Source: Allopusillimonas ginsengisoli (lineage in GTDB: Bacteria; Pseudomonadota; Gammaproteobacteria; Burkholderiales; Burkholderiaceae_B). Taken from it: DNA of 64,000 nt. Below, one piece after another: positions 1 through 64,000 of this stretch. Location of the stretch: assembly GCF_004153455.1 (NCBI RefSeq), contig NZ_SDQE01000012.1, forward strand, positions 62,001-126,000. Direction: 5' to 3'. Position 1 is the stretch's first letter; each line of letters begins with the position of its first letter. A model generated the notes under the pieces. It was not told where the DNA came from. It was given only the letters and a program-made list of their open reading frames with translations, and searched no databases. The translations under genes were made by a program, and so were the position numbers.

Positions 1-736
1 GGCACACTTTCAAAAACTTGACGATCGCATCACGATTCCTGGCGTCCGCTGCGTTCTTCTTGGAGATCAGAATCGCATCGCCAGGCAGTGGAACGTAGTC
101 GTGCAGCGGGGCGTAAAGCAGATCGATATTCATCTTCTGCAAGGCGAACTTGCTGTCTGGAAAAACGAAGAAGGCGTCTACGTCTCCCCGCTGGAGAAAG
201 GCGGCCCCCGAAGACGACGAACCGGTAACGACCTTCGTCACGTTGGCGGGATTCAGCCCGACGGCAAGACTCATCGCGTCCAGCAGGACGTCGGTGGCGC
301 CGCCGAGCGACATGACACCAATCGTCTTGCCCTGGAGTTGGGCTGCCTGATTGATGGGTTTGTTCTTTAATGACGCCAGCTCGAAAAAACCTTTATAGGT
401 GACCTGCCCTATGGTCAGCAGATCCGCCCCTTGATCGGCGATTGCCGGGCACGAGGTTGAAGAGGAAGCTTGACCAAAAAACGAATTGGACGAGGCCACT
501 TGAATGACGCTTTGGGCGGTTCCTGTCCCAACGCGAATGTCGACATTCAGCCCTTCGTCTTTGAACCAACCCTTTGCCACGCCAACGAGCACGTACGAGT
601 GCACAAGATTAATTCTTGCGGGCGACACCCAACTGAGCGATGTCGGGCTCGCGAATGTGATGGACGGAAACAGGAGCGAGCTCCCAATGCCGGAGAGTGC
701 AGCCACCGAAGCAAGGCAAAATGATCTTCTGTTCAT
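1..736 (-). CDS. ABC transporter substrate-binding protein, NMT1/TauA/SsuA-like (3' end cut by window edge)
   Basis: Periplasmic binding protein expected to deliver a small organic substrate to the permease and ATPase encoded upstream. About 245 residues are visible and the C-terminus lies beyond the left edge. The start (ATG at 736, MNRRSF) is followed by a hydrophobic leader with twin arginines near the N-terminus, so Tat export is possible. The mature part has the NMT1/THI5-like layout: an early segment GVAKGWFKDEGLNVDI, then QVASSN, then GKTIGVMSLGG in the hinge region. It is the last gene of a four-gene minus-strand unit (ATPase, permease, dioxygenase, binding protein) and starts 25 bases after the dioxygenase gene. 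The substrate cannot be read from the sequence; sulfonates, pyrimidine-like compounds and aromatic acids are all used by this family. Confidence 0.85.
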   Translation of the reverse strand, partial: MNRRSFCLASVAALSGIGSSLLFPSITFASPTSLSWVSPARINLVHSYVLVGVAKGWFKDEGLNVDIRVGTGTAQSVIQVASSNSFFGQASSSTSCPAIADQGADLLTIGQVTYKGFFELASLKNKPINQAAQLQGKTIGVMSLGGATDVLLDAMSLAVGLNPANVTKVVTGSSSSGAAFLQRGDVDAFFVFPDSKFALQKMNIDLLYAPLHDYVPLPGDAILISKKNAADARNRDAIVKFLKVC

Positions 737-761
737 GTTGTTACCCGTAAAAGTTGCGCGA

Positions 762-1781
762 CTATTCGGTGAATGCGCCAAGGGCCCATTTTTCTGGGTC
801 CGAGAAGCGAGATTCAAAGCACGCCGGTCGTTGTGCTTGGCTGCGATTGTTTACATAGAGGCGCCACAGCAATCGGCGTTTTTCCAGCTCTTCGTGATCT
901 TCGAATGCTGTACGCGAATGCAGCACGACATGGTTGTTGAGAAGCTGAATATCACCGCGCTGGAAGTCCATGTGAACAATGAACTCGTCGCTGTGGCAAA
1001 GGCGATCGAATTCGTTCATCGCAGCCACTTGGCGATCGCTCAATCGCGGCACCTCGGAAAAGCGCTGTGCGGATTCGATGTATTCCCTGCAATAGCGATT
1101 GAATACCTCGCCGTTATGCTCGTGAAAGAGCGCAGTCACATAATAGGGAAGAACGCCTTCGACCTCCTCGCCCCGGCGGTCATAATGAAACGGCTCACAC
1201 AGCACCTGGAGCAGGTCGGGTGTGTGTGTTTTCATATGGTTGTAGATGGCCACCGAACTCACGATGGCCGAGAGTCCTCCGGACTTGGCGGGATGCATAC
1301 ACAGCAGGGCAACACAGTCACACGAGTCGCTATGGAAATCCATGTGCATGCCGGTTTGATAGCCTCTCACGCTGGCATCGGCCTTCCAGTCTTTGGCATA
1401 ATTCATGACTTTGCCAATGACGTCGCCCTTGGGGTTCTGTGCAACCACTTGGCCAAAATAGCGTCCCACGGCAGCATATCCATAGGCCGCTTCGGACTGC
1501 GTCAGCGAATCCAGCGGAAAACCGCGGAACAGCACGAATCCCCGGCCAGTCAAGACGTCTTCGGCCGCACGATGCAGGGTCTGATGCAGCGTGCCCGTCT
1601 GTTGCGCGAAAAAATGCTGCTCTATTTCATGGGTTGGCCGGCTTTCCGCCGCCAGCGACTTTGCCGCGGCAACGATCTGCTTGCATTCATCGGCGGTGAA
1701 AGTCACTGTCCAAGTGCTCGGGTCGTCGGCGGCTGCATGGGTCCATGCAGCAGGATGGTTTTTCGTCTCCAACTCGATCAT
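762..1781 (-). CDS. TauD/TfdA-family 2-oxoglutarate/Fe(II)-dependent dioxygenase-like protein
   Basis: A 339-residue cytosolic oxygenase-like protein. The TauD/TfdA core is visible: GRGFVLFRGFPLDSL near residue 80, a metal-binding HMDFHSD motif with the HxD-type spacing near residue 145, and the distal HSRTAFEDHEE segment near residue 290 that carries the third metal ligand and is followed by the 2-oxoglutarate-contacting Arg region (RRLLWRLYV). TfdA-type enzymes hydroxylate a substrate so that sulfite, an alcohol or another group leaves. GGAG stands 9 bases before the ATG. The gene lies between the permease and binding-protein genes, which suggests that the imported compound is its substrate. 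The exact substrate is unknown. Confidence 0.82.
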   Translation of the reverse strand: MIELETKNHPAAWTHAAADDPSTWTVTFTADECKQIVAAAKSLAAESRPTHEIEQHFFAQQTGTLHQTLHRAAEDVLTGRGFVLFRGFPLDSLTQSEAAYGYAAVGRYFGQVVAQNPKGDVIGKVMNYAKDWKADASVRGYQTGMHMDFHSDSCDCVALLCMHPAKSGGLSAIVSSVAIYNHMKTHTPDLLQVLCEPFHYDRRGEEVEGVLPYYVTALFHEHNGEVFNRYCREYIESAQRFSEVPRLSDRQVAAMNEFDRLCHSDEFIVHMDFQRGDIQLLNNHVVLHSRTAFEDHEELEKRRLLWRLYVNNRSQAQRPACFESRFSDPEKWALGAFTE

Positions 1782-1784
1782 TGC

Positions 1785-2588
1785 TCAGTTCTCCAAAGCT
1801 GTGGTGGATGGCGCGCGTATAAGCAAACGGCGCAGGGATGAAACGCTGGTGTAGAAAACAATGCCAAAGACCATCAATATCAGAACAGTCGCGAACATCT
1901 GATCGACTTTCAGTGCATTGAGTGTCATGACGATAAGTGCTCCGAGCCCTTCGTTGCCGCCCAGATATTCCCCCACAATGGCCCCGGTAACAGCCAGCAC
2001 GCTGGCCGTCTCGATACCTGTAAGCACAAAGGGAAGAATGGCTGGCACCTCCAGCGACCTGATCACCTTGATGCGATTTGCGCCAATGATGCGGAACAGA
2101 TCGTACTGGCGCTCAGGAATCGAGCGAAAGCCGAGAATGGTGTTTTTCAGAATGGGAAAGAACGAGAGCAGTGCAACCATGAAAACCTTGGACTGGATGC
2201 CAAAGCCGAACCAGAGAATGAACAGCGGCATAAGCGCCACTTTCGGTGTCACTTGCGATCCGATGAGGAACGGGCTCAGCACGATCTCGGCCAATCGAAA
2301 TTTGGAGATCAGTGCGCCAAACAAGACCCCAAACGTAATCGAGATGGAAAAGCCGATGAGTACTTCGGAAACGGTGATGGTCAGATGTCTTCCGAACCAT
2401 GGCTGCTGCACCAGATGAAAGGCGGCGCGAAAGATGGTCGACGGAGATGGCAGTACGAGAGGGCTGATCTGAAGCGCCCTGACCAAAAACTCCCACGCAA
2501 GCAGAAACACCACAATGACAACTGCCGACACACTCAAGTGCTGGAGGCCACGCAGAACGGCCACACCCCTTTTTTTGTTTTCTTGCAT
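1785..2588 (-). CDS. ABC transporter permease, TauC/SsuC-like
   Basis: A 267-residue inner-membrane permease with about six hydrophobic segments. It has the BPD-type EAA loop near residue 165 (FRSIPERQYDLFRIIGANR), which contacts the ATPase. The length and the central QVTPKVALMPLFILWFGFG segment are typical of the nitrate/sulfonate/taurine permease family. It begins 4 bases after the ATPase stop codon and ends 4 bases before the dioxygenase gene, so the three genes are surely co-transcribed. Specificity is set by the binding protein and remains unknown. Confidence 0.9.
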   Translation of the reverse strand: MQENKKRGVAVLRGLQHLSVSAVVIVVFLLAWEFLVRALQISPLVLPSPSTIFRAAFHLVQQPWFGRHLTITVSEVLIGFSISITFGVLFGALISKFRLAEIVLSPFLIGSQVTPKVALMPLFILWFGFGIQSKVFMVALLSFFPILKNTILGFRSIPERQYDLFRIIGANRIKVIRSLEVPAILPFVLTGIETASVLAVTGAIVGEYLGGNEGLGALIVMTLNALKVDQMFATVLILMVFGIVFYTSVSSLRRLLIRAPSTTALEN

Positions 2589-2591
2589 GGT

Positions 2592-3362
2592 TTATCCGCC
2601 AAGGTCGATTTTTATTTGGGCCGAAAGGGCGACTGCCTCGGGTTTGGCCAGCCACGCTGCGCCTCGGGGTCGAGGCGCATCGATGCGATAGGTTGCCTTG
2701 ATGCGGCCGGGATGCGGCGTCATGACAACCACCCTGTCCGCGAGCAATACGGCTTCGGAAATCGAGTGCGTGACCAGTACGACAGTCGCGTTGGAGGCGT
2801 GCCATACGCGCTCCAGCAGTTCATTCATGCTTTCGCGGGTAATGGCATCCAGCGCACCGAAGGGTTCGTCCATGAGGATCAGGCCAGGCTTGCAGATGAG
2901 CGCGCGAGCCAGGGACACACGCTGGCGCATGCCGCCGGATAGCTCGGAGGGGAAGGCATCGAGGAATTTTTCGAGCCCAACCTGCGCTGCGAGCTCCGCG
3001 ACGCGACCCTCCGCCAACTTGGCCTGGCCTTCCGCCTCCAGCGGAAGGCGAATGTTTTCGGCGACGGTGCGCCACGGCAGGAGATTGGGTTCCTGGAACA
3101 CAAATCCGACACGCCCCGCGATGCGCGGCAAAGCCTGGTTCTTGGTTCCGTAGATCGAGTACCCCTCAAGCTTCAGGGCACCGCTGGAGGGCGGGTTAAG
3201 ACCGGCAAATGCACGCAGAAGACTGGTCTTGCCGCACCCTGACTTGCCGACGAACACGCAGAACTCGCGTTTGCTTACTTGCATCGACAGCCCTTCATAG
3301 GCCACTACAGCGGCGTTGTAGCGCTTCGTCAAATCCACAGCCTCTATGGCAAATGTGTCCAC
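2592..3362 (-). CDS. ABC transporter ATP-binding protein, TauB/SsuB-like
   Basis: The 256-residue ATPase of the importer. Walker A is GKSGCGKTS near residue 39, the signature is LSGGMRQRVSLARAL near residue 140, Walker B is LILMDEPFGALD just after it, and the switch His lies in VTHSISEAVLLADRV. The GTG start at 3362 is supported by AGGAG 9 bases upstream. It is the first gene of the minus-strand transport and oxygenase unit, and the 260-base divergent spacer to the racemase-like gene presumably holds its promoter. Confidence 0.92.
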   Translation of the reverse strand: MDTFAIEAVDLTKRYNAAVVAYEGLSMQVSKREFCVFVGKSGCGKTSLLRAFAGLNPPSSGALKLEGYSIYGTKNQALPRIAGRVGFVFQEPNLLPWRTVAENIRLPLEAEGQAKLAEGRVAELAAQVGLEKFLDAFPSELSGGMRQRVSLARALICKPGLILMDEPFGALDAITRESMNELLERVWHASNATVVLVTHSISEAVLLADRVVVMTPHPGRIKATYRIDAPRPRGAAWLAKPEAVALSAQIKIDLGG

Positions 3363-3504
3363 GGATTGAGCTCCTTGTTTGGGCCCGCCGGAGCGGGTTG
3401 ACGACGCCAGCTCTGTGCGCCTGCCTGCCGCCTCAGGTTCGCATGCGCACCTGGATGGCCTTGATTTTCGTTGGGTGTGTCTATACTATTTGTGTCTTAA
3501 TGTC

Positions 3505-3519
3505 TTGTCAATAGGACAA
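3505..3519. promoter_or_regulatory. TTGTC-N5-GACAA dyad in the divergent spacer (candidate operator)
   Basis: The sequence is a perfect inverted repeat, TTGTC and GACAA separated by AATAG, in the spacer between the ABC ATPase gene and the racemase-like gene. Size and AT-rich centre fit a winged-helix dimer site. The obvious candidate ligand is the GntR/HutC protein encoded at 4392-5225. This is inference from position; no second copy was identified. Confidence 0.35.
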
Positions 3520-3623
3520 TTAAAAGCCGGCTTGCGTGAAAACGGAACCGGTCGATTTGTATACCCTGTCCAGTAACGTTATCAATCCAGGTAATGGTTG
3601 TTTATTTGGAGCGAGAGATCCTT

Positions 3624-4379
3624 ATGCATGATCGAGAGTACGGCGCGCGAGCGGTGATTGGCGTTGCCATTCCGCAGGCTAATCCTACGGTGGAGCCAGA
3701 GATGGCGGCCTTGATGCCGCCTGGCGTTTCCCTTGTGGCCACGCGTCTGACGAGCCAGTGCAGCGAGCCGCGCGAGCGCTTGTTCCAATACGAGTCGGGC
3801 TTTCACCATGCGCCTGCCAGTTTCGATACATTGAAGCTTGATGCGCTGGGCTTTGCCTGTACCGGGGCTTCGTATTTAGTCGGCGCCGCGGTTGAGGACG
3901 AGCGGATCGCTGAGCTTTCAAATTCGGTCGGGTACCCGGTGATGTCTGCTGCGCAAGCCATCAAGGCGGCGCTCTCGCGCTTGAAGGCGCGGCGCATGGC
4001 ATTGCTGTCGCCCTATGCCGCGTGGTTGACGGACGCCGGTCTGGATTATTGGCGCGAGCAGGGAATTGAAATTGTGCAAACGGCGACGATTGCGCTGCCC
4101 AGCAGCGATACACGCGGCGTCTACGCCATACGAAACGCCTCGGTAATGCAGGTCAGTGAGGCTTTCATGGGCGTGAGTGCGGACGTTTTATTGTTGTCCG
4201 GCACCGGCATGCCGACACTTCGTGCGTTGGAACCCCTTCAGCAGAAGCTGGGCATTCCGGTGCTCAGCTCGAACTACTGCCTGGCCTGGGCGCTTCTTGA
4301 TCGTCTCGAGCTGTTGTCGCCACGTGCGGACGGTGGTTCGCTGCTCAGCGGGTACGAGTCCGCGCTTGAGCGCCTGTAA
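3624..4379 (+). CDS. Maleate cis-trans isomerase / arylmalonate decarboxylase-like protein (Asp/Glu racemase superfamily)
   Basis: About 251 residues. The superfamily has two symmetrical half-domains with one Cys each, and candidates for both are visible: FACTGASYL in the first half and SSNYCLAWAL in the second. The segment LLLSGTGMPTLRAL, typical of maleate isomerase and AMDase-like proteins, precedes the second Cys. Members isomerise maleate to fumarate, decarboxylate arylmalonates or racemise amino acids and hydantoins through these thiols. I chose the ATG at 3624 because a GAGAG sequence precedes it at a usable distance; an in-frame ATG at 3594 would add ten residues but has poor spacing. 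It converges on the GntR gene with a 12-base gap. The substrate is not determinable. Confidence 0.75.
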   Translation: MHDREYGARAVIGVAIPQANPTVEPEMAALMPPGVSLVATRLTSQCSEPRERLFQYESGFHHAPASFDTLKLDALGFACTGASYLVGAAVEDERIAELSNSVGYPVMSAAQAIKAALSRLKARRMALLSPYAAWLTDAGLDYWREQGIEIVQTATIALPSSDTRGVYAIRNASVMQVSEAFMGVSADVLLLSGTGMPTLRALEPLQQKLGIPVLSSNYCLAWALLDRLELLSPRADGGSLLSGYESALERL

Positions 4380-4391
4380 CGCGAAACGAAC

Positions 4392-5225
4392 TCAGGGAAT
4401 GGGCCGGCCGAGGTCCACCTGCATCTTATTGTCGGCATCACGCGTCCAGGAGATGCGAAACTGAAAACGATCGGGGTGATAGTAAATTTCAGCAAAATTG
4501 ACTGGCTGATCATTTTCGTCGAAAAACAGGCGACTGACTTTCAATAGAGGAGCGCCGACGTGCGTTTGCAATAACTGGGCCTGGCTGTCGTCGGCCAGAC
4601 AGCACGCTATGGATTGCTCGACGCGGGAGATTTCTACGTTTGAGCGTAGCAGCATGTCGATCAGATTGTATTTTTTCAAATCTTCTTGAGTGAATGCCCG
4701 GCCTACGGATTCAGTGACGTGGCTAACAGATAGAGAAAAAGGCTTGTTACGCAACATGCGCACGCGCGTTGCGTTCTGAACAATGGCGCCAGGGCTGAGA
4801 TTCAAGGCATGAGCCACGGTGGGCGAGGCTGCCTGATACTCGAACTGAATCAGTTTGATCGTGGTTCCGTGCCCAATATGGGAGAGATTGACGAGAAGTT
4901 CCTGAATGCCTGCTGCAATCGGTTTGCCAACCTGAAGCGAAGCGGCTTCCTGGGTGACGGTGGTACCTTTGCCGCGGCCGCGCGTCAGCAAGCCTTCGTC
5001 TGCAAGAATATTCAACGCGCGCTGTATGGTAATGCGGCTCACACCAAAGGTCGTCATGAGCTCTGTTTCGGCTGGCAGTACGTGCCCCGGCGCATACATC
5101 CCACTGATAATCCGTTCGCGGAAAAGCAGATACAGCCTGTGGTACAGAGGCAAAGGCGACGGCCCGCCCAAAACAGATTCCGACGTTTTGCGGACATCGC
5201 CAGCAATTGGTGAAGAACGTTTCAT
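4392..5225 (-). CDS. GntR-family transcriptional regulator, HutC subfamily
   Basis: A 277-residue repressor-type protein. The winged-helix DNA-binding domain occupies roughly residues 25-95 (GMYAPGHVLPAETELMTTF, VSRITIQRALNILADEGLL, then the wing TRGRGKGTTV). The UTRA effector domain follows to the C-terminus (KPFSLSVSHVTES, VSRLFFDENDQPVNFAEIYYHPDRF). HutC-type regulators usually bind a pathway metabolite that relieves repression. Flanked by the racemase-like gene and a metallo-hydrolase gene, it is a plausible controller of the transport/oxygenase unit, the racemase gene, or both. Confidence 0.88.
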   Translation of the reverse strand: MKRSSPIAGDVRKTSESVLGGPSPLPLYHRLYLLFRERIISGMYAPGHVLPAETELMTTFGVSRITIQRALNILADEGLLTRGRGKGTTVTQEAASLQVGKPIAAGIQELLVNLSHIGHGTTIKLIQFEYQAASPTVAHALNLSPGAIVQNATRVRMLRNKPFSLSVSHVTESVGRAFTQEDLKKYNLIDMLLRSNVEISRVEQSIACCLADDSQAQLLQTHVGAPLLKVSRLFFDENDQPVNFAEIYYHPDRFQFRISWTRDADNKMQVDLGRPIP

Positions 5226-5418
5226 TGTTTGTAATCAGATTTGTGCAGTAGGATGAATGATATATGGTTAAGACTTTAGCTGCACTGTAGAACCCGCGCT
5301 GATGACTGTGTGGTCGGGCATCCCTCACTATGGCATCTCTGCACGGTGGGAGCGCTGTTCGCACAAAGTGGGCGTGCGCCAGCCGGTCGATTTCGGCTAG
5401 TCTCCCAATTCTATGTAA

Positions 5419-5451
5419 GATGTATGGGTAATTTGTATATAACCAAACATC
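5419..5451. promoter_or_regulatory. Imperfect dyad GATGTATGG-N15-CCAAACATC upstream of the metallo-hydrolase gene
   Basis: The two 9-base arms match at eight positions and flank a 15-base AT-rich centre, 36 bases before the hydrolase start codon. The position would suit control of that gene or, less likely, of the divergent GntR gene. The regulator is unknown. Confidence 0.25.
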
Positions 5452-5486
5452 ATTAATAGTCTACTGTCACAAGAAGGGAGCTTGTC

Positions 5487-6464
5487 ATGGCATATATCCT
5501 GCAAAGAGGCCTTGCCGCCTTGTTCGTCTGTATGACCTTGGGTTTTGTCCCCGCATCGGCGGATGAAACGTCGATAGCGCTCAAGCCTATACAAGTCAGC
5601 CCTCATGTGTACTATTTTGGCGGTGAATCCAGCATGGCCAGCGCGGCGAACAAAGGCTTTATGTCCAATGCCGGCTTTGTTGTCACCGAGGACGGCGTCG
5701 TGGCGTTTGATGCCCTGGGCACGCCTGCACTGGGCGAAGCCATGCTGACTGCGATCGCGAAGATTACCGATCAGCCGGTCAAACGCGTCATCGTCAGTCA
5801 TTATCATGCGGATCACATTTATGGCCTGCAGGCCTTCCAGGCTGCGGGCGCCGAGATCTGGGCGCACACCAAGGGGCAAGGCTATCTGCATTCCGATATT
5901 GCGCAGGAGCGCCTTGAGCAGCGTCGGGCTGACCTTGCACCCTGGGTCAATGAAAACACCAGGGTATTGCCGGCTGACCGCTGGCTGGATTTCGCGGATG
6001 GCAAAAAAATTCCGTTCACGATGGGCGGCATGCATTTCCAGATTATCGATGTCAGTGGCGCGCACTCGGACGAAGATATTATGTTGTTTGTGGAAGAGGA
6101 CAAGGTGCTGTTCGCCGGCGATCTGTATTTCACGGGCCGTGTGCCATTCGTGGGCGATGCGGACAGCAAGGCCTGGCTGGCGGCGCTGGACAGCATGCTG
6201 GATGCAGACCCCAAGGTTGTCGTCCCTGGTCACGGCGCATCGTCCACCAATACCAAGGAAGACATGGCGCTGACACGCACCTACCTTGAGTACCTGCGCA
6301 AGGAGATGGGCGCGGCGGTTGAGGATATGACGGGATTCGAAGAAGCCTATGCATCAACGGACTGGAGTCAGTTCGAATCCTACCCCGCCTTTGAGGATGC
6401 CAATCGCATCAATGCCTATGGGCAGTATCTGGTGATGGAGCGGGAAAGCCTGGAGGGCAAGTAG
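5487..6464 (+). CDS. Exported metallo-beta-lactamase-fold hydrolase
   Basis: A 325-residue protein with an N-terminal signal peptide (hydrophobic core AALFVCMTLGFVPASA). The fold's metal motif HYHADH is near residue 110, with later ligands in the VSGAHSDED, LFAGDLYF and VVVPGHGAS segments. This pattern is a full binuclear metal site. The protein resembles the quinoprotein-relay or SoxH-like periplasmic MBL proteins, whose substrates are mostly unknown, and is not a recognisable antibiotic hydrolase. AGGGAG 7 bases before the ATG supports the start. It is a single-gene unit. Confidence 0.8.
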   Translation: MAYILQRGLAALFVCMTLGFVPASADETSIALKPIQVSPHVYYFGGESSMASAANKGFMSNAGFVVTEDGVVAFDALGTPALGEAMLTAIAKITDQPVKRVIVSHYHADHIYGLQAFQAAGAEIWAHTKGQGYLHSDIAQERLEQRRADLAPWVNENTRVLPADRWLDFADGKKIPFTMGGMHFQIIDVSGAHSDEDIMLFVEEDKVLFAGDLYFTGRVPFVGDADSKAWLAALDSMLDADPKVVVPGHGASSTNTKEDMALTRTYLEYLRKEMGAAVEDMTGFEEAYASTDWSQFESYPAFEDANRINAYGQYLVMERESLEGK

Positions 6465-6608
6465 CCGCCCATGCGTTTGCGGCAGGCACCGCAGAAGGCG
6501 CCGTCGATAGGGCTGGCCCGGCGATGAACGGCATGCTCCTTTCGGCGCGGGCTTTGCCGAACCCGGAGCCTGTTGTCATCGCGCGATCCATCAATGGACC
6601 CTGGCCCC

Positions 6609-8237
6609 TCAATGCAATTCGGGATGTTGCTTGAGGGGTGTGTCGTCGCGCACAGGCACTGTCTGGCGTTCTATCATGCGGCGCACCCGGGGAGGTTCGG
6701 CGCCGCGATGCAATGCCAGGATTCTGTCGAACACCTCGGCATCGGCAAATGTGCGGCGCTGGTGATGGCGCACGTATTCCACCCAGGTCGGCACGTGGTA
6801 GCTTTCTGTCCAGATGTGGGGGTTTTCGAGGTCGCGCAGCAGTGCCCATTGTCGTGCGCCGTCCCGGATGCGGATGCGTCGGCGCTGGGCCATGGCGCGC
6901 AGGAACGGGCGGATGTCTTCTTGTGCAATCTCATAATCAAGCGTAACCATGATGGGGCCGCTGCGCGGGCGCAGATCCAGGCTCAGTTCAGGCTCGTGGA
7001 AGCGATCAAGGGGATCCAGATTCAGCGTGCCGAACTCCGGCAAGGCGTAGCGCAAGCCGATCAGCGCGCCGATCAGGAGGACGAGGCCGGATACAAACAG
7101 CGCGCTGTTTGCGCCGTGGGCATCGGCGATGAGGCCCCAGATCCAACTGCCCGACGCCATGCCGCCAAAGGCGGCGGTCTGGTAGATGGCAAGCGCCCTG
7201 CCAACGACCCATCTGGGCGTGGACAGTTGCACAGTGACATTGAAGAGGGAGAGCGTCATGACCCAGCAAGCGCCTGCAGGCAGCAGCATGAGGCAGCTAA
7301 GCCAGGTGTCTCGACTATATGAGAGCAGCACCGCGCTCAAGGCAAAAATCAGGAATGCCGCGCGCACGATTGTTTCGTTGCGCCAGATTTCGCGCACTCT
7401 TGCATTGAGCAGCGCGCCGATAATGGCGCCGGCGCCGAAACACCCCAGCAGGATCCCGTAGGTGAAGGCGCCACCCTTGACGAGGTCGCGCGCGACCAGC
7501 GGCAGCAGCGCAAGCACGGAGATGGCCGCAAGCCCAAAGAGAAAGCTGCGAAACATGACTTTGAGCAGGTTGGGCGACATGATGATGTATCGCAGCCCTG
7601 CCGAAATCGCGCTGCCAAAGGCTTCGCGCGGCAGCGTATGCGGTGCGCGCCTGGGCTTCCAGCGCGTGAGCGCCACGATGAGCGCAATATAGCTGACGGC
7701 ATTGAGCGCGAAGGCGAGGGCTGCGCCGGCGAGCGCGACGATCATGCCGCCCAGTGCCGGACCGACGCTGCGCATCAGGTTGTAGCCCATGCTGTTGAGC
7801 GTGACTGCGCCCGGCAAGTCTTCGCGCGGCACGAGATCGCCCATGGAGGCTTGCCAGGAGGGGTTGTGCAGTGCCGTGCCGCAGCCGATCAGGAAGGTAA
7901 AAGCCAGCAAAAACCAGGGTGTCAGGCCGCCTGTGAGGGCGAAAACCGCCAGAATTGTCGAGACAACCATCATCATGATCTGTGCCGTGAGCATGATATT
8001 GCGGCGATCAAAACTGTCTGCCAGCGCGCCCGCCGCCAGCGAGAAGATCATGATGGGCAGCGTTGTGGCTGCCTGCACCAACGCCACCATGTCATCTGAA
8101 TTCGAGATGCTCGTCATCAACCAGCCGGCCCCCACCGCCTGCACCAAGCCCCCCAGATTGGAGGCCAGTGTGGCGGTCCATAAGGAACGGAATGTGAGGT
8201 GCCGGAAGGGTGCCAGGGGTGATGCGCTCTGGGGCAT
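6609..8237 (-). CDS. MFS transporter with C-terminal cytosolic domain (MFS_3 type)
   Basis: A 542-residue inner-membrane exporter. About 12 hydrophobic helices fill residues 1-410, with the MFS signature loop near residue 70 (AGALADSFDRRNIML). A soluble tail of about 120 residues follows (MVTLDYEI, then RRIRIRDGARQWALLRD, then ESYHVPTWVEYVRHHQRRT). That tail is typical of the MFS_3 family, which includes enterobactin-exporter-like proteins. I start at 8237 because AGGAG stands 8 bases before this ATG; the upstream in-frame ATG at 8273 lacks such a site. The cargo is unknown. Confidence 0.85.
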   Translation of the reverse strand: MPQSASPLAPFRHLTFRSLWTATLASNLGGLVQAVGAGWLMTSISNSDDMVALVQAATTLPIMIFSLAAGALADSFDRRNIMLTAQIMMMVVSTILAVFALTGGLTPWFLLAFTFLIGCGTALHNPSWQASMGDLVPREDLPGAVTLNSMGYNLMRSVGPALGGMIVALAGAALAFALNAVSYIALIVALTRWKPRRAPHTLPREAFGSAISAGLRYIIMSPNLLKVMFRSFLFGLAAISVLALLPLVARDLVKGGAFTYGILLGCFGAGAIIGALLNARVREIWRNETIVRAAFLIFALSAVLLSYSRDTWLSCLMLLPAGACWVMTLSLFNVTVQLSTPRWVVGRALAIYQTAAFGGMASGSWIWGLIADAHGANSALFVSGLVLLIGALIGLRYALPEFGTLNLDPLDRFHEPELSLDLRPRSGPIMVTLDYEIAQEDIRPFLRAMAQRRRIRIRDGARQWALLRDLENPHIWTESYHVPTWVEYVRHHQRRTFADAEVFDRILALHRGAEPPRVRRMIERQTVPVRDDTPLKQHPELH

Positions 8238-8403
8238 GTCGAAATCTCCTGTCTGCTTAGTCGAGATGTGCATGCCCGCGGGCGAGCGTCATTGGGTCAG
8301 GAGCAACCTGGCGGTTTGCTGCTGGCAATGCGCGTGGGCTGGCTGTCGGTCTTTGCCTGGAATTCTACTGTAACCTTTGCCCAGCGAAAACCGGTCGACT
8401 GCC

Positions 8404-8910
8404 TTACTGAAAATCCAAATCCGCCTGGATGGCATCAATGCCCGCCTGAGCGCAGGCCTGGTCGGCATCGCCGCCGGGGGCGCCCGATATGCCGATGGCG
8501 CCCACGAGCGAGCCGGCCGCTTCAATGGGCAAACCGCCGCCCAGCGCGAGAATATGATTGAGATGGCGTATTCCGGAGGTTGCCTTGCCCGGTTGCGTGG
8601 CCTCGGCCAGTTCGTTCGTGGACATGCGGAAGCTGGCGGCGGTATAGGCTTTGCGTGTGGCGGTCTCTGGTGTATGGGGGCCTGCATAACGGTCGCGCAA
8701 GACCGCGATCGGCGTGCCGGACCGGTCGGTAACGCTGACGGCAACCTGGTAGCCGCTGTCCTGGCACGACGCCAGGGCAGCCTGGGCCGCAGTCAAGGCC
8801 GCTTCCGTGGTCAGGGTATCGCTGGAGTAGGTGGCGTCGGCCGCCTGAACGGTGCTGCAGACCAGGCAGGCCAAGCCCAGTGCAACCAGGGTCTGGTGTC
8901 GTCTCTTCAT
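8404..8910 (-). CDS. Exported GlcG/HbpS-like haem-binding family protein (DUF336)
   Basis: A 168-residue protein with a signal peptide ending around LVCSTVQA. The mature part shows the GlcG/HbpS fold signature: AVSVTDRSGTPIAVLRDR, then TRKAYTAASFRM, then LGGGLPIEAAGSLVGAIGIS, and a final GGDADQACAQAGIDA. Some family members bind haem; for many the role is unknown. AAGGAG precedes the ATG. It is monocistronic, and the divergent persulfide dioxygenase gene lies 100 bases away. Confidence 0.82.
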   Translation of the reverse strand: MKRRHQTLVALGLACLVCSTVQAADATYSSDTLTTEAALTAAQAALASCQDSGYQVAVSVTDRSGTPIAVLRDRYAGPHTPETATRKAYTAASFRMSTNELAEATQPGKATSGIRHLNHILALGGGLPIEAAGSLVGAIGISGAPGGDADQACAQAGIDAIQADLDFQ

Positions 8911-8969
8911 CGTATGTCTCCTTATTTGCAGGCTGAATCAGGGGTTCTATCATATTATTTTTAGGTATT

Positions 8970-8998
8970 AATTTATATTATTATAGATATATTGAATT
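8970..8998. promoter_or_regulatory. AT-rich imperfect dyad before the persulfide dioxygenase gene
   Basis: An AATT...ATAT / ATAT...AATT arrangement with an AT-only core lies 13 bases before the start codon of the persulfide dioxygenase gene. Sulfide-sensing ArsR-family repressors (BigR, SqrR) bind AT-rich dyads upstream of such genes. No ArsR-type gene is present in this window, so assignment to that class is a guess from the target gene. Confidence 0.25.
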
Positions 8999-9011
8999 TA
9001 GGAGTACTGCC

Positions 9012-9713
9012 ATGATTTTCAAGCAGCTTTTCGACTCCTCTTCGTCAACGTATACCTACCTGCTGGCAACGGCTCACGGAGGGAAGGCCCTGTTGATTGA
9101 TCCTGTTAAAGAGCATATGGATCAGTATCGCCAACTGCTGGCCGAATTGGACGTTGAACTGGTTTACGCGATCGATACGCATACGCATGCAGACCATATC
9201 ACTGCGCTCGGTGATCTGCGCGACATGACGGGATGCATCACGATCATGGGAGACCAGTCCAAGGCGGCCTGCGTATCCCAATACGTCAAGGACGGCGAGC
9301 GGCTGAGTGTGGGTGATATCTGCCTGCAAGCCTTGTACACGCCGGGGCATACCCACGAGTCTTTCTGTTTTGTGCTGAATCCCGACCAGCCTGTAGCGGT
9401 ATTCACCGGCGATGCCTTGTTGATCCGGGGTACAGGCAGAACGGATTTTCAGGGCGGCGATGCGGGGCAGTCGTGGGATTCCATCATGCAAAAGCTCTTT
9501 AGCCTGCCTGATCACACGGTTGTGTATCCAGCGCATGATTACAAGGGCTGTACGTCTTCCACGATCGGCGATGAAAAGCGGCTCAATCCCCGCCTGGCCG
9601 GCAAGACGCGGGAAGAATATATCGAAACGATGAATGCACTGAATTTGCCGTCGCCAAAGATGATGGATGTCGCGGTGCCAGCGAATTTGGCATGTGGGCA
9701 AACGGATCGATGA
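9012..9713 (+). CDS. Persulfide dioxygenase, ETHE1/Blh-like (MBL fold)
   Basis: A 233-residue cytosolic enzyme that oxidises glutathione persulfide to sulfite with O2 using one iron. The ETHE1 pattern is complete: THTHADH near residue 58, PGHTHES near 115, FTGDALLIRGTGRTDFQGG near 136 and YPAHDYKG near 177. The GTGRTDFQ segment separates ETHE1-type enzymes from glyoxalase II. AGGAG lies 7 bases before the ATG. No sulfide:quinone reductase or rhodanese gene is adjacent, so it appears to act as a stand-alone detoxification gene. Confidence 0.92.
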   Translation: MIFKQLFDSSSSTYTYLLATAHGGKALLIDPVKEHMDQYRQLLAELDVELVYAIDTHTHADHITALGDLRDMTGCITIMGDQSKAACVSQYVKDGERLSVGDICLQALYTPGHTHESFCFVLNPDQPVAVFTGDALLIRGTGRTDFQGGDAGQSWDSIMQKLFSLPDHTVVYPAHDYKGCTSSTIGDEKRLNPRLAGKTREEYIETMNALNLPSPKMMDVAVPANLACGQTDR

Positions 9714-9747
9714 GTGTTGTCGGGGCTGGCAGCGGTTTGCGCATGCA

Positions 9748-9801
9748 GCCTGGCCATCGCTGGCCAGGCCTGACCGAACGGCACGGCGCCGTGCGGTCAG
9801 G
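9748..9801. terminator. Two consecutive perfect hairpins between convergent genes
   Basis: The first hairpin has 9-base arms GCCTGGCCA/TGGCCAGGC around a TCGC loop (9748-9769). The second is a nested palindrome with outer arms CCTGACC/GGTCAGG and an inner perfect GCACGGC/GCCGTGC (9769-9801). They separate the persulfide dioxygenase gene from the Nudix gene, whose stop codon lies inside the second arm. Neither is followed by a T-run, so termination would not be of the classic intrinsic type. Confidence 0.5.
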
Positions 9802-10633
9802 CGGCGGCCCGGCCTGTGGGCAGGCGACGCCTGAGGCCGTCGATGATGACGAGTTCGGCTTCGCGTGTGAATGCGTTGGCTTCGACCATGGCCCAGGCCT
9901 GGCCCATGGTAACGAGCCGGAACTCGCTGACTTCGCCGTCCTGGTTTTCGGGTTTGACCGAATCGGGCAGGATGCAATCGCTGACGAGCACGTCCTCAAC
10001 CTGGTATCCCTCCGGGAGACGGCGGTGCATGCGCAGAATCACGCGCAGTGGATCCCTGTTCTGCATGTCCTCCGGCCTGAGGCCGGCCTCTTCGTTGCTT
10101 TCTCGCAACAGCGATATTTCAAGGTCTTCACCGGCGCCCGCAAGGCCGCCAACGAGCGTATCCCACATGTCGGGGTCGGTGGACTTGGTGGCGGAACGGC
10201 GTGCTATCCACAGCCGGCCATCGGGCGCCCAGGCGTTCAGGTGGACCGCCTTGGTCAACAAGCCAAGGGGGCGGACCGCCGCGCGTTCGATGGCGCTGAG
10301 GCGTCGTCCTTCTCCAAAGACATCGAGCAGTTCGTTGCGCCATCCGCGCAAGCAGCCTTTGTCGCGCAACGTGGCGGCGATATTGGCGAGTACGGCTTCC
10401 AGACGCAAGCGTTGGCGCGGCGCGGCGGTGACGTGGACGGCTTCGGGATCGACATGAACGCCGGGCAGTCCATCGACATTCATCGTGGCTTTCGCTGTGA
10501 TCCATCCTGCGACGCGACCGGACACAGTGAGCGGACGCGATCCGCTGGGAGGCAGTTGGTGGATGCGCCTTGCAAGCTGCTGTTGGCGCACGGCCAGCGC
10601 AGGTTCAATTACGTGAAGAGGTACTTCGTTCAT
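9797..10633 (-). CDS. Nudix hydrolase with N-terminal DUF4743-like domain
   Basis: About 278 residues. The Nudix box fits the consensus exactly: G-x5-E-x7-RE-x2-EE-x-G-L in the segment GLAGAGEDLEISLLRESNEE. The 110-residue N-terminal part, with VHLNAWAPDGRLWIARRS before the box, resembles DUF4743 and thiamin pyrophosphokinase-linked Nudix proteins. These hydrolyse nucleoside diphosphate derivatives; the precise substrate is unknown. I chose the ATG at 10633 (MNEVPLH). An in-frame ATG at 10696 would add 21 poorly conserved-looking residues. No convincing ribosome-binding site distinguishes the two. Confidence 0.82.
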   Translation of the reverse strand: MNEVPLHVIEPALAVRQQQLARRIHQLPPSGSRPLTVSGRVAGWITAKATMNVDGLPGVHVDPEAVHVTAAPRQRLRLEAVLANIAATLRDKGCLRGWRNELLDVFGEGRRLSAIERAAVRPLGLLTKAVHLNAWAPDGRLWIARRSATKSTDPDMWDTLVGGLAGAGEDLEISLLRESNEEAGLRPEDMQNRDPLRVILRMHRRLPEGYQVEDVLVSDCILPDSVKPENQDGEVSEFRLVTMGQAWAMVEANAFTREAELVIIDGLRRRLPTGRAAA

Positions 10634-10841
10634 GCCATAATTGTAGTGTATGGCCGAGCGGCCACGCAGATTTTTGCAGCACAAAACACCGTTCATACAA
10701 GCGTTATCAGCCCACGGTGGGTTTGAGTTCGCTATAATTCTGCGGTCTTTAAGTAATTCGAGCAGGCATTTTGCGTTGTGTCATTGTAAGCCTGCCACCC
10801 AATAATTCAGTGCGCTTCCACGTTTTTTTTGGCCCGGTTTT

Positions 10842-10855
10842 TTGACCAGGATCAA
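10842..10855. promoter_or_regulatory. FNR/Anr-like box upstream of the cytochrome oxidase operon
   Basis: TTGAC-CAGG-ATCAA matches the FNR/Anr consensus TTGAT-N4-ATCAA at nine of ten positions. It ends 35 bases before the ctaC start codon. A site so close to the gene would fit anaerobic repression of a low-affinity aerobic oxidase, which is known for FNR-type regulators. No regulator gene is present here. Confidence 0.5.
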
Positions 10856-10890
10856 CGTTTGGCATAAGCACGTCGTATTTCGAGGTCAGC

Positions 10891-12051
10891 ATGAAGAAGT
10901 TGAGATGGTTATCCGGCGCGGGCGCTTTGCTTATGGCAGGCGCTGCGGTGGCGAAGGTCGAGGATATGCCCGGAGGCCCCAGAGTCAATCAGCTCAACCT
11001 CCACGAGGGGGTTACTGAAATTGCCCGCGATATCATGTGGGTGCACTGGATGATGATGATCATCTGTGCAATCATTTTCGTGGGCGTGTTCGGGGTGATG
11101 TTTTATTCCATCATCTACCATCGAAAATCACGCGGTGCCGTTGCCTCGAAGTTTCACGAGCATCTGGGCATTGAAGTTGCCTGGACTGTCATCCCCTTCC
11201 TGATCGTTATCGGCATGGCGCTTCCCGCTACCCGTACGGTCGTGGCCATGAAGGATACCTCCAGCGCAGACCTTACCGTCAAGGTAACGGGTTACCAATG
11301 GAAGTGGGGTTACGAATATCTCGACGGGCCCGCGCAAGGCGTCAAGTTTCTGTCGAACCTGGCTACTCCGCGCGACCAGATCGAAGGCGGGGCGCCTCGC
11401 GGCAATCTCTACCTGATGGAAGTCGACAAGCCTCTGGTTGTGCCGGTCGACAAGAAGGTCCGTATTGTGCTGACCGCCAACGACGTCATCCACTCGTGGA
11501 TGGTGCCTGAGTTCGGCGTCAAGCAAGATGCCATCCCTGGCTTCTTGCGCGATACCTGGTTCCGCGCCGATAAAATCGGCTCCTATCGTGGTCAGTGCGC
11601 CGAGCTCTGCGGCAAGGATCACGCCTTCATGCCCATTGTTGTCGACGTCGTGTCCCAGGAAGACTATGATAAGTGGACAGCCGAGCAGAAAAAGGCATTG
11701 GCTTCCGCTGCCGACGATCCCAACAAGGAATGGACCAAGGATGAGCTGGTTACCCGCGGTGAAAAAATCTACGCCGCCAACTGTGTAGCCTGTCACCAGG
11801 CCAACGGTCAGGGCATTCCGGGCACCTTCCCTGCACTCGACGGCGACGAAAAGTTCGTGCTGGCGCCCAAGAAAGGGCAAATCCTCACCGTGCTCAATGG
11901 CCATCCGGGTACCGCCATGCAGGCATTCCGCGACCAGCTCAATGATGTCGAAATTGCTTCGGTCATTACATATACCCGCAATGCATGGGGCAACGCAGGC
12001 AAGGGGAAAGACCCTGTTGTGCAACCCAAGGATGTCGTCGAGCTGCGTTGA
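10891..12051 (+). CDS. ctaC: Cytochrome c oxidase subunit II with fused cytochrome c domain
   Basis: The 386-residue subunit receives electrons from cytochrome c through the binuclear CuA centre. It shows an N-terminal leader, two membrane helices (roughly residues 47-70 and 90-110) and a periplasmic cupredoxin domain. Trp-rich GYQWKWGYEY is the electron entry region, and CuA ligands lie in VIHSWMVPEF and CAELCGKDHAFM. After a linker a haem c domain follows with CVACH near residue 299 and a later Met (GTAMQAF), giving a caa3-type fusion. It is the first gene of the oxidase operon. Confidence 0.96.
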   Translation: MKKLRWLSGAGALLMAGAAVAKVEDMPGGPRVNQLNLHEGVTEIARDIMWVHWMMMIICAIIFVGVFGVMFYSIIYHRKSRGAVASKFHEHLGIEVAWTVIPFLIVIGMALPATRTVVAMKDTSSADLTVKVTGYQWKWGYEYLDGPAQGVKFLSNLATPRDQIEGGAPRGNLYLMEVDKPLVVPVDKKVRIVLTANDVIHSWMVPEFGVKQDAIPGFLRDTWFRADKIGSYRGQCAELCGKDHAFMPIVVDVVSQEDYDKWTAEQKKALASAADDPNKEWTKDELVTRGEKIYAANCVACHQANGQGIPGTFPALDGDEKFVLAPKKGQILTVLNGHPGTAMQAFRDQLNDVEIASVITYTRNAWGNAGKGKDPVVQPKDVVELR

Positions 12052-12132
12052 TGCGGCAACCTGAAACGAATTTGACTGTCATTTGCCGGGCTGCTCCACG
12101 CAGCAGCCAGGTTGAGTAGGAAGGAGTCCACC

Positions 12133-13746
12133 ATGAGCAGTGTTACTGCCGATCACGTCCCAGCCACCCCGGGGCCCGAAAGCCACGGGCACGATGATCA
12201 TCACCACAAGCCCCACGGCTGGCGGCGCTGGTTGTTTGCCACCAACCACAAAGATATCGGTACGATGTACCTGATCTTTTCGTTCTGCATGCTGCTCGAA
12301 GGCGGCGTGCTGGCCTTGCTGCTGCGCACCGAGCTGTTCTCGCCGGGCTTGCAGTTTTTCCGTCCTGAACTGTTCAACCAGTTCACGACCATGCATGGCC
12401 TGATCATGATTTTCGGCGCAGTCATGCCGGCGTTCGTGGGTTTTGCCAACTGGATGATTCCGCTGCAGATTGGCGCATCCGACATGGCTTTTGCCCGCAT
12501 GAACAACTTCAGCTTCTGGCTGCTGCCCATTGGCGCCACGTTGTTCACGGTGTCATTCTTTGTTCCGGGCGGCGCCAACGCCGCCGGCTGGACGATGTAC
12601 GCGCCGCTGTCCCTGCAGATGGGGCCTGGCATGGACTTCACCATCTTTGCCGTGCACATACTGGGGGCGTCCTCGATCATGGGGGCCATCAACATTATCG
12701 TGACGGTGCTGAACATGCGCGCGCCCGGCATGACAATGATGAAAATGCCGCTGTTTTGCTGGACCTGGCTTATCACTGCCTACCTGCTCATCGCCGTGAT
12801 GCCTGTGCTGGCTGCCGCGGTGACCATGCTGCTCACTGACCGTCACTTCGGCACGTCTTTCTTTAACGCAGCCGGCGGCGGCGATCCGGTTCTGTATCAG
12901 CACGTGTTCTGGTTCTTCGGGCACCCCGAGGTCTACATCATGATTCTGCCGGCATTCGGTATTGTGTCGGCGGTGATTCCAGCCTTTGCCCGCAAGCCGC
13001 TGTTTGGCTACGCTTCCATGGTATACGCCACGGCTGCCATTGCCATCCTGTCTTTCCTGGTATGGGCGCACCACATGTTCGCCACCGGCATGCCGGTGAC
13101 CGGGCAGCTTTACTTCATGTACGCCACCATGCTGATCTCCATTCCTACTGGCGTGAAGGTGTTCAACTGGGTGGCCACCATGTGGCGCGGCTCGCTGACG
13201 TTCGAAACGCCCATGCTGTTTTCGATCGGCTTTATCTTCGTGTTTGTCATCGGCGGGTTCACGGGGTTGATCCTGGCTGTGGCGCCTATCGACATTGCGG
13301 TGCATGACACCTACTACGTGATTGCCCACTTCCATTACGTGATGGTTGCCGGCTCGCTGTTTGCCATGTTCTCCGGCGCCTACTACTGGCTGCCCAAGTG
13401 GACAGGCCGCATGTACGACGAAAAACTGGCCAAGGTGCACTTCTGGTCCAGCATGATTTCGTTCAACCTGACGTTCTTCCCCATGCACTTCCTGGGCCTG
13501 GCCGGCATGCCTCGCCGCTACGCAGATTACTCCGCGCAGTTCACCAACTTCAACGAGATTGCCACGATCGGCGCGTTCTGGTTCGGTTTTTCCCAGCTGA
13601 TATTGCTCTACGTTGCCGTCAAGGCATGGCGCGGCCACGGTGAGCCGGCCCCTGCCAAGCCCTGGGAAGGCGCAACTGGCCTGGAGTGGACTGTGCCTTC
13701 GCCAGCGCCCTTCCACACGTTTGTTGAACCACCGGTTGTGAAATAA
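12133..13746 (+). CDS. ctaD: Cytochrome c oxidase subunit I
   Basis: The 537-residue catalytic subunit holds haem a, haem a3 and CuB and pumps protons. Twelve helices are evident. The low-spin haem ligand region is FNQFTTMHGLIMIFG, the CuB ligand and cross-linked Tyr region is FWFFGHPEVYIMILP, the His pair is in VWAHHMFATG, and the haem a3/a ligands are in AHFHYVMV. The His-rich N-terminal tail (HGHDDHHHKPHG) is common in betaproteobacterial subunits. I start at 12133, where AAGGAG precedes the ATG at ideal spacing, rather than at the TTG at 12112. Confidence 0.96.
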   Translation: MSSVTADHVPATPGPESHGHDDHHHKPHGWRRWLFATNHKDIGTMYLIFSFCMLLEGGVLALLLRTELFSPGLQFFRPELFNQFTTMHGLIMIFGAVMPAFVGFANWMIPLQIGASDMAFARMNNFSFWLLPIGATLFTVSFFVPGGANAAGWTMYAPLSLQMGPGMDFTIFAVHILGASSIMGAINIIVTVLNMRAPGMTMMKMPLFCWTWLITAYLLIAVMPVLAAAVTMLLTDRHFGTSFFNAAGGGDPVLYQHVFWFFGHPEVYIMILPAFGIVSAVIPAFARKPLFGYASMVYATAAIAILSFLVWAHHMFATGMPVTGQLYFMYATMLISIPTGVKVFNWVATMWRGSLTFETPMLFSIGFIFVFVIGGFTGLILAVAPIDIAVHDTYYVIAHFHYVMVAGSLFAMFSGAYYWLPKWTGRMYDEKLAKVHFWSSMISFNLTFFPMHFLGLAGMPRRYADYSAQFTNFNEIATIGAFWFGFSQLILLYVAVKAWRGHGEPAPAKPWEGATGLEWTVPSPAPFHTFVEPPVVK

Positions 13747-13756
13747 GGTAGTGACC

Positions 13757-13867
13757 ATGACACCCGAACAACGCCGGAAGAACCGCTATACGGCCATCGC
13801 ACTGGTAATCCTGGTGATTGCCGTCATGGCATGGGCCTTCTGGCGCGGCTCCTCGCTGGGAGGCTGA
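13757..13867 (+). CDS. Cytochrome oxidase small assembly protein (36 aa)
   Basis: A tiny single-helix membrane protein: charged start MTPEQRRKNRYTAIA, a hydrophobic segment ALVILVIAVMAWAFW, and an RGSSLGG tail. Proteins of this size and pattern sit directly after ctaD in many Burkholderiales oxidase operons and are annotated as cytochrome oxidase small assembly proteins. The start is 10 bases after the ctaD stop codon and the stop is 7 bases before the DUF2970 gene. Confidence 0.75.
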   Translation: MTPEQRRKNRYTAIALVILVIAVMAWAFWRGSSLGG

Positions 13868-13874
13868 GGCAGCC

Positions 13875-14099
13875 ATGGCCGACGACATTAGCCGCCTGGC
13901 GCGCCGCAAGCTCAATTTCTTCCAGACAATGAAAGCGGTCGCCTGGGGGCTGTTTGGGGTGCGCAAGGGCAAAGGTTATTCGGAAGACATAGCCAGCCTG
14001 AACCCACTGCACCTCGTTATTGCGGGTATTATTGCCGCATTGGTTTTTGTTCTGGCGCTGATCGCGGTTGCGCGCGGGCTGATAGGCTATTTGACCTAA
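13875..14099 (+). CDS. DUF2970 membrane protein
   Basis: A 74-residue protein with a basic amphipathic N-terminus (RLARRKLNFFQTMKAVAWGLFGVRKG) and one C-terminal membrane helix (LVIAGIIAALVFVLALIAVA). DUF2970 proteins occur in betaproteobacterial oxidase clusters just before subunit III, as here; their function is unknown. The ATG at 13875 is preferred because upstream in-frame starts would run into the small assembly gene. Confidence 0.85.
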   Translation: MADDISRLARRKLNFFQTMKAVAWGLFGVRKGKGYSEDIASLNPLHLVIAGIIAALVFVLALIAVARGLIGYLT

Positions 14100-14132
14100 T
14101 ATCTTTAATTCAATAATTCGCAGGAGAACACC

Positions 14133-15008
14133 ATGAGTGCAAGTCACTCGGCTCAGGGGAAAGAGGCACCTTACTATTACGTGCCAGCCGATTCAGTACA
14201 CCCGGTCCGGGCAAGCTTTTCCTTGCTGCTCACGCTGCTCGGGGCTGCCTTGTGGATCAACAGCTATGAGGCTGGGTTCTGGCTGTTCATTGTTGGCATC
14301 ATTGGTCTGTTTGTTGTGCTGTATGGCTGGTTCGGTGATGCAATCCGTGAATCAGAAAGCGGCATGAACAGCGTTCGGGTAGACTATTCCTATCGCTGGA
14401 GCATGGCCTGGTTTATTTTCTCGGAAGTCATGTTCTTCAGCGCCTTCTTCGGTGCGCTGTGGTATGCCCGCGAAGTCACAACGCCCTGGCTGAGCGACCT
14501 GGATCACCAGACACTGCTTTGGCCGAACTTCACCGGCGCCTGGCCCAATTTTGGCCCCGCGGGTGTCGTGTCCGAGTTCAAGACCGTTGGTCCGTTCTGG
14601 CTGCCCACGATCAACACGGCGCTGCTGCTGACTTCTGGCCTGACGCTCACGATTTCCCATCACGCATTGCGCGCCGGCAATCGCGGCAAGACCATCTTCT
14701 GGCTGCTGGCGACGGTTGTTCTTGGCTTCACCTTTGTGGCCTGTCAGGCCTACGAGTACTACCACGCCTACACAGAGCTGAACCTGCGCTTTGATTCGGG
14801 CGCGTATGGTTCGCTGTTCTATATGCTCACGGGCTTCCACGGCTTCCACGTTATCCTTGGTGCGACCTTCCTGACGGTGATTCTGATTCGTCTGCTCAAG
14901 GGGCACTTCTCGGCCAACCACCATTTCGGTTTCGAAGGGGCGGCCTGGTACTGGCACTTTGTGGACGTCGTCTGGCTCGGCCTGTACCTGTTTGTATACT
15001 GGTTCTAA
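14133..15008 (+). CDS. ctaE: Cytochrome c oxidase subunit III
   Basis: A 291-residue integral membrane subunit with seven helices that supports proton uptake and stability of the oxidase core. Diagnostic segments are FSEVMFFSAFFGALW, ISHHALRAG, ACQAYEYYHAY and FHGFHVILGATFL, ending with YWHFVDVVWLGLYLFVYWF. CAGGAG precedes the ATG. A strong intrinsic terminator follows, so it is the last gene of the structural operon. Confidence 0.95.
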   Translation: MSASHSAQGKEAPYYYVPADSVHPVRASFSLLLTLLGAALWINSYEAGFWLFIVGIIGLFVVLYGWFGDAIRESESGMNSVRVDYSYRWSMAWFIFSEVMFFSAFFGALWYAREVTTPWLSDLDHQTLLWPNFTGAWPNFGPAGVVSEFKTVGPFWLPTINTALLLTSGLTLTISHHALRAGNRGKTIFWLLATVVLGFTFVACQAYEYYHAYTELNLRFDSGAYGSLFYMLTGFHGFHVILGATFLTVILIRLLKGHFSANHHFGFEGAAWYWHFVDVVWLGLYLFVYWF

Positions 15009-15040
15009 GGCGTTCAGTAGCCTTTTGCAGGTACACGCAT

Positions 15041-15071
15041 AAAAAAGGCTGGCTTTGCCGGCCTTTTTTTT
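15041..15071. terminator. Intrinsic bidirectional terminator between ctaE and the DUF2909 gene
   Basis: An A-run plus GGC...GGC / GCC...GCC stem closes with eight T's on the plus strand, and the matching A-run gives T's on the minus strand. It lies 32 bases after the ctaE stop codon and 5 bases beyond the end of the convergent DUF2909 gene, so it probably serves both. Confidence 0.85.
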
Positions 15072-15076
15072 GGTGT

Positions 15077-15283
15077 CTAGCGGGCAGGAAGCCCGGTGGT
15101 TTCGATCCAGCCCATATGATGGGCGAACAGCACAAACAGGAATAGTGCGATCGACAGGCCAATACGCACAGTGAGGGCGTTGACTGTCCGGTTGGTGCCG
15201 CCCTTGTCGCGCATGAGGTAAACCAGGGCGGAGGCCAGGCTTCCCAAAATACCCAGGAAAGCCAGCACGACGAGAATACGCAT
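15077..15283 (-). CDS. DUF2909 / twin-transmembrane protein
   Basis: A 68-residue protein with two membrane helices (MRILVVLAFLGILGSLASAL and RIGLSIALFLFVLFAHHMG) joined by a short charged loop. This is the two-helix family found beside oxidase genes in betaproteobacteria. GGAGG precedes the ATG. It is transcribed against the oxidase operon, with the shared terminator at its 3' end and the SURF1 gene diverging 36 bases upstream. Function unknown; an assembly role is inferred from context only. Confidence 0.82.
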   Translation of the reverse strand: MRILVVLAFLGILGSLASALVYLMRDKGGTNRTVNALTVRIGLSIALFLFVLFAHHMGWIETTGLPAR

Positions 15284-15319
15284 TATTTGCCTCCGAAAAA
15301 AGCTTGAATTATTGCAGAC

Positions 15320-16189
15320 ATGGTACGCCTACACACGAGTTATCGCACCCTGGCCGCGCTGGTACTCCTGGCGCTGCTGGCGTATGTGTTCGTGTCTCTG
15401 GGAAACTGGCAACTGCGTCGGGCCGCGGAACGCACGGCGATTAGCCAGACGATTGCCCATGGCCGGGCGAGCGCGCCCTTGCATTTGCAGGCCGATACGC
15501 CGGATGGCGCGCTGGTTCCCTGGCGCCCTGCGAGCGCCACGGGTGTCTGGCGCCACGATTTGACGGTGTTGCTGGAGAATCGAAGTTATCGTGGGCAGCC
15601 GGGTTACTGGGTGGCGACGCCGCTGGTGCTGAGTGACGAGCAGGCAGTGTTGGTGCTGCGCGGCTGGTTGCCTCGCTTTACCGGCGATACGGGCCTGCCG
15701 ATTCCGCCAGATGTCCCCGTTCCCGACGAGGTGCAGGAAGTACAAGGTGAGCTGTTGGAACGGGTGCCGCGCCTGTTCGAACTGGCAGGATGGGCGGGTG
15801 GCGGCGAGGTTAAGCTCCCGGCACACTTGCCGCAGGACAACGGGACAGTGCCGATCGTGCAGAATCTGGACCTGACCGACTACGCGGCGGCAACCGGTTT
15901 AAAATTGCTGCCGGCAGTGCTGGCGCAAACGAAGGCGGCACAGCCTGGCAAGATTGACGGCGTTGATCCTGCCGCGCGCGCCAGCATGCGGGATGGCCCC
16001 CACGCACCCGGCGTGGCGGCCGCCTCGCCAGACACACCACCTGCCATGGCGTTCGACTGGCCCGAACCTTCGGTGGACGCCGACCAGAATCGCGGCTACG
16101 CGTTACAGTGGTTCGGCTTTGCCGCCATTGCCGCGATTGCATGGCTATTTATCGCCTGGCGCACCTTGCGTCGGACGCGCAACCCCTGA
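15320..16189 (+). CDS. SURF1-family oxidase assembly protein
   Basis: A 289-residue inner-membrane protein with helices at both ends (residues ~12-29 and ~265-283) and a periplasmic domain between. The N-terminal helix followed by LGNWQLRRAAER and the later NRSYRGQPGYWVATPL and VLVLRGWLPR are SURF1 hallmarks. SURF1 delivers or guards haem a during subunit I maturation. The late insert at residues ~195-255, rich in Ala, Pro and Asp, is longer than in many homologues. It begins the second part of the oxidase cluster, which is devoted to haem A and copper assembly. Confidence 0.9.
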   Translation: MVRLHTSYRTLAALVLLALLAYVFVSLGNWQLRRAAERTAISQTIAHGRASAPLHLQADTPDGALVPWRPASATGVWRHDLTVLLENRSYRGQPGYWVATPLVLSDEQAVLVLRGWLPRFTGDTGLPIPPDVPVPDEVQEVQGELLERVPRLFELAGWAGGGEVKLPAHLPQDNGTVPIVQNLDLTDYAAATGLKLLPAVLAQTKAAQPGKIDGVDPAARASMRDGPHAPGVAAASPDTPPAMAFDWPEPSVDADQNRGYALQWFGFAAIAAIAWLFIAWRTLRRTRNP

Positions 16190-16205
16190 TTTCAAGGATA
16201 TTACT

Positions 16206-16850
16206 GTGCCCAGCACGAATCCCGCACCCCCGGCAGCCGCTCCGCGCAAACGTTCCATGTGGCCGGTTTACCTGATTATCCTGATATGCCTGACGCCTGT
16301 TGTCCTGGCTTTGCTGGCTTACTACGTGCCTTCGCTGGGACTGCGGCCCGAAGGGCATACCAACTATGGTACCTTGCTGCAACCGCAACGCCCGATGCCT
16401 GATAGCAGTGCAATGCCGCTCAAGACACTGGACGGCCAGGCCTTTGATCTGGACAGCCTGCGGGGCAAATGGCTGCTGGTGACGGCCGATGCGGCGGCCT
16501 GCCCCGAGTCCTGCGTGCGCAAGCTGTTCATATTGCGTAACTCGCATGCCAGCCAGGGCAAGAACGTAGAGCGGCTCGCGCGGATCTGGTTCGTGACGGA
16601 TGATGGCAAGGTGCCGGCGGAGGTGCTTGAGGCTTATCGCGGCACCAATATGCTGCGCGTGGATCCGGCCAGGCTCGCCGAGTTTCTTGCGCCGGATGCC
16701 ACACCGCAGGAACGCGACGCGGCGCTCAAGCAACCCATGTGGATCATCGACCCGCTGGGTAACTTGATCATGCGTTATCCAGACGAAGCAGATCCGCTGT
16801 CTGTGCGCGATGACATTTCCAAATTGATACGCAACTCCCGCATAGGCTAG
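16206..16850 (+). CDS. Membrane-anchored thioredoxin-fold protein, SCO-like
   Basis: About 214 residues from a GTG start at 16206 with AAGGAT upstream. One helix (residues ~18-40) anchors a periplasmic domain containing GQAFDLDSLRGKWLLVTAD and then CPESC. The CxxxC spacing is that of SCO copper chaperones, but the rest is divergent and no clear SCO His was identified, so copper binding is uncertain. It lies 16 bases after the SURF1 gene and 6 before ctaA. Such genes are conserved at this place in Burkholderiales, usually as hypothetical or transmembrane proteins. Confidence 0.72.
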   Translation: MPSTNPAPPAAAPRKRSMWPVYLIILICLTPVVLALLAYYVPSLGLRPEGHTNYGTLLQPQRPMPDSSAMPLKTLDGQAFDLDSLRGKWLLVTADAAACPESCVRKLFILRNSHASQGKNVERLARIWFVTDDGKVPAEVLEAYRGTNMLRVDPARLAEFLAPDATPQERDAALKQPMWIIDPLGNLIMRYPDEADPLSVRDDISKLIRNSRIG

Positions 16851-16856
16851 CGCAGC

Positions 16857-17867
16857 ATGGCACGCATTGTTCAACGCTATCGCAAGCTGGTATTCCTGAC
16901 GTGGTTCCTGACGCTGGATCTGATCATGTTTGGCGCGTTTGTGCGCCTGACGGATTCCGGCCTGGGCTGTCCCGATTGGCCGGGTTGCTATGGGAAAGTG
17001 ACGCCGCTGGGTGCCAGCGCGCATATCGAAAGCGCGCTGCAGGCGATGCCCTATGGCGCCGTCAGTTTTTCGAAAGCCTGGATCGAAATGATCCATCGGT
17101 ACGTTGGATCGATATTGGGCATGCTCATTATCGCGATCGTCTACATGGCGTGGCGTCACCGCAAGGTATTGGGGCATACGCCCAGGCTGGCGGTGGTAAC
17201 GTTGATAGCGGTGTGCGTGCAGGGGGCTTTTGGCGCCTGGACCGTCACGCACAAACTGATGCCGCTGGTGGTGACCTCGCATCTGCTGGGGGGGATGCTG
17301 CTGCTGTCGCTCATGACGTGGCTGGCTGCCCGCGAGAAGTCTCATCCGTGGATTTCGGCCAGCGCGCAGCGCTTCCGGCCCTGGATGGCCTTCGGCCTGA
17401 TTCTGCTGTTCATACAGATTGCGCTGGGGGGGTGGGTCAGCACCAATTATGCCGCCCTGGCCTGCATGGACTTTCCCACCTGCCATGGCGAATGGCTGCC
17501 ACCCATGGATTTCCGGGGCGGGTATTCGCTTGTGAGAGGCTTGGGCGTGCTGCCGTCCGGGGCGATGATTTCACAGGAAGCCTTGACGGCGATACACTGG
17601 GTGCATCGCAACTTTGCCGCCATCGTGTTTGTTTACCTGGCTTGCCTGGGATGGAAGATGCGGGCCGAGCCCGGCCTTCGCGGCCCGTCGCGGTTATTGC
17701 TGGGCCTGCTGCTGGCGCAGTTGCTCACGGGCTTGACCACGATTTTCTTTCAATGGCCTTTGTTGATTGCAGTGCTGCATAATGGCGGCGCCGCGGGGTT
17801 GACGCTGGCCAGTGTTACCTTGCTCGTACGTCTGTCCCGTGTCCAAGAGGCTAAAATACCGACATGA
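16857..17867 (+). CDS. ctaA: Haem A synthase (COX15/CtaA)
   Basis: A 336-residue membrane enzyme that oxidises the C8 methyl of haem O to the formyl group of haem A. It has eight hydrophobic helices. The conserved start is [20 protein letters not shown], and haem-ligating His residues lie in [19 protein letters not shown] and IHWVHRNFA. The periplasmic loop Cys pair ([14 protein letters not shown]) is present. Its stop overlaps the ctaB start by four bases (ATGA), indicating translational coupling. Confidence 0.95.
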
Positions 17868-18754
17868 GTACTGTCACCGCTCCTAGCCAACCGCTGTTTC
17901 GCCAGTATCTGGTCTTGACCAAGCCGCGCGTCACACAGCTGGCCGTTTTCTGCGCCATCATCGGCATGTTTCTGGCTTCTCCCGGCTTGCCGGATTTGCG
18001 TCTGGTGGTCGCGGGAACCATAGGCATCTGGCTGCTGGCCGCCGCCGCCTTTGCCGTCAATTGCCTTATCGAGCAGGAAATCGACGCGCGCATGCTGCGT
18101 ACCGCAAGGCGCGCCACCGCGCGGGGCACGATCAGCAACAATCAGGTGATTTTGTTCTCGGGCGTGCTCGGCGGGCTGGGCATGCTGGTGTTGTACAACC
18201 TGGTCAACCCGCTCACGATGTGGCTCACATTCGCCACCTTTGTGGGCTACGCCATTGTGTACACCATCTTTCTCAAGCCCCGCACGCCGCAGAATATCGT
18301 GATCGGCGGGCTGTCGGGCGCCATGCCGCCCGCGCTGGGCTGGGCCACCGTCGCCAATGCCGTGCCTGCCGAGGCCTGGATACTGGTGCTGATCATATTC
18401 ATCTGGACGCCGCCTCATTTTTGGGCGTTGGCGCTGTATCGCAACAACGACTATGCCAAGTCGGGCCTGCCGATGCTGCCGGTGACGCATGGCAAGCAGT
18501 TCACCCGCCTGCATATCCTGCTGTACAGCCTGGCCCTGTTTGCCGCCACGCTGCTGCCGTTTGTGGTGCGCATGAGCGGTGTGTTTTACCTTGGCTGCGC
18601 AGTCGTATTGAGCGGTGCTTTCGTCTATTACGCATGGCGTTTGTATAAAGCCTATTCCGATGAGCTTTCCCGCAAGCTGTTCAGATACTCCATTCTGTAC
18701 TTGGCGCTGCTGTTTGCGGCGCTGCTGGTCGATCATTGGCTCCGTTTGGTCTGA
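17864..18754 (+). CDS. ctaB: Haem O synthase (protohaem IX farnesyltransferase)
   Basis: A 296-residue UbiA-superfamily membrane enzyme that adds farnesyl to haem B. The first Asp-rich-type motif is [18 protein letters not shown] and the second is [16 protein letters not shown]; the segment [13 protein letters not shown] between them is diagnostic of haem O synthases. It feeds haem O to CtaA encoded just upstream. The overlap with ctaA and the 25-base gap to the SCO gene put it in the same operon. Confidence 0.96.
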
Positions 18755-18779
18755 GCCAACTTTATTGGTGAGTGTTGTC

Positions 18780-19382
18780 ATGTTTGTTTTTTCCAAGGCC
18801 CGCCGCCGCTTGATGGCCTTCGCGGCAGCCACGACGCTTGCAGTCGCCCTGGGGGGCTGCGGTGACAAAACGCCAGAGTTCATAGGGTCGGATATTTCCG
18901 GATCGCACCTGGGCAAGGATATGGCGATGCAGGATACCAGCGGCGCGCTGCGCACGCTGGCTGACTACAAGGGCAAGGTCAAAGTCATTTTCTTTGGCTT
19001 TACCCAGTGCCCCGATGTCTGCCCTACGGCCATGGCGGAGCTCAGCCAGGTCATGACACTGCTGGGCGACGACGCCAGCAAGACGCAGGTCATCATGATC
19101 AGCGTCGATCCGGAACGCGATACGCCCGAGGTGCTCAAAGGCTATGTCACGGCCTTCAATCCTGAGTTTGTCGGCCTGACCGGATCGCCGGAGCAGCTTG
19201 CCGAAACCGCCAAGTCGTTCAAGGCCTATTACGCCAAGGTCAAGGGCGCTACCCCCGACCAATACACCATGGACCACGCCGCCTCGTTCTACGTGCTCGA
19301 CCAGGAGGGTGAAGCGCGGGTGCTGGTCAGCAGCAACGCACCGGCTGCGGATATCGCACACGACATCCGCGCACTGCTGTAG
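18780..19382 (+). CDS. SCO1/SenC-family copper chaperone lipoprotein
   Basis: About 200 residues. The N-terminal leader ends in a lipobox (LGGC), so it is anchored to the membrane in the periplasm. The thioredoxin fold carries CPDVCP, the copper-binding CxxxC, near residue 78 and the essential His in MDHAASFYVLD near residue 165. SCO proteins load copper into the CuA site of subunit II, fitting its position at the end of the oxidase cluster. It converges on the antiporter gene with a 12-base gap. Confidence 0.93.
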   Translation: MFVFSKARRRLMAFAAATTLAVALGGCGDKTPEFIGSDISGSHLGKDMAMQDTSGALRTLADYKGKVKVIFFGFTQCPDVCPTAMAELSQVMTLLGDDASKTQVIMISVDPERDTPEVLKGYVTAFNPEFVGLTGSPEQLAETAKSFKAYYAKVKGATPDQYTMDHAASFYVLDQEGEARVLVSSNAPAADIAHDIRALL

Positions 19383-19394
19383 GGAAACGGCAGC

Positions 19395-22076
19395 CTAGCC
19401 CTGTTGGGGAGCAGGCGTGCCCCCATCCGCATTCTTGTCTTCATCCTCGTGGCGGGTTCCAGCCGCACGAGGTTCCGCAAGTGGATGGGCCGGCAACGCC
19501 GTAGAAGATGCAGCGTCGGCTTGGCCAGGGTCTTGCGCCGCCTCGGGCGTCATCAGATCGGGCAAGGGCTCGTGCTGGCGTACGCCAGACTGAAACTCGC
19601 GCCAGACCTCAAGCGCGCGCAAACGCTGCTTGACGACGGCTTCGATTTTTTCGCGCAGTACTGGGTCGCGGTCGAGCAGTGCGTCCAGATCCCTGTCCAG
19701 CAGCATCAGCAGGCGGCTATATCCCAACGACGTCGCCTTGGTTTCGAATGTCGATTCGGACATCAGCCCGATTTCTCCGAAGATCTCGCCGGTGCCCAGT
19801 TCCACGCTGCTGTGATCAGGGAGTTCTATCATGACGGCGCCCGATGCCACGATGTACATCGCGCGCGTTCGGCCCATCTGCATGCGAATATGCTGATCAG
19901 GCACGGCCAGCCGTGGTTTAAGCAGTTTGCTGATGGCCTTGAGGTTGTCGGGCGACAAGCCCTGGAACATGGGCACGCGTTGAATCAGTTCGGTGGAGCC
20001 CATGGCGATATCCAGGCTAGGGTGCTGCTGCACATGCTGCCAGCGGCGTTCCGTCTGCTTGACCAGGTCCGCGTACATTTCGCCGGTAATGAGCGCCTGT
20101 GAAAGCATATCGCGATAGCGCAATCGTTCCAGCGCGCGCGCCATGCGCCCGAGATAGGCTTCTTGCAGCCAGCGCGCGAACTTTGGATACTGCAGGCTCA
20201 ATGCCTGAAGGGCGTTATCCAATTGCGCCAGGCGGTAACGGTGGGCTTCTATGATGTCGTCTGTAGCCTGTTTGCCGAGCAAGGGCTGGATTTCCTGTTC
20301 GGCAAATTCAACCAGATGCTGTGCGACCGAGCGCTTGCTCATCAGATTGGTAAAACGCTTGGCAAGTTCGCGAGCCAGCCAGCCCTGGAAGCCAAAAATA
20401 TAATGCAGGCGCAGCGCAATCCGGAATGCCGCGGAATAACGCATGTCGGCCGCTACCGCTGAACGGAAGCCGTGCAGGCCGCCGGCCCGCACGGCATCAC
20501 TCATGCGTTCGGCCCGCGCCAGCAGCGATTCGGCAGCCCGCCAATCAACGACTTGGGCCTTGAGAGTGTCATAGAAGAGTTCTTCTTCCCGCGCGGCGAT
20601 AATGCCCAGGCCAATGGAAACCTTTTGCTCGACAGTCAGGCTGGCCAGCTCACCGCCGTCTATGCTGGCTTGTGTGGCGTCAAAGACGGTGTCCACGCTC
20701 TGTCGGGCATCGTTGCCGATGTGTTCGCGATCTGCAATCCGGTCGGTTTTCTCGCGGATATCCTCGAGCGCGACAACAACCGCCTGGTTGCGCAGCACGC
20801 GCTCCAGCAGGGGCAGTTCATTCAGGTGCAACTTGCGTATCAGCGGGCGCAGGCTGATGCCATTGACAAAGAGCGTCATGAGCACGAATCCGGTGGTGGC
20901 GACGGCAATGAACTGCCGGGCTTCGTAGGGTACGTTGTGTTGCTCCGTGACGGCCAGCGCCAGCGCCAGCGACACCGCGCCGCGCAGGCCGCCCCACCAC
21001 ATCACTACGCGGTAGGCGGGGCTGACCTTGGTACCGAATCGCGTCAGGCCGAGCAGCGGCAGCATGCCGAACACCATGAATCCGCGCGCCAGCAGGGTCA
21101 CCCCAAACACGATCAGAATCAGCAGCACCTGCGTCCAGGTGATATCGGCCATCATGCGTGGAATCAGCATTGCCGCAAACACGAAGATCAGGGAGTTTGC
21201 CCAGAAGCCAAACTGCGACCATGCGCCTGAAAGCTGCTCGAACGTGGCGGGCGACATGCGGGTACGCCCGGTGGTGCCGACCACCAGGCCCGCGATGACC
21301 GTGGCCACGACACCCGATACGCCAAGGTAATGCTCGGAGATATAGAACGTGAGATAGGCAAGCGCGACGGTGAGCGTGATTTCGGCGGTTGGCCAGCCGC
21401 GCAGGGCGATGAACAGGCCGCTTGCGAGCCGGCCCATGAGAAAGCCGGCAACGCCGCCGCCGAGAAAGCTGAGCAGGAAACTGTAGAAGACCTTGCCTGC
21501 CGAGAGTGTGCCGCCGCCGAACATGACGGATAACAGCACGGTGTACAGAGCGATCGAGGCTGCGTCGTTAAACAGTGATTCGCCCTCGACCAGCGTGGTC
21601 AGGCGTTTGGGAGCGCCCACATCGCGAAAGACGCCAACCACGGCGACAGGGTCTGTCGTCGCGACGATCGCGCCCAGCATCAGGCACACCACCAGGCCGT
21701 AGTCGGAAATAAGATTGAGCGAAAAACCTACGGCGACGGTACAGACCACCACGGCAACGATCGCCATCATCAGGATGGGGCCGATATCGTCGAGCAGGCG
21801 CCGTACATTGAGCGCGAGTGCGGTCTCGAACAGCAGGATGGGCAGGAAGACGAACAGAAAGGTTTCGGACGACACCTCGAAGTTCTGCAGGGAGTCGAGA
21901 AAGTCCGACATGACCAGCGGCGCCCAACTGTGCACGTGGATGATCAGGCCGAGCACGATACCGACAATGGCCAGAAGCACCGAATAGGGCAAGCGCAGTC
22001 TGCCGGCAAGTGGAGGCATGAAAGACACCAATGCTAGCAATCCGGCCAAACCAAAAACCAGGTGCCCAATTTCCAT
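19395..22076 (-). CDS. CPA1-type Na+/H+ antiporter with C-terminal cyclic-nucleotide-binding-like domain
   Basis: An unusually long (893 aa) cation/proton antiporter. Residues ~1-410 form about 12 helices with the NhaP/CPA1 hallmarks GAIVATTDPVAVVGVFRD and EGESLFNDAASIALY. A soluble linker of about 270 residues follows, containing amphipathic helices. A CAP_ED-like domain fills residues ~690-830 (VPMFQGLSPDNLKAISKLL, then LGTGEIFGEIGLMSE). The CAP_ED domain suggests gating by a cyclic nucleotide or by protein contact; which one cannot be told. Related long antiporters resemble plant SOS1. Confidence 0.88.
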   Translation of the reverse strand: MEIGHLVFGLAGLLALVSFMPPLAGRLRLPYSVLLAIVGIVLGLIIHVHSWAPLVMSDFLDSLQNFEVSSETFLFVFLPILLFETALALNVRRLLDDIGPILMMAIVAVVVCTVAVGFSLNLISDYGLVVCLMLGAIVATTDPVAVVGVFRDVGAPKRLTTLVEGESLFNDAASIALYTVLLSVMFGGGTLSAGKVFYSFLLSFLGGGVAGFLMGRLASGLFIALRGWPTAEITLTVALAYLTFYISEHYLGVSGVVATVIAGLVVGTTGRTRMSPATFEQLSGAWSQFGFWANSLIFVFAAMLIPRMMADITWTQVLLILIVFGVTLLARGFMVFGMLPLLGLTRFGTKVSPAYRVVMWWGGLRGAVSLALALAVTEQHNVPYEARQFIAVATTGFVLMTLFVNGISLRPLIRKLHLNELPLLERVLRNQAVVVALEDIREKTDRIADREHIGNDARQSVDTVFDATQASIDGGELASLTVEQKVSIGLGIIAAREEELFYDTLKAQVVDWRAAESLLARAERMSDAVRAGGLHGFRSAVAADMRYSAAFRIALRLHYIFGFQGWLARELAKRFTNLMSKRSVAQHLVEFAEQEIQPLLGKQATDDIIEAHRYRLAQLDNALQALSLQYPKFARWLQEAYLGRMARALERLRYRDMLSQALITGEMYADLVKQTERRWQHVQQHPSLDIAMGSTELIQRVPMFQGLSPDNLKAISKLLKPRLAVPDQHIRMQMGRTRAMYIVASGAVMIELPDHSSVELGTGEIFGEIGLMSESTFETKATSLGYSRLLMLLDRDLDALLDRDPVLREKIEAVVKQRLRALEVWREFQSGVRQHEPLPDLMTPEAAQDPGQADAASSTALPAHPLAEPRAAGTRHEDEDKNADGGTPAPQQG

Positions 22077-22185
22077 GAACGCGTGTGTAGCTTCTAGTCG
22101 TTGAAGCGTTAAGGATACTTTTTTTTATGGCAATGTGGGCGCCACTGGGGAAAATTACGGAACCGGAATCTCAGAAAGCTGTGGA

Positions 22186-22215
22186 AATAAAAACGGGACA
22201 CCGTGAGGTGTCCCG
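22186..22215 (-). terminator. Intrinsic terminator of rpoH
   Basis: Perfect 9-base arms CGGGACACC and GGTGTCCCG around a four-base loop, followed on the minus strand by TTTTTATTT. It lies about 170 bases beyond the rpoH stop codon. The 306-base spacer 22077-22381 that contains it shows no convincing gene. Confidence 0.85.
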
Positions 22216-22381
22216 AAAACATCCGCTTCAATAGGGAGGGGAAGAGGAGAAGCCGAAGCGGATGATGAGCAATGGCTCGCGCATCGAAAGCAAACGCATT
22301 GTCCACATTCGGTTAGTCACGGCATGAACGATAAAGTTCAATTTGATTCGCGGAAGTTGTAAAGATTTGTTGACGCCCTGC

Positions 22382-23272
22382 TCAGGCAGCGAGCACCGTG
22401 CGCAGCTTCTTGAATGCGGCAGCTTCGATCTGGCGGATGCGTTCGGCGGAGACACCGAACTCGGCCGCCAGTTCGTGCAGCGTAGCGCCGCCTTCGTCCT
22501 GCAGCCAGCGGGCCTGGACGATGCGGCGAGAGCGTTCGTCGAGCCCGTTCAGCGCGTCGGACAGGCCTTGGCCATGGAGCGTATCCTGGGCCTGGCGTTC
22601 GAGCACCGAGGAAGGCTCCTGCTCGCCTTCGTCGGACAGATAGGCAATGGGCGCGTAGTTGGTGTCGTCGTCGTCGCGGTTTTCAAGCGCCATTTCCTTG
22701 CCGGACATGCGGATTTCCATCTCGCTGACATCCTGCGGGCGCACATTGAGTTCGCGGGCGATGGCGTTGACCTGTTCGGGGTCGAGGCTTTGTCCGCCGT
22801 CGTCTGGGCGCATACGGCGAAGATTGAAGAACAGCTTGCGTTGGGCCTTGGTGGTAGCCACCTTGACCAGCCGCCAGTTGCGAACGATGTACTCATGGAT
22901 TTCGGCCTTGATCCAATGCACGGCAAAAGACACCAGGCGTACGCCGCGATCGGGGTCGAAACGCTTGACGGCCTTCATGAGGCCGATGTTTCCTTCCTGG
23001 ATGAGGTCGGCATGCGCCAGACCATAGCCCAAGTATTGGCGTGCGATGGAAACGACCAGTCGAAGATGCGAGGTGATCAGTTGCCTAGCGGCATCGAGAT
23101 CAGATTCGTCGCGCAATCGCCGGCCCAGGGAAACCTCTTCGTCTTGCGTGAGCATGGGCAGACGATTGACGGCACTGATATATGCTTCGATCGTGCCTAG
23201 CGCACCAGGATTGGAGACAGCCATGGCCAATTGGTTGTTGGTCAGGGCCAGGGATTGCGAAGTTTGCGTCAT
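22382..23272 (-). CDS. rpoH: RNA polymerase heat-shock sigma factor sigma-32
   Basis: A 296-residue sigma-70-family group 3 factor. Region 2 is intact (LITSHLRLVVSIARQYLGYG, then ADLIQEGNIGLMKAVKRFD, then RLVSFAVHWIKAEIHEYI). The RpoH box QRKLFFNLRRM, used for core binding and FtsH/DnaK control, follows, and region 4 ends with GVSAERIRQIEAAAFKKLR. It directs transcription of chaperone and protease genes. Upstream are a sigma-70-type promoter and a CIRCE element; downstream is a strong terminator, so it is monocistronic. Confidence 0.96.
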   Translation of the reverse strand: MTQTSQSLALTNNQLAMAVSNPGALGTIEAYISAVNRLPMLTQDEEVSLGRRLRDESDLDAARQLITSHLRLVVSIARQYLGYGLAHADLIQEGNIGLMKAVKRFDPDRGVRLVSFAVHWIKAEIHEYIVRNWRLVKVATTKAQRKLFFNLRRMRPDDGGQSLDPEQVNAIARELNVRPQDVSEMEIRMSGKEMALENRDDDDTNYAPIAYLSDEGEQEPSSVLERQAQDTLHGQGLSDALNGLDERSRRIVQARWLQDEGGATLHELAAEFGVSAERIRQIEAAAFKKLRTVLAA

Positions 23273-23297
23273 CGTGATGGGCGATCCTTATACAGGT

Positions 23298-23326
23298 TTG
23301 CAAGCTCAATATTAGCACTCTGTCAA
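23298..23326 (-). promoter_or_regulatory. rpoH: Candidate sigma-70 promoter of rpoH
   Basis: On the minus strand a perfect -35 TTGACA (23326-23321) is followed after 17 bases by TTGCAA (23303-23298) as a weak -10. The -35 hexamer lies in the spacer of the CIRCE element and the right CIRCE arm falls inside the promoter, so HrcA binding would block polymerase. An alternative -10 (TATAAG) lies nearer the gene. Confidence 0.5.
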
Positions 23327-23338
23327 AAGGAGTGCTAA
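23312..23338. promoter_or_regulatory. CIRCE element (HrcA operator) upstream of rpoH
   Basis: TTAGCACTC, nine bases, then GAGTGCTAA: a perfect match to the CIRCE consensus with the canonical 9-base spacer. It overlaps the rpoH promoter and ends 39 bases before the rpoH start codon. CIRCE normally controls groESL and dnaK operons through HrcA; here it places the heat-shock sigma factor itself under HrcA repression. Confidence 0.93.
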
Positions 23339-23453
23339 CTCTGGGCGGCGAAATTGTAACAGATAGATGTAAGAGCCTGTTTTGCGTCAAAAGTTCCATT
23401 TTTTGGGTGTTTTTGACGGTTTTTTCGTCTTTTCTGACGGGTTGCCTTAAGAC

Positions 23454-23996
23454 TCAGGGAGTGACGATGGAGCGCAGCATATCAACCAGCCGCTCGGCGT
23501 GGTCGGCGTCCAGTTTGGATAAAACCTGGTGCTGGTGCGCCATGGCCTGGCCGCACAAGGGGCTGACAAGCCGGTTGCCCTTTGCCGTGAGTTTGACCAG
23601 TGTCTGGCGGCGGTCGGCGCGTGCCGTGCGCAACGTGATATACCCTTGCGCTTCGAGGCGTGGCAGCACTTTGCTCAGGGTGGGCTGCTTGGTCAGGGCC
23701 AGCCGGGCCAGTTCGCCAACGGTTTCGCCCGCGCTTTCGAAGAGGCTGGCCATAATCCGCCATTCTGTGACTGACAGCCCCGCCTGCTTTACCTTTACAT
23801 GGAACTCGGCGGAAATTCGATGGCTGGCCAGCGCCAGTACAGAGGCCAGGTAGCGGTCGACAAAGCGCGCTGGCTCGGCGAGGCTAGGCTTGTCGGTTGA
23901 CACAGCAGGCGCGTGCCCGGAAGACCGGGCGGGGAGTACGGCATCGGCATCATGGGCCGGCAGGCCCGTACGGGGGGGGTCTTCTTTGGCGATCAT
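23454..23996 (-). CDS. MarR-family transcriptional regulator of the adjacent catabolic operon
   Basis: A 180-residue winged-helix protein. The N-terminal 45 residues look disordered. The MarR fold follows: LSVTEWRIMASLFES, recognition-helix region TKQPTLSKVLPRLEAQGYI, and the wing TLRTARADRRQTLVKLTAKG. Start at 23996 because GAGGAAACC precedes that ATG; a longer frame upstream has no support. It diverges from the eleven-gene operon starting at 24288. MarR proteins of iad-type loci repress auxin degradation genes and are released by indole-3-acetate; this protein is the positional counterpart (IadR). Ligand assignment is inference. Confidence 0.85.
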   Translation of the reverse strand: MIAKEDPPRTGLPAHDADAVLPARSSGHAPAVSTDKPSLAEPARFVDRYLASVLALASHRISAEFHVKVKQAGLSVTEWRIMASLFESAGETVGELARLALTKQPTLSKVLPRLEAQGYITLRTARADRRQTLVKLTAKGNRLVSPLCGQAMAHQHQVLSKLDADHAERLVDMLRSIVTP

Positions 23997-24132
23997 GGTT
24001 TCCTCGGGTACACGCTGCCGTCCAATCTGCCATTTTACTCCGCAATATTCGTTTTCGACTAGGTTCAAAGGGCCGATGTAATGGTAATCGCTTATATCCA
24101 AACCACTGTAATATCTATTAAAAAACTTTTTT

Positions 24133-24148
24133 ATATGAATTTTCATAT
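24133..24148. promoter_or_regulatory. ATATGAA-TT-TTCATAT palindrome (candidate MarR operator)
   Basis: A 16-base inverted repeat with perfect 7-base arms lies in the divergent spacer between the MarR gene and the catabolic operon, 5 bases before the -35 of the operon promoter. Length and symmetry are typical of MarR dimer sites. Protein bound here could touch polymerase at both divergent promoters. Confidence 0.6.
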
Positions 24149-24153
24149 TTTTC

Positions 24154-24182
24154 TTGACGCTCCTTAATTTGAAGCCTAAAGT
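24154..24182 (+). promoter_or_regulatory. Candidate promoter of the catabolic operon
   Basis: TTGACG, 17 bases, TAAAGT. The -35 matches the sigma-70 consensus at five of six bases and the -10 at four of six. The start codon of the first gene is about 105 bases downstream, leaving a leader of roughly 95 bases that contains GC-rich repeats but no clear attenuator. Confidence 0.5.
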
Positions 24183-24287
24183 AAACGGAAATTGCAATGC
24201 CTGCGGCCGTCTCCGGTGGTTGCAGCGCACGCCGGTTCCGGGTGCGCTGTGCTGTCGTCGGCAAGACAGGTAGCTCAGGAGACAAAC

Positions 24288-26636
24288 ATGGCAGAACGTT
24301 CTTTCAAGAAAGAAGTGCAGCAGCTCCGCATAGGGGCCGGTGAAGAATTTCGTGGCGAAGGAATACTGGCTGTCACCAAGGGGCTGTTGCAATCCGGTGT
24401 TGGCTATGTCGCAGGCTATCAGGGTTCGCCGATCTCGCATCTGATGGATGTGTTGGCGGATGCTGAGGAGATCCTGGACGAGCTGGGCGTGCATTTCGAG
24501 GCGAGTGCATCCGAAGCCACCGCGGCGGCAACGCTGGCTGCATCTGTGATGTATCCCATACGTGGCGCGGTAACGTGGAAATCGACCGTAGGCACCAACG
24601 TGGCCTCGGATGCGCTGGCCAATCTTGCCTCGGGCGGGGTGACGGGCGGCGCGCTGGTGATCGTTGGCGAGGACTATGGCGAAGGATCATCCATCATGCA
24701 GGAGCGTACGCACGCTTTTGCCATGAAATCACAGATGTGGCTGCTCGACCCGCGTCCTAATCTCGAAAGCATGGTTAAGGCGGTCGAGGACGGATTTGAA
24801 CTGTCCGAGGCCAGCAATACGCCGGTGATTCTGCAGCTGCGCATCCGTGCCTGTCATGTGCATGGGCGATTCATCGCCAAGGACAACAAGCGTCCGCCGG
24901 TAGGCCTGGCCGATGCGATGGAAAACCCCGTGCGCGACACCAGCCGCATCGTGTTGCCGCCGGCGTCCTTCACGCATGAGCACGAGAAGATCAACGCTCG
25001 CTGGCCCGCCGCTATGGAATTCATCAGGCAGCGGCAACTGAATGAGTTTTTCGATGGTGACGAGAACGATATCGGCATCATTCTGCAGGGCGGGCTGTAC
25101 AACGGCGTCATTCGCGCATTGCAATTGCTTGGGTTGGCCGATACCTTTGGCAACAGCCGCATTCCGCTGTATGTCATGAATGTGACCTATCCCGTGATGG
25201 ATGATGAGGTGCGTGCATTCTGTGAGAACAGGAAGGCCGTCTTGCTTGTTGAAGAGGGCCAGCCCAACTATATAGAACAGAATCTGAACACCATTTTGCG
25301 TCAGGCGGGACTGGACACTGCCTTGTGCGGCAAGGACAAGCTGCCGTTGGCGGGCGAATACACCACTGCCGTGATGCGCGATGGCCTGCAGTCGTTTCTG
25401 GCGGCGCACAGGCCGGCGCTGCTGGAAAACGTAGCGCAAGCGACGGCGCGGCCAGGTGTGCGCCCGCGCATCGAAGGCATGGCGCTCGCGCCCACGGGCG
25501 ATGAGGCCATGGACATTACCGAGGCCCGGCGCCCGACGGCGCCTGTCGCGCCGCCTTTTGTCGAGGCGTCTGACGATGCGCCGGCAGGCCCTGCCGCCCC
25601 GAGCTTGGCATCCGAAACCAGGATGCAGGCGAGTCAGGCGGAGGCCGAGGTCGCGCCTGACGCCACCGCCATCGAAGAGTTGTCACAGGTTGTGCCGCCG
25701 CGTCCGGCGGGTTTCTGTACGGGGTGTCCGGAACGTCCGATTTTTGCGGCGTTGACGCTGGCCCAGGAGAAACTGGGTGAACACCATATCGCCTGTGATA
25801 TTGGCTGCCATCTGTTTTCGATTCTGCCGCCCTTTAACTTGGGCGCAACCACCATGGGCTACGGCCTTGGCGCGTCCAGCGCGGCGGCGTTCAACGTGCC
25901 TTCTTCGCGGCGCACCATCTCCATCATGGGCGATGGCGGGTTCTGGCATAACGGATTGGCGTCGGGCATAGGCAACGCTGTTTTCAACAAATACGATGGT
26001 GTCATCATCATCGTGGACAACTACTATTCTGCCGCGACGGGTGGGCAGGATATCCTTTCTTCGCGAGCCAGCAATGCGCATCGCGCGACCAATAATCCCA
26101 TCGAGGCGGCTGTGCGCGGCGTCGGGGTCAATTGGCTGCGGGTACTGGATCGAACCTACGATGTCACCAAGGCCAAAGCCACGATTGAAGAGGCGCTGAC
26201 CACGTCAGTACAGGGGCCCAAGGTCATCATTGCACAATCCGAATGCATGCTGAACCGGCAGCGTCGCGAGAAGCCGGCCTTCAACAAAGCGGTCAAGAGT
26301 GGTCAGCGTATGGTCAAGCAGCGCTTTGGCGTGGATCCGGACGTGTGTTCGGGCGACCATGCCTGTATACGCCTTTCGGGTTGTCCGTCGCTGACCATCA
26401 AGGACAGCGGGGATCCTCTCAAGGAAGACCCGGTGGCCTATGTTGACAACACTTGTGTGGGATGCGGCAACTGCGGCGAGGTGGCCGATGCGGCCGTGCT
26501 GTGCCCGTCCTTCTATCGTGCGGACATTGTTCACAACCCCAGTGGTTGGGATTTGTTCAAGGCGCGCATGCGCCAGCGTGTTATCGGATACCTTCAGTCG
26601 CGCCGTCAGGCGCGCCTGGATCAATATTCCCTGTAA
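24288..26636 (+). CDS. Indolepyruvate:ferredoxin oxidoreductase-like protein, alpha-type subunit
   Basis: A 782-residue TPP enzyme subunit, first gene of the catabolic operon. IorA-type enzymes decarboxylate aryl-pyruvates to aryl-acetyl-CoA and pass electrons to ferredoxin. The N-terminal pyrimidine-binding domain (GYVAGYQGSPISHLMDVL, EASASEATAAATLAASVM) is followed by a transketolase-like middle, an Ala/Pro-rich linker (~residues 385-470), the TPP-binding domain with MGDGGFWHNGLASG and VDNYYSAATGGQ, and a C-terminal iron-sulfur region ending CVGCGNCGEVADAAVLCPS. AGGAG precedes the ATG. In iad-type auxin loci the first two genes are of this class; their actual role there is not clear to me. 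Confidence 0.85.
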   Translation: MAERSFKKEVQQLRIGAGEEFRGEGILAVTKGLLQSGVGYVAGYQGSPISHLMDVLADAEEILDELGVHFEASASEATAAATLAASVMYPIRGAVTWKSTVGTNVASDALANLASGGVTGGALVIVGEDYGEGSSIMQERTHAFAMKSQMWLLDPRPNLESMVKAVEDGFELSEASNTPVILQLRIRACHVHGRFIAKDNKRPPVGLADAMENPVRDTSRIVLPPASFTHEHEKINARWPAAMEFIRQRQLNEFFDGDENDIGIILQGGLYNGVIRALQLLGLADTFGNSRIPLYVMNVTYPVMDDEVRAFCENRKAVLLVEEGQPNYIEQNLNTILRQAGLDTALCGKDKLPLAGEYTTAVMRDGLQSFLAAHRPALLENVAQATARPGVRPRIEGMALAPTGDEAMDITEARRPTAPVAPPFVEASDDAPAGPAAPSLASETRMQASQAEAEVAPDATAIEELSQVVPPRPAGFCTGCPERPIFAALTLAQEKLGEHHIACDIGCHLFSILPPFNLGATTMGYGLGASSAAAFNVPSSRRTISIMGDGGFWHNGLASGIGNAVFNKYDGVIIIVDNYYSAATGGQDILSSRASNAHRATNNPIEAAVRGVGVNWLRVLDRTYDVTKAKATIEEALTTSVQGPKVIIAQSECMLNRQRREKPAFNKAVKSGQRMVKQRFGVDPDVCSGDHACIRLSGCPSLTIKDSGDPLKEDPVAYVDNTCVGCGNCGEVADAAVLCPSFYRADIVHNPSGWDLFKARMRQRVIGYLQSRRQARLDQYSL

Positions 26637-26645
26637 GGCTGCGTG

Positions 26646-28244
26646 ATGACGACAGAGCAAAGTATTAGCGCGATGCGCGACGGCGCGGCCTGCGAGGCCA
26701 GCCGTTTTCAGGAAGGGATACCCATCAAGATCGCGGTGCTGGCCATGGGTGGCCAGGGCGGCGGTGTGCTGGCCGACTGGATTGTGGACATGGCCGAGCA
26801 TGCGGGATGGTGGGCGCAGACCACATCGGTGCCGGGGGTGGCGCAACGTACAGGCGCCACGATCTATTATCTGGAACTGCTGCCGGAAGCCGCGGTCAAG
26901 GCCGCCGGGCGGCCACCGGCGTTGGCCATGATGCCCACGCCCGGTGATGTGGATGTGGTATTGGCCGCCGAATTGATGGAAGGCGGGCGCGCCATTCAGC
27001 GGGGGCTGGTGACGCCGGCGCGCACGACACTGGTGTCGTCATCGCACCGCAGTTATGCGGTGAATGAGAAAGCGGCGCATGGCAATGGGATTGCCGACCC
27101 CAACAAGGTCATCGAAGCGGGCCGCCAGGCTGCGAAACGCTTTTACTGCTTCGACCTGCAGGCGGTGGCGGATCAGGCGGGTAGTGTCATCAGTGCCAGT
27201 CTGTTTGGGGCGCTGGCGGGCGCGGACGTCCTGCCTTTCGGGCGCGATGATTATGAGAACACAATACGGCGCGGCGGACTGGGCGTGGAAGCCAGCCTGC
27301 GGGCCTTTGATCTGGCCTGTGAGCAGGCGCGCCAGGCCCCGCAGTCGCCAGGACACATTGATACGACGCGTGAAATGCCGGTCGTGCCCGAGAAGGCGGC
27401 CAGCCCGCGCATGCAGGCGCTGCTGGATACCTTGCGCAACGATTTCCCTGAGCAGGCGCAGCCCATGATGCTGGCGGGGTTGCGTCGCGTACTGGAATTC
27501 CAGGATCTGCGCTATGCGCGGGAGTATCTGGATCATATGCGCGACATCCGCAAGCTGGACGCCGAATTCGGCGGGCAGGCCAAGAACTGGGCCTTGACGC
27601 AGGCGGCGGCGCGATATGTGGCCGTGGCGATGGCGTATGACGATGTCATACGCGTGGCGGATCTCAAGACCCGAGGCAGCCGTTTTAAGCGCGTGCGCGA
27701 TGAGACGAGTGCGCAGGCCGGGCAGTTGGTCTATGCCACGGAATACATGCATCCTCGTCTGGAAGAGGTCTGTGGCGCCTTGCCTGCCGCATTGGGAAGG
27801 GCGATCGAGAGCTCGCCCAGGCTGTCTGGCCTGCTCAACCGCTTCTTCCGTAAAGGCCGCTACGTGCAAAGCGGTACCTTGCATGGTTTTCTGATGCTGT
27901 ACGCATTGGCCGGCATGCGCCGCTTTCGGCGGATGACCCTGCGCCATCAAGTCGAGGCTGACAGCCTGCTTCAATGGCTCAAGCAGATATCGGATACCGT
28001 TCATCACGATTACGATCTGGCGGTGGAAGTGGTGCATTGCCGACGCTTGGTCAAGGGATACAGCGATACGCACGAGCGCGGCGAGAGCAAGTACCAGCGC
28101 TTGCGTCTGGCCGCCAGCCAGTTGCTGGGGCGCAGCGATGCGTCGCGGCAGATGAAAGTGTTGCGCGAGGCCGCCCTGGATGACAGCAAAGGCGAAAAGC
28201 TGGACACGCTGATGGAGAAAGCGCTGGCGGCGGTGTCCGCCTGA
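26646..28244 (+). CDS. Indolepyruvate oxidoreductase-like protein, beta-type subunit
   Basis: 532 residues, 9 bases after the alpha-type gene, so the two form one enzyme. The N-terminal gamma domain of pyruvate:ferredoxin oxidoreductases is clear: IAVLAMGGQGGGVLADWIVD, then SVPGVAQRTGATIYY. The C-terminal 300 residues form the extra domain seen in long IorB-like proteins of proteobacteria (YAREYLDHMRDIRKLD, then GSRFKRVRDE). I start at the ATG 26646; a GTG directly before it is equally in frame. No ferredoxin gene is adjacent, so the electron acceptor is unknown. Confidence 0.85.
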   Translation: MTTEQSISAMRDGAACEASRFQEGIPIKIAVLAMGGQGGGVLADWIVDMAEHAGWWAQTTSVPGVAQRTGATIYYLELLPEAAVKAAGRPPALAMMPTPGDVDVVLAAELMEGGRAIQRGLVTPARTTLVSSSHRSYAVNEKAAHGNGIADPNKVIEAGRQAAKRFYCFDLQAVADQAGSVISASLFGALAGADVLPFGRDDYENTIRRGGLGVEASLRAFDLACEQARQAPQSPGHIDTTREMPVVPEKAASPRMQALLDTLRNDFPEQAQPMMLAGLRRVLEFQDLRYAREYLDHMRDIRKLDAEFGGQAKNWALTQAAARYVAVAMAYDDVIRVADLKTRGSRFKRVRDETSAQAGQLVYATEYMHPRLEEVCGALPAALGRAIESSPRLSGLLNRFFRKGRYVQSGTLHGFLMLYALAGMRRFRRMTLRHQVEADSLLQWLKQISDTVHHDYDLAVEVVHCRRLVKGYSDTHERGESKYQRLRLAASQLLGRSDASRQMKVLREAALDDSKGEKLDTLMEKALAAVSA

Positions 28245-28300
28245 CAGGCATGGCGATGCGAAAGCCAGCCAATACGATATGAAAAGAGACGAGGCAAACC

Positions 28301-29278
28301 GTGAGCAAGCTGAAACTTACCGTCACTGATATCCGCAGCGAAACGCAGATTGTTCGTGCCATCACGCTGAAGGCGAGCGACGGGGAACCGTTGCCGGCCT
28401 TTACGCCAGGCGCCCATCTGAAGGTCAGCATTCCCGGCCAGAAGGCGCCTCGCTGTTATTCGCTGGTCTGTCTGGACGATGATCCGGCCGCTTTTGAAGC
28501 GCCCGCCTGCTATCACCTGGGCGTGCGACTGGAAGATCCGAGTACCGGCGGATCGCGTCATATGCACAGCCTGTCGGTGGGCGATGAGCTCGAGGTGGAC
28601 GGGCCGCGCAACGATTTTGAACTGCACGAAGCGCAGATCAACGAGCACGCGGTTGTGCTGGTGGCCGGGGGGATTGGCATTACGCCTATTGCATCCATGG
28701 CCGCCAGTCTGAAGCGGGCTGGCCGTGCATTTGTGCTGCATTACTATGGTCGCAGCCGCGCCCAGATGGCTTTTCTGGATGTGCTGGCGGCGCAGCATGG
28801 CGAGGCCGTGCACATGCATGCCGATGATGAGGAAGCCACACAACTGCCACTCAATGATTTGCTGGACAGCGTAGACCAGAAACAGCACTTGTATGTATGC
28901 GGCCCCAAGGGGCTGATAGATGCTGTGGTGGAGCAATCCCATGGCAGGCAATGGCCGCACGCTCATGTGCATTTTGAGCTGTTCTCCACGCCTGCGCCGC
29001 AGGAGGGCGATGCGGGCTTCGAGGTTGAGCTCAGGCAGTCTGGCCAGGTGTTTCATATTCCGCCAGACAAGACCATTCTCGAAGTGCTCGAAGAGGCCGG
29101 CTGCGACCCCTTGTTTGATTGCCGGCGCGGTGAGTGCGGGGTATGCCAGGTGGTTGTGCTCGAAGGCAGGCCTGACCACCGCGACTATTACTTGTCCGAA
29201 GCGGAGCGCGACGCCAACGATGTCATGCAGATATGCGTATCGCGCAGCCATTCTGACCGTCTTGTGCTTGACCTTTGA
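28301..29278 (+). CDS. iadC: Rieske oxygenase reductase component, PDR/VanB type
   Basis: A 325-residue NAD(P)H-dependent reductase expected to feed electrons to the oxygenase encoded next. It has an FMN-binding barrel (RCYSLVCLDDD), an NAD domain (VAGGIGITPIASMAASLKR, YVCGPKGLIDAVV) and a C-terminal plant-type [2Fe-2S] domain with CRRGECGVC followed about 29 residues on by ICVSR. Because the ferredoxin is fused, no separate ferredoxin is needed. GTG start with a GAGG upstream. The symbol follows the third gene of Variovorax-type iad loci (reductase before the oxygenase subunits) and is an assignment by order. Confidence 0.85.
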   Translation: MSKLKLTVTDIRSETQIVRAITLKASDGEPLPAFTPGAHLKVSIPGQKAPRCYSLVCLDDDPAAFEAPACYHLGVRLEDPSTGGSRHMHSLSVGDELEVDGPRNDFELHEAQINEHAVVLVAGGIGITPIASMAASLKRAGRAFVLHYYGRSRAQMAFLDVLAAQHGEAVHMHADDEEATQLPLNDLLDSVDQKQHLYVCGPKGLIDAVVEQSHGRQWPHAHVHFELFSTPAPQEGDAGFEVELRQSGQVFHIPPDKTILEVLEEAGCDPLFDCRRGECGVCQVVVLEGRPDHRDYYLSEAERDANDVMQICVSRSHSDRLVLDL

Positions 29279-29292
29279 CCCACAGGTGCATC

Positions 29293-30615
29293 ATGAACTA
29301 TCGCAATAATCCCGTTGCCGTGGCCAATCTGGTGCGGCCCACCGAAGTCCACAGAGATCTATTCATCGATGATGAGCTGTTCGAGCTCGAGATGGAACAT
29401 CTTTTCGCCAACACCTGGGTGTACGTTGGCCATGAGAGTCAGGTGCCCAATGTGGGTGATTACTTCACGACGACAGTGGGCGATCAGCCTGTTGTGCTGG
29501 TCCGGCACACAGACAAATCCATACGGGTGCTGCACAATCGCTGTCCTCACAAGGGCGTGCAGGTGGCTGCGGGCGCCTGCGGCAATACGGGCAAGTTTTT
29601 TCGCTGCCCTTATCATGCCTGGACGTTCAAGACAGATGGCAAGCTGCTCTCTATTCCGCTCAAAAAAGGATACGACCCAGAGGTGCTCCAGCAGTGCGAG
29701 GCAAGCCAGGGCATGGCTGCGGTGGAGAGCGTGCGCGAGTATCGTGGTTTCGTGTTCTGTCGCCTGAATCCCGAAGGCGAATCGTTCGAGGATTTTTTTG
29801 GTGAATCGCTGTCGACCATAGACAATATGGTGGATCGTGCGCCGGAAGGCCGACTCGAAGTCGCGGGCGGCGTGCTGCGTTACCTGCATGACTGCAACTG
29901 GAAGATGCTGGTGGACAACCAGACGGATACCTGTCACCCGATGGTGGCGCACGAGTCATCGGCGGGCACGGCGGTAAAGGTATGGGAAGAGGCCCCGGAG
30001 GGCACGCCCAAGCCCATGGCGGTTGAACAGTTTGCGCCGTTCATTTCCCCCTATGAGTTCTTCGAGGGCATGGGCATCAGGGTTTGGAAGAACGGCCACG
30101 GCCATACGGGAGTGAGCAATTCCATCCACGCGGCTTATTCACAAGTGCCCGGCTACATGGAAGCCATGGAGGCAGCCTATGGTCCGGAACGCGCACAAGA
30201 GATTCTGGGCGAAGTCAGGCATAACACCACCTACTTTCCCAACATCATGGTCAAGGGGCCGATCCAGACGCTGCGCATCTTCAAGCCGCTGGCTGCCAAC
30301 AAGACGCTGGTGGAGTCCTGGACCTTTCGCCTGGTTGGCGCGCCCGACAAGCTGCTGGAGCGCACGCTGATGTACAACCGGCTTATCAATGCGCCCACCT
30401 CTGTTGTGGGTCATGACGATCACGAAGTGTATGAGCGGTCGCAACGCGGCCTGCACAGCCGTGGACGGGCATGGGTCAACGTGGCGCGATTGTATGAACC
30501 AGATGAAGCTGAGCGCGAGAACGAAGTCGTCAACGGCACCAGTGAATGGCAGATGCGCAATCAGTACCAGGCCTGGGCCCGCTACATGACCGCCACGATG
30601 AAGGAGCAGGCATGA
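29293..30615 (+). CDS. iadD: Aromatic-ring-hydroxylating (Rieske) dioxygenase, large subunit
   Basis: The 440-residue catalytic subunit. The Rieske centre is Cys84-x-His86 (CPHKG) and Cys105-x2-His108 (CPYHAW). The mononuclear iron site is in DNQTDTCHPMVAH, giving Asp212, His215 and His220, with the third ligand Asp in the C-terminal half. Large subunits of this group add O2 to a bicyclic or substituted aromatic ring; in iad loci the enzyme acts on indole-3-acetate to give 2-oxindole-3-acetate. That substrate is inferred from gene order. The start codon ATG 29293 follows the reductase stop codon by 14 bases, and the gene overlaps the small-subunit gene by four bases. Confidence 0.88.
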   Translation: MNYRNNPVAVANLVRPTEVHRDLFIDDELFELEMEHLFANTWVYVGHESQVPNVGDYFTTTVGDQPVVLVRHTDKSIRVLHNRCPHKGVQVAAGACGNTGKFFRCPYHAWTFKTDGKLLSIPLKKGYDPEVLQQCEASQGMAAVESVREYRGFVFCRLNPEGESFEDFFGESLSTIDNMVDRAPEGRLEVAGGVLRYLHDCNWKMLVDNQTDTCHPMVAHESSAGTAVKVWEEAPEGTPKPMAVEQFAPFISPYEFFEGMGIRVWKNGHGHTGVSNSIHAAYSQVPGYMEAMEAAYGPERAQEILGEVRHNTTYFPNIMVKGPIQTLRIFKPLAANKTLVESWTFRLVGAPDKLLERTLMYNRLINAPTSVVGHDDHEVYERSQRGLHSRGRAWVNVARLYEPDEAERENEVVNGTSEWQMRNQYQAWARYMTATMKEQA

Positions 30616-31106
30616 CCGCTATCATGGATCAGGATTTGATCGACTTCGTATACGCCGAAGCGCGCATGCTTGATGAACAGCGCTTCGAGGATTGGCTGGC
30701 ACTGTTCACCGAAGACGGTTATTACTGGATGCCGCTTGCGCATGGGCAGACCGATCCGGTGCTCGAAGGCTCGCTGATGTACGAAGACAAACTGCTGCTG
30801 CGCGTGCGGATCGAACGCCTGGCGGGGCAGCGTACCTACTCGCAACAGCCTATCAGCCGCAGCCATCATTTGCTGCAGCAGCCGACGGTGGAAGCCGGTC
30901 ACGCGTGGCACAATCCGGAACAAGGCCAATATGCGGTGCGGGCCGCTTTCCATTATGTTGAAACACGCATGGATCAGCAGACGCTCTATGCGGGATGGGC
31001 CACGTTTGAGCTGCTGGTGGTGGACGGGGGGTTGCGTATCCGCCAGAAGCGCGTGGATCTGGTCAATTGCGATGCCGCGCTGCGCAGCATTCAGCTATTC
31101 ATGTAG
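30612..31106 (+). CDS. iadE: Aromatic-ring-hydroxylating dioxygenase, small subunit
   Basis: 164 residues of the NTF2-like beta subunit that builds the alpha3beta3 oxygenase. Family segments: FVYAEARMLDEQRFEDWLALF, DGYYWMPL, then RSHHLLQQP and a C-terminal RIRQKRVDLVNCDAAL. Its ATG overlaps the large-subunit stop codon (ATGA), so translation is coupled, giving balanced subunits. Confidence 0.88.
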   Translation: MTAIMDQDLIDFVYAEARMLDEQRFEDWLALFTEDGYYWMPLAHGQTDPVLEGSLMYEDKLLLRVRIERLAGQRTYSQQPISRSHHLLQQPTVEAGHAWHNPEQGQYAVRAAFHYVETRMDQQTLYAGWATFELLVVDGGLRIRQKRVDLVNCDAALRSIQLFM

Positions 31107-31117
31107 AGGGCGGAAAC

Positions 31118-32743
31118 GTGTCCAAGACCGTGTACGATGCATTTTCAGAGGCGGCTCAGCAGTGGCCGGCTCACGCCTTTTTGCGTGTCACCCCTGAAAC
31201 CGCGCATGCCTATGGCATTGAGGCCGGCGAGTTCAGCTATCGTCAGACGCAGGCGCGCATCCAGGCGCTCAAGTCCGCCTACGTGTCGGCAGGCTACGGG
31301 CATGGTCATCGGGTGGGCTTGCTGCTTGAAAATCGACCCGCTTTTATATTTCATTGGTTTGCGCTGAATGCGCTGGGCGTTTCGGTGGTGCCGATCAACG
31401 CTGAGCTGCGCGCGGCGGAGCTGCAGTACTTGATCGGGCATTCCGAAATGGTCATGGCGGTTGCCTTGCCGGAACGGCATGCCAGCCTGCTGGCCGCCGC
31501 GCAAGGCGGCCAGCTGAGTGTGATGGGCCCCGATGACGCGCCGCCGCAAGCACCGACGGCGCCGCCGCTTGCAGGAGCATCGATCGACGGCGGCACCGAG
31601 TGCGCGTTGCTGTACACCTCTGGCACGACGGGGCGCCCCAAAGGCTGCATGCTGCCCAATGATTATTTCCTGCACGCAGGCCGCTGGTACCGGGACATCG
31701 GTGGCCTTGCCACCTTGCACAGCGGCCAGGAGCGCATGCTGACGCCACTGCCACTGGTACACATGAATGCCATGGCGTATTCAGTGATGGCCATGGTGAT
31801 GACTGGCGGCTGTCTGATCAACATTGATCGCTTTCATCCCCGCAGCTGGTGGGAAACCGTGCGCGAAACGAATGCCACCGTGGTGCATTATCTTGGCGTT
31901 ATGCCTGCCATCTTGATGAAAGCGGCACCCAGCGCGCAGGACACCGCACATCAGGTGCGCTTTGGCTTCGGAGCGGGCATTGATCGCGCGCTGCATCAAC
32001 CTTTCGAGCAGCGTTTCGGCTTTCCTTTGCTTGAAGCCTGGGCTATGACGGAAACCGGTGCGGGTGCGGTGGTGATCGCCAATCGCGAGCCACGTTTTGC
32101 GGGCAGCAGCTGTTTCGGCAAGGAAGGGGCTGATGTCCAGGTGCGTCTGGTCAATGACGCCGGCCAGGATGTGTCGACCGATGAGGATGGCGAACTGCTG
32201 GTGCGGCATGGCGGCGGCGATTCCCGTTTCGGTTTCTTTGCGGGTTACCTGAAGGACGACGCTGCGACCTGCGAAGCCTGGCGCTATGGCTGGTTTCACA
32301 CGGGCGATATCGTACGGCGCAATGCGCAGGGTTATCTGCATTTTGTGGACCGAAAAAAGAACGTCATACGTCGCAGCGGGGAAAATATCGCAGCGGTTGA
32401 GGTAGAGAGCGTGCTGCTGCAGCACCCCGCCATCAAGACGGTGGCGGTAACCGCTGTGCCCGATACCGTGCGCGGCGACGAGGTGCTGGCTTGCATCGTG
32501 GCGCATGAGATGCCGGTACAGGATCAGGCGGAACGCCTGGCGCGCGATATCGTGAGCTGGTGCCTGGGGCAACTGGCCTATTACAAAGTGCCGGGCTATG
32601 TGGCGTTTATTGACGCCTTACCCTTGACCGCCACCAACAAGATACAGCGTGGGGAGCTCAAGGCGTTGGCCGCAACCCTGCCGGATACGGCGATGTGCGT
32701 CAACACGTGCGACATGAAGAAACGTCAGGAGGTGGCTTCGTGA
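31118..32743 (+). CDS. AMP-forming acyl-CoA ligase
   Basis: A 541-residue ANL-superfamily enzyme. P-loop motif LLYTSGTTGRPKGCML near residue 170, acyl-binding AWAMTETGAGAV, hinge motif FVDRKKNVIRRSGENIA and a C-terminal domain ending LPLTATNKIQRGELK, which contains the catalytic Lys. It would activate a carboxylate made by the oxygenase, in my model an oxidised oxindole-acetate, as its CoA thioester. GTG start at 31118 with GAGGGCGG upstream. It overlaps the thiolase-like gene by four bases. Confidence 0.87.
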   Translation: MSKTVYDAFSEAAQQWPAHAFLRVTPETAHAYGIEAGEFSYRQTQARIQALKSAYVSAGYGHGHRVGLLLENRPAFIFHWFALNALGVSVVPINAELRAAELQYLIGHSEMVMAVALPERHASLLAAAQGGQLSVMGPDDAPPQAPTAPPLAGASIDGGTECALLYTSGTTGRPKGCMLPNDYFLHAGRWYRDIGGLATLHSGQERMLTPLPLVHMNAMAYSVMAMVMTGGCLINIDRFHPRSWWETVRETNATVVHYLGVMPAILMKAAPSAQDTAHQVRFGFGAGIDRALHQPFEQRFGFPLLEAWAMTETGAGAVVIANREPRFAGSSCFGKEGADVQVRLVNDAGQDVSTDEDGELLVRHGGGDSRFGFFAGYLKDDAATCEAWRYGWFHTGDIVRRNAQGYLHFVDRKKNVIRRSGENIAAVEVESVLLQHPAIKTVAVTAVPDTVRGDEVLACIVAHEMPVQDQAERLARDIVSWCLGQLAYYKVPGYVAFIDALPLTATNKIQRGELKALAATLPDTAMCVNTCDMKKRQEVAS

Positions 32744-33915
32744 CGGCGCCCCGCCTGGGTTACGAAGAGATTGTGGCCACCGTGCCGGTGACGGTGCCCT
32801 ATGTGCGCTACAGCATACGAAGCGCACATTGGTGGCTGGGCAATGCTCTGGGGGCATTATTGCGGCAGTCGGGCGTGGCCAAAGACAAGGTGGATGGCTT
32901 GTGCGTGTCGAGCTTTACGCTGGCGCCCGATACAGCCGTGGGGCTAGTGCAGCATCTGGGTATGAGCCCTGCCTGGCTGGATCATATCCCCATGGGCGGC
33001 GCCAGCGGCGTGGTGGCCTTGCGCCGCGCGGCGCGGGCTGTGCAGGCAGGCGATGCGAATGTTGTGGCTTGTATTGCTGGAGACACCAACCATGTGGACT
33101 CCTTCCGCAACACCGTCAGTCAGTTTTCCCGCTTTGCCCAGGATGCGGTGTATCCCTATGGCGCAGGCGGACCCAATGCCAGCTTTGCCCTGTTGACCCG
33201 CAACTATATGCAGCAAACGGGCGCGAGGCGCGAAGACTTCGGCAAGCTCTGTGTGGCGCAACGTGACAATGCGCTGCGCTTTCCACATGCCTTGATGAAG
33301 AAGCCTCTCACATTGCAGCAGTATCTTGATGCGCGCGAGATAGCGGATCCGATACATTTGTTCGATTGCGTCATGCCATGTGCCGGCGCGGACGGTTTTC
33401 TGGTCATGCGCGAGGCGCAGGCTCGAGATCTGGGGCTGCCTTTTGTCCGTATACTTTCCACGATCGAACGCCACAACGCATGGCGCGAAGACGCGATACA
33501 GATGCGTGGCGGGTGGACGGTGGACCGCGAGGCTTTCTATCAGCATGCGGGTATACGCCCGGATGACGTGGATTTCATGCAGGCTTACGACGACTATCCC
33601 GTGATCAATATGATGCAGATCGAAGATCTTGGATTTTGCGAAAAGGGAGAAGGCCCGCACTTTGTGCGCGAACACAGTTTTACCGTGGACGGCAGCTTTC
33701 CTTTCAACACCAATGGCGGCCAGCTGTCTGTTGGCCAGGCCGGCGCCTCGGGAGGATACCTGGGCATGGTCGAGGCCTTGCGGCAGCTCACCGACAGCGC
33801 GCAGGACACCCAGGTTGCGCAGGCCAACATCGGTCTGGTCAGCGGGTTCGGCATGATCAACTACGACCGCGGCATCTGCACCGGCGCGGCCCTGCTGGCA
33901 AGGAGCGAAGCATGA
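32740..33915 (+). CDS. Thiolase-superfamily protein lacking thiolase catalytic residues (Ltp2/BbsB-like, probable aldolase)
   Basis: 391 residues with the overall thiolase fold, but all three catalytic positions differ. The nucleophilic Cys of the usual CASG is Gly87 (GGASG), the His of GHPxG is Gln333 (VGQAGASGG), and the second Cys is Ser368 (SGFGM). Tyr283 and Tyr286 (AYDDYPV) lie where Ltp-type retro-aldolases use Tyr. Such proteins pair with a DUF35 OB-fold partner, which is exactly the next gene, overlapping by four bases. I infer carbon-carbon cleavage of a 3-hydroxyacyl-CoA without an acyl-enzyme. GTG start with CAGGAGG upstream. Confidence 0.8.
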   Translation: MTAPRLGYEEIVATVPVTVPYVRYSIRSAHWWLGNALGALLRQSGVAKDKVDGLCVSSFTLAPDTAVGLVQHLGMSPAWLDHIPMGGASGVVALRRAARAVQAGDANVVACIAGDTNHVDSFRNTVSQFSRFAQDAVYPYGAGGPNASFALLTRNYMQQTGARREDFGKLCVAQRDNALRFPHALMKKPLTLQQYLDAREIADPIHLFDCVMPCAGADGFLVMREAQARDLGLPFVRILSTIERHNAWREDAIQMRGGWTVDREAFYQHAGIRPDDVDFMQAYDDYPVINMMQIEDLGFCEKGEGPHFVREHSFTVDGSFPFNTNGGQLSVGQAGASGGYLGMVEALRQLTDSAQDTQVAQANIGLVSGFGMINYDRGICTGAALLARSEA

Positions 33916-35147
33916 CCGAACCCCTGTCGCGGCCCGCGCACAAGAACCCTGTTGCCCGCACACGCCAGGCCACCCGGCCACCTGCCGCACGCAGTCGGCG
34001 CGCACTGGGCCTGACAGCCGCCGCCGCGTTGGGGCGCTTTGAATTGCAGGTGTGTCAGGCGTGCAGCGCAGTACAGTATCCGCCGCGCGAAGTTTGCCAT
34101 GACTGCCTGTCGGACGCGTTGCGCTGGCAAGCGGTGGATGCGACGGGGCGGCTGCTGGCGACAACCGTCTTGAGTCACAGCAACGATCTGTATTTTCGTG
34201 AACGATTGCCCTGGCGCATTGGCACGGTGCAGATGCGGGCGGGCCCTTCGGTTGTTGCGCATGTGCATGGCGACTGTCGCGAAGGTGACGAGGTGCAGCT
34301 GACGCTCAAGCTGGATCGCAGCGGCCAAGCCGTGATGATAGCCCTACCCTTACAGGCGACCCCTCATATGGAAGACGATAAAACCTTGCGCGAAACCTCT
34401 TGCGACCCCAAGTTTCGGCGCGTGCTGGTGACAGACGGCAAGACGGCCGTCGGCCTGACCGTGATCCGAGCGCTGCTTGATGCCGGGGTGACTGCCGTGT
34501 TTGCCGGCGACCCAGAAATCTGGCGGCGCTCGGCCGAGTTCGATGCGCTGTGCCAGGATGAGCGCGTGCATGTACAGGATATGAATATCACCGATACGGA
34601 TTCGGTGCAGCGCATTGCGCGCTCCATCGGCGGCAAGGTCGATATTCTCATCAACACAGCAGATCATCAGCGCGAGGGCGGTATTCTGTTCAATCGCGAT
34701 ATGAACAAGGCGCGCGATGCGCTGGATGTGAACTGCCTGGGACTGATCCGGCTTGCCCAGCACTTTGGCCCCGCCATGTCGGGCCGTGCCGCCGATGGCG
34801 TCAACAATGCCGTGGCCTGGGTGAATGTCTTGTCTATCTATGCACATGCCAATCTGCCCGCGCAGGGTGTCTGGTCCGTGTCGCAGGCCGCGGCGCTCTC
34901 TGTAGCGCAGTGTTTGCGCCACGAATTTCTGACTTCTGGCGTGCGCGTGATCAATGTGTTTGCGGGCCCCCTGGATCACGAATGGGAGCAGTTGACGCCG
35001 CCGCCGCGTGTCAATCCCAAGGCCGTGGCAACGGCCATCGTCAAGGCCCTGCAGCAAGGCACCGAAGATGCCTATGTAGGCGACGTCGCGCAGGAATTTC
35101 TGGCGCGCTGGCGAGACAACCCCAAAGGGCTGGAGCGGGAGCTTTGA
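33912..35147 (+). CDS. Fusion of DUF35 zinc-ribbon/OB-fold with a degenerate SDR domain
   Basis: 411 residues in two parts. Residues ~40-150 are the DUF35 module: zinc ribbon Cys48-x2-Cys51 and Cys62-x2-Cys65 (CQAC, CHDC), then an OB-fold (LLATTVLSHSN, then GPSVVAHVHGD). Residues ~168-400 are SDR-like, but the Gly-rich cofactor loop reads VTDGKTAVGL in place of TGxxxGxG, the YxxxK motif is WSVSQ (Trp321, Gln325), and NNAG is lost. Only the Ser308 position looks kept. The second half is therefore probably not a dehydrogenase. The DUF35 half should dock on the thiolase-like protein encoded upstream. ATG 33912 overlaps that gene's stop codon. Confidence 0.8.
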   Translation: MTEPLSRPAHKNPVARTRQATRPPAARSRRALGLTAAAALGRFELQVCQACSAVQYPPREVCHDCLSDALRWQAVDATGRLLATTVLSHSNDLYFRERLPWRIGTVQMRAGPSVVAHVHGDCREGDEVQLTLKLDRSGQAVMIALPLQATPHMEDDKTLRETSCDPKFRRVLVTDGKTAVGLTVIRALLDAGVTAVFAGDPEIWRRSAEFDALCQDERVHVQDMNITDTDSVQRIARSIGGKVDILINTADHQREGGILFNRDMNKARDALDVNCLGLIRLAQHFGPAMSGRAADGVNNAVAWVNVLSIYAHANLPAQGVWSVSQAAALSVAQCLRHEFLTSGVRVINVFAGPLDHEWEQLTPPPRVNPKAVATAIVKALQQGTEDAYVGDVAQEFLARWRDNPKGLEREL

Positions 35148-35198
35148 CTCGGTAAAACACGCCGGTCCCTACCCGGCACGCATACTACAGGAGAGACA

Positions 35199-35984
35199 AT
35201 GAGCACCAACGGATTAAGCCAGTTCATGGCCGATCTGGCCTCAGGAAAAATCAGGATCATCGACCTGACCGAAACGCTGACGCCAGAGTTTCCCACCATC
35301 GTGTTGCCGCCCGAGTTCGGCCAGGCCTGGCCGTTTCGCATCGAGGAGATTTCGCATTACGATGAGCGCGGCCCTGCTTGGTACTGGAACAATTTTTCGA
35401 TGTCGGAGCATACAGGCACGCACTTTGATGCGCCCGCGCACTGGATCAGCGGCAAGGATCAGCCCGACAATACGGTGGATACGATTCCACTGGATGCGTT
35501 TATCGCGCAGGCGTGTGTGCTGGACTGTTCGGCCGAGTCGCGAGAGAACCCGGATTTCTTGCTGACCATACCCTTTGTCGAGCAATGGGAAGCCAAGCAT
35601 GGCAAGATTCCAGCCAGGTCCTGGGTATTCATGCGCACAGACTGGTCCAAGCGCGAAAAGCCGGTTGAATATCTGAACATGCGCGAAGACGGCGCCCATT
35701 CGCCCGGCCCTGATGCCGAAGTGGTTCCCTGGCTCATCAAGGAGCGCGACGTCCATGGCTTCGGCACGGAGTCCGTGGGCACCGACACGGGCCAGGCGCA
35801 GCATCTGGATCCGCCTTTTCCCTGTCACTACTTCATGCATGGCAACAATCGCTACGGGTTGCAGTGCATGACCAATCTGGATCAACTGCCGCCGACCGGC
35901 TCAGTGATCTTCTCGGCCCCCCTGAAAATACGTCGCGGTTCAGGCAGCCCATTGCGGGTGCTGGCATTGGCGCCGACGGTATAG
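35199..35984 (+). CDS. Cyclase-family metal hydrolase (isatin hydrolase / kynurenine formamidase fold)
   Basis: 261 residues. The family motif HxGTHxDxPxH is complete as HTGTHFDAPAH (His71, His75, Asp77, His81), which binds Mn or Zn; a second conserved stretch is GTDTGQAQHLDPPFPCHYFM. Known members hydrolyse cyclic or N-formyl amides, including isatin to isatinate in bacterial indole-3-acetate breakdown and N-formylkynurenine. In this operon, lactam opening of an oxindole product fits best. It begins 51 bases after the fusion gene and has GGAGAG before its ATG. Confidence 0.8.
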   Translation: MSTNGLSQFMADLASGKIRIIDLTETLTPEFPTIVLPPEFGQAWPFRIEEISHYDERGPAWYWNNFSMSEHTGTHFDAPAHWISGKDQPDNTVDTIPLDAFIAQACVLDCSAESRENPDFLLTIPFVEQWEAKHGKIPARSWVFMRTDWSKREKPVEYLNMREDGAHSPGPDAEVVPWLIKERDVHGFGTESVGTDTGQAQHLDPPFPCHYFMHGNNRYGLQCMTNLDQLPPTGSVIFSAPLKIRRGSGSPLRVLALAPTV

Positions 35985-35996
35985 GGAATGACAGGC

Positions 35997-36725
35997 ATGA
36001 GTGAAAGAAACATCGCCCTGGTCACTGGCGGCAGCGCGGGCATAGGTGCGGAGATTTGCCGTCAGATGCTGGATGCGGACTATGAGGTTATCTCAATGGC
36101 TCGCCGCGCGCCGGAGTTTGCGCATGCGCGCCTGCATGCTGTGCAGGTGGACCTGCTGGATGCGAAGGCTGTGGCGCAAGCCGGCGCTGAGCTTGCGGCT
36201 CAATACGCCATCAGCCATGTTGTGCATAACGCAGGCGTTATCTGGCCCAATCTGCTGCCCGATGTGACGATGGATGAGCTGCAAGGCCTGACGCAAATCC
36301 ACTTGGGTGCGGCGATCAGTCTGGTCCAGGCCGTATTGCCTGCCATGGAACAGGCCGGTTTCGGCCGCATAGTGCTGATGTCGTCGCGTGGCGCGCTGGG
36401 CGTGCCCACGCGTACGGCCTACTCGGCCACCAAGGCAGGCATGGTCGGCATGGCGCGCACGTGGGCGCTGGAACTTGCACCCAAAGGCATTACCGTCAAT
36501 GTCGTGGCGCCAGGGCCCGTCCAGACGGATATGTTTTACGATGTCATTCCCGCAGGCAGCGAACGCGAGCACAATATTGCCAAGGGCATACCGGTGCAGC
36601 GGCTGGGGCGGGCGGACGACGTGGCGCGGGCGGTAATGTTTTTTGCCGACCCGGCCAACAGTTTTATTACTGGTCAGACGCTATACGTATGCGGCGGCGC
36701 CAGTGTAAGCTCGGTGACGATCTGA
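35997..36725 (+). CDS. Short-chain dehydrogenase/reductase
   Basis: A 242-residue classical SDR with all functional motifs: TGGSAGIG (residues 10-17), HNAG with Asn78, Ser130 and Tyr142-x3-Lys146 (YSATK). This contrasts with the degenerate SDR half encoded two genes upstream. It presumably oxidises or reduces a hydroxyl or keto group of a pathway intermediate, possibly a dioxindole. ATG 35997 is preferred because GGGA stands 10 bases before it; the ATG at 35988 is too close to that sequence. Confidence 0.83.
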   Translation: MSERNIALVTGGSAGIGAEICRQMLDADYEVISMARRAPEFAHARLHAVQVDLLDAKAVAQAGAELAAQYAISHVVHNAGVIWPNLLPDVTMDELQGLTQIHLGAAISLVQAVLPAMEQAGFGRIVLMSSRGALGVPTRTAYSATKAGMVGMARTWALELAPKGITVNVVAPGPVQTDMFYDVIPAGSEREHNIAKGIPVQRLGRADDVARAVMFFADPANSFITGQTLYVCGGASVSSVTI

Positions 36726-36762
36726 GTTGCCATCCATAAAACCACACCAACGGAGACAAACC

Positions 36763-37914
36763 ATGCTGTTCAGAACCTTAGCTTTATCCGCCGCGTTGTT
36801 TGCCGTCCTTGGCACAGCGCCCGCCAGCGCCCAGGTCAAGGTGGGCGTCGTCACTTCTGCCACGGGGCCCACCGCCCTGATAGGCATTCCGCAGAAGAAC
36901 ACCGTTGCGCTGCTGCCAAAGAAGATCGGCGATCTTACGGTGGAGTACATTTCTTTGGACGATGCCAGTGATCCGACGCAATCGGTCACGAATTTCAAAA
37001 AGCTGATTTCAGAAGAAAAAGTCGATGCCTTGATTGGCCCTTCGGGTTCACCCAACGCCATGGGTGTCATCCAGTTTGCGGCGGAATCGGGCACCCCCAT
37101 GCTGGCGCCCGTCGGCACAGCGTCGGTTGTGCTGCCCATGACGCCCGACAAGAAGTGGGTATTCAAGACCACGCAGAACGATGACATTATCGCCAAGGCG
37201 CTGGTTGGACACATGGCCAAGCACGGCATCAAAACGGCCGCCTTCATCGGCCTGAACGACGCCTATGGCGAGAACTGGCTCAAGGTTTTAACCGGGCTGG
37301 CCAAAGAGCACAATATCGAGATCGTGGCGGTGGAGCGCTATCAGCGTTCCGACAGCTCAGTGACGGGGCAGGCACTCAAGGTGTTTGCGGCCAATCCTGA
37401 TGCCGTGTTGATTGCTGGCACGGGTTCGGCAGCGGTGCTGCCCGAAACAACGCTGGCCAAGCAGGGCTACAAGGGCAAGTATTACCAGACGCACGGCGCG
37501 GCCCTGCCGGCCTTTCTGAAACTGGGCGGCAAGGATGTCGAGGGTACGATTCTTGCGGCAAGCCTGATGCTGGTGCTGCCCGAGATCGACGACTCGAATC
37601 CGTCCAAGAAGGTGGCCGAAGACTATATTGCCCGTTACACCAAGCTGTATGGCGAAAAGCCGGCCACCTTCGGCGCCAACGTGTACGACGCGGGCCTGCT
37701 GCTTGAGCAAGCGATCCCGGAGGCCGCCAAGGCGGCTAAACCAGGCACCAAGGAGTTTCGCAGTGCGCTGCGCGATGCCCTGGAAAAAACGCATGAGCTG
37801 GTGGCGACGCAGGGCGTGTACAACATGTCTGCCGACGACCACAGTGGCTTCGATGATCGCGGGCGTGAGCTGATCACCGTGAAAGACGGCGAATGGCGCT
37901 TGATCAAAGAATAG
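36763..37914 (+). CDS. ABC transporter substrate-binding protein, LivK-like
   Basis: A 383-residue periplasmic binding protein with a signal peptide ending in APASAQ. The Leu/Ile/Val-type fold is visible (VKVGVVTSATGPTALIG, DASDPTQSVTNFKKLI, ALIGPSGS, GLNDAYGENWLKVL). Such proteins of aromatic catabolic operons often bind phenyl-compounds. It is the last gene of the operon and no permease or ATPase genes follow, so it must borrow a transporter encoded elsewhere. CGGAGA precedes the ATG. Its 3' end overlaps the convergent AraC gene by 11 bases. Confidence 0.87.
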   Translation: MLFRTLALSAALFAVLGTAPASAQVKVGVVTSATGPTALIGIPQKNTVALLPKKIGDLTVEYISLDDASDPTQSVTNFKKLISEEKVDALIGPSGSPNAMGVIQFAAESGTPMLAPVGTASVVLPMTPDKKWVFKTTQNDDIIAKALVGHMAKHGIKTAAFIGLNDAYGENWLKVLTGLAKEHNIEIVAVERYQRSDSSVTGQALKVFAANPDAVLIAGTGSAAVLPETTLAKQGYKGKYYQTHGAALPAFLKLGGKDVEGTILAASLMLVLPEIDDSNPSKKVAEDYIARYTKLYGEKPATFGANVYDAGLLLEQAIPEAAKAAKPGTKEFRSALRDALEKTHELVATQGVYNMSADDHSGFDDRGRELITVKDGEWRLIKE

Positions 37915-38866
37915 ACGCTTGCTGCTGACGCCGCCATTCGGTGGGTGAAACCCCGAAGCGGCGGCGGAAAGCATGGCTGAAAGCGGCTGAATCCGAGAAG
38001 CCGTGCTGGTACGCCAGCTCGCTGATCTGGCGGGTGAGCGTTGTGTCTGCCAGCAGGCTGCGGCAGCGCTCCAGGCGCGCGCCCTGGATATAGTCGGCTG
38101 GCGTCTGGCCCTGATTTTCGAACAGCTTGTAGAGGTAGCGGCGCGAAACGCGGAAATGCGCTGCGATGCCCGATACAGACAGTGCCGGATCGTGCAGGTT
38201 TTCGTCGATGTGCTGGCAAATAGACCGGAACTGCGCGTGCCGGACTTCATCCAGTCCCGACATGCTGTTTGCGCCACTTTGCTCGCAGACATTCAGGCCT
38301 ATCATCTGCAAGATGGAATGCGCAATATCGCGCGTGGCGGCGGCCGATAGTCCGGGGTTTTCCGAGAGCGCCAGGCGCAGGGTGTGCATGGCAATGCGCG
38401 CGCTGCCGTGCCGAGCGCTGAAGGCACGCGCCACAGCGCGCTGAAGATAAGGCTCCCACACAGACATTTGCGCAGATGAAATCTGCAGCACGAGGAAATG
38501 GGCGTCCTGATCCACGGCAACTTCATACGGCCTGGCGGTATCGTACAGGCCCCATTCGCCTGGGTTCAGAATGGCCGAACGCCCTTCCTGAACAATGGTG
38601 CTGCGCCCGGACAGCTGCAGCGTCGCCTTGTAGACGCTTTGCTCGGCGCGGCTGGCCAGACTGCGCGTGCGGCATACGCGCTGCGCCGACGTGATCAGCT
38701 CGGTGACATGCAGGCTGCCCAGCGTGTCGCTGGCAGCCGTGTTCAGGAAAGGCCCGCCTGTGCTGGCACGGACTTCCAGTGGAACAAAATATTCACATAC
38801 GCCATCACGCCATGGACCATGGCTGTTGAAATGGCGAGGTGGCGTGCGCAATAGCATGGGCGTCAT
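37904..38866 (-). CDS. AraC-family regulator with AraC_binding_2 domain (FeaR/NphR-like)
   Basis: 320 residues. The N-terminal ligand domain (GPFLNTAASDTLGSLHVTEL, then SRAEQSVYKATLQLSG, then NPGEWGLYDTARPYEV) resembles that of FeaR, which senses aromatic aldehydes in phenylethylamine breakdown. The C-terminal AraC domain has two HTH units (DPALSVSGIAAHFRVSRRYL and RQISELAYQHGFSDSAAFSHA). It sits between the oxygenase operon and the aromatic amine dehydrogenase operon and is read in the direction of the latter, so activation of the amine operon is the likeliest role. Confidence 0.85.
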   Translation of the reverse strand: MTPMLLRTPPRHFNSHGPWRDGVCEYFVPLEVRASTGGPFLNTAASDTLGSLHVTELITSAQRVCRTRSLASRAEQSVYKATLQLSGRSTIVQEGRSAILNPGEWGLYDTARPYEVAVDQDAHFLVLQISSAQMSVWEPYLQRAVARAFSARHGSARIAMHTLRLALSENPGLSAAATRDIAHSILQMIGLNVCEQSGANSMSGLDEVRHAQFRSICQHIDENLHDPALSVSGIAAHFRVSRRYLYKLFENQGQTPADYIQGARLERCRSLLADTTLTRQISELAYQHGFSDSAAFSHAFRRRFGVSPTEWRRQQQASIL

Positions 38867-39004
38867 ACACCTGATGCCTTAAAAAATGCGCTTGCGTGCA
38901 TACGCCGGAGAGGCCCGGTGCGCAGGCGCTTGTACAACCTTTATACCTAAATCAAGCTGGGCAGGCCATGAGTAGAAACCTTTAGATGTGTGCAGAGGCG
39001 TCGC

Positions 39005-39042
39005 CCGTCGCCATGTGGTCGCCGGGACCAGCCCCGCGACGG
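39005..39042. terminator. Hairpin at the end of the amine dehydrogenase operon
   Basis: Outer arms CCGTCGC and GCGACGG enclose an inner TGGTC/GACCA stem, 9 bases beyond the stop codon of the cytochrome c gene. No T-run follows on the minus strand, so it may stabilise the mRNA end rather than terminate alone. Confidence 0.45.
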
Positions 39043-39050
39043 CGATGGCC

Positions 39051-39611
39051 TCACTGCTCTGGGTTGTTGCCAAAGGTATAAGGCGCCAGGGTGTGTCCTT
39101 GCTCCGCCAGTGTACTGGCGAGGGCTTTTCGAACCGTGGTCACATCATCGAAACGGTAAGGTCTGGCCGCACCGATCTCGTTGGCGGTAAACGGTCTGAA
39201 ATCAGGCCCGGCCTGTTCAGGGCTATACGTCATGACTGCCCAGTTCAGCACGTTGGCCAATTCCGCATTGCTCAACTGGGATTGTGCTGCGCCTGGTACC
39301 CGTATCATGTAGTCGCGGCCTGCCGGCAGGCTGGCCAGCAGGCCGATGGAGTTGCGAAAACTGGGCACGCCACGCTGCGCGACGCCGTTGCCGTCGTAGC
39401 GATGGCATCCGGCGCATTGCAGCATATAGTCTTTATAGGCGGCCGTGGAAAGCGTCTGCGCGCTGCCCGATCCGCAGGCAAGGGTGCCCACGATGACAAA
39501 CGGTGCGACGGCAATCCGTCGCACTGCCGCCAGGGCGCGCCCCACCGTACCGAATCGTGCCGGTACAGCCCTGCCCGGGTGGGCAAGGCTGCGGCCTTGG
39601 CGCGTAATCAT
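39051..39611 (-). CDS. Periplasmic monohaem cytochrome c of the aromatic amine dehydrogenase operon
   Basis: 186 residues with a long basic N-terminus and export segment, then a class I cytochrome c domain: CAGCH near residue 66 and probable Met ligand in NWAVMTYSPEQAGP. In Alcaligenes faecalis a small periplasmic c cytochrome gene directly follows the light-chain gene, as here. It may take electrons from the quinone cofactor, alone or after a blue copper protein; no azurin or amicyanin gene is present in the window. GGGGAG precedes the ATG. Confidence 0.83.
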   Translation of the reverse strand: MITRQGRSLAHPGRAVPARFGTVGRALAAVRRIAVAPFVIVGTLACGSGSAQTLSTAAYKDYMLQCAGCHRYDGNGVAQRGVPSFRNSIGLLASLPAGRDYMIRVPGAAQSQLSNAELANVLNWAVMTYSPEQAGPDFRPFTANEIGAARPYRFDDVTTVRKALASTLAEQGHTLAPYTFGNNPEQ

Positions 39612-39627
39612 TTCAGGATTCTCCCCC

Positions 39628-40146
39628 TTAATTCTTGGCGAGCCCGACCACGATCGAGGTTGTGCAGTGGAAGGTGGTGTTTTCGTTGGCCATGCACCAG
39701 TTCACATCGTTATGCAGGAAGAACTCATACCCGGGCCGCTCGCGCGTCTGCGATGAACACAGACAGCGGTTGCATGCTGTCTTGCCGCAGCAGTCGTGAT
39801 AGCTCACGAGATAGTCCTTGCCGTCCTTGGGGTTGTGGCAGGTGCCGACCCAGGAAATCGGTGAGGGTGTCGTCCCTGGCGGACACGTAGTGGGCGTGCC
39901 GCCGCAGCAGGAGCACAAGAAGCCATCCACCGCGCAATAGCGCCAATAGTCGCAGGAACTCAGTTCCTCGTCCGTGGCATCGTCCAGGCCGGGTGATTTG
40001 CCGGCGGCGCGGGCCACGGGCAAGACAGGCATGAGAAAGGCCGATCCGACCAGCGCTTTGCTGATGGAGCACAGTACACTGCGCCGCGATGATTTGTGCG
40101 CGATGTTGCGCGCCATGCTTTCGCCAAATTTATCCAACCAACGCAT
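39628..40146 (-). CDS. aauA: Aralkylamine (aromatic amine) dehydrogenase light chain, TTQ-bearing
   Basis: A 172-residue precursor. The leader has twin arginines (SSRRSVLCS) and a hydrophobic stretch ending PVARA, as in all TTQ light chains. The cofactor precursor tryptophans are Trp99 (ISWVGTC) and Trp150 (NDVNWC); catalytic residues Asp118 (YHDCCG) and Thr162 are present. All four are offset by exactly 10 from the numbers published for the A. faecalis enzyme. The mature part has 14 Cys for disulfides. I start at 40146 because AAGGAG precedes this ATG; it overlaps aauD by 17 bases. The enzyme deaminates phenylethylamine, tyramine and tryptamine in the periplasm. Confidence 0.95.
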   Translation of the reverse strand: MRWLDKFGESMARNIAHKSSRRSVLCSISKALVGSAFLMPVLPVARAAGKSPGLDDATDEELSSCDYWRYCAVDGFLCSCCGGTPTTCPPGTTPSPISWVGTCHNPKDGKDYLVSYHDCCGKTACNRCLCSSQTRERPGYEFFLHNDVNWCMANENTTFHCTTSIVVGLAKN

Positions 40147-40768
40147 TGACGTTCTCCTTGCGCGAAACTTGAACTTCGTTAAGGCCATTATTGGTCAGGT
40201 ATTCCTGGGCGGAAGCCACGCCCAGCTCTTTCGCGGTAAACAGGCTTTCTAGCTGCTCGCGCGAATTGATCAAGCCCTTGGCACGGATAATGCCGTTTTC
40301 ATCGATGAGCACGGCATAGGGCAGCTTGCTGATCTGAAAACCCATACCCAGACTGGTGGAGAGCAGATAGGGAAACTGTTCCAGCCCGGCCTGGCGATAG
40401 AACGCCAGATGCTCGGGCATCTCGCCATCGCTGGCCAGTACGATATCCAGCCATTTCTTTTCGGTCGCGGCCACGGACTTGAGTATGGGCAGCAGCTTCT
40501 TGCAGACAGGGCATGTCGGCGACAGAAAGAACAGCAACTGGCTGCGCGATCCGGCAAGGCCTATCTTCTGGGGGCGACCCAGCATGTCGGCCAGCTCAAA
40601 GGCTGGCGCGGCCTCGCCCACGGCGGGGCCCTTGTCCATGGTCAGCGCACCCATGGGGGCGACGCGCTCATACAGCACGCCGATCTGGCGCGACAGTGCC
40701 AGCACCACCAGCACCAGGCTCAGCACGACGAGCCACAGGACAATGTTGGAAATCATCAAGGCATTCAT
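40130..40768 (-). CDS. aauD: MauD/AauD-type thioredoxin-like maturation protein
   Basis: 212 residues with one N-terminal membrane helix (NIVLWLVVLSLVLVVLAL) and a periplasmic thioredoxin fold carrying CPVC (FFLSPTCPVCKKLLP) near residue 87. MauD-type proteins are needed for the many disulfides of the TTQ light chain, made by the next gene, which it overlaps. GGAG precedes the ATG. Confidence 0.92.
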   Translation of the reverse strand: MNALMISNIVLWLVVLSLVLVVLALSRQIGVLYERVAPMGALTMDKGPAVGEAAPAFELADMLGRPQKIGLAGSRSQLLFFLSPTCPVCKKLLPILKSVAATEKKWLDIVLASDGEMPEHLAFYRQAGLEQFPYLLSTSLGMGFQISKLPYAVLIDENGIIRAKGLINSREQLESLFTAKELGVASAQEYLTNNGLNEVQVSRKENVNALVG

Positions 40769-40777
40769 GGCGTCTCC

Positions 40778-41314
40778 TTATGTTTTTTGAATTCGTTGGT
40801 GTGAATCAATCAATTGATTCAGGCAGAAATACAGGCCCAGCACGGCCAGTGTGGTGCCGAAGAAGGTCAGCGCATCCACCCAGCTCAGGCTGCGCGCGGA
40901 GGCATAGTGCGCGAGCAACGCGGGTACGGCCAGCGCCAGCAACAGGCTGTTGCGCAGCACCAGCCACCAGGACAGCCCGCCGGTTTTCTCCGTGAAGCCG
41001 CCGCAGCCGCAATCGATGTCGCGGCGTCCGCGCAGCAGGTTGGCCACAATGCCGGCGCTGGCCAAGAGCAGCACCGCCATGGCAAGGGCCGCGCCACCGG
41101 CGCGTGTGGTCGGCACTAACAGCATCATGCCGCTGCACAGTTCGGCGGCGATAAACAGCGCTGCAAAAGGCCGTACCCAATTGGCGGGCAACAGGGCATA
41201 GCCCGCTGTGGCATTTTCAAACCGCGCAAAGCTGGCCAGCTTGCCGATCGCGCCCGACAGGAGTATGCCTGCCAGGGCCGCCGAGCCGGCGTAGATCAGG
41301 ATGGGATCTATCAT
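40778..41314 (-). CDS. aauE: MauE/AauE-type membrane protein
   Basis: 178 residues with four to five membrane helices of the MauE/DoxX family ([20 protein letters not shown], then [21 protein letters not shown]). The short loop [15 protein letters not shown] contains a Cys pair that may pass electrons to AauD. It overlaps the heavy-chain gene by four bases, and aauD follows after 9 bases. Mutants of mauE in methylotrophs fail to make stable light chain. Confidence 0.9.
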
Positions 41315-42501
41315 TGCCCGTCTCCGTTATAGGGCTGCGGTTCAACCTGCAGCGCCGCTTCGCCGGCGCCTTCTATGGTTCGCAGGTACTTGGGCTGGGC
41401 GGCGCTGATGTCGTAGATGTTCACATTGCCGCCGTCCAGTGTCAGCAACCGTGGGCTCGGTCCCTGCGCTACAGACATGGACAGGCCGTCGCGGCCGGGC
41501 TCACGCGCAATCCGTTTATTGGTTTTCAGATCGTACACCCAGATTTCAGCCGCGGGATTCTTGTGAGAGCCTTCCTTGCCATCGGGATGCATGAAGACAT
41601 ACAGGCGCTGGTTGGCGCGATCAATGTCGATCACGTTATAGCCGCCTGGCACCCAGCCCTGCGCCTTGTCTTCGTCGTTGAGCAATGACCACACAGGCTC
41701 AAAAGTGATCTCTTCGCCGTCCAGGTTAGCGGTGTAGACGTTGCCATAGAACGATACAAAATAGGCTTTGTCCCGAGTAAGTCCGGGGGCGATGAAAATG
41801 GGGTCCTCCTGCACCGGGAACATTGCTTTACTGCGATGCTGGTTTGCCACTTTTCCCTGCTCATCCAGGTCAATGGACAGCAGCGCGCCGTCGCCGCAAA
41901 TGGTCATGAAACTGTGCGGCTTGTTGGGCAGGGGGATGACGCTCCAGCAGCCTGCTGTCGAGGTGATCTCTCCCGCGAACTCGCCTTTGTCGATATTCAC
42001 GACAGAGATCGAGGTGGCTGGCGTGGCGTTCTGCAGCACAATGAATTTTCCGTCTGTCGTCTGACGGAAGATCCCGCGATAGTTGAGCGCCTGCGCGCGC
42101 TTGGGCGGAATCGATATCTCCTTTTTGAACGTCAGCGCCTGCGCATCCCATACTTCGACAACATCGGTGCGCTTGCCGCGTGTCACGCGCTCGTGATAGG
42201 TGGTCATCACATAGATGTCCTTGCCATCGTGCGAGAGCTGCATGTGCCCGTTGTAGCTGGTGGGTATCATGCCCAGAAACTTGCCGGTTGCGCCGTCGAA
42301 GATGTTCAGGCGGCTTTCGGTCAGGTGCTGGAACACGGAGTCCATCACGTAAACGCGCTGTGACGCGTCCGCCGGGAGCGTGTGCCCGCCAGTGAGTTCC
42401 TCCATGGGTTTTTGCTGGGCTGTCGCCGGCAGCGCCATGGCCAGCAGCGCGATGGCCAGCAGGCCATGCAGTCGGGACCGGGTGAGCGATAAAGTGATCA
42501 T
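41311..42501 (-). CDS. aauB: Aralkylamine dehydrogenase heavy chain
   Basis: A 396-residue periplasmic beta-propeller subunit with a signal peptide ending LPATAQQ. It has the heavy-chain start [22 protein letters not shown] and seven-bladed repeat units such as [20 protein letters not shown] and [20 protein letters not shown], ending in a [19 protein letters not shown] stretch. Two heavy and two light chains form the enzyme. AGGAG is 9 bases before the ATG at 42501. Confidence 0.94.
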
Positions 42502-42532
42502 GAATCATGTCTCCTGGCTGGTGGATCCGGTT

Positions 42533-43414
42533 TCAGAAGATGTAGGCGTAACGCAATTGCACGCCGCGCATCTTGGGTCCGTTCCTGACATCGAGGTCGT
42601 GGATATACTGCAATTGAATCTGGTTGGCGTCATTCAGCTGATGGGTGATCTCCGCTGCCAGTTGATGGCTGCGCTGGCTGGATAGCACGGTATCGCCGTT
42701 GATCTTCTCCTTGCCGCCGGTTTCGTATCGATAGCGCATGCCTACGTAGGTGTCGGGCGTGATGTTGGTCGAGGCCAGGAACATCAGCCGCATCGACGGA
42801 GATTTCTTCAATCGCTGGCCATAATAGTTGTTGTTGTCGCCATAGAACTCGAACTCCGCGACACCTTCCAGAAAGGTGGATTCGCCTATTCCCTTCACGA
42901 AGGCAAAATCCTGTATTGTTGTCCATCGATTATTGCCAGGCGACACGTCTGCGTGCGAGCCGTGGTAGCGACCCGTAGGGAACGTAATGAAGGGTTCCCA
43001 TGCGAACCAGGTGCGGGTCTCTTCGTTGTTGTAGAACCAGAACGCAGCGCCGGCCTGGATGTCGCCCATGCCGGTCAGCCTGTCGTGCGGCACGCCTGGT
43101 ACTTTGGCGGTGGTGCGAAAGGCAGGAGCGATCAGCTCGTACTGGACGGTGACATTGCCGATCTGGCGAAAAGCCATGGGGCGCAGCACCAATGCCTGAA
43201 CGTCTATACGTGGTCCGCCGTCAATCCGGTGGCCGCGATCATAGAAGCCGTGGCTGCCCAGGGCCGCAAAATAGCTCGCAAAAATATTGGTGCCGGGCGG
43301 CGCGGGTATCCAGTCGCGCGCGCTTGGATCACCGGCCTGGGCCTGCCCTGCCAGGCCCAGACAGGCAGCCAGTGCCAACAGGGCGGTGCAGAGCGCTCCA
43401 GTGCTTTTTTTCAT
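42533..43414 (-). CDS. Outer-membrane beta-barrel protein, phenol MetA-deg / transporter family
   Basis: 293 residues with a signal peptide (LALAACLGLAGQAQA). Alternating amphipathic strands, a GMGDIQAGAAFWFY segment, and a C-terminal aromatic residue (YAYIF) mark an outer-membrane barrel of the type encoded near aromatic catabolic genes. It may be a porin for aromatic amines. It lies directly before aauB; the A. faecalis aau locus also has an unassigned gene (orf-1) in this place, but I cannot confirm homology. GAGGAG precedes the ATG. Confidence 0.75.
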   Translation of the reverse strand: MKKSTGALCTALLALAACLGLAGQAQAGDPSARDWIPAPPGTNIFASYFAALGSHGFYDRGHRIDGGPRIDVQALVLRPMAFRQIGNVTVQYELIAPAFRTTAKVPGVPHDRLTGMGDIQAGAAFWFYNNEETRTWFAWEPFITFPTGRYHGSHADVSPGNNRWTTIQDFAFVKGIGESTFLEGVAEFEFYGDNNNYYGQRLKKSPSMRLMFLASTNITPDTYVGMRYRYETGGKEKINGDTVLSSQRSHQLAAEITHQLNDANQIQLQYIHDLDVRNGPKMRGVQLRYAYIF

Positions 43415-43464
43415 ACAGTCTCCTCATTATTTTGTTGTTGTCGACGCGTCATGCGCGCAGCCGA

Positions 43465-44967
43465 TCAGTGTGCGGCGGGGTAAGCCATGCAGACGGATTT
43501 TTTCTCCAGATACATATCAATTGCGGCGTGGCCGTGTTCGCGTCCGATGCCGGATTGCTTGTAGCCGCCGAAGGGCATGTGAGGGTCGAGCATGTTGTGC
43601 GTATTGACCCAGACAGTGCCCGCCCGGATGCGTGGCACAAGCCGGTTGACGCGTGTCAGGTCGTTGCTCCAGATGCTGGCGCCCAACCCGAACTGGGTGT
43701 CGTTGGCGCATGCAATCGCATCCTCTTCCGTATCAAAGGCGCCGGCGACCACGACGGGGCCAAAAATCTCTTCGCGGCTGATGCGGGCGCCCGCGGGCGC
43801 ATGGGCGAACACGGTAGGCCGTACAAAATAGCCCTCGCCTTCGTCCGCCGCGCCGCCTGCCAGCATGCGCGCGCCTTCTTGCTTGCCAATGGCGATATAG
43901 TCCAGCACCCGTTTTTGATGGCGGGCCGAAATCATCGGGCCTATTTGCGTGTCCGGATCCAGCCCGGAGCCCAGCTTCATGCCCGACGCGATGTCTGCGA
44001 GTCCTGCGACCACGCGATCGTAGATGCCTTTCTGAACAAACAGCCGCGAACCGGCCGTGCAGACCTGGCCCTGGTTGAAGAAGATGGCGCCGGCCGCGCC
44101 TTGTATGGCCAGATCGATATCGCAATCGTCCAGGATGATGACGGGGGACTTCCCGCCCAGCTCCAGCGACACGCGTTTCATGTCGTCCACGGCCTGGCGG
44201 CCAATCAGCTTGCCGACTTCCGTCGATCCGGTGAAAGCGATCTTGTCGACATCAGGATGGGCGACCAACGCCGCGCCGGTTACCTCGCCCCGCCCAGTAA
44301 TGACGTTGACGACCCCAGGCGGAAAACCGGCCTCAAGCGCCAGCTCAGCCAGGCGAATGGCCGTCAGCGGTGTTTCCTCCGCAGGTTTGAGCACGACGGT
44401 GCAGCCAGTGGCGACAGCAGGCGCAATTTTCCATATAGCCATAAGCAGCGGAAAATTCCACGGCACGATGGCTGCCACGACGCCTACGGGCTCCGGGCGG
44501 GTATAGGCGTGATAGTTCACGCCCGGCGGAAAAGGAATGGACACATTCAAGGTTTCGCCGGAAATCTTGGTGGCCCATCCCGCCATATAGCGCAACCATT
44601 GGGCGCCGGCGCCAACTTCCAGGCCTTGCGATAAGGCCAATAGTTTGCCGTTGTTCAATGTCTCGAGCCGTGCCAGCTCATCGCCATGCTGTTCGACCAG
44701 ATCCGCCAGCCGGAGCAGCAGCCTTTCTCTGGCGACGGGGAGCATATCGCGCCACGCCGGGGCTTCAAAAGCATGCCGTGCAGCCTTGACTGCTTCGTTT
44801 ACCTGCCGAGGGCCGGCCTCCAGCTGATGCGCAATCACCACGCCGCGAGCGGGGTCATAAACGGGAATGGCGTCCCCGTCTCCTTCGGTCCAGGGCTTGC
44901 CGCCGATAATCATGTGTTCTCGTATGGCGGCCAGCTCCGGGCGGTCGTGATCCAATGCAACTGACAT
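43465..44967 (-). CDS. NAD-dependent aldehyde dehydrogenase, phenylacetaldehyde dehydrogenase-like
   Basis: 500 residues with full ALDH signatures: PWNFPLLMAIWK, KPAEETPLTA, FTGSTEVGK, general base Glu in LELGGKSP and nucleophilic Cys in NQGQVCTAGSR. It is the first gene of the aau operon and would oxidise the arylacetaldehyde made by the amine dehydrogenase (phenylacetaldehyde, or indole-3-acetaldehyde from tryptamine) to the arylacetate. The aldehyde forms in the periplasm and must enter the cytosol, since no signal peptide is present. GGGAGGAG precedes the ATG. Confidence 0.88.
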   Translation of the reverse strand: MSVALDHDRPELAAIREHMIIGGKPWTEGDGDAIPVYDPARGVVIAHQLEAGPRQVNEAVKAARHAFEAPAWRDMLPVARERLLLRLADLVEQHGDELARLETLNNGKLLALSQGLEVGAGAQWLRYMAGWATKISGETLNVSIPFPPGVNYHAYTRPEPVGVVAAIVPWNFPLLMAIWKIAPAVATGCTVVLKPAEETPLTAIRLAELALEAGFPPGVVNVITGRGEVTGAALVAHPDVDKIAFTGSTEVGKLIGRQAVDDMKRVSLELGGKSPVIILDDCDIDLAIQGAAGAIFFNQGQVCTAGSRLFVQKGIYDRVVAGLADIASGMKLGSGLDPDTQIGPMISARHQKRVLDYIAIGKQEGARMLAGGAADEGEGYFVRPTVFAHAPAGARISREEIFGPVVVAGAFDTEEDAIACANDTQFGLGASIWSNDLTRVNRLVPRIRAGTVWVNTHNMLDPHMPFGGYKQSGIGREHGHAAIDMYLEKKSVCMAYPAAH

Positions 44968-45041
44968 GTGTCCGCTCCTCCCGATAGTAATGGAAGCAGC
45001 ATAGCAACGGGGTGCGGCCGGGTATTGTTGTGTTGTGCACT

Positions 45042-45066
45042 ACGGCATGTCTGTTTGCGCACGGCA
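45042..45066. promoter_or_regulatory. Direct repeat TGCCGT (minus strand) upstream of the aau operon
   Basis: On the plus strand ACGGCA occurs at 45042-45047 and 45061-45066, each preceded by a similar TGCAC or TGCGC, giving a 19-base period. It lies about 75-100 bases before the aldehyde dehydrogenase start codon. Direct repeats at roughly two helical turns are the normal layout for AraC-family activators, and one such gene closes this cluster. Confidence 0.35.
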
Positions 45067-45079
45067 AGCGCGCAGACGT

Positions 45080-46309
45080 TCAGTATTCGGAAGATTTGCC
45101 GGTGAGCGCCACGCCGACGCGCAGCATGAAATATGAAAAACTGTCCATCATCCGTCCCAGCCAGCCGCGGCGCTGCAAGGACGCTTCGGTCACCTGTCTC
45201 GCATTGGACTGGATTTCGGCTTCGAGCGCCTCTTTCAGCGACAGCGCAAAATCCGGATCTTTGATGTAGACATTGGCCTCGCGTGCCAGCAGGAGGCTGA
45301 ACGGATCCAGGTTGGAGGAACCCACCATGGCGCAGCTGTCCATGACGGCGACCTTGGCATGCAGGTAGCTTGCCATGTATTCGTAGAGCTCGATCCGTGA
45401 ATCCAGCAGCTTGCAGTACATATAGCGACTGGCGCGGTACTGCATGGCGTATTCGGAGTGACCCTGCAACAGCAGCCTGACACGCACCCCGCGCGCAGCG
45501 GCCGCAACCAGGGCTTTACGCAGGCGTCGGCCAGGAAAAAAATAGGCGTTGGCAATCAGAATGTCGGACTGTGCTCCAGCCATGGTAGTGAGGTAGACGT
45601 TTTCTATGGATTGCCGATGCAAAATATTGTCGCGCAGCAGCAGCGCCGCTTTCATGCCGGGGCTGAAGCGTGGCTGGGGTTGCTTGATTCGTGCCTGCCG
45701 CCATGCGCTCCAGTTGCGCAGACGTTCATAAAAGGTGGCCCAGTCGTCACGTCGCCGCCAGGCCATGCGCAGCCACAGGGCGCGTTGCGCTTTTGCGATG
45801 TCGTCGACAATAGGCCCTTGCAACTGCACCGCAAAGTCGAATCTGGGCTGTGGCCCTGTGCCGTCGTCGGGTACATCGACATAATCATCCAGAATGTTGA
45901 TGCCGCCGACGAAGGCGACCGCATCATCCACAACGGCTGTCTTGCGGTGCAACCGTCGCAATCGCCGCAGATTGAAGCGCACATTGCTGACACCGCGCGG
46001 CTCGGGCCGGTAAACGCGATAATGGGCGCCCATCTCGGCCAACTGGCGTGAGATCTCCTGGACATGTTCATTGCTGCCAAATCCATCTATGACCACGCGC
46101 ACCTTGATGCCGCGCGCGCAGGCTTGCGCCAAGTGTGCGAGCACACGCCGTGCGGTATCATCCATCGAGAAAATATAGGTTTCCAGGTGCACCTGAGTCT
46201 GGGCCTGATCGATCGCTTTGCACAGGGCCGGGAAAAAATCGCCGCCATTGTGCAGCAGTGCGATCTGATTGCCATCGGTCCAATGGAGACGTGATTCCTT
46301 GTTGGCCAT
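45080..46309 (-). CDS. clsB: Cardiolipin synthase B-type phospholipase D-family protein
   Basis: 409 residues with two HKD motifs: HRKTAVVDDAVAFVGG in the first half and HAKVAVMDSCAMVGSSNLD in the second. This pair is the catalytic signature of phospholipase D-type cardiolipin synthases, and the absence of N-terminal membrane helices points to the ClsB group. It makes cardiolipin from phosphatidylglycerol and a second lipid at the inner membrane. It precedes a hydrolase and a nuclease-like gene on the same strand. Confidence 0.88.
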   Translation of the reverse strand: MANKESRLHWTDGNQIALLHNGGDFFPALCKAIDQAQTQVHLETYIFSMDDTARRVLAHLAQACARGIKVRVVIDGFGSNEHVQEISRQLAEMGAHYRVYRPEPRGVSNVRFNLRRLRRLHRKTAVVDDAVAFVGGINILDDYVDVPDDGTGPQPRFDFAVQLQGPIVDDIAKAQRALWLRMAWRRRDDWATFYERLRNWSAWRQARIKQPQPRFSPGMKAALLLRDNILHRQSIENVYLTTMAGAQSDILIANAYFFPGRRLRKALVAAAARGVRVRLLLQGHSEYAMQYRASRYMYCKLLDSRIELYEYMASYLHAKVAVMDSCAMVGSSNLDPFSLLLAREANVYIKDPDFALSLKEALEAEIQSNARQVTEASLQRRGWLGRMMDSFSYFMLRVGVALTGKSSEY

Positions 46310-46336
46310 GCCTGCCGCCTGCCTCCGTCTGTATCG

Positions 46337-47215
46337 CTAGAGGCCCATGAGACCTAATATCCCCAGGCTGAGCGCCGTGTCGTTCCTGCGCAACTGCATG
46401 AGAATATTGAAATGGTTGACGCCGGGGATTTCGGCCAGCGTTACCGGGAAACCGCAGTCCTGCCAGGCTTGTCCAAAGTATTGGCTCTGGCGCTTGAATT
46501 CGCTGGTTTCGTGTTCCCCCCAGGCGACCAGCAGCGGGCAGCCTTGTTCGGGAAGATGAAAGACAGGGCTGGCGTCAATGGCGGTTGCTTCATCCAGATG
46601 CGCCCATTCGTTGATGTGGGTATGAACCAGTGGCCGCAAATCAAAGAGTCCGCTCAATGGACTCGCGCTCTGGAGGATATCGGGCGGGGCATCATACTGG
46701 GCATGCCAGTCCCCGGCCAGCAGCATGCCGACCAGATGCCCTCCCGCCGAGCTGCCGCTTGCATGAATGCGCGCGGGGTCTCCGTTATAGGTGGCAATGT
46801 TGCGCCAGGCCCAGGCCAGCGCGCGCCGGCATTGATCGATGATGCGCGCCAGGCTGACGCTGGGCGCCAGCGAGTAATTGATGGCGACGACGGTGGCGCC
46901 TGCTTGCGTGAACATGGGCGCCATGAAAGAGGAATCCTCCTTGGACAGTGCGCGCCAGTATCCGCCGTGAACAAAAAAGTAAACCGGCGCACCCGCCTGG
47001 GGCGCGGGGAAAATATCCAGCGTTTCGTCCGGGTGGTCGCCATACGCGACCGACAGATATCCCTTGACCCGTGTTCGGGCCTGCGCGCTGAACTCTGCGT
47101 ATTCCTGAAGAAAGGGCAGGCAGTCCGGCACCGAGGCGCGCGCATTGTACTGACGGTCGAGTTCGTCGGCCGGGTATCCCATCGGGTTGTGGTCGGAGAG
47201 CGGCGTGGCGTTCAT
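46337..47215 (-). CDS. Alpha/beta hydrolase, arylformamidase-like
   Basis: 292 residues. The oxyanion-hole motif is FFVHGGYWRALSK and the nucleophile elbow is SGSSAGGHLVG; the acid and His lie near LVAWGEHETSEF and IPGVNHF. The HGGYW and nearby pattern is that of kynurenine formamidase-like serine hydrolases. True arylformamidase would convert N-formylkynurenine in tryptophan breakdown, but no tryptophan dioxygenase or kynureninase gene is adjacent, so the substrate is open. Confidence 0.75.
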   Translation of the reverse strand: MNATPLSDHNPMGYPADELDRQYNARASVPDCLPFLQEYAEFSAQARTRVKGYLSVAYGDHPDETLDIFPAPQAGAPVYFFVHGGYWRALSKEDSSFMAPMFTQAGATVVAINYSLAPSVSLARIIDQCRRALAWAWRNIATYNGDPARIHASGSSAGGHLVGMLLAGDWHAQYDAPPDILQSASPLSGLFDLRPLVHTHINEWAHLDEATAIDASPVFHLPEQGCPLLVAWGEHETSEFKRQSQYFGQAWQDCGFPVTLAEIPGVNHFNILMQLRRNDTALSLGILGLMGL

Positions 47216-47217
47216 GG

Positions 47218-48075
47218 TCAGGGCAGCTCCAGTTCGGCAAACAGCGGTGCGTGGTCGGAAATCTGCCGCCAGGGCAGCCCCTGCAATACGCGCGCTTTGC
47301 GCACAGCGAAGCCACGCTGATAGATGCGGTCAAGGCGCAGCCAGGGGAAGGCTGCCGGAAATGTGCGTGGCGGCGGGGTCATCCGGGCCGCACCGTTATT
47401 GCCCAACTCGTGCACCTTTTGGGCCAATGGCCGAGGCTGAGGCAGATGCAGCAGTGTGTTGCGCCATCGCTTTACGGAGTTGCGCAGAAGGCGCGGCTCG
47501 CTGTCGTTGTGCGGCGCGATCGCAAATACTTCGTACAGGCCAAGTTGCTGCACGAACAGTGGTGCCAGGCGATTGTGCCAGTCGTTGAAGTCACCCGCAA
47601 TGAGCATGGGCTCGTCATCAGGCACCAGACGCCGAATGCGTTCGACCAGCGCAGCCACCTGCCGTGACCGGCTGCCGGCAAACAGGCCAAGGTGGACCAC
47701 CATGCAGTGTACGGGAACCTCTTCGATCTCGATGACCGCATGCAGCAGGCCCCGTTGTTCCAGCCGGTGATCGGAGATGTCCTGGTTTTCGTGCTGGAGG
47801 ATGGGAAAGCGCGACAACAGTGCATTGCCATGATCCGTATGGGAACGCACCGCATTGCAACCGTAGGCCGTATGCATGCACAGCGCCGCGCCCAGCGATT
47901 CGTGCTGGGCGTTCAGGCTGATGCGCTGCTCGTTGCGGCCCTGCAGCTCTTGCAGGAACAGGAGATCGGGACGCAATCCATACAGCCCGAGACGCAGTTC
48001 TGCAAACGATTCCCGGGTGCCCGTTGCCGAGCGGCCTTTATGAATGTTGTAGCTGACGACCCGTATGACGGACAC
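47218..48075 (-). CDS. Endonuclease/exonuclease/phosphatase (EEP) family protein
   Basis: About 285 residues. EEP fold motifs: RVVSYNIHKG, FLQELQG with catalytic Glu, NALLSRFPI, IAGDFNDW with Asp and Asn, and a C-terminal SDHAPLFAEL with the His. This superfamily cleaves phosphodiester or phosphate esters; small bacterial members next to clsB are common and uncharacterised. I prefer the GTG at 48075, which has GGGAG at 5 bases, over the in-frame GTG at 48081, which abuts that sequence. Confidence 0.83.
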   Translation of the reverse strand: MSVIRVVSYNIHKGRSATGTRESFAELRLGLYGLRPDLLFLQELQGRNEQRISLNAQHESLGAALCMHTAYGCNAVRSHTDHGNALLSRFPILQHENQDISDHRLEQRGLLHAVIEIEEVPVHCMVVHLGLFAGSRSRQVAALVERIRRLVPDDEPMLIAGDFNDWHNRLAPLFVQQLGLYEVFAIAPHNDSEPRLLRNSVKRWRNTLLHLPQPRPLAQKVHELGNNGAARMTPPPRTFPAAFPWLRLDRIYQRGFAVRKARVLQGLPWRQISDHAPLFAELELP

Positions 48076-48105
48076 TTGCACTCCCTTAGACTGACTTTCT
48101 CCCCC

Positions 48106-49896
48106 TTACTTTACCTCGGTATTGCGTAGACGGATATGAAGCTCACGCAATTGCTTTTCGTCGACCGTGGATGGCGCCTGCGTTAACAGGCACTGCGCAC
48201 GCTGCGTTTTGGGGAAAGCAATCACGTCGCGGATGGATTCCGCGCCCGTCATGAGGGTGACCAGGCGATCCAGGCCAAAGGCCACGCCGCCATGCGGCGG
48301 AGCCCCATATTGCAGCGCATCGAGCAGGAAGCCGAACTTGCTGCGGGCTTCATCGGCATCGATATTGAGCGCACTGAACACCTTGCGCTGCACGTCTGCA
48401 CGGTGAATACGCACCGAGCCGCCACCCAATTCCCAGCCATTCAGCACCATGTCGTAGGCCTTGGCAAGCGCCTTGCTGGGATCGGTTTCGAGCAGGTCTT
48501 CGTGGCCATCTTTCGGGCTGGTAAAGGGATGGTGTGCCGAAAAATAACGGCCCTCGTCCTCGTCGTACTCGAACATCGGGAAATCGACCACCCACAGCGG
48601 CTGCCATCCCGCCTGGAACAGGCCGTTCGCCTTGCCGAACTCGCTGTGTCCGATCTTGACCCGCAGCGCGCCAATGGCGTCGTTGACCACTTTGGCCTTG
48701 TCGGCGCCAAAAAAGATCAAATCGCCGCTTTGCGCCCCTGTGCGCTCGATCAACTGGGCAAGCGCGTCGGCATGGATGTTCTTGACGATGGGTGACTGGA
48801 GCCCTTCCGGGATGGCGGACGCATCATTGACCTTGATATAGGCCAGCCCTTTGGCACCGTAGATGGCGACGAATTTGGTGTAGGCATCTATCTCGCTGCG
48901 CGGCATGCTGGCGCCGCCCGGCACACGCAAGGCCACCACACGGGAGGCGGGGTCGTTGGCGGGCGCCGAAAACACCTTGAAGCTGACGTCCTGCATCAGG
49001 TCCGCCACATCGACGAACTCCAGCTTGACGCGCAGGTCGGGTTTGTCGGAGCCATAGCGGTGCATGGCGTCGCTCCACGACATGATGGGAAAAGGCTTGG
49101 GCAGCTCGGTGTGCTGCACATTGGCGAACACCTGGCGAATCATGCCTTCGAAGATCTCGCGAATCTGTTCCTCGTTCAGGAAAGAGGTCTCGCAATCGAT
49201 CTGAGTGAATTCGGGCTGCCGGTCCGCGCGCAGGTCTTCGTCGCGAAAGCACTTGGTAATCTGATAGTAGCGATCAAAGCCCGACACCATCAGCATTTGC
49301 TTGAACAGCTGCGGCGATTGCGGCAACGCATAGAACTCCCCCGAGTTCACGCGCGACGGCACGAGGTAGTCGCGCGCGCCTTCCGGTGTGCTCTTGGTGA
49401 GCATAGGGGTTTCGATATCCACGAAGCCGAGTGCGTCGAGATACTTGCGCACTTCCATGGACACCCGGTAGCGCAGCATCAGGTTGTTTTGCATCTGAGG
49501 GCGGCGCAGATCCAGCACACGATGCGTCAGACGGGTGGTTTCGGACAGGTTGTCGTCATCCAGCTGGAAGGGGGGCGTCACCGAGGGATTGAGTACGTCG
49601 ATGTCGCGGCACAGCACTTCGACTTCACCGGAGGCGAGTTCGGCATTGGTGGTGCCCTCGGGGCGCAGGCGCACCAGGCCCGTGACTCGAATGCAGAACT
49701 CATTGCGTATGCTTTCAGCTGTGGCGAAGGCCTGGACATTGTCCGGGTCGACGACAATCTGGGCCAGGCCGGCCCGGTCGCGCAGGTCGATGAAGATGAC
49801 GCCTCCGTGATCGCGGCGGCGATGAACCCAGCCGAACAAGGTGACTGTCTGGTCCAGGTATTGTTTACTGACCTCGCCGGTGTAGCAGGTACGCAT
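48106..49896 (-). CDS. aspS: Aspartyl-tRNA synthetase
   Basis: A 596-residue class II synthetase of the bacterial type. Anticodon-binding OB-fold: [20 protein letters not shown]. Motif 2 is [18 protein letters not shown]. The bacterial GAD insertion follows (residues ~280-430), and motif 3 is [26 protein letters not shown] precedes the ATG. Upstream, the FmdB-like gene lies 57 bases away on the same strand. In many betaproteobacteria a DUF502 gene stands between these two; it is missing here. Confidence 0.97.
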
Positions 49897-49952
49897 CGAG
49901 GATTACTCCGTAGTGAAATTCTTGGTTAGGCCATGCGCGGTCGCGCAAGCGC

Positions 49953-50258
49953 TCAGGGGGTGGATGTGCCGCCTGGCGTAGAGGGCGTGGTTGCTGCCGT
50001 GCTGGCGGCGGCGGTGCCCGACGCGGCCGGTGTCGCGCTGCCGGATACCGGGGCGCTGGACGGCGCGGATGATCCGTTGTTGCGGAAATCGGTCACATAC
50101 CAGCCAGAGCCTTTCAGCTGGAAACCAGCGGCAGTTACTTGTTTGGCGTAGGTATTTTGCCCACATTCGGGGCAAACAGTCAGAATAGGGTCCGACATTT
50201 TTTGCAACACATCCTGGGCATGACCACAGGCGCTGCATTTATAAGCATAGATAGGCAC
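49953..50258 (-). CDS. FmdB-type zinc-ribbon protein with low-complexity tail
   Basis: About 101 residues from a GTG start at 50258, which yields the family start VPIYAYKCSACGHAQD. The zinc ribbon is CSAC...CPEC (Cys at residues ~8, 11, 28 and 31). FQLKGSGWYVTDF follows, and the last 35 residues are Ala/Ser/Thr/Pro-rich and probably disordered. FmdB-like proteins are frequent before aspS and may be regulators; function unproven. The longer in-frame reading upstream has no family similarity. Confidence 0.85.
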   Translation of the reverse strand: MPIYAYKCSACGHAQDVLQKMSDPILTVCPECGQNTYAKQVTAAGFQLKGSGWYVTDFRNNGSSAPSSAPVSGSATPAASGTAAASTAATTPSTPGGTSTP

Positions 50259-50421
50259 GACAGAAATCCCGAAAGAGTTTCCAGTAATACGCGCCTGAAA
50301 CCGCCTGCCGTGCATGAAACGGGCAATGCGGCGAGGCGCAAGAACGCGGTGAGGCGCAAAAAAAGACAATTTTAGCCGTTTTTGCCCGCCACGATGGCGG
50401 GCACTGAAGAACCGGCAGTGT

Positions 50422-51693
50422 CTAGAAGGTCTTGGGGATCATGAACATGGCGGCGGCGACCAGCGTGGGTACGGCAGCCGCCCCCAACAGTTTGAGCGGA
50501 GAGATCGCGCCGTCGGGAAAGCATCCCTTCAGAATGGAGAAGCCTGCAGGATTGGGTGCATTGGCAATGACGGTCAGGCCGCCGCCCGTTACAGCACCGG
50601 CCACCAGCATATAGCGCCAGACCTCGTCCGTGCCTTCGACCAGCGAACCCAGATAGGTGAGCGCGGCGTTATCGGTGACGGCGGTGAGTGCCGTGGCGCC
50701 CCAATACAGCACAAAAGGCGACAGGCCCGCCAGCAGATCCTGCAGCCACCATTTCTGGAGTCCGCCCAGCAGGACCAGGCCCGCGAGAAAAAAGCCAACC
50801 ATCAGGCCTTCCCGGATGAGCAGCGGGTTCTGATAGCGGGCATAGGCCTGGGCATAGCCGATGAACAGCATGAGGAAACCCAGAAAAATCACAGGGTGGT
50901 GCGCCGACAGCACGATGCCGACCAAGAAGGCAGTGTGAATCGCGATCACGGAGAATGGGACGGGAGGACGTTCTTTTTCGTCGGGATTCTTGCCGATCTC
51001 GCCGTTGAGCAAATGTGTGCGGCAGATGAAGGTGAGCACGCCGGCGTTGATGATAACGGCCGACGCCGCGCGCCAGCCGAAGTGGGTGGCCATATAAGCT
51101 GAGTCCCAGCCGAAGGTGTTGGCAACCATCAGCACGGGCGGGGCTGCGTAAGCGGTGAGCACCCCGCCAATCGAGATGTTGACGAACAGCACGCCGATGG
51201 TCAGGTATTTGAACCCTGCCTGATTGGGGCGACGAAAATACGCGTCGCGCAGCAGCAGGGCGGCCAGCGTCATGGCCGCAGGCTCGGTAATGAATGACCC
51301 GGACAAAGGAACCAGTGAGAGTGTCACAAAGTACATGGCCAATTCATTGCGTATGGGCAGAATTCTCGCCACCACACGCACCATCATGTTCACCAGTTCC
51401 AGAATGGGCCGGCTGGCCGCGACGACCATGATGGCGAAGACAAAGGCCGGTTCCGTAAAGTTGCGTGTATCCACATATTCGACCATGGTGCCCAGCCCTG
51501 CGACCAGCGCCATGCAGGCCAGCAGCACACAGGCCCAGACCCCGAACACCGCCTCGACCTCGGACAGCATGTGCCACAACCCGGCATGCGGTCCATTGCG
51601 ATGCGCCAGCCTGGCAAAGACAGGCACCGAAAAGGTATGGATGATGGCGATTGCAAACAGTGCTGTTGCCAGATACTCGAGAAAACCGGTCAT
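50422..51693 (-). CDS. Putative Na+/H+ antiporter (PF07399-like membrane protein)
   Basis: 423 residues with about 11-12 hydrophobic helices. Charged or polar residues inside membrane segments (SGSFITEPAAMTLAALLLRD, then TAVTDNAALTYLGSL, and AGAVTGGGLTVIANAPNPAG) resemble ArsB/NhaD transporters and match the PF07399 putative antiporter family. The ion is unproven. It lies 21 bases before ubiA when read in map order but is downstream of it in transcription. Confidence 0.78.
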   Translation of the reverse strand: MTGFLEYLATALFAIAIIHTFSVPVFARLAHRNGPHAGLWHMLSEVEAVFGVWACVLLACMALVAGLGTMVEYVDTRNFTEPAFVFAIMVVAASRPILELVNMMVRVVARILPIRNELAMYFVTLSLVPLSGSFITEPAAMTLAALLLRDAYFRRPNQAGFKYLTIGVLFVNISIGGVLTAYAAPPVLMVANTFGWDSAYMATHFGWRAASAVIINAGVLTFICRTHLLNGEIGKNPDEKERPPVPFSVIAIHTAFLVGIVLSAHHPVIFLGFLMLFIGYAQAYARYQNPLLIREGLMVGFFLAGLVLLGGLQKWWLQDLLAGLSPFVLYWGATALTAVTDNAALTYLGSLVEGTDEVWRYMLVAGAVTGGGLTVIANAPNPAGFSILKGCFPDGAISPLKLLGAAAVPTLVAAAMFMIPKTF

Positions 51694-51714
51694 GTCTTAC
51701 CTACGTATTTGTTG

Positions 51715-52677
51715 TTATATCAGTACTGTGCCCGCCAGCGCGGCGACCAACAGCAGTACACCCACCGCCATATTGGCCCGAAAAAGCATGAAACTTCGAT
51801 CCGGCCGCGCCAGGCTGAAAACGCTCATTTGCCAGATAAAGTGCGCGGCGATGGCGGCAAGGACCAGGTAGTAGGGCCAATCCATGCCCATGGCCGCCCC
51901 GCCATACACCCAAAGGGCAATCGTGGCGATGTAGAAACCGCTGATCCATGCCTTGCCGTTCTTGCCGAATTTCAGGGCTGTTGAGTGCAGGCCAAGCTTG
52001 ATGTCGTCACGCACATCGACATAAGCGTAGATGGAATCATAGCCAACTTGCCACAGCACTGCCCCCAACCACATCGCGACAGCCGCCAGCGGCACAACGT
52101 TCTGGGTGTCCGACCAGGCCATCAGCATGCCCCAGTTAAAGCCAATGCCCAGCACAACCTGTGGCCAGTAGGTAAAGCGCTTGCACAAGGGATAGACAAT
52201 GACGATGGGCACCAGCGCAACGGCCAGCCAACGGCTGTATTCGTTCAGGGCTATGAGCAACAGCGCGCAGACGGCCAGTTGGCCCAGCACAAACCACAAG
52301 GCCTTGCGCAGTGTCAGCTGCCCGCTGGTGAGAGGACGGAATCGAGTGCGTTCGACCTGATGATCGAAATTGCGGTCGAAGATATCATTGAAGCAGCAGC
52401 CGATGCCGCGCATGATCAGTGCGCCGAGCGAAAAAATGACGATGCGCAGCAAGGTGGGCATGCCGTCTGCCGCCTGAACCAGTGCCGCCAGGCAGGGCAG
52501 CAGCGTGAGCCAGGTGCCCACCGGCCGGTCGAAACGGCAAAGGCGGGCGTACGGCCCCCAGGAACGCGGAAGCCAGCGCTCGACCCAGTCGTCCGGGCGC
52601 ATGTCGGAGAGATCGGGTACGTCGGGCGGTTTGGTGCCGAGATGTTTGTGGCGGGCGTCTTCTGGGGTGGGTGTCAT
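51715..52677 (-). CDS. ubiA: 4-hydroxybenzoate polyprenyltransferase
   Basis: 320 residues, a membrane prenyltransferase of ubiquinone biosynthesis. The first Asp motif is CCFNDIFDRNFDHQVERTR and the second is YAYVDVRDDIKLG; the N-terminal RFDRPVGTWLTLLPCL is typical of bacterial UbiA. I place the start at 52677 (MTPTPED); the longer frame to 52749 has unrelated residues. No strong ribosome-binding sequence is visible. Confidence 0.93.
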   Translation of the reverse strand: MTPTPEDARHKHLGTKPPDVPDLSDMRPDDWVERWLPRSWGPYARLCRFDRPVGTWLTLLPCLAALVQAADGMPTLLRIVIFSLGALIMRGIGCCFNDIFDRNFDHQVERTRFRPLTSGQLTLRKALWFVLGQLAVCALLLIALNEYSRWLAVALVPIVIVYPLCKRFTYWPQVVLGIGFNWGMLMAWSDTQNVVPLAAVAMWLGAVLWQVGYDSIYAYVDVRDDIKLGLHSTALKFGKNGKAWISGFYIATIALWVYGGAAMGMDWPYYLVLAAIAAHFIWQMSVFSLARPDRSFMLFRANMAVGVLLLVAALAGTVLI

Positions 52678-52714
52678 TGCAATCAAAAAAGGGGGGTAAG
52701 CCCCTGGTATAGCG

Positions 52715-53914
52715 CTAGCTTTCCTTAATGAGTTGGCCGAGTATGGCAATGCCTTCGCGGATTTTTTCTTCGGATACAGTCACAAAGCTCAGGCGCAAGG
52801 TGTTGGCGGGCGCGTCGGGGCCGGCAAAAAAGGGCGCGCCCGGCACGAACGCGACATTGCGTTCGACAGCGCGCGCCAACAGCTCAGTGCCATCGACATG
52901 TTCGGGCAGCGTCACCCAGATAAACATGCCGCCTTCGGGCCGTGTCCAGCTCGTCGTTGCGGGAAAGTGCTGATCCATGGCGTCGAGCATGTAGCCGCAT
53001 TGCTGCTTGTAGAGCTCGCGCACCACGGGCAGGTGTTGGGCCAGAAAGCCGTTCTTGATGGTTTCGTAGACGGCCATTTGCGTGATCGAGGCCGTATGCA
53101 GATCTGTGGCCTGTTTGATCTGGACGAGTTTGGAGATAATGGGGCGCGGCGCCACGATATAGCCCAGGCGCAGGCCCGGCGCCAGCACTTTGGAGAAGGT
53201 ACCCAGGCGGATGACAGTGGCGCCCACAGCGCGGCCCAGGCCGAGCAGGCCTGGCAGCGGCTCGCCTGCGTAACGCAATTCTCCGTAGGGATCGTCTTCG
53301 ATAATGGGTAGCTGGAGGGCTGCGCAGCGCTCGACCAGTGCCTTGCGGCGCTCCAGGCTGAGCGTCAGCCCCGTGGGATTCTGGAAGTTGGGCAGGGCAT
53401 AGATGAAGCGGGCGCCCGCGGCGCGTTCGGGCGTCAGGCTGTCGGGCATCACGCCGCCGTCATCAGTCGGCACGGATTCATACTTGGGCTGGAACAGCGA
53501 AAACGACTGCAGGGCGCCCAAATAGCTGGGCGCTTCGACCAAAACCTTGCTGCCGGGGTCGATAAACAGCTTGCCCAACATGTCCAGCGCCTGTTGAGAG
53601 CCAGAGACGATAAGCACTTCGTCGGGCGAGACGTCATCGGCACCCGTGCGCTTGAGGTCGTTGGCAACCCAGGCGCGCAACGGCGCATAGCCTTCGGTCG
53701 GGCCGTACTGCAGGGCGGACTGGCCGGATTCGGCCAGGACACGGTCATAGGCGCTGGTGATGGCGTCGATGGGAAAGCCCTTGGGAGAGGGCAGGCCGCC
53801 CGCAAAGGAAATGATTTCAGGACGCTCGGTGACTTTCAGGATTTCTCGAATGGTCGAGCTGGTAAGTTGCTGTGCGCGTTGCGAAAAAGTGTAAGGGTGG
53901 GAAAAGGAATCCAT
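52715..53914 (-). CDS. PLP-dependent aminotransferase, class I/II (2-aminoadipate/aromatic type)
   Basis: 399 residues from the ATG at 53914. Fold-type I motifs: FAGGLPSPKGFPID, IVSGSQQALDMLGKL, ALPNFQNPTGLTLS, EDDPYGELRY and the PLP-lysine segment RLGTFSKVLAPGLRLGY. This subgroup (LysN/ArAT-I-like) handles 2-aminoadipate, branched-chain or aromatic amino acids, so formation of indolepyruvate from tryptophan is possible but unproven. The upstream extension to 54205 is a reading-frame artefact. Confidence 0.87.
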   Translation of the reverse strand: MDSFSHPYTFSQRAQQLTSSTIREILKVTERPEIISFAGGLPSPKGFPIDAITSAYDRVLAESGQSALQYGPTEGYAPLRAWVANDLKRTGADDVSPDEVLIVSGSQQALDMLGKLFIDPGSKVLVEAPSYLGALQSFSLFQPKYESVPTDDGGVMPDSLTPERAAGARFIYALPNFQNPTGLTLSLERRKALVERCAALQLPIIEDDPYGELRYAGEPLPGLLGLGRAVGATVIRLGTFSKVLAPGLRLGYIVAPRPIISKLVQIKQATDLHTASITQMAVYETIKNGFLAQHLPVVRELYKQQCGYMLDAMDQHFPATTSWTRPEGGMFIWVTLPEHVDGTELLARAVERNVAFVPGAPFFAGPDAPANTLRLSFVTVSEEKIREGIAILGQLIKES

Positions 53915-54009
53915 ATAAAAACCCGGAAAGTCTGTTAAAGAGCAAGACGAAACTCGTAGGTTACTGCAAGTCGTAACGAAATGCTTGGCGATGCCCGCCC
54001 ATGCTGTGG

Positions 54010-54126
54010 TCAATCCTCGCGGCGGCGATCGCGGCGCACGGTTCGGATCAGCCACCAGAATAGTGTCAGAGAGCAGCCCAGGCCCGCTACGAAGAGGCCC
54101 AGAACAATCCATTGGCCTGTGGTCAT
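54010..54126 (-). CDS. Small single-helix membrane protein (38 aa)
   Basis: MTTGQWIVLGLFVAGLG begins one membrane helix that ends with FWWLIRT, followed by a highly basic tail VRRDRRRED. GGA stands 10 bases before the ATG. The layout (one helix plus Arg-rich cytosolic tail) suggests a real small membrane protein. No function is known. It lies between the aminotransferase and DUF3717 genes, all on the minus strand. Confidence 0.55.
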   Translation of the reverse strand: MTTGQWIVLGLFVAGLGCSLTLFWWLIRTVRRDRRRED

Positions 54127-54164
54127 TGCTATTGTTCCATACTAGGTAGATAAGGGAGTTTAGT

Positions 54165-54398
54165 TCACGACGGCTTAGGCTCGCTGCGCTGACGCCACAC
54201 CGCAATGGCCTGCTGCGCGGCTGGGCTCAAGGTTTGCTCGTCCAGCGCCTTGACGTGCTCGAAAATCATCCGGGCGTAGGGCTCGGCCAGCGCAGCGACT
54301 TGCGGACTCAGGGAGAGCTCATCGCCCGTGGATGGCGAGCGCCGCCGCCAGTCATTGATGGCGGCTTCGAGTTCGGCAAGGGTGAGCGTTGGGTTCAT
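54165..54398 (-). CDS. DUF3717 protein
   Basis: A 77-residue acidic, soluble protein with AELEAAINDWRRRSPSTGDE, the family hallmark, followed by SPQVAALAEPYARMIF. DUF3717 is a small family of Burkholderiales with no known role. The gene stands alone on the minus strand, about 280 bases from the divergent phaM gene. Confidence 0.85.
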   Translation of the reverse strand: MNPTLTLAELEAAINDWRRRSPSTGDELSLSPQVAALAEPYARMIFEHVKALDEQTLSPAAQQAIAVWRQRSEPKPS

Positions 54399-54679
54399 GG
54401 CGCGAAAAATATGCGGGATAGCTTGCTGTTGCTCAAACCAGCAACTATATAGGCTCGCGAGCAGTCCGTATATAGCTTGGCGGCCTCGCCCATGACGCTG
54501 CGGCAGCTGTCATGTTTAGCGCATGGCCGTCTGACAGCGCGTGGTCACGCAAGCGTCGGCTCCCGCATTTTGCGGCGTTCCCAGACCCCTGAGAATCGGC
54601 GATAAGCCGCATGGACGGCGGGCGCGCTTAGGTTTAATCTATCCATTCGGACAGACGCCAACTTGCCCAAGGACGCACC

Positions 54680-55543
54680 ATGAGCACACAACAACCCAAT
54701 CCTTTCATACTTCCGGGCCTGGGCCAGGCCGGGGATATGGCAAGCAACCCTTTGCTCGCCAGTATGGAAATGATGCGCCAGGCCTGGCAGGGCCTGGCCA
54801 ACAGCGGCGGGCTGGACAACAGCATGGCCGCGCCCATGTCGGTAGACGAGCTCGAACGCCGCATCAACGATCTTCGCGCGGTCGAGAACTGGCTGCGCAT
54901 GAATCTTTCCATGTTGTCGAGCACCATCCAGGGCATGGAAGTACAGCGTTCCACCATTTCCACCCTCCAGTCCTTCATGGCCGGTGCAGCTGCTGCAAAG
55001 CCAGATGCAGGCACCACACCGTTCGACGCATTCTGGCGTCTTTGGCAAGCCAATCCGGGCGCGGCGGCTCAGGCATCGGCGGATGACGCGCCGGGCCGCG
55101 CCGGGGCGGAGGCTGCGGATCCTGCGCCAGAGAGCGCAGGGCAGGCAGGGCAAAGCAAGGCAAAGCAGGACAAGAGCCCGGAAAGCGCCTCGGATGCGGC
55201 GGCGCAGATCTCGCCCGCACTGGCCGCGCAGGCCATGGCGGCATCCAAGGGCTGGTGGGACATGGTGCAAACGCAGTTCGACAACCTGGCAACGGCGACC
55301 ACGGCTTCGCTGCAAAATGCACAAGCGGTGCAACCGGGCGTCAAGGCGGAATCGAGCTCAACGCTGGGCAAGTCGTCTCGCAAATCCGCTACGGTCAAGC
55401 CGGCAGCCCGCAAGACGGCCGGCGCCAAATCCACGGGGGGCGCTGCGCCGGCCCGCAAGGTGTCGGCAAACCGTGGCTCCGTGCGCAGCAAAGCCAAACC
55501 CGTCGCCAAGCGCAGTACGCGCAAGCCAGCCTCCGAACCCTAG
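54680..55543 (+). CDS. phaM: PhaM-like polyhydroxyalkanoate granule-associated protein
   Basis: 287 residues. The N-terminal 100 residues are conserved in PhaM (NPFILPGLGQAGDMASNPLL, then DELERRINDLRAVENWLR and EVQRSTISTLQSFM), where they bind PHA synthase. A variable middle follows, then a Lys/Ala/Arg-rich tail (KSSRKSATVKPAARKTAG, then KAKPVAKRSTRK) like histone H1 that binds DNA. PhaM in Ralstonia attaches PHB granules to the nucleoid. AAGGAC precedes the ATG. Confidence 0.88.
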   Translation: MSTQQPNPFILPGLGQAGDMASNPLLASMEMMRQAWQGLANSGGLDNSMAAPMSVDELERRINDLRAVENWLRMNLSMLSSTIQGMEVQRSTISTLQSFMAGAAAAKPDAGTTPFDAFWRLWQANPGAAAQASADDAPGRAGAEAADPAPESAGQAGQSKAKQDKSPESASDAAAQISPALAAQAMAASKGWWDMVQTQFDNLATATTASLQNAQAVQPGVKAESSSTLGKSSRKSATVKPAARKTAGAKSTGGAAPARKVSANRGSVRSKAKPVAKRSTRKPASEP

Positions 55544-55586
55544 CCCATCGTTGTCTGCCCGAAACAAAACCTTGCGTTTGATGACC

Positions 55587-55612
55587 GAGGGGCCGTGCAA
55601 GACCGGCCCCTC
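55587..55612. terminator. GC-rich hairpin after phaM
   Basis: Perfect 9-base arms GAGGGGCCG/CGGCCCCTC around an 8-base loop, 43 bases beyond the phaM stop codon and 45 bases before the glmU start. No T-run follows, so this may be a weak or factor-aided terminator. Confidence 0.45.
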
Positions 55613-55657
55613 GCTGTGTATGATCTAGGCTGTCTCCACAAACATCCTGAACATCAC

Positions 55658-57028
55658 ATGCTCAACATCGTTATCCTGGCTGCCGGGCTCGGCAAGCGCA
55701 TGCAATCCGATCTGCCCAAGGTCCTGCATCCTCTGGCCGGCAAACCCATGCTCGCCCACGTGCTGGACAACGCCGGCGGCCTGAATCCAGATCGCATTAT
55801 CGTGGTGGTGGGGCATGGCGCAGACCGTGTGCGCGAAGCCTTTGCCGGCCGGCCGGGCGTCGAGTTCGCGCTGCAAAGCCCGCAGCATGGCACTGGCCAC
55901 GCAGTACAGCAGGCCGTGCCCTTGCTCCTTGAGAATGGTCAAGACGATGTCACGCTGGTGCTGTATGGCGATGTGCCGCTGGTGCAGGCGGCCACGCTGC
56001 GCGCGCTGTTGGAGGCTCGTGCGGGCGGCATGTCGGTGCTTACCGAAAAACTCGATGATCCCAGCGGCTATGGCCGGATCGTGCGCAATGCGCGCGGTGA
56101 AGTCGAACGCATTGTCGAGCACAAAGACGCCAGCGCCGATGAACAGCGCATCAACGAGGTGAATACCGGCATTCTGGCCGCACCTACCGCGCACATCAAG
56201 GATTGGCTCACCCGTATCGACAACAACAACGCGCAAGGCGAGTATTACCTGACAGACATCGTCGGCCTGTCTGTTCAGGATGGGCTGCCGGTGCATGCGT
56301 CGCATCCCGGCGCTTCCTGGGAAACGCTGGGCGTGAACAGCCGGGTGCAGCAGGCCCAGCTCGAACGCAGTTGGCAGGCCGAACAGGCCCGCCGTCTGCT
56401 GGAACAAGGCGTTACGCTGGCTGATCCGAGTCGTTTCGATTTGCGCGGTAGCTTATCCTGCGGGCGCGATGTCTTTATCGATGTGGGCTGTGTCTTCGAA
56501 GGCAAGGTAGAACTGGCAGATGGCGTACGCATCGGGCCGCACTGCGTCGTGCGTGATGCGGTGATCGGGCGCGGAACCCAGATCGAAGCATTCAGCCATG
56601 TGCAGGAAGCCCGCGTGGGAGAGGACGCGCGCATTGGGCCATACGCCCGCTTGCGCCCTGGCGCGGAAATCGGCGCATCGGCCCATGTCGGCAACTTCGT
56701 CGAGATCAAGAAAAGCGTGCTGGGGCAAGGTTCCAAAGCCAATCACCTGGCCTATATCGGCGACGCCCAGATCGGCGATCGCGTCAACATCGGGGCGGGC
56801 ACCATCACCTGCAACTACGACGGCGTCAACAAGTTTCGCACCGTCATTGAAGACGACGCATTCATCGGTTCCGATACTCAGCTTGTCGCACCGGTCACGG
56901 TGGGCAAGGGCGCAACACTGGGGGCTGGCACCACGCTGACCAAAGACGCCCCCGCCGGCCAGTTGACCATCTCGCGTCCTTCGCAAAAAACCATCGAAGG
57001 CTGGAGCCGTCCCGTCAAGAAAGCCTGA
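55658..57028 (+). CDS. glmU: Bifunctional UDP-N-acetylglucosamine pyrophosphorylase / glucosamine-1-phosphate acetyltransferase
   Basis: 456 residues. The N-terminal uridyltransferase starts with [10 protein letters not shown] and shows [13 protein letters not shown] and LYGDVPL. The C-terminal left-handed beta-helix has hexapeptide repeats and the acetyltransferase site ([31 protein letters not shown]). It makes UDP-GlcNAc for peptidoglycan and LPS. The start is the ATG at 55658, which aligns with the family N-terminus. The MFS gene begins one base after its stop. Confidence 0.96.
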
Positions 57029-57029
57029 C

Positions 57030-58418
57030 GTGGCCGAAACCGAAACCAGCGCTCGCGCCAGCCTGCCAGACGGCCTGGAAGCACCCAGACGTTATTGGGC
57101 GGTGTTCGCCCTGATGCTTGCCATCACCGCCACGGTGCTGGATGCCTCCATGGTCAACGTGGCGTTGCCAGAAATCGCGCGCTCACTCGGCATCCGTCCA
57201 ACCGATGTCGTTTGGGTGGTGATTGCCTACAGCCTGGTCGTCGTCATCTCCTTGCTGCCGCTGTCGGCGGTTGCCGAGCGCATCGGCTTTCGGCGCATGT
57301 TCGCGCTAGGCGTGACGCTGTTCATGATATCGTCACTGGCGTCCGCCTCCGCCAATTCCCTGTCGTGGCTGATCGCGTCGCGCATGGCGCAAGGCGTGAG
57401 CGCATCGATGCTGATGTGCCTGTCCGGCGGCCTGGTCCGCAACATCTATCCCTTGCGCAAGCTCGCCATGGGCATCAGCCTGAATGCCGTCACCGTAGGA
57501 ATGATGTCGGTGCTGGGGCCCACCATCGGCGCTTTCCTGCTTGTGGCCGCGTCGTGGCCCTGGATTTTTCTCGTCAATATACCCATCTGCATGCTGGCTT
57601 ATTTAGGTGTGCGCCACCTGCCCGATGTGCCGCGCAGCAAAGGACGGTTCGACTGGATCGCCTGCCTGCTGAGCGCGCCGTTTTTTGGACTGACGATTGC
57701 CGGCCTGGATGCGCTGGTTTCCAATCCCTGGCGGGCCGCGGTATTTCTGCTGGGCGCAACGCTGTCGGGTGTGCTGCTGCTGCGCAGATCGCGTACGCAG
57801 GTGGCGCCTATCGTACCGGTGGATTTGCTGCGCATCACGCCTATCGCCTATGCGGTGGCGGCCTCCGCGTTTTCATTTGCGGCGCAGATGTCGGCCTTTG
57901 TCTCCCTGCCGTTCTACTTCAGCCAAACCCTGCACTACTCCTACACGGAGGTCGGCCTGTTGCTGGGCGCATGGTCTATCGGCATGGCGCTCATGGCCCC
58001 GGTTGCCGCCTACCTGTCGGGACGCTACGCTGTCGCGGTATTATGTGGAATCGGCGCAGGCAGCATGGCGCTGGGAATATTCTGGCTTCTGCTGTTGCCT
58101 GACGGAGTACTGTTCTTTTGGCCTATGCTCGCCATGTTGTTCAGCGGCATTGGCTTCGGTTTCTTCCAAACGCCCAACAACCGGGCATTGCTGGCAGGTG
58201 CGCCGCGCAACCGCAGCGGAGCCGCCGGGGCCATGCAGGCAACCACGCGCGTATTCGGCCAAAGCTTTGGCACGGCGCTGGTTGGCGTGGCATTCGCGCT
58301 GAGCGATGCCCACGGCGCCGCGATCGGTGTATCGGTGTCGATCGCGTGCGCGCTGGCTGCCATGATTGTCAACATCGTGCGTTACTACTGCAGCCCCGTG
58401 GCAGACCTGGACTTCTGA
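57030..58418 (+). CDS. MFS drug-type efflux transporter (DHA2-like)
   Basis: 462 residues with about 14 hydrophobic segments. Motif C-like and motif A-like signatures near the start: LDASMVNVALPEIARSLG, then AVAERIGFRRMFALGV. This is the EmrB/QacA layout. GTG start at 57030, one base after glmU, so both are probably translated from one message. The cargo is unknown. It separates glmU from glmS. Confidence 0.87.
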   Translation: MAETETSARASLPDGLEAPRRYWAVFALMLAITATVLDASMVNVALPEIARSLGIRPTDVVWVVIAYSLVVVISLLPLSAVAERIGFRRMFALGVTLFMISSLASASANSLSWLIASRMAQGVSASMLMCLSGGLVRNIYPLRKLAMGISLNAVTVGMMSVLGPTIGAFLLVAASWPWIFLVNIPICMLAYLGVRHLPDVPRSKGRFDWIACLLSAPFFGLTIAGLDALVSNPWRAAVFLLGATLSGVLLLRRSRTQVAPIVPVDLLRITPIAYAVAASAFSFAAQMSAFVSLPFYFSQTLHYSYTEVGLLLGAWSIGMALMAPVAAYLSGRYAVAVLCGIGAGSMALGIFWLLLLPDGVLFFWPMLAMLFSGIGFGFFQTPNNRALLAGAPRNRSGAAGAMQATTRVFGQSFGTALVGVAFALSDAHGAAIGVSVSIACALAAMIVNIVRYYCSPVADLDF

Positions 58419-58423
58419 ACCGC

Positions 58424-59500
58424 ATGAACATACTGCAACTGAACTTTGAACGAGGCTGGCGCGGCGGCGAGCGCCAAACCTTGCTGTGCATGGAACAGCT
58501 GCGTCGAACGGGACATACCGTATCCTTGCTGGCGCGCGAAGGCGGTGAACTGGCGGCCCGCGCCCGCGATGGGGGCTTTACGGTACATGCGGTTGCCAAC
58601 ATGACGGGTGTCTGTCGTTTCCTGCTGGGCCCGGGGCGGCGCTACGCCATTCTCCATGCTCAAACCGCGAATATGGTGACCTGGCTCGCTATCCTGAAGC
58701 CCTGGCTCAAAGGCACGGTCTTCACGCGACGCACGGCTTTCCCCGTTCCATCGAAACGTGAATCGCGCACCGCATGGAAATGGCGGCGCGTGGACGCCCT
58801 GGTGGCGATCAGCGAAGCCGCCGCGGAAGAACCCCGGCGACTTGGCCTGCCGGTTCAGATCATACCCAGCGCGGTGGAAATACAGCCATTGGACGAAGCC
58901 CGTGTCCGTGCCTTTGCCGCCGAGTATTCGCTGGACGGCAAGCTCGTCCTGGCGACTGCCGCCGCCCTGACCCGTGAAAAAGATCCCTGCACATTGCTGC
59001 GCGCCGTGCATCGTCTGCGCCAGACCCGTGAGGATTTTGTGTTTTTGCATTTGGGCGCAGGGGGCGACGCGCAGGAAGAAGCGTACGCCCTGCACAAAAC
59101 GCTCGATCTTGGCCGGCACTATATATTTGCCGGTTTCCAGACCGGCGTCGAAAGCCTCTATCGGCTCATGGATGCGTTTGTACTGTGCTCACGCCACGAA
59201 GCCTTGGGCACCAGCGTGCTGGACGCATTCCTGTATGGGGTGCCCGTGGTGGCGACGAACACCGGTGGTCTGGCGCAGCTCTTGGCAGATGACAGGGGGC
59301 TGTTATGCGAAGTCGGCGATGATCAGGCGCTTGCCGATGCGATGGCGCGCATACTTGCCGATCGAAGCCTGAGGGCGGGCATCATCGAGCGGGCACGCAA
59401 CTATGTGTGCCGCGAGCATGATCCGTCTTCCATGGCCGCCCGATACTTGAAAATCTATAAAACAATCGCCGGCACGGCCAGCCAGGACGTTACCGGATGA
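58424..59500 (+). CDS. Glycosyltransferase family 4-like protein
   Basis: 358 residues with a GT-B fold. The acceptor domain starts QLNFERGWRGGERQTLL with the GGxE-like loop. The donor domain has ATAAALTREKDPCTLLRAV and SRHEALGTSVLDAFLYG. That last segment is the EX7E motif of GT4, but the second Glu is Asp here. It probably builds an LPS or surface glycan. It lies 5 bases after the MFS gene, and its 3' end overlaps the convergent Lrp gene by 11 bases. Confidence 0.87.
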   Translation: MNILQLNFERGWRGGERQTLLCMEQLRRTGHTVSLLAREGGELAARARDGGFTVHAVANMTGVCRFLLGPGRRYAILHAQTANMVTWLAILKPWLKGTVFTRRTAFPVPSKRESRTAWKWRRVDALVAISEAAAEEPRRLGLPVQIIPSAVEIQPLDEARVRAFAAEYSLDGKLVLATAAALTREKDPCTLLRAVHRLRQTREDFVFLHLGAGGDAQEEAYALHKTLDLGRHYIFAGFQTGVESLYRLMDAFVLCSRHEALGTSVLDAFLYGVPVVATNTGGLAQLLADDRGLLCEVGDDQALADAMARILADRSLRAGIIERARNYVCREHDPSSMAARYLKIYKTIAGTASQDVTG

Positions 59501-59972
59501 TGGTTCGGGTTTCGAACTTGGCCCGGTTGATCGAAAAGAACGTACGCACATTGCGGACATTGGCCTGCGAGGTAAAGACCTCGTGCGCCATGGCGTGATA
59601 CGCAGGCATATCCGCCAATTGGGCAATCACGATGAAATCCGGCCCCGGCGACACGCGATAGCATTGCAGTACGTCGTTGACACCGCTGATGTTGGATTCG
59701 AAGGCGGCATAAGCTTCGGCGGTTTGCACATCCAGCGTGATTTCAATGATGGCGGTCAGGCTGCTCCCCACCTGTTCGGGATTGACCAACGCCACCTGTT
59801 TTTCGATAACCCCTTCGTCTATTAAACGCCTGACCCTGCGCAAACAGGTTGGTGCGGAAGCATGCACGCGCTGCGCCAAATCCTGGTTCGTCATCGAACA
59901 ATCTGTCTGAAGTTGTTCCAGGATGCGACGATCGAGATCATCCAGGGTGGCGATATTTGGCTTTGACGACAT
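59490..59972 (-). CDS. Lrp/AsnC-family transcriptional regulator
   Basis: 160 residues. The N-terminal HTH (LDDLDRRILEQLQTDCSMTN, then VHASAPTCLRRVRRLIDEGVI) is followed by the RAM effector domain (SLTAIIEITLD, then VNDVLQCYRVSPGPDFIVIA). Local Lrp-type regulators bind amino acids. It diverges from glmS across an AT-rich spacer of about 150 bases and may control its own gene or glmS. Confidence 0.9.
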   Translation of the reverse strand: MSSKPNIATLDDLDRRILEQLQTDCSMTNQDLAQRVHASAPTCLRRVRRLIDEGVIEKQVALVNPEQVGSSLTAIIEITLDVQTAEAYAAFESNISGVNDVLQCYRVSPGPDFIVIAQLADMPAYHAMAHEVFTSQANVRNVRTFFSINRAKFETRTIIR

Positions 59973-60054
59973 TAATATAAAATATAGTAGTGTTTATGAA
60001 AGATAATTGCGTCATGAATTGATACTGAAATAATTTACCATATTGATGGAAAAT

Positions 60055-60071
60055 AAGAAATCATATTTCTT
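60055..60071. promoter_or_regulatory. AAGAAAT-CAT-ATTTCTT palindrome in the Lrp/glmS spacer
   Basis: Perfect 7-base arms around a three-base centre, 50 bases before the glmS start codon and within the AT-rich divergent spacer. It could be the operator of the Lrp-type regulator encoded alongside. No second copy was noticed. Confidence 0.35.
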
Positions 60072-60121
60072 CTGGTTCCGCGCAAAATAGCCACGTTCTC
60101 AAAATTTAGCAGGAGCTGCTT

Positions 60122-61954
60122 ATGTGTGGCATCGTCGGCGCCGTCGCCCAACGCGACATCACCCCTATTCTTCTTGAAGGGCTCAAGCGGCTGGAATACC
60201 GGGGCTATGATTCCTGCGGTATTGCCGTGCATGCCGATGGCAATTTGCGCCGCGCGCGCAGCACCGAGCGTGTTGCCGAACTCCAGGCGCAAGTGGCCAA
60301 GGAAAGCGTCAAGGGCTACACCGGCATCGCCCACACCCGCTGGGCCACGCACGGCGCGCCCGCCACGCACAATGCGCATCCGCACTTTTCCGGCCATGGC
60401 AAGGATGACGCACGCATCGCCCTGGTGCATAACGGCATCATCGAAAACCACGACGAACTGCGCGCCGAACTGCAAGCCGCCGGTTATACATTCACCAGCC
60501 AGACCGATACCGAAGTCATCGCTCATCTGGTAGACCATCTCTATACCGACGATCTGCTCAAGGCGGTTCAGCAAGCCATCCGCCGTCTTGAAGGCGCTTA
60601 CGCCATTGCCGTGTTTTGCCGCGATGAGCCCCATCGTGTCGTCGGCGCCCGTCATGGCTCGCCCCTGGTTGTCGGCCGCGGAGAAAACGAAAACTTTCTG
60701 GCCTCCGATGCCCTGGCGCTTGCAGGCACAACCGATCAGATCATCTATCTTGAAGACGGCGATGTTGTCGATTTGCAGCTCTCGCGTGTCTGGATCACGA
60801 CAGCCGACGGTCAGGCCATCGAGCGCCCGGTCCATACCGTGCAGGCCCATACCGGCGCCGCCGAGCTCGGCCCCTACCGCCACTACATGCAGAAGGAAAT
60901 CTTCGAGCAGCCGCGCGCGGTCAGCGACACCCTGCAGAATATCGAAAGCATCACCCCCGAACTATTTGGCGACGGCGCCTTCAAGGTATTCCAGGAAATC
61001 GACAACGTACTCATCCTGGCCTGCGGCACCAGCTACTACGCCGGCCTCACGGCCCGTTATTGGATAGAGTCGGTCGCCAAACTGCCCGTCAACGTCGAGA
61101 TCGCCAGCGAGTATCGTTATCGAGACAGCGTGCCCAACCCGCGCACCCTGGTCGTGACCATCTCGCAGTCTGGCGAAACCGCCGACACCCTGGCTGCCCT
61201 CAAGCACGCGCGCAGCCAGGGCATGGAACACACATTGACTATCTGCAATGTGTCCACCAGCGCCATGGTGCGCGAATGCAAGCTCAATTACATCACGCGT
61301 GCGGGCGTGGAAATCGGTGTGGCCTCCACCAAGGCCTTTACGACCCAGCTAACGGGGTTGTTTTTGCTGACGATGGCGCTTGCGCAAACCAAGGGTGAAC
61401 TTGCCGACGAGAAAGAGGCAGAACTGCTCAAGTCTCTGCGTCACCTGCCTGTCGCCATTGGCGCCGTGCTCGCGCTCGAACCCCAGATCATGGCCTGGGC
61501 CGATCGCTTCGCCAGCAAGGAAAACGCACTGTTCCTTGGCCGCGGCATGCACTATCCCATTGCCCTGGAAGGCGCGCTCAAGCTCAAGGAAATCAGCTAC
61601 ATTCACGCCGAAGCCTATCCCGCCGGCGAACTCAAGCACGGCCCCCTGGCCCTGGTCACCGAGGCCATGCCTGTAGTGACCATTGCCCCGCGCGATGAGC
61701 TGCTCGAAAAGCTCAAGTCGAATATGCAGGAAGTTCACGCGCGCGGCGGCGAGTTATATGTGTTTGCCGACGCGGATACCAAGATCGTCGCCAGCGAAGG
61801 TATCCATGTGATTCGGATGCCCGAAAATTACGGCAAGCTATCTCCGATTCTGCATACGATACCGCTGCAGTTGCTGGCGTATCACACGGCATGCGCAAGA
61901 GGCACGGATGTGGACAAGCCGAGGAATCTGGCCAAGAGTGTGACGGTGGAGTGA
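60122..61954 (+). CDS. glmS: Glutamine-fructose-6-phosphate aminotransferase
   Basis: 610 residues. The N-terminal glutaminase begins MCGIVGAV, where Cys2 is the nucleophile after Met removal, with THTRWATHG-type pattern ([11 protein letters not shown]) and HNGIIEN. Two SIS domains follow ([45 protein letters not shown]) and the C-terminal [11 protein letters not shown] tail is complete. It makes glucosamine-6-phosphate, the first step towards the GlmU product. AGGAG precedes the ATG. No ribozyme-like leader is seen. Confidence 0.97.
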
Positions 61955-62527
61955 GGGGGCTGTTAACCTGCCGTGAAGACTGAAAATAATGTCTGGCGAT
62001 CAGCGCTTGCAAGAGCGCTAATTCCGTTGGGCATCCATTTTCGGCCTATTGTGTTGAAACACTCGGATCTTGATGCTTGAGTTCGGAGCTAGAAAAAATC
62101 GTGGCCGGCGCATTGACTCATCATATTTGCTACCTACGTTGATCTGTAGTCTGCGTATTTTTCGATATGACGACCTGTAGGTGAATAAAAATAATCTGTA
62201 TGTGAATAATGTGCGTTGTAATAAGTTTTAGATTACCGGACATGTTGCAATTCCAGGGCTCTGTAGAACAGTAGCCCGTTCAGCAGGGCAACCGCCTCAC
62301 CTCTGCGACGCTCTGATTGCCCATATTGCCTGTCAATCAGCTATCCCAGCAACCTGTTGGCTCCCTCCGTCCGGATGGCGGGGCGTGCCTGTGTCCGTCG
62401 CAGGCAGGGATTCAAAGGCTGGATTTCGCGCTCAATTTATTCACTTATTTGAATAAAGAACATTTTAAGGGTTCACCCTCATGTATGTTTTGATCATTCA
62501 GGTGAATAATAAGAACTGAATATTTCA
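61955..62527. other. 573-base non-coding spacer, AT-rich, with repeated GTGAATAA octamer
   Basis: No convincing gene is seen. The AT content is clearly higher than in the genes around it. The octamer GTGAATAA occurs at 62181, 62202 and 62502 on the plus strand and once inverted at 62437-62444. The middle part (62260-62420) is GC-richer and shows no coding signal. The whole stretch marks the change from housekeeping genes to the aldehyde dehydrogenase gene and looks like a regulatory region or a remnant of a past insertion. Confidence 0.5.
62436..62457. promoter_or_regulatory. TTTATTCA-N6-TGAATAAA dyad upstream of the last aldehyde dehydrogenase gene
   Basis: Perfect 8-base arms around CTTATT, about 70 bases before the gene. 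Its arms share the TTATTCAC/GTGAATAA sequence that recurs three more times in the same spacer, so this may be one site of a multi-site operator. Confidence 0.45.
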
Positions 62528-64000
62528 ATGTTACTTTGCGAGATCAACTTGACCCCAGACATCGATCTTCAGGAAAAACTTTACATCGACGGCGCTTGGC
62601 AACGTCCTCAGAATGGCGGAGTGCTCGAGTCCATCGATCCTTCGACGGGCAAGCCTTGGACAGGCTTTGCGGTCGCCGGACCAGCGGATATCAATGCGGC
62701 CGTGGACGCCGCCAATGCGGCTCTGCGCGGCCCCTGGAGCCGCTTCAGCCCGGCGCAGCGCGCAAACCTTCTGCGGCGCATCGGAGCCTTGTTTGAGAAC
62801 CAGGGCGAGCAACTCGCCGTAATCGAGTCGCGCGACAACGGCCAGCTCTTGAGTGATATGCGCAATGTAATGCGCGGCCTGGCGGAATATTGGTACTACT
62901 ATGCGGGCATCGCAGACAAACTGGAGGGGCGTACCATTCCGATGGAGGATGGGGTGCTGGCCTATACGACGCGTGTGCCCGTCGGCGTGGTCGGCGCCAT
63001 TGTTCCTTGGAATGCGCCGCTGCAGATGGTGACCTGGAAGCTTGCGCCCGCTTTGGCGACGGGGTGCACCATGGTGCTCAAATCTGCTGAGGAAACCCCG
63101 GTCAGTGCTTACTTCTTCGCGCGGCTGATTGAAGACATCGGAATTCCGCCTGGCGTGGTCAATATCGTCAGCGGGCTGGGCGCCACTGCTGGGCGCCATC
63201 TGGTGGCGCATCCGGGGGTCAACAAGATCTCGTTCACAGGTGAGCACCGCACCGCACAGGACATTATGCGGGGTGCTTCGGTCAACCTTAAGCGCCTGTC
63301 GTTCGAATGCGGCGGTAAGGCACCGCATATTATCTTCGACGACGCCAGTTTGCCGCAGGCTATGAACGCGGCGACGCACAATGCCTTCGCATACTGCGGC
63401 CAGAGTTGTGCGCTAGGATCGCGCTTACTGGTGCAGCGCGGTGTTTATGAACAGGTGGTTCAAGAGCTAGCGCGTCGGGCTGAGCGTATCCGCGTCGGAT
63501 TGCCCGATGATCCACGTGCCCAGATGGGTCCACAGAACTCCGAGGCCCAACTGGAAAAGACGCTAGGCTATGTGGATATCGGGAAATCCGAGGGCGCTCG
63601 GCTTCTCGCTGGTGGACGCCGCCTGATCGCGCCCGAATTTGCAAACGGCTATTTCGTTGCTCCCACGGTGTTCGCCGATGCATCCAATGACATGCGCGTG
63701 GCGCAGGAGGAAATCTTTGGGCCAGTGGTGTGCGTCATCCCGTTCGATACGGAAGATGAGGCGGTGGAAATTGCCAACCACACGGACTACGGGCTCACTG
63801 CTGGCCTGTGGTCGCAAGATATCGGTCGTGCCCATCGTGTGGCAGCGCGCATCGAGGCTGGCACTGTCTGGGTCAACACCTATCGCTACGTACGCTGGGC
63901 CATTCCTTACGGGGGTTTCAAGCTCAGCGGTCTTGGACGTGAGAACGGGCAGGAAGGCGTTGATGCCTATTTGCAAACCCGTTCCACCATCATCAATCTC
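62528..64000 (+). CDS. NAD(P)-dependent aldehyde dehydrogenase (3' end cut by window edge)
   Basis: 491 residues are visible and the frame is still open at the right edge. ALDH motifs: PWNAPLQMVTWK, KSAEETPVSA, FTGEHRTAQDIM in place of the usual GST turn, catalytic Glu in FECGGKAPH and nucleophilic Cys in YCGQSCALGSR. The C-terminal GGFKLSGLGRENG is normal. The ATG at 62528 is used; a TTG 21 bases later is an alternative start because GAG stands just before it. The substrate is unknown. A long AT-rich regulatory spacer precedes it. Confidence 0.85.
   Translation, partial: MLLCEINLTPDIDLQEKLYIDGAWQRPQNGGVLESIDPSTGKPWTGFAVAGPADINAAVDAANAALRGPWSRFSPAQRANLLRRIGALFENQGEQLAVIESRDNGQLLSDMRNVMRGLAEYWYYYAGIADKLEGRTIPMEDGVLAYTTRVPVGVVGAIVPWNAPLQMVTWKLAPALATGCTMVLKSAEETPVSAYFFARLIEDIGIPPGVVNIVSGLGATAGRHLVAHPGVNKISFTGEHRTAQDIMRGASVNLKRLSFECGGKAPHIIFDDASLPQAMNAATHNAFAYCGQSCALGSRLLVQRGVYEQVVQELARRAERIRVGLPDDPRAQMGPQNSEAQLEKTLGYVDIGKSEGARLLAGGRRLIAPEFANGYFVAPTVFADASNDMRVAQEEIFGPVVCVIPFDTEDEAVEIANHTDYGLTAGLWSQDIGRAHRVAARIEAGTVWVNTYRYVRWAIPYGGFKLSGLGRENGQEGVDAYLQTRSTIINL

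Follow-up and report, generated by a model that had tools for sequence, protein, structure and literature searches.

Two convergent gene sets occupy positions 23454–44967 of the window, the whole 64,000-nucleotide stretch of Allopusillimonas ginsengisoli DNA analysed here, and every gene named there in a preliminary description is an intact open frame, so that the described content of both operons stands. The plus-strand operon starts at iadA (ATG at 24288) and continues through iadB-K, giving a complete iadA-K set. The minus-strand operon is an aromatic amine dehydrogenase (aau) cassette of eight genes, which in its own 5′ to 3′ direction encodes an aldehyde dehydrogenase (ALDH), an outer-membrane channel-like protein, AauB, AauE, AauD, AauA, a cytochrome c, and a FeaR-like regulator. 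The iadK and FeaR-like genes run towards each other and share 11 bp. The MarR-family gene, previously counted as a member of the plus-strand operon, is read from the minus strand, divergently from iadA, and therefore falls outside it. The features are as follows.

23454–23996, minus strand: MarR-family regulator (IadR-like), divergent from iadA; best solved matches 7kki/7kfo (MarR_73)
24135–24146, no strand assigned: palindrome ATGAATTTTCAT, putative IadR operator; sole match in the window
24288–26636, plus strand: iadA, indolepyruvate oxidoreductase alpha-like; TIGR03336, 288 bits, under its cut-off
26643–28244, plus strand: iadB, indolepyruvate oxidoreductase beta-like; NF006179, over cut-off
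28301–29278, plus strand: iadC, oxygenase reductase; best solved match 7ylr, 307 bits
29275–30615, plus strand: iadD, Rieske oxygenase large subunit; 9o71 624 bits, 7yls/8h2t 620 bits, next family 164
30546–31106 (longest frame; start approximate), plus strand: iadE, oxygenase small subunit; best solved match 7yls chain A, 159 bits
31067–32743 (longest frame; start approximate), plus strand: iadF, CoA ligase; acyl-CoA ligase families
32695–33915 (longest frame; start approximate), plus strand: iadG, thiolase-like; thiolase families
33990–35147 (start approximate), plus strand: iadH, DUF35 (ChsH2-like)-SDR fusion; zf-ChsH2, OB_ChsH2_C, adh_short
35199–35984, plus strand: iadI, cyclase/formamidase-like; PF04199
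35988–36725, plus strand: iadJ, SDR dehydrogenase; SDR families
36727–37914, plus strand: iadK, ABC solute-binding protein; PF13458, nearest solved 3sg0/4dqd
37904–38866, minus strand: FeaR-like AraC-family regulator; NF007243 FeaR, 158 bits, cut-off 199
39051–39611 (start approximate), minus strand: cytochrome c; PF00034, 21.0 bits against a cut-off of 21.3
39628–40188, minus strand: aauA, aromatic amine dehydrogenase (AADH) light chain (TTQ); best solved match 2agl, 250 bits
40130–40768, minus strand: aauD (MauD-like); TIGR02661, over cut-off
40778–41314, minus strand: aauE (MauE-like); PF07291, over cut-off
41311–42501, minus strand: aauB, AADH heavy chain; best solved match 2h3x, 588 bits
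42533–43414, minus strand: outer-membrane channel-like protein; PF13557 Phenol_MetA_deg
43465–44967, minus strand: arylacetaldehyde dehydrogenase (ALDH); NF045735 StyD, 831 bits, cut-off 850
45026–45061, minus strand: tandem repeat before the ALDH gene, putative FeaR-type activator site; sole match in the window

The plus-strand operon is a complete iad (indole-3-acetate degradation) operon, by which auxin is very probably destroyed. Its nine genes iadC to iadK stand in the order of iad-type loci (compared with PMC12633357), and solved Variovorax proteins are the best matches of IadC, IadD, IadE, and the MarR regulator. In Variovorax paradoxus CL014/CL14, the product of the iad locus is anthranilate (PMC9613470, PMC10374108, PMC12633357). 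The present locus resembles it in the iadC-K order, the divergent MarR gene before iadA, the IadD pocket, and the carboxylate contacts of IadR, but differs in the aau cassette at its 3′-end, a binding protein that is not nearest to IadK2, and Gln in place of Leu211 in IadD. Compared with Variovorax IadD, 13 of the 14 metal and indole-3-acetate (IAA) pocket residues are kept; at the site of Leu211, each of the 18 aligned rows, among them that of the window, has Gln. In the IadR-like protein, S28, H32, R46, Y15, and W45 are kept in an alignment read by eye, the first three being the residues that hold the IAA carboxylate, while A18 is replaced by Ser and V65 by Leu. The iad identity proposed earlier thus holds down to the auxin-binding residues.

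It is very improbable that the oxygenase has shifted to another substrate, which would leave the plus-strand operon without a role in auxin degradation. The uniform replacement of Leu211 would fit such a shift, as would the closer likeness of IadK to other binders (top solved match 353 bits) than to IadK2 (7ylt, seventh at 261 bits), but the conserved metal and pocket residues of IadD and the retained carboxylate contacts of IadR argue against it. Gln211 also occurs in G035, a member of genus g2; this genus resembles Achromobacter (all 11 g2 loci compared share 81–86% DNA identity with named Achromobacter loci), for which IAA degradation has been shown (PMC11630574). In genome G203, a second binding protein is likewise not nearest to IadK2.

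The identification of the minus-strand operon as an AADH operon is borne out by its best matches, which are solved aromatic amine dehydrogenases. AauB scores 588 bits with these and at most 122 bits with methylamine dehydrogenases, and AauA scores 250 bits with the aromatic branch against 143 bits with the methylamine branch. The solved structures 2agl, 2h3x and others are those of Alcaligenes faecalis aau, which the cassette resembles in its light and heavy chains, AauD, and AauE. In an alignment read by eye, AauA has the TTQ tryptophans 109 and 160 as well as Asp128 and Thr172. Both helper genes, aauD and aauE, are present, no MauG-like TTQ maturation gene is found among the eight cassette genes, and the cytochrome c gene is kept in all 21 related cassettes. 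The ALDH is nearest to the phenylacetaldehyde dehydrogenase StyD. In Escherichia coli, FeaR controls phenylethylamine and tyramine oxidation by tynA-feaB; the cassette shares with that system a FeaR-like activator and an arylacetaldehyde dehydrogenase, but its amine-oxidising enzyme is a TTQ dehydrogenase, where E. coli uses a copper amine oxidase. Tryptamine had been listed among the AADH substrates, in keeping with PMC4949571 and PMC4030948, where the known enzyme oxidises tryptamine and phenylethylamines. The amine genes look like generalists.

The two operons differ in their putative control elements. The palindrome ATGAATTTTCAT is found once per locus in 15 of 15 related iad loci, and the tandem repeat precedes the ALDH gene in 20 of 22 cassettes, counting that of the window. 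No operator common to both operons was found in the window, where the palindrome stands before iadA only and the tandem repeat before the ALDH gene only. Joint control by IadR was also considered and rejected, as the three other copies of the palindrome in the genome begin at start codons (two) or lie inside an open frame (one), and none of these genes belongs to iad.

A genome search for co-occurrence, as the preliminary description had suggested, found iad in 53 of the 56 family genomes that carry the cassette; the phenylacetate (paa) pathway is also present in 53 of the 56. The cassette is found in 53/78 genomes with both iad and paa, in 0/19 with iad and without paa, in 0/54 with paa and without iad, and in 3/117 with neither. 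At the level of the order, an AADH-like gene is present in 6 of 8 iad genomes against 10 of 341 others. These co-occurrence tests are uncorrected for ancestry, and counted by genus the p value is only 0.046. The pairing of the two operons in one locus holds in part: adjacency is kept in three genera, at one site and in the same setting, but occurs in only 4 of the 53 genomes with both, the sets being at least 300 kb apart in 19 of the other 49 and on different contigs in 30. In the Alcaligenes-like genus g4, cassette and iad are both present; eight of the nine genomes have both on one contig, and there they are at least 300 kb apart. The arrangement is more than chance, because the same convergent layout is seen in three further family genomes. 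A tree-based test of a single origin was a weak one. In the genus-mate G200, iad remains but the cassette has been lost, and a scar marks the deletion.

On paper, the two gene sets could form one complete route from tryptamine through auxin to anthranilate. AauAB, a TTQ dehydrogenase, would oxidise tryptamine, phenylethylamine, and tyramine in the periplasm and pass the electrons to cytochrome c, and the ALDH would convert the aldehydes to arylacetic acids, so that tryptamine would yield indole-3-acetate. This acid would free IadR from its operator, and IadCDE, IadJ, and IadF-I would convert it to anthranilate, while phenylacetate from phenylethylamine would enter the paa pathway. The sequence itself shows what the genes are, the metal and pocket residues, the conservation of the promoter elements, the gene neighbourhood, the scar in G200, and the co-occurrence; the tryptamine flux, the order of induction, the cell compartments, and protein binding at the elements are inferred. 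In favour of this reading are the matches to solved proteins, the kept IadD residues, the substrates of the known AADH, the adjacent pair in three genera, the G200 scar, and the co-occurrence counts in family and order. Against it stand the lack of a common operator, the 49 of 53 genomes in which the sets are not adjacent, the three neither-sink genomes with a cassette, the lack of an ancestry correction with its by-genus p value, the likeness of the ALDH to phenylacetaldehyde dehydrogenase, and a binding protein not nearest to IadK2.

We think it probable, though not strongly so, that the locus is an iad operon with an aau cassette at its 3′-end, that this cassette supplies two acid pathways as a generalist, and that the two operons are linked by a shared metabolite without a shared operator. 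It is rather doubtful that the cassette serves phenylethylamine and tyramine only, by way of phenylacetate and hydroxyphenylacetate; its position next to iad would then be an inherited accident of insertion, with little tryptamine flux. The likeness of the ALDH to StyD and of the regulator to FeaR, the paa genes here and in most cassette genomes, the usual lack of adjacency, the loss in G200, and the separate promoter elements would all suit such a cassette. Yet it is missing from every paa genome without iad, the known AADH oxidises tryptamine, and adjacency with iad persists in three genera. It is less likely than not that in those genera aau and iad work as a single unit from amine to acid; auxin would then be a passing metabolite that opens iad, and a distant CoA-ligase/hydroxylase cluster of the 2-aminobenzoyl-CoA type would take up the anthranilate. 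If so, these bacteria would remove not only auxin but also one of its precursors.

Phenylacetate is probably a further product of the cassette, and the self-contained auxin sink proposed earlier, or a dedicated one, is therefore unsupported. A regulator gene and a conserved promoter element of its own go with the cassette, which lacks the iadA palindrome; its ALDH is nearest to StyD, one relative has lost the cassette while keeping iad, and most genomes with both sets do not have them adjacent. The paa pathway lies elsewhere in this genome, which rules out its absence as proof of a tryptamine role. Anthranilate dioxygenase was rejected as the next step in this genome, since none of 11 genomes gave an AndAc or AntA match above the cut-off: AndAc matches in G000 are partial (at most 114 bits), full-length ones fall below the cut-off of 750 in G075 (367 bits), G211 (386), G054 (435), and G035 (385), and the AntA-like match in G054 scores 446 against 672.

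Auxin-degrading bacteria are studied as modulators of root growth, with IAA taken as the input. Should an amine feeder be a regular part of such bacteria, they may also capture tryptamine and be transient producers of auxin, a point to weigh when strains are chosen. New here are the cassette-iad counts and rare adjacency, the G200 scar, the occurrence of the cassette together with iad plus paa, and the different putative control elements. The counts predict a cassette where both acid sinks exist, and induction in sequence; G200, a natural loss, and G203, a natural carrier, form a comparison pair within one genus.

Two convergent operons lie in bases 62001-126000 of contig 3 of the 4.52 Mb, 33-contig Allopusillimonas ginsengisoli genome, as the preliminary description had stated: an indole-3-acetate degradation (iad) operon on the plus strand and an aromatic amine dehydrogenase (AADH) cassette, aau, on the minus strand. 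Where they converge, the 3′-ends of iadK and feaR share 11 bp. The gene content of both operons was also correctly described, except that the marR gene, previously assigned to the plus-strand operon, is divergent from it. The starts of iadE, iadF, iadG, iadH and the cytochrome c gene are longest-frame or approximate.

23454-23996, minus strand: marR gene, divergent from the iad operon
24288-37914, plus strand: iad operon of eleven genes, comprising iadA and iadB (indolepyruvate oxidoreductase-like), iadC (reductase), iadD and iadE (Rieske subunits), iadF (CoA ligase), iadG (thiolase-like), iadH (DUF35-SDR fusion), iadI (cyclase), iadJ (SDR) and iadK (binding protein)
44967 down to 37904, minus strand: aau cassette, comprising the ALDH gene, an outer-membrane channel-like gene, aauB, aauE, aauD, aauA, a cytochrome c gene and a FeaR-like regulator gene

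At 19395-22076, the minus strand encodes a sodium/proton exchanger of 893 residues that carries a cyclic-nucleotide-binding domain; an rpoH-like sigma factor gene (22382-23272) adjoins it.

The plus-strand operon is a Variovorax-type iad locus, since the nearest solved structures for IadD, IadE, IadC and MarR are all Variovorax proteins. IadD scored 624 bits against 9o71 and 620 against 7yls/8h2t, whereas the next family reached 164. IadE was closest to 7yls chain A (159 bits versus 51), IadC to 7ylr (307 versus 197), and the regulator to the MarR_73 structures 7kki and 7kfo. PMC10374108 defines 14 metal and pocket residues for IadD, and thirteen of them are conserved; the exception, Leu211, is replaced by Gln in every one of the 18 rows compared, among them G035 from an Achromobacter-like genus (g2). 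By-eye alignment to the MarR_73 residues given in PMC9613470 showed that the carboxylate contacts S28, H32 and R46 are conserved, as are Y15 and W45, with A18 replaced by S and V65 by L. The binding protein departs from this Variovorax likeness, being nearest to 3sg0/4dqd (353 bits), while IadK2 of Variovorax (7ylt) ranked seventh (261 bits). The Variovorax region iadC-K2 converts indole-3-acetate to anthranilate, according to PMC12633357.

The minus-strand operon could likewise be confirmed as an aromatic amine dehydrogenase. AauB best matched the AADH structure 2h3x (588 bits, versus 122 for methylamine dehydrogenases) and AauA matched 2agl (250 versus 143), while AauD and AauE each exceeded their family cut-offs. 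In a by-eye alignment, AauA has the two tryptophans that form TTQ as well as the catalytic Asp and Thr. The ALDH is nearest to the phenylacetaldehyde dehydrogenase StyD, but its 831 bits fall below the cut-off of 850; FeaR is the closest family for the regulator (158 bits, cut-off 199), and neither can be named as StyD or FeaR. Known AADH substrates include tryptamine and phenylethylamines, as given in PMC4949571 and PMC4030948. The aau cassette most likely serves phenylethylamine too.

On paper, the predicted chain from tryptamine through indole-3-acetate to anthranilate is complete, and its halves adjoin at one site in three genera. Both halves are probably used as one route, as had been proposed. 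Each operon has its own element. A palindrome, ATGAAWWTTCAT, precedes iadA in the window and in 15 related iad loci, with one copy per locus (13 aligned with the window; L067 and L068 assigned by position alone). It was not found in the aau cassettes fetched, nor in L087 and L088, the g4/g27-type iad clusters for which the marR-iadA gap was fetched (g4 being an Alcaligenes-like genus). Of three further genomic copies, two start at the first codon of an open frame and the third is internal to a frame; no iad gene is among these frames. A tandem repeat, TGC-N8-ACA-N8-TGCAC-N6-nCA, lies upstream of the ALDH gene in 20/22 cassettes, the window included, a count that is partly by construction as the pattern was derived from 17 of these rows; L071 and L072 deviate. 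Within the window this is its sole occurrence; it recurs in the scar of genome G200 and was not found in five distant AADH loci (L078-L082). The palindrome and the tandem repeat are putative binding sites of the MarR regulator (IadR) and the FeaR-like protein, respectively. With a separate element for each operon, any coupling would have to go via their shared metabolite.

Among the 268 genomes of the family set, 56 carry an aau-type AADH heavy chain, 97 an IadD ortholog and 53 both. The pair is convergent and ~12 kb apart in only four of the 53 (the window's own genome, G075, G211 and G203, from three genera), all in the setting rpoH-marR-iad-aau-clsB-aspS; 19 others have both on one contig at least 300 kb apart, and 30 on different contigs. 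In all 21 related carriers with a fetched neighbourhood, the eight genes form the same cassette. G200, a congener of G203, retains the rpoH-to-aspS setting and lacks the cassette. Between its two iadK genes (L055, about 4815-5022) lie three cassette pieces: 46 bp like the 3′-end of feaR (87%), 93 bp from the ALDH gene interior (80%) and ~240 bp like the region upstream of ALDH (75%), including the cassette promoter element. The E-values of these DNA matches reflect a small search space, and the ALDH piece was the sole one recovered by a wider protein search at 1e-3. The cassette was thus most probably once present in G200 and later deleted; no aau remnants were found in 13 other iad loci (L056-L068). 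In the AauB tree the four linked genes form a weakly supported group (45/82), and three changes are required on the IadD tree, so that a single origin of the pairing appears likely. A zinc alcohol dehydrogenase gene and an esterase-family gene lie between clsB and ALDH in G075 and G211 (L049 4525-6507; L051 5102-7103), and are absent from the window and G203. In genus g27 (L070 and L073; G178 and G182), the cassette is also near aspS, on the opposite side and separate from iad.

The suggested search for co-occurrence showed that the cassette and iad are associated. With ancestry ignored throughout, iad occurs in 53/56 cassette genomes versus 44/212 without the cassette (p 3e-25), in 17/20 versus 37/205 with g2 removed (p 2e-9), and in 6/7 cassette genera versus 15/36 (p 0.046). 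The phenylacetate pathway (paa, detected as PaaA) occurs in 53/56 versus 79/212. The cassette is found in 53/78 genomes with iad and paa, 0/19 with iad only, 0/54 with paa only and 3/117 with neither, a split that fits a generalist feeder retained where both product acids are usable. Genus g12 (L069, L074 and L075; G118, G112 and G111) carries the cassette without iad or paa. Among 349 genomes at the order level, 16 have an AADH-like gene, eight have iad and six have both (p 9e-8, ancestry ignored); half of these six come from another family, where the heavy chains are only ~40% alike and the AADH and iad genes are on different contigs.

The word tryptamine is absent from the main text of four iad papers (PMC9613470, PMC10374108, PMC11630574, PMC12633357), and word searches of open-licence papers listed no title that links auxin or iad degradation to amine dehydrogenase or tryptamine. 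An Alcaligenes genomes paper (PMC10530903) mentions tryptamine once, as a known intermediate of IAA biosynthesis, and does not contain "amine dehydrogenase".

As for the fate of anthranilate, no AndAc/AntA anthranilate dioxygenase reached the cut-off in 11 genomes, some relatives having long matches below it. A PRK08255-type hydroxylase/reductase, named salicylyl-CoA hydroxylase in NCBIfam, exceeded the cut-off in all 11. In six fetched loci outside iad (G000, the window's genome, and G035, G075, G118, G203 and G211), its neighbours are an SDR, an enoyl-CoA hydratase and a benzoate-CoA-ligase-like gene, the last scoring 352 bits in G000, below the cut-off of 375. We take this set to resemble the make-up of aerobic 2-aminobenzoyl-CoA degradation.

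The iad clusters of G054 (g4) and G182 (g27) themselves include the PRK08255 hydroxylase, a thioesterase, a gentisate/5-aminosalicylate-type dioxygenase (below cut-offs), an FAA hydrolase and a nitrilase-fold gene. This gene content is evidence that the iad product there is anthranilate or its CoA ester. No iadH was found in L064 and L066. The dioxygenase, FAA hydrolase and nitrilase-fold genes are common to all three g4/g27 clusters (G054, L087 9330-17974 with L064 856-12195; G182, L088 2899-19597; G174, L066 763-11862), with the hydroxylase and thioesterase in G054 and G182. These clusters may contain a built-in ring-cleavage branch for anthranilate.
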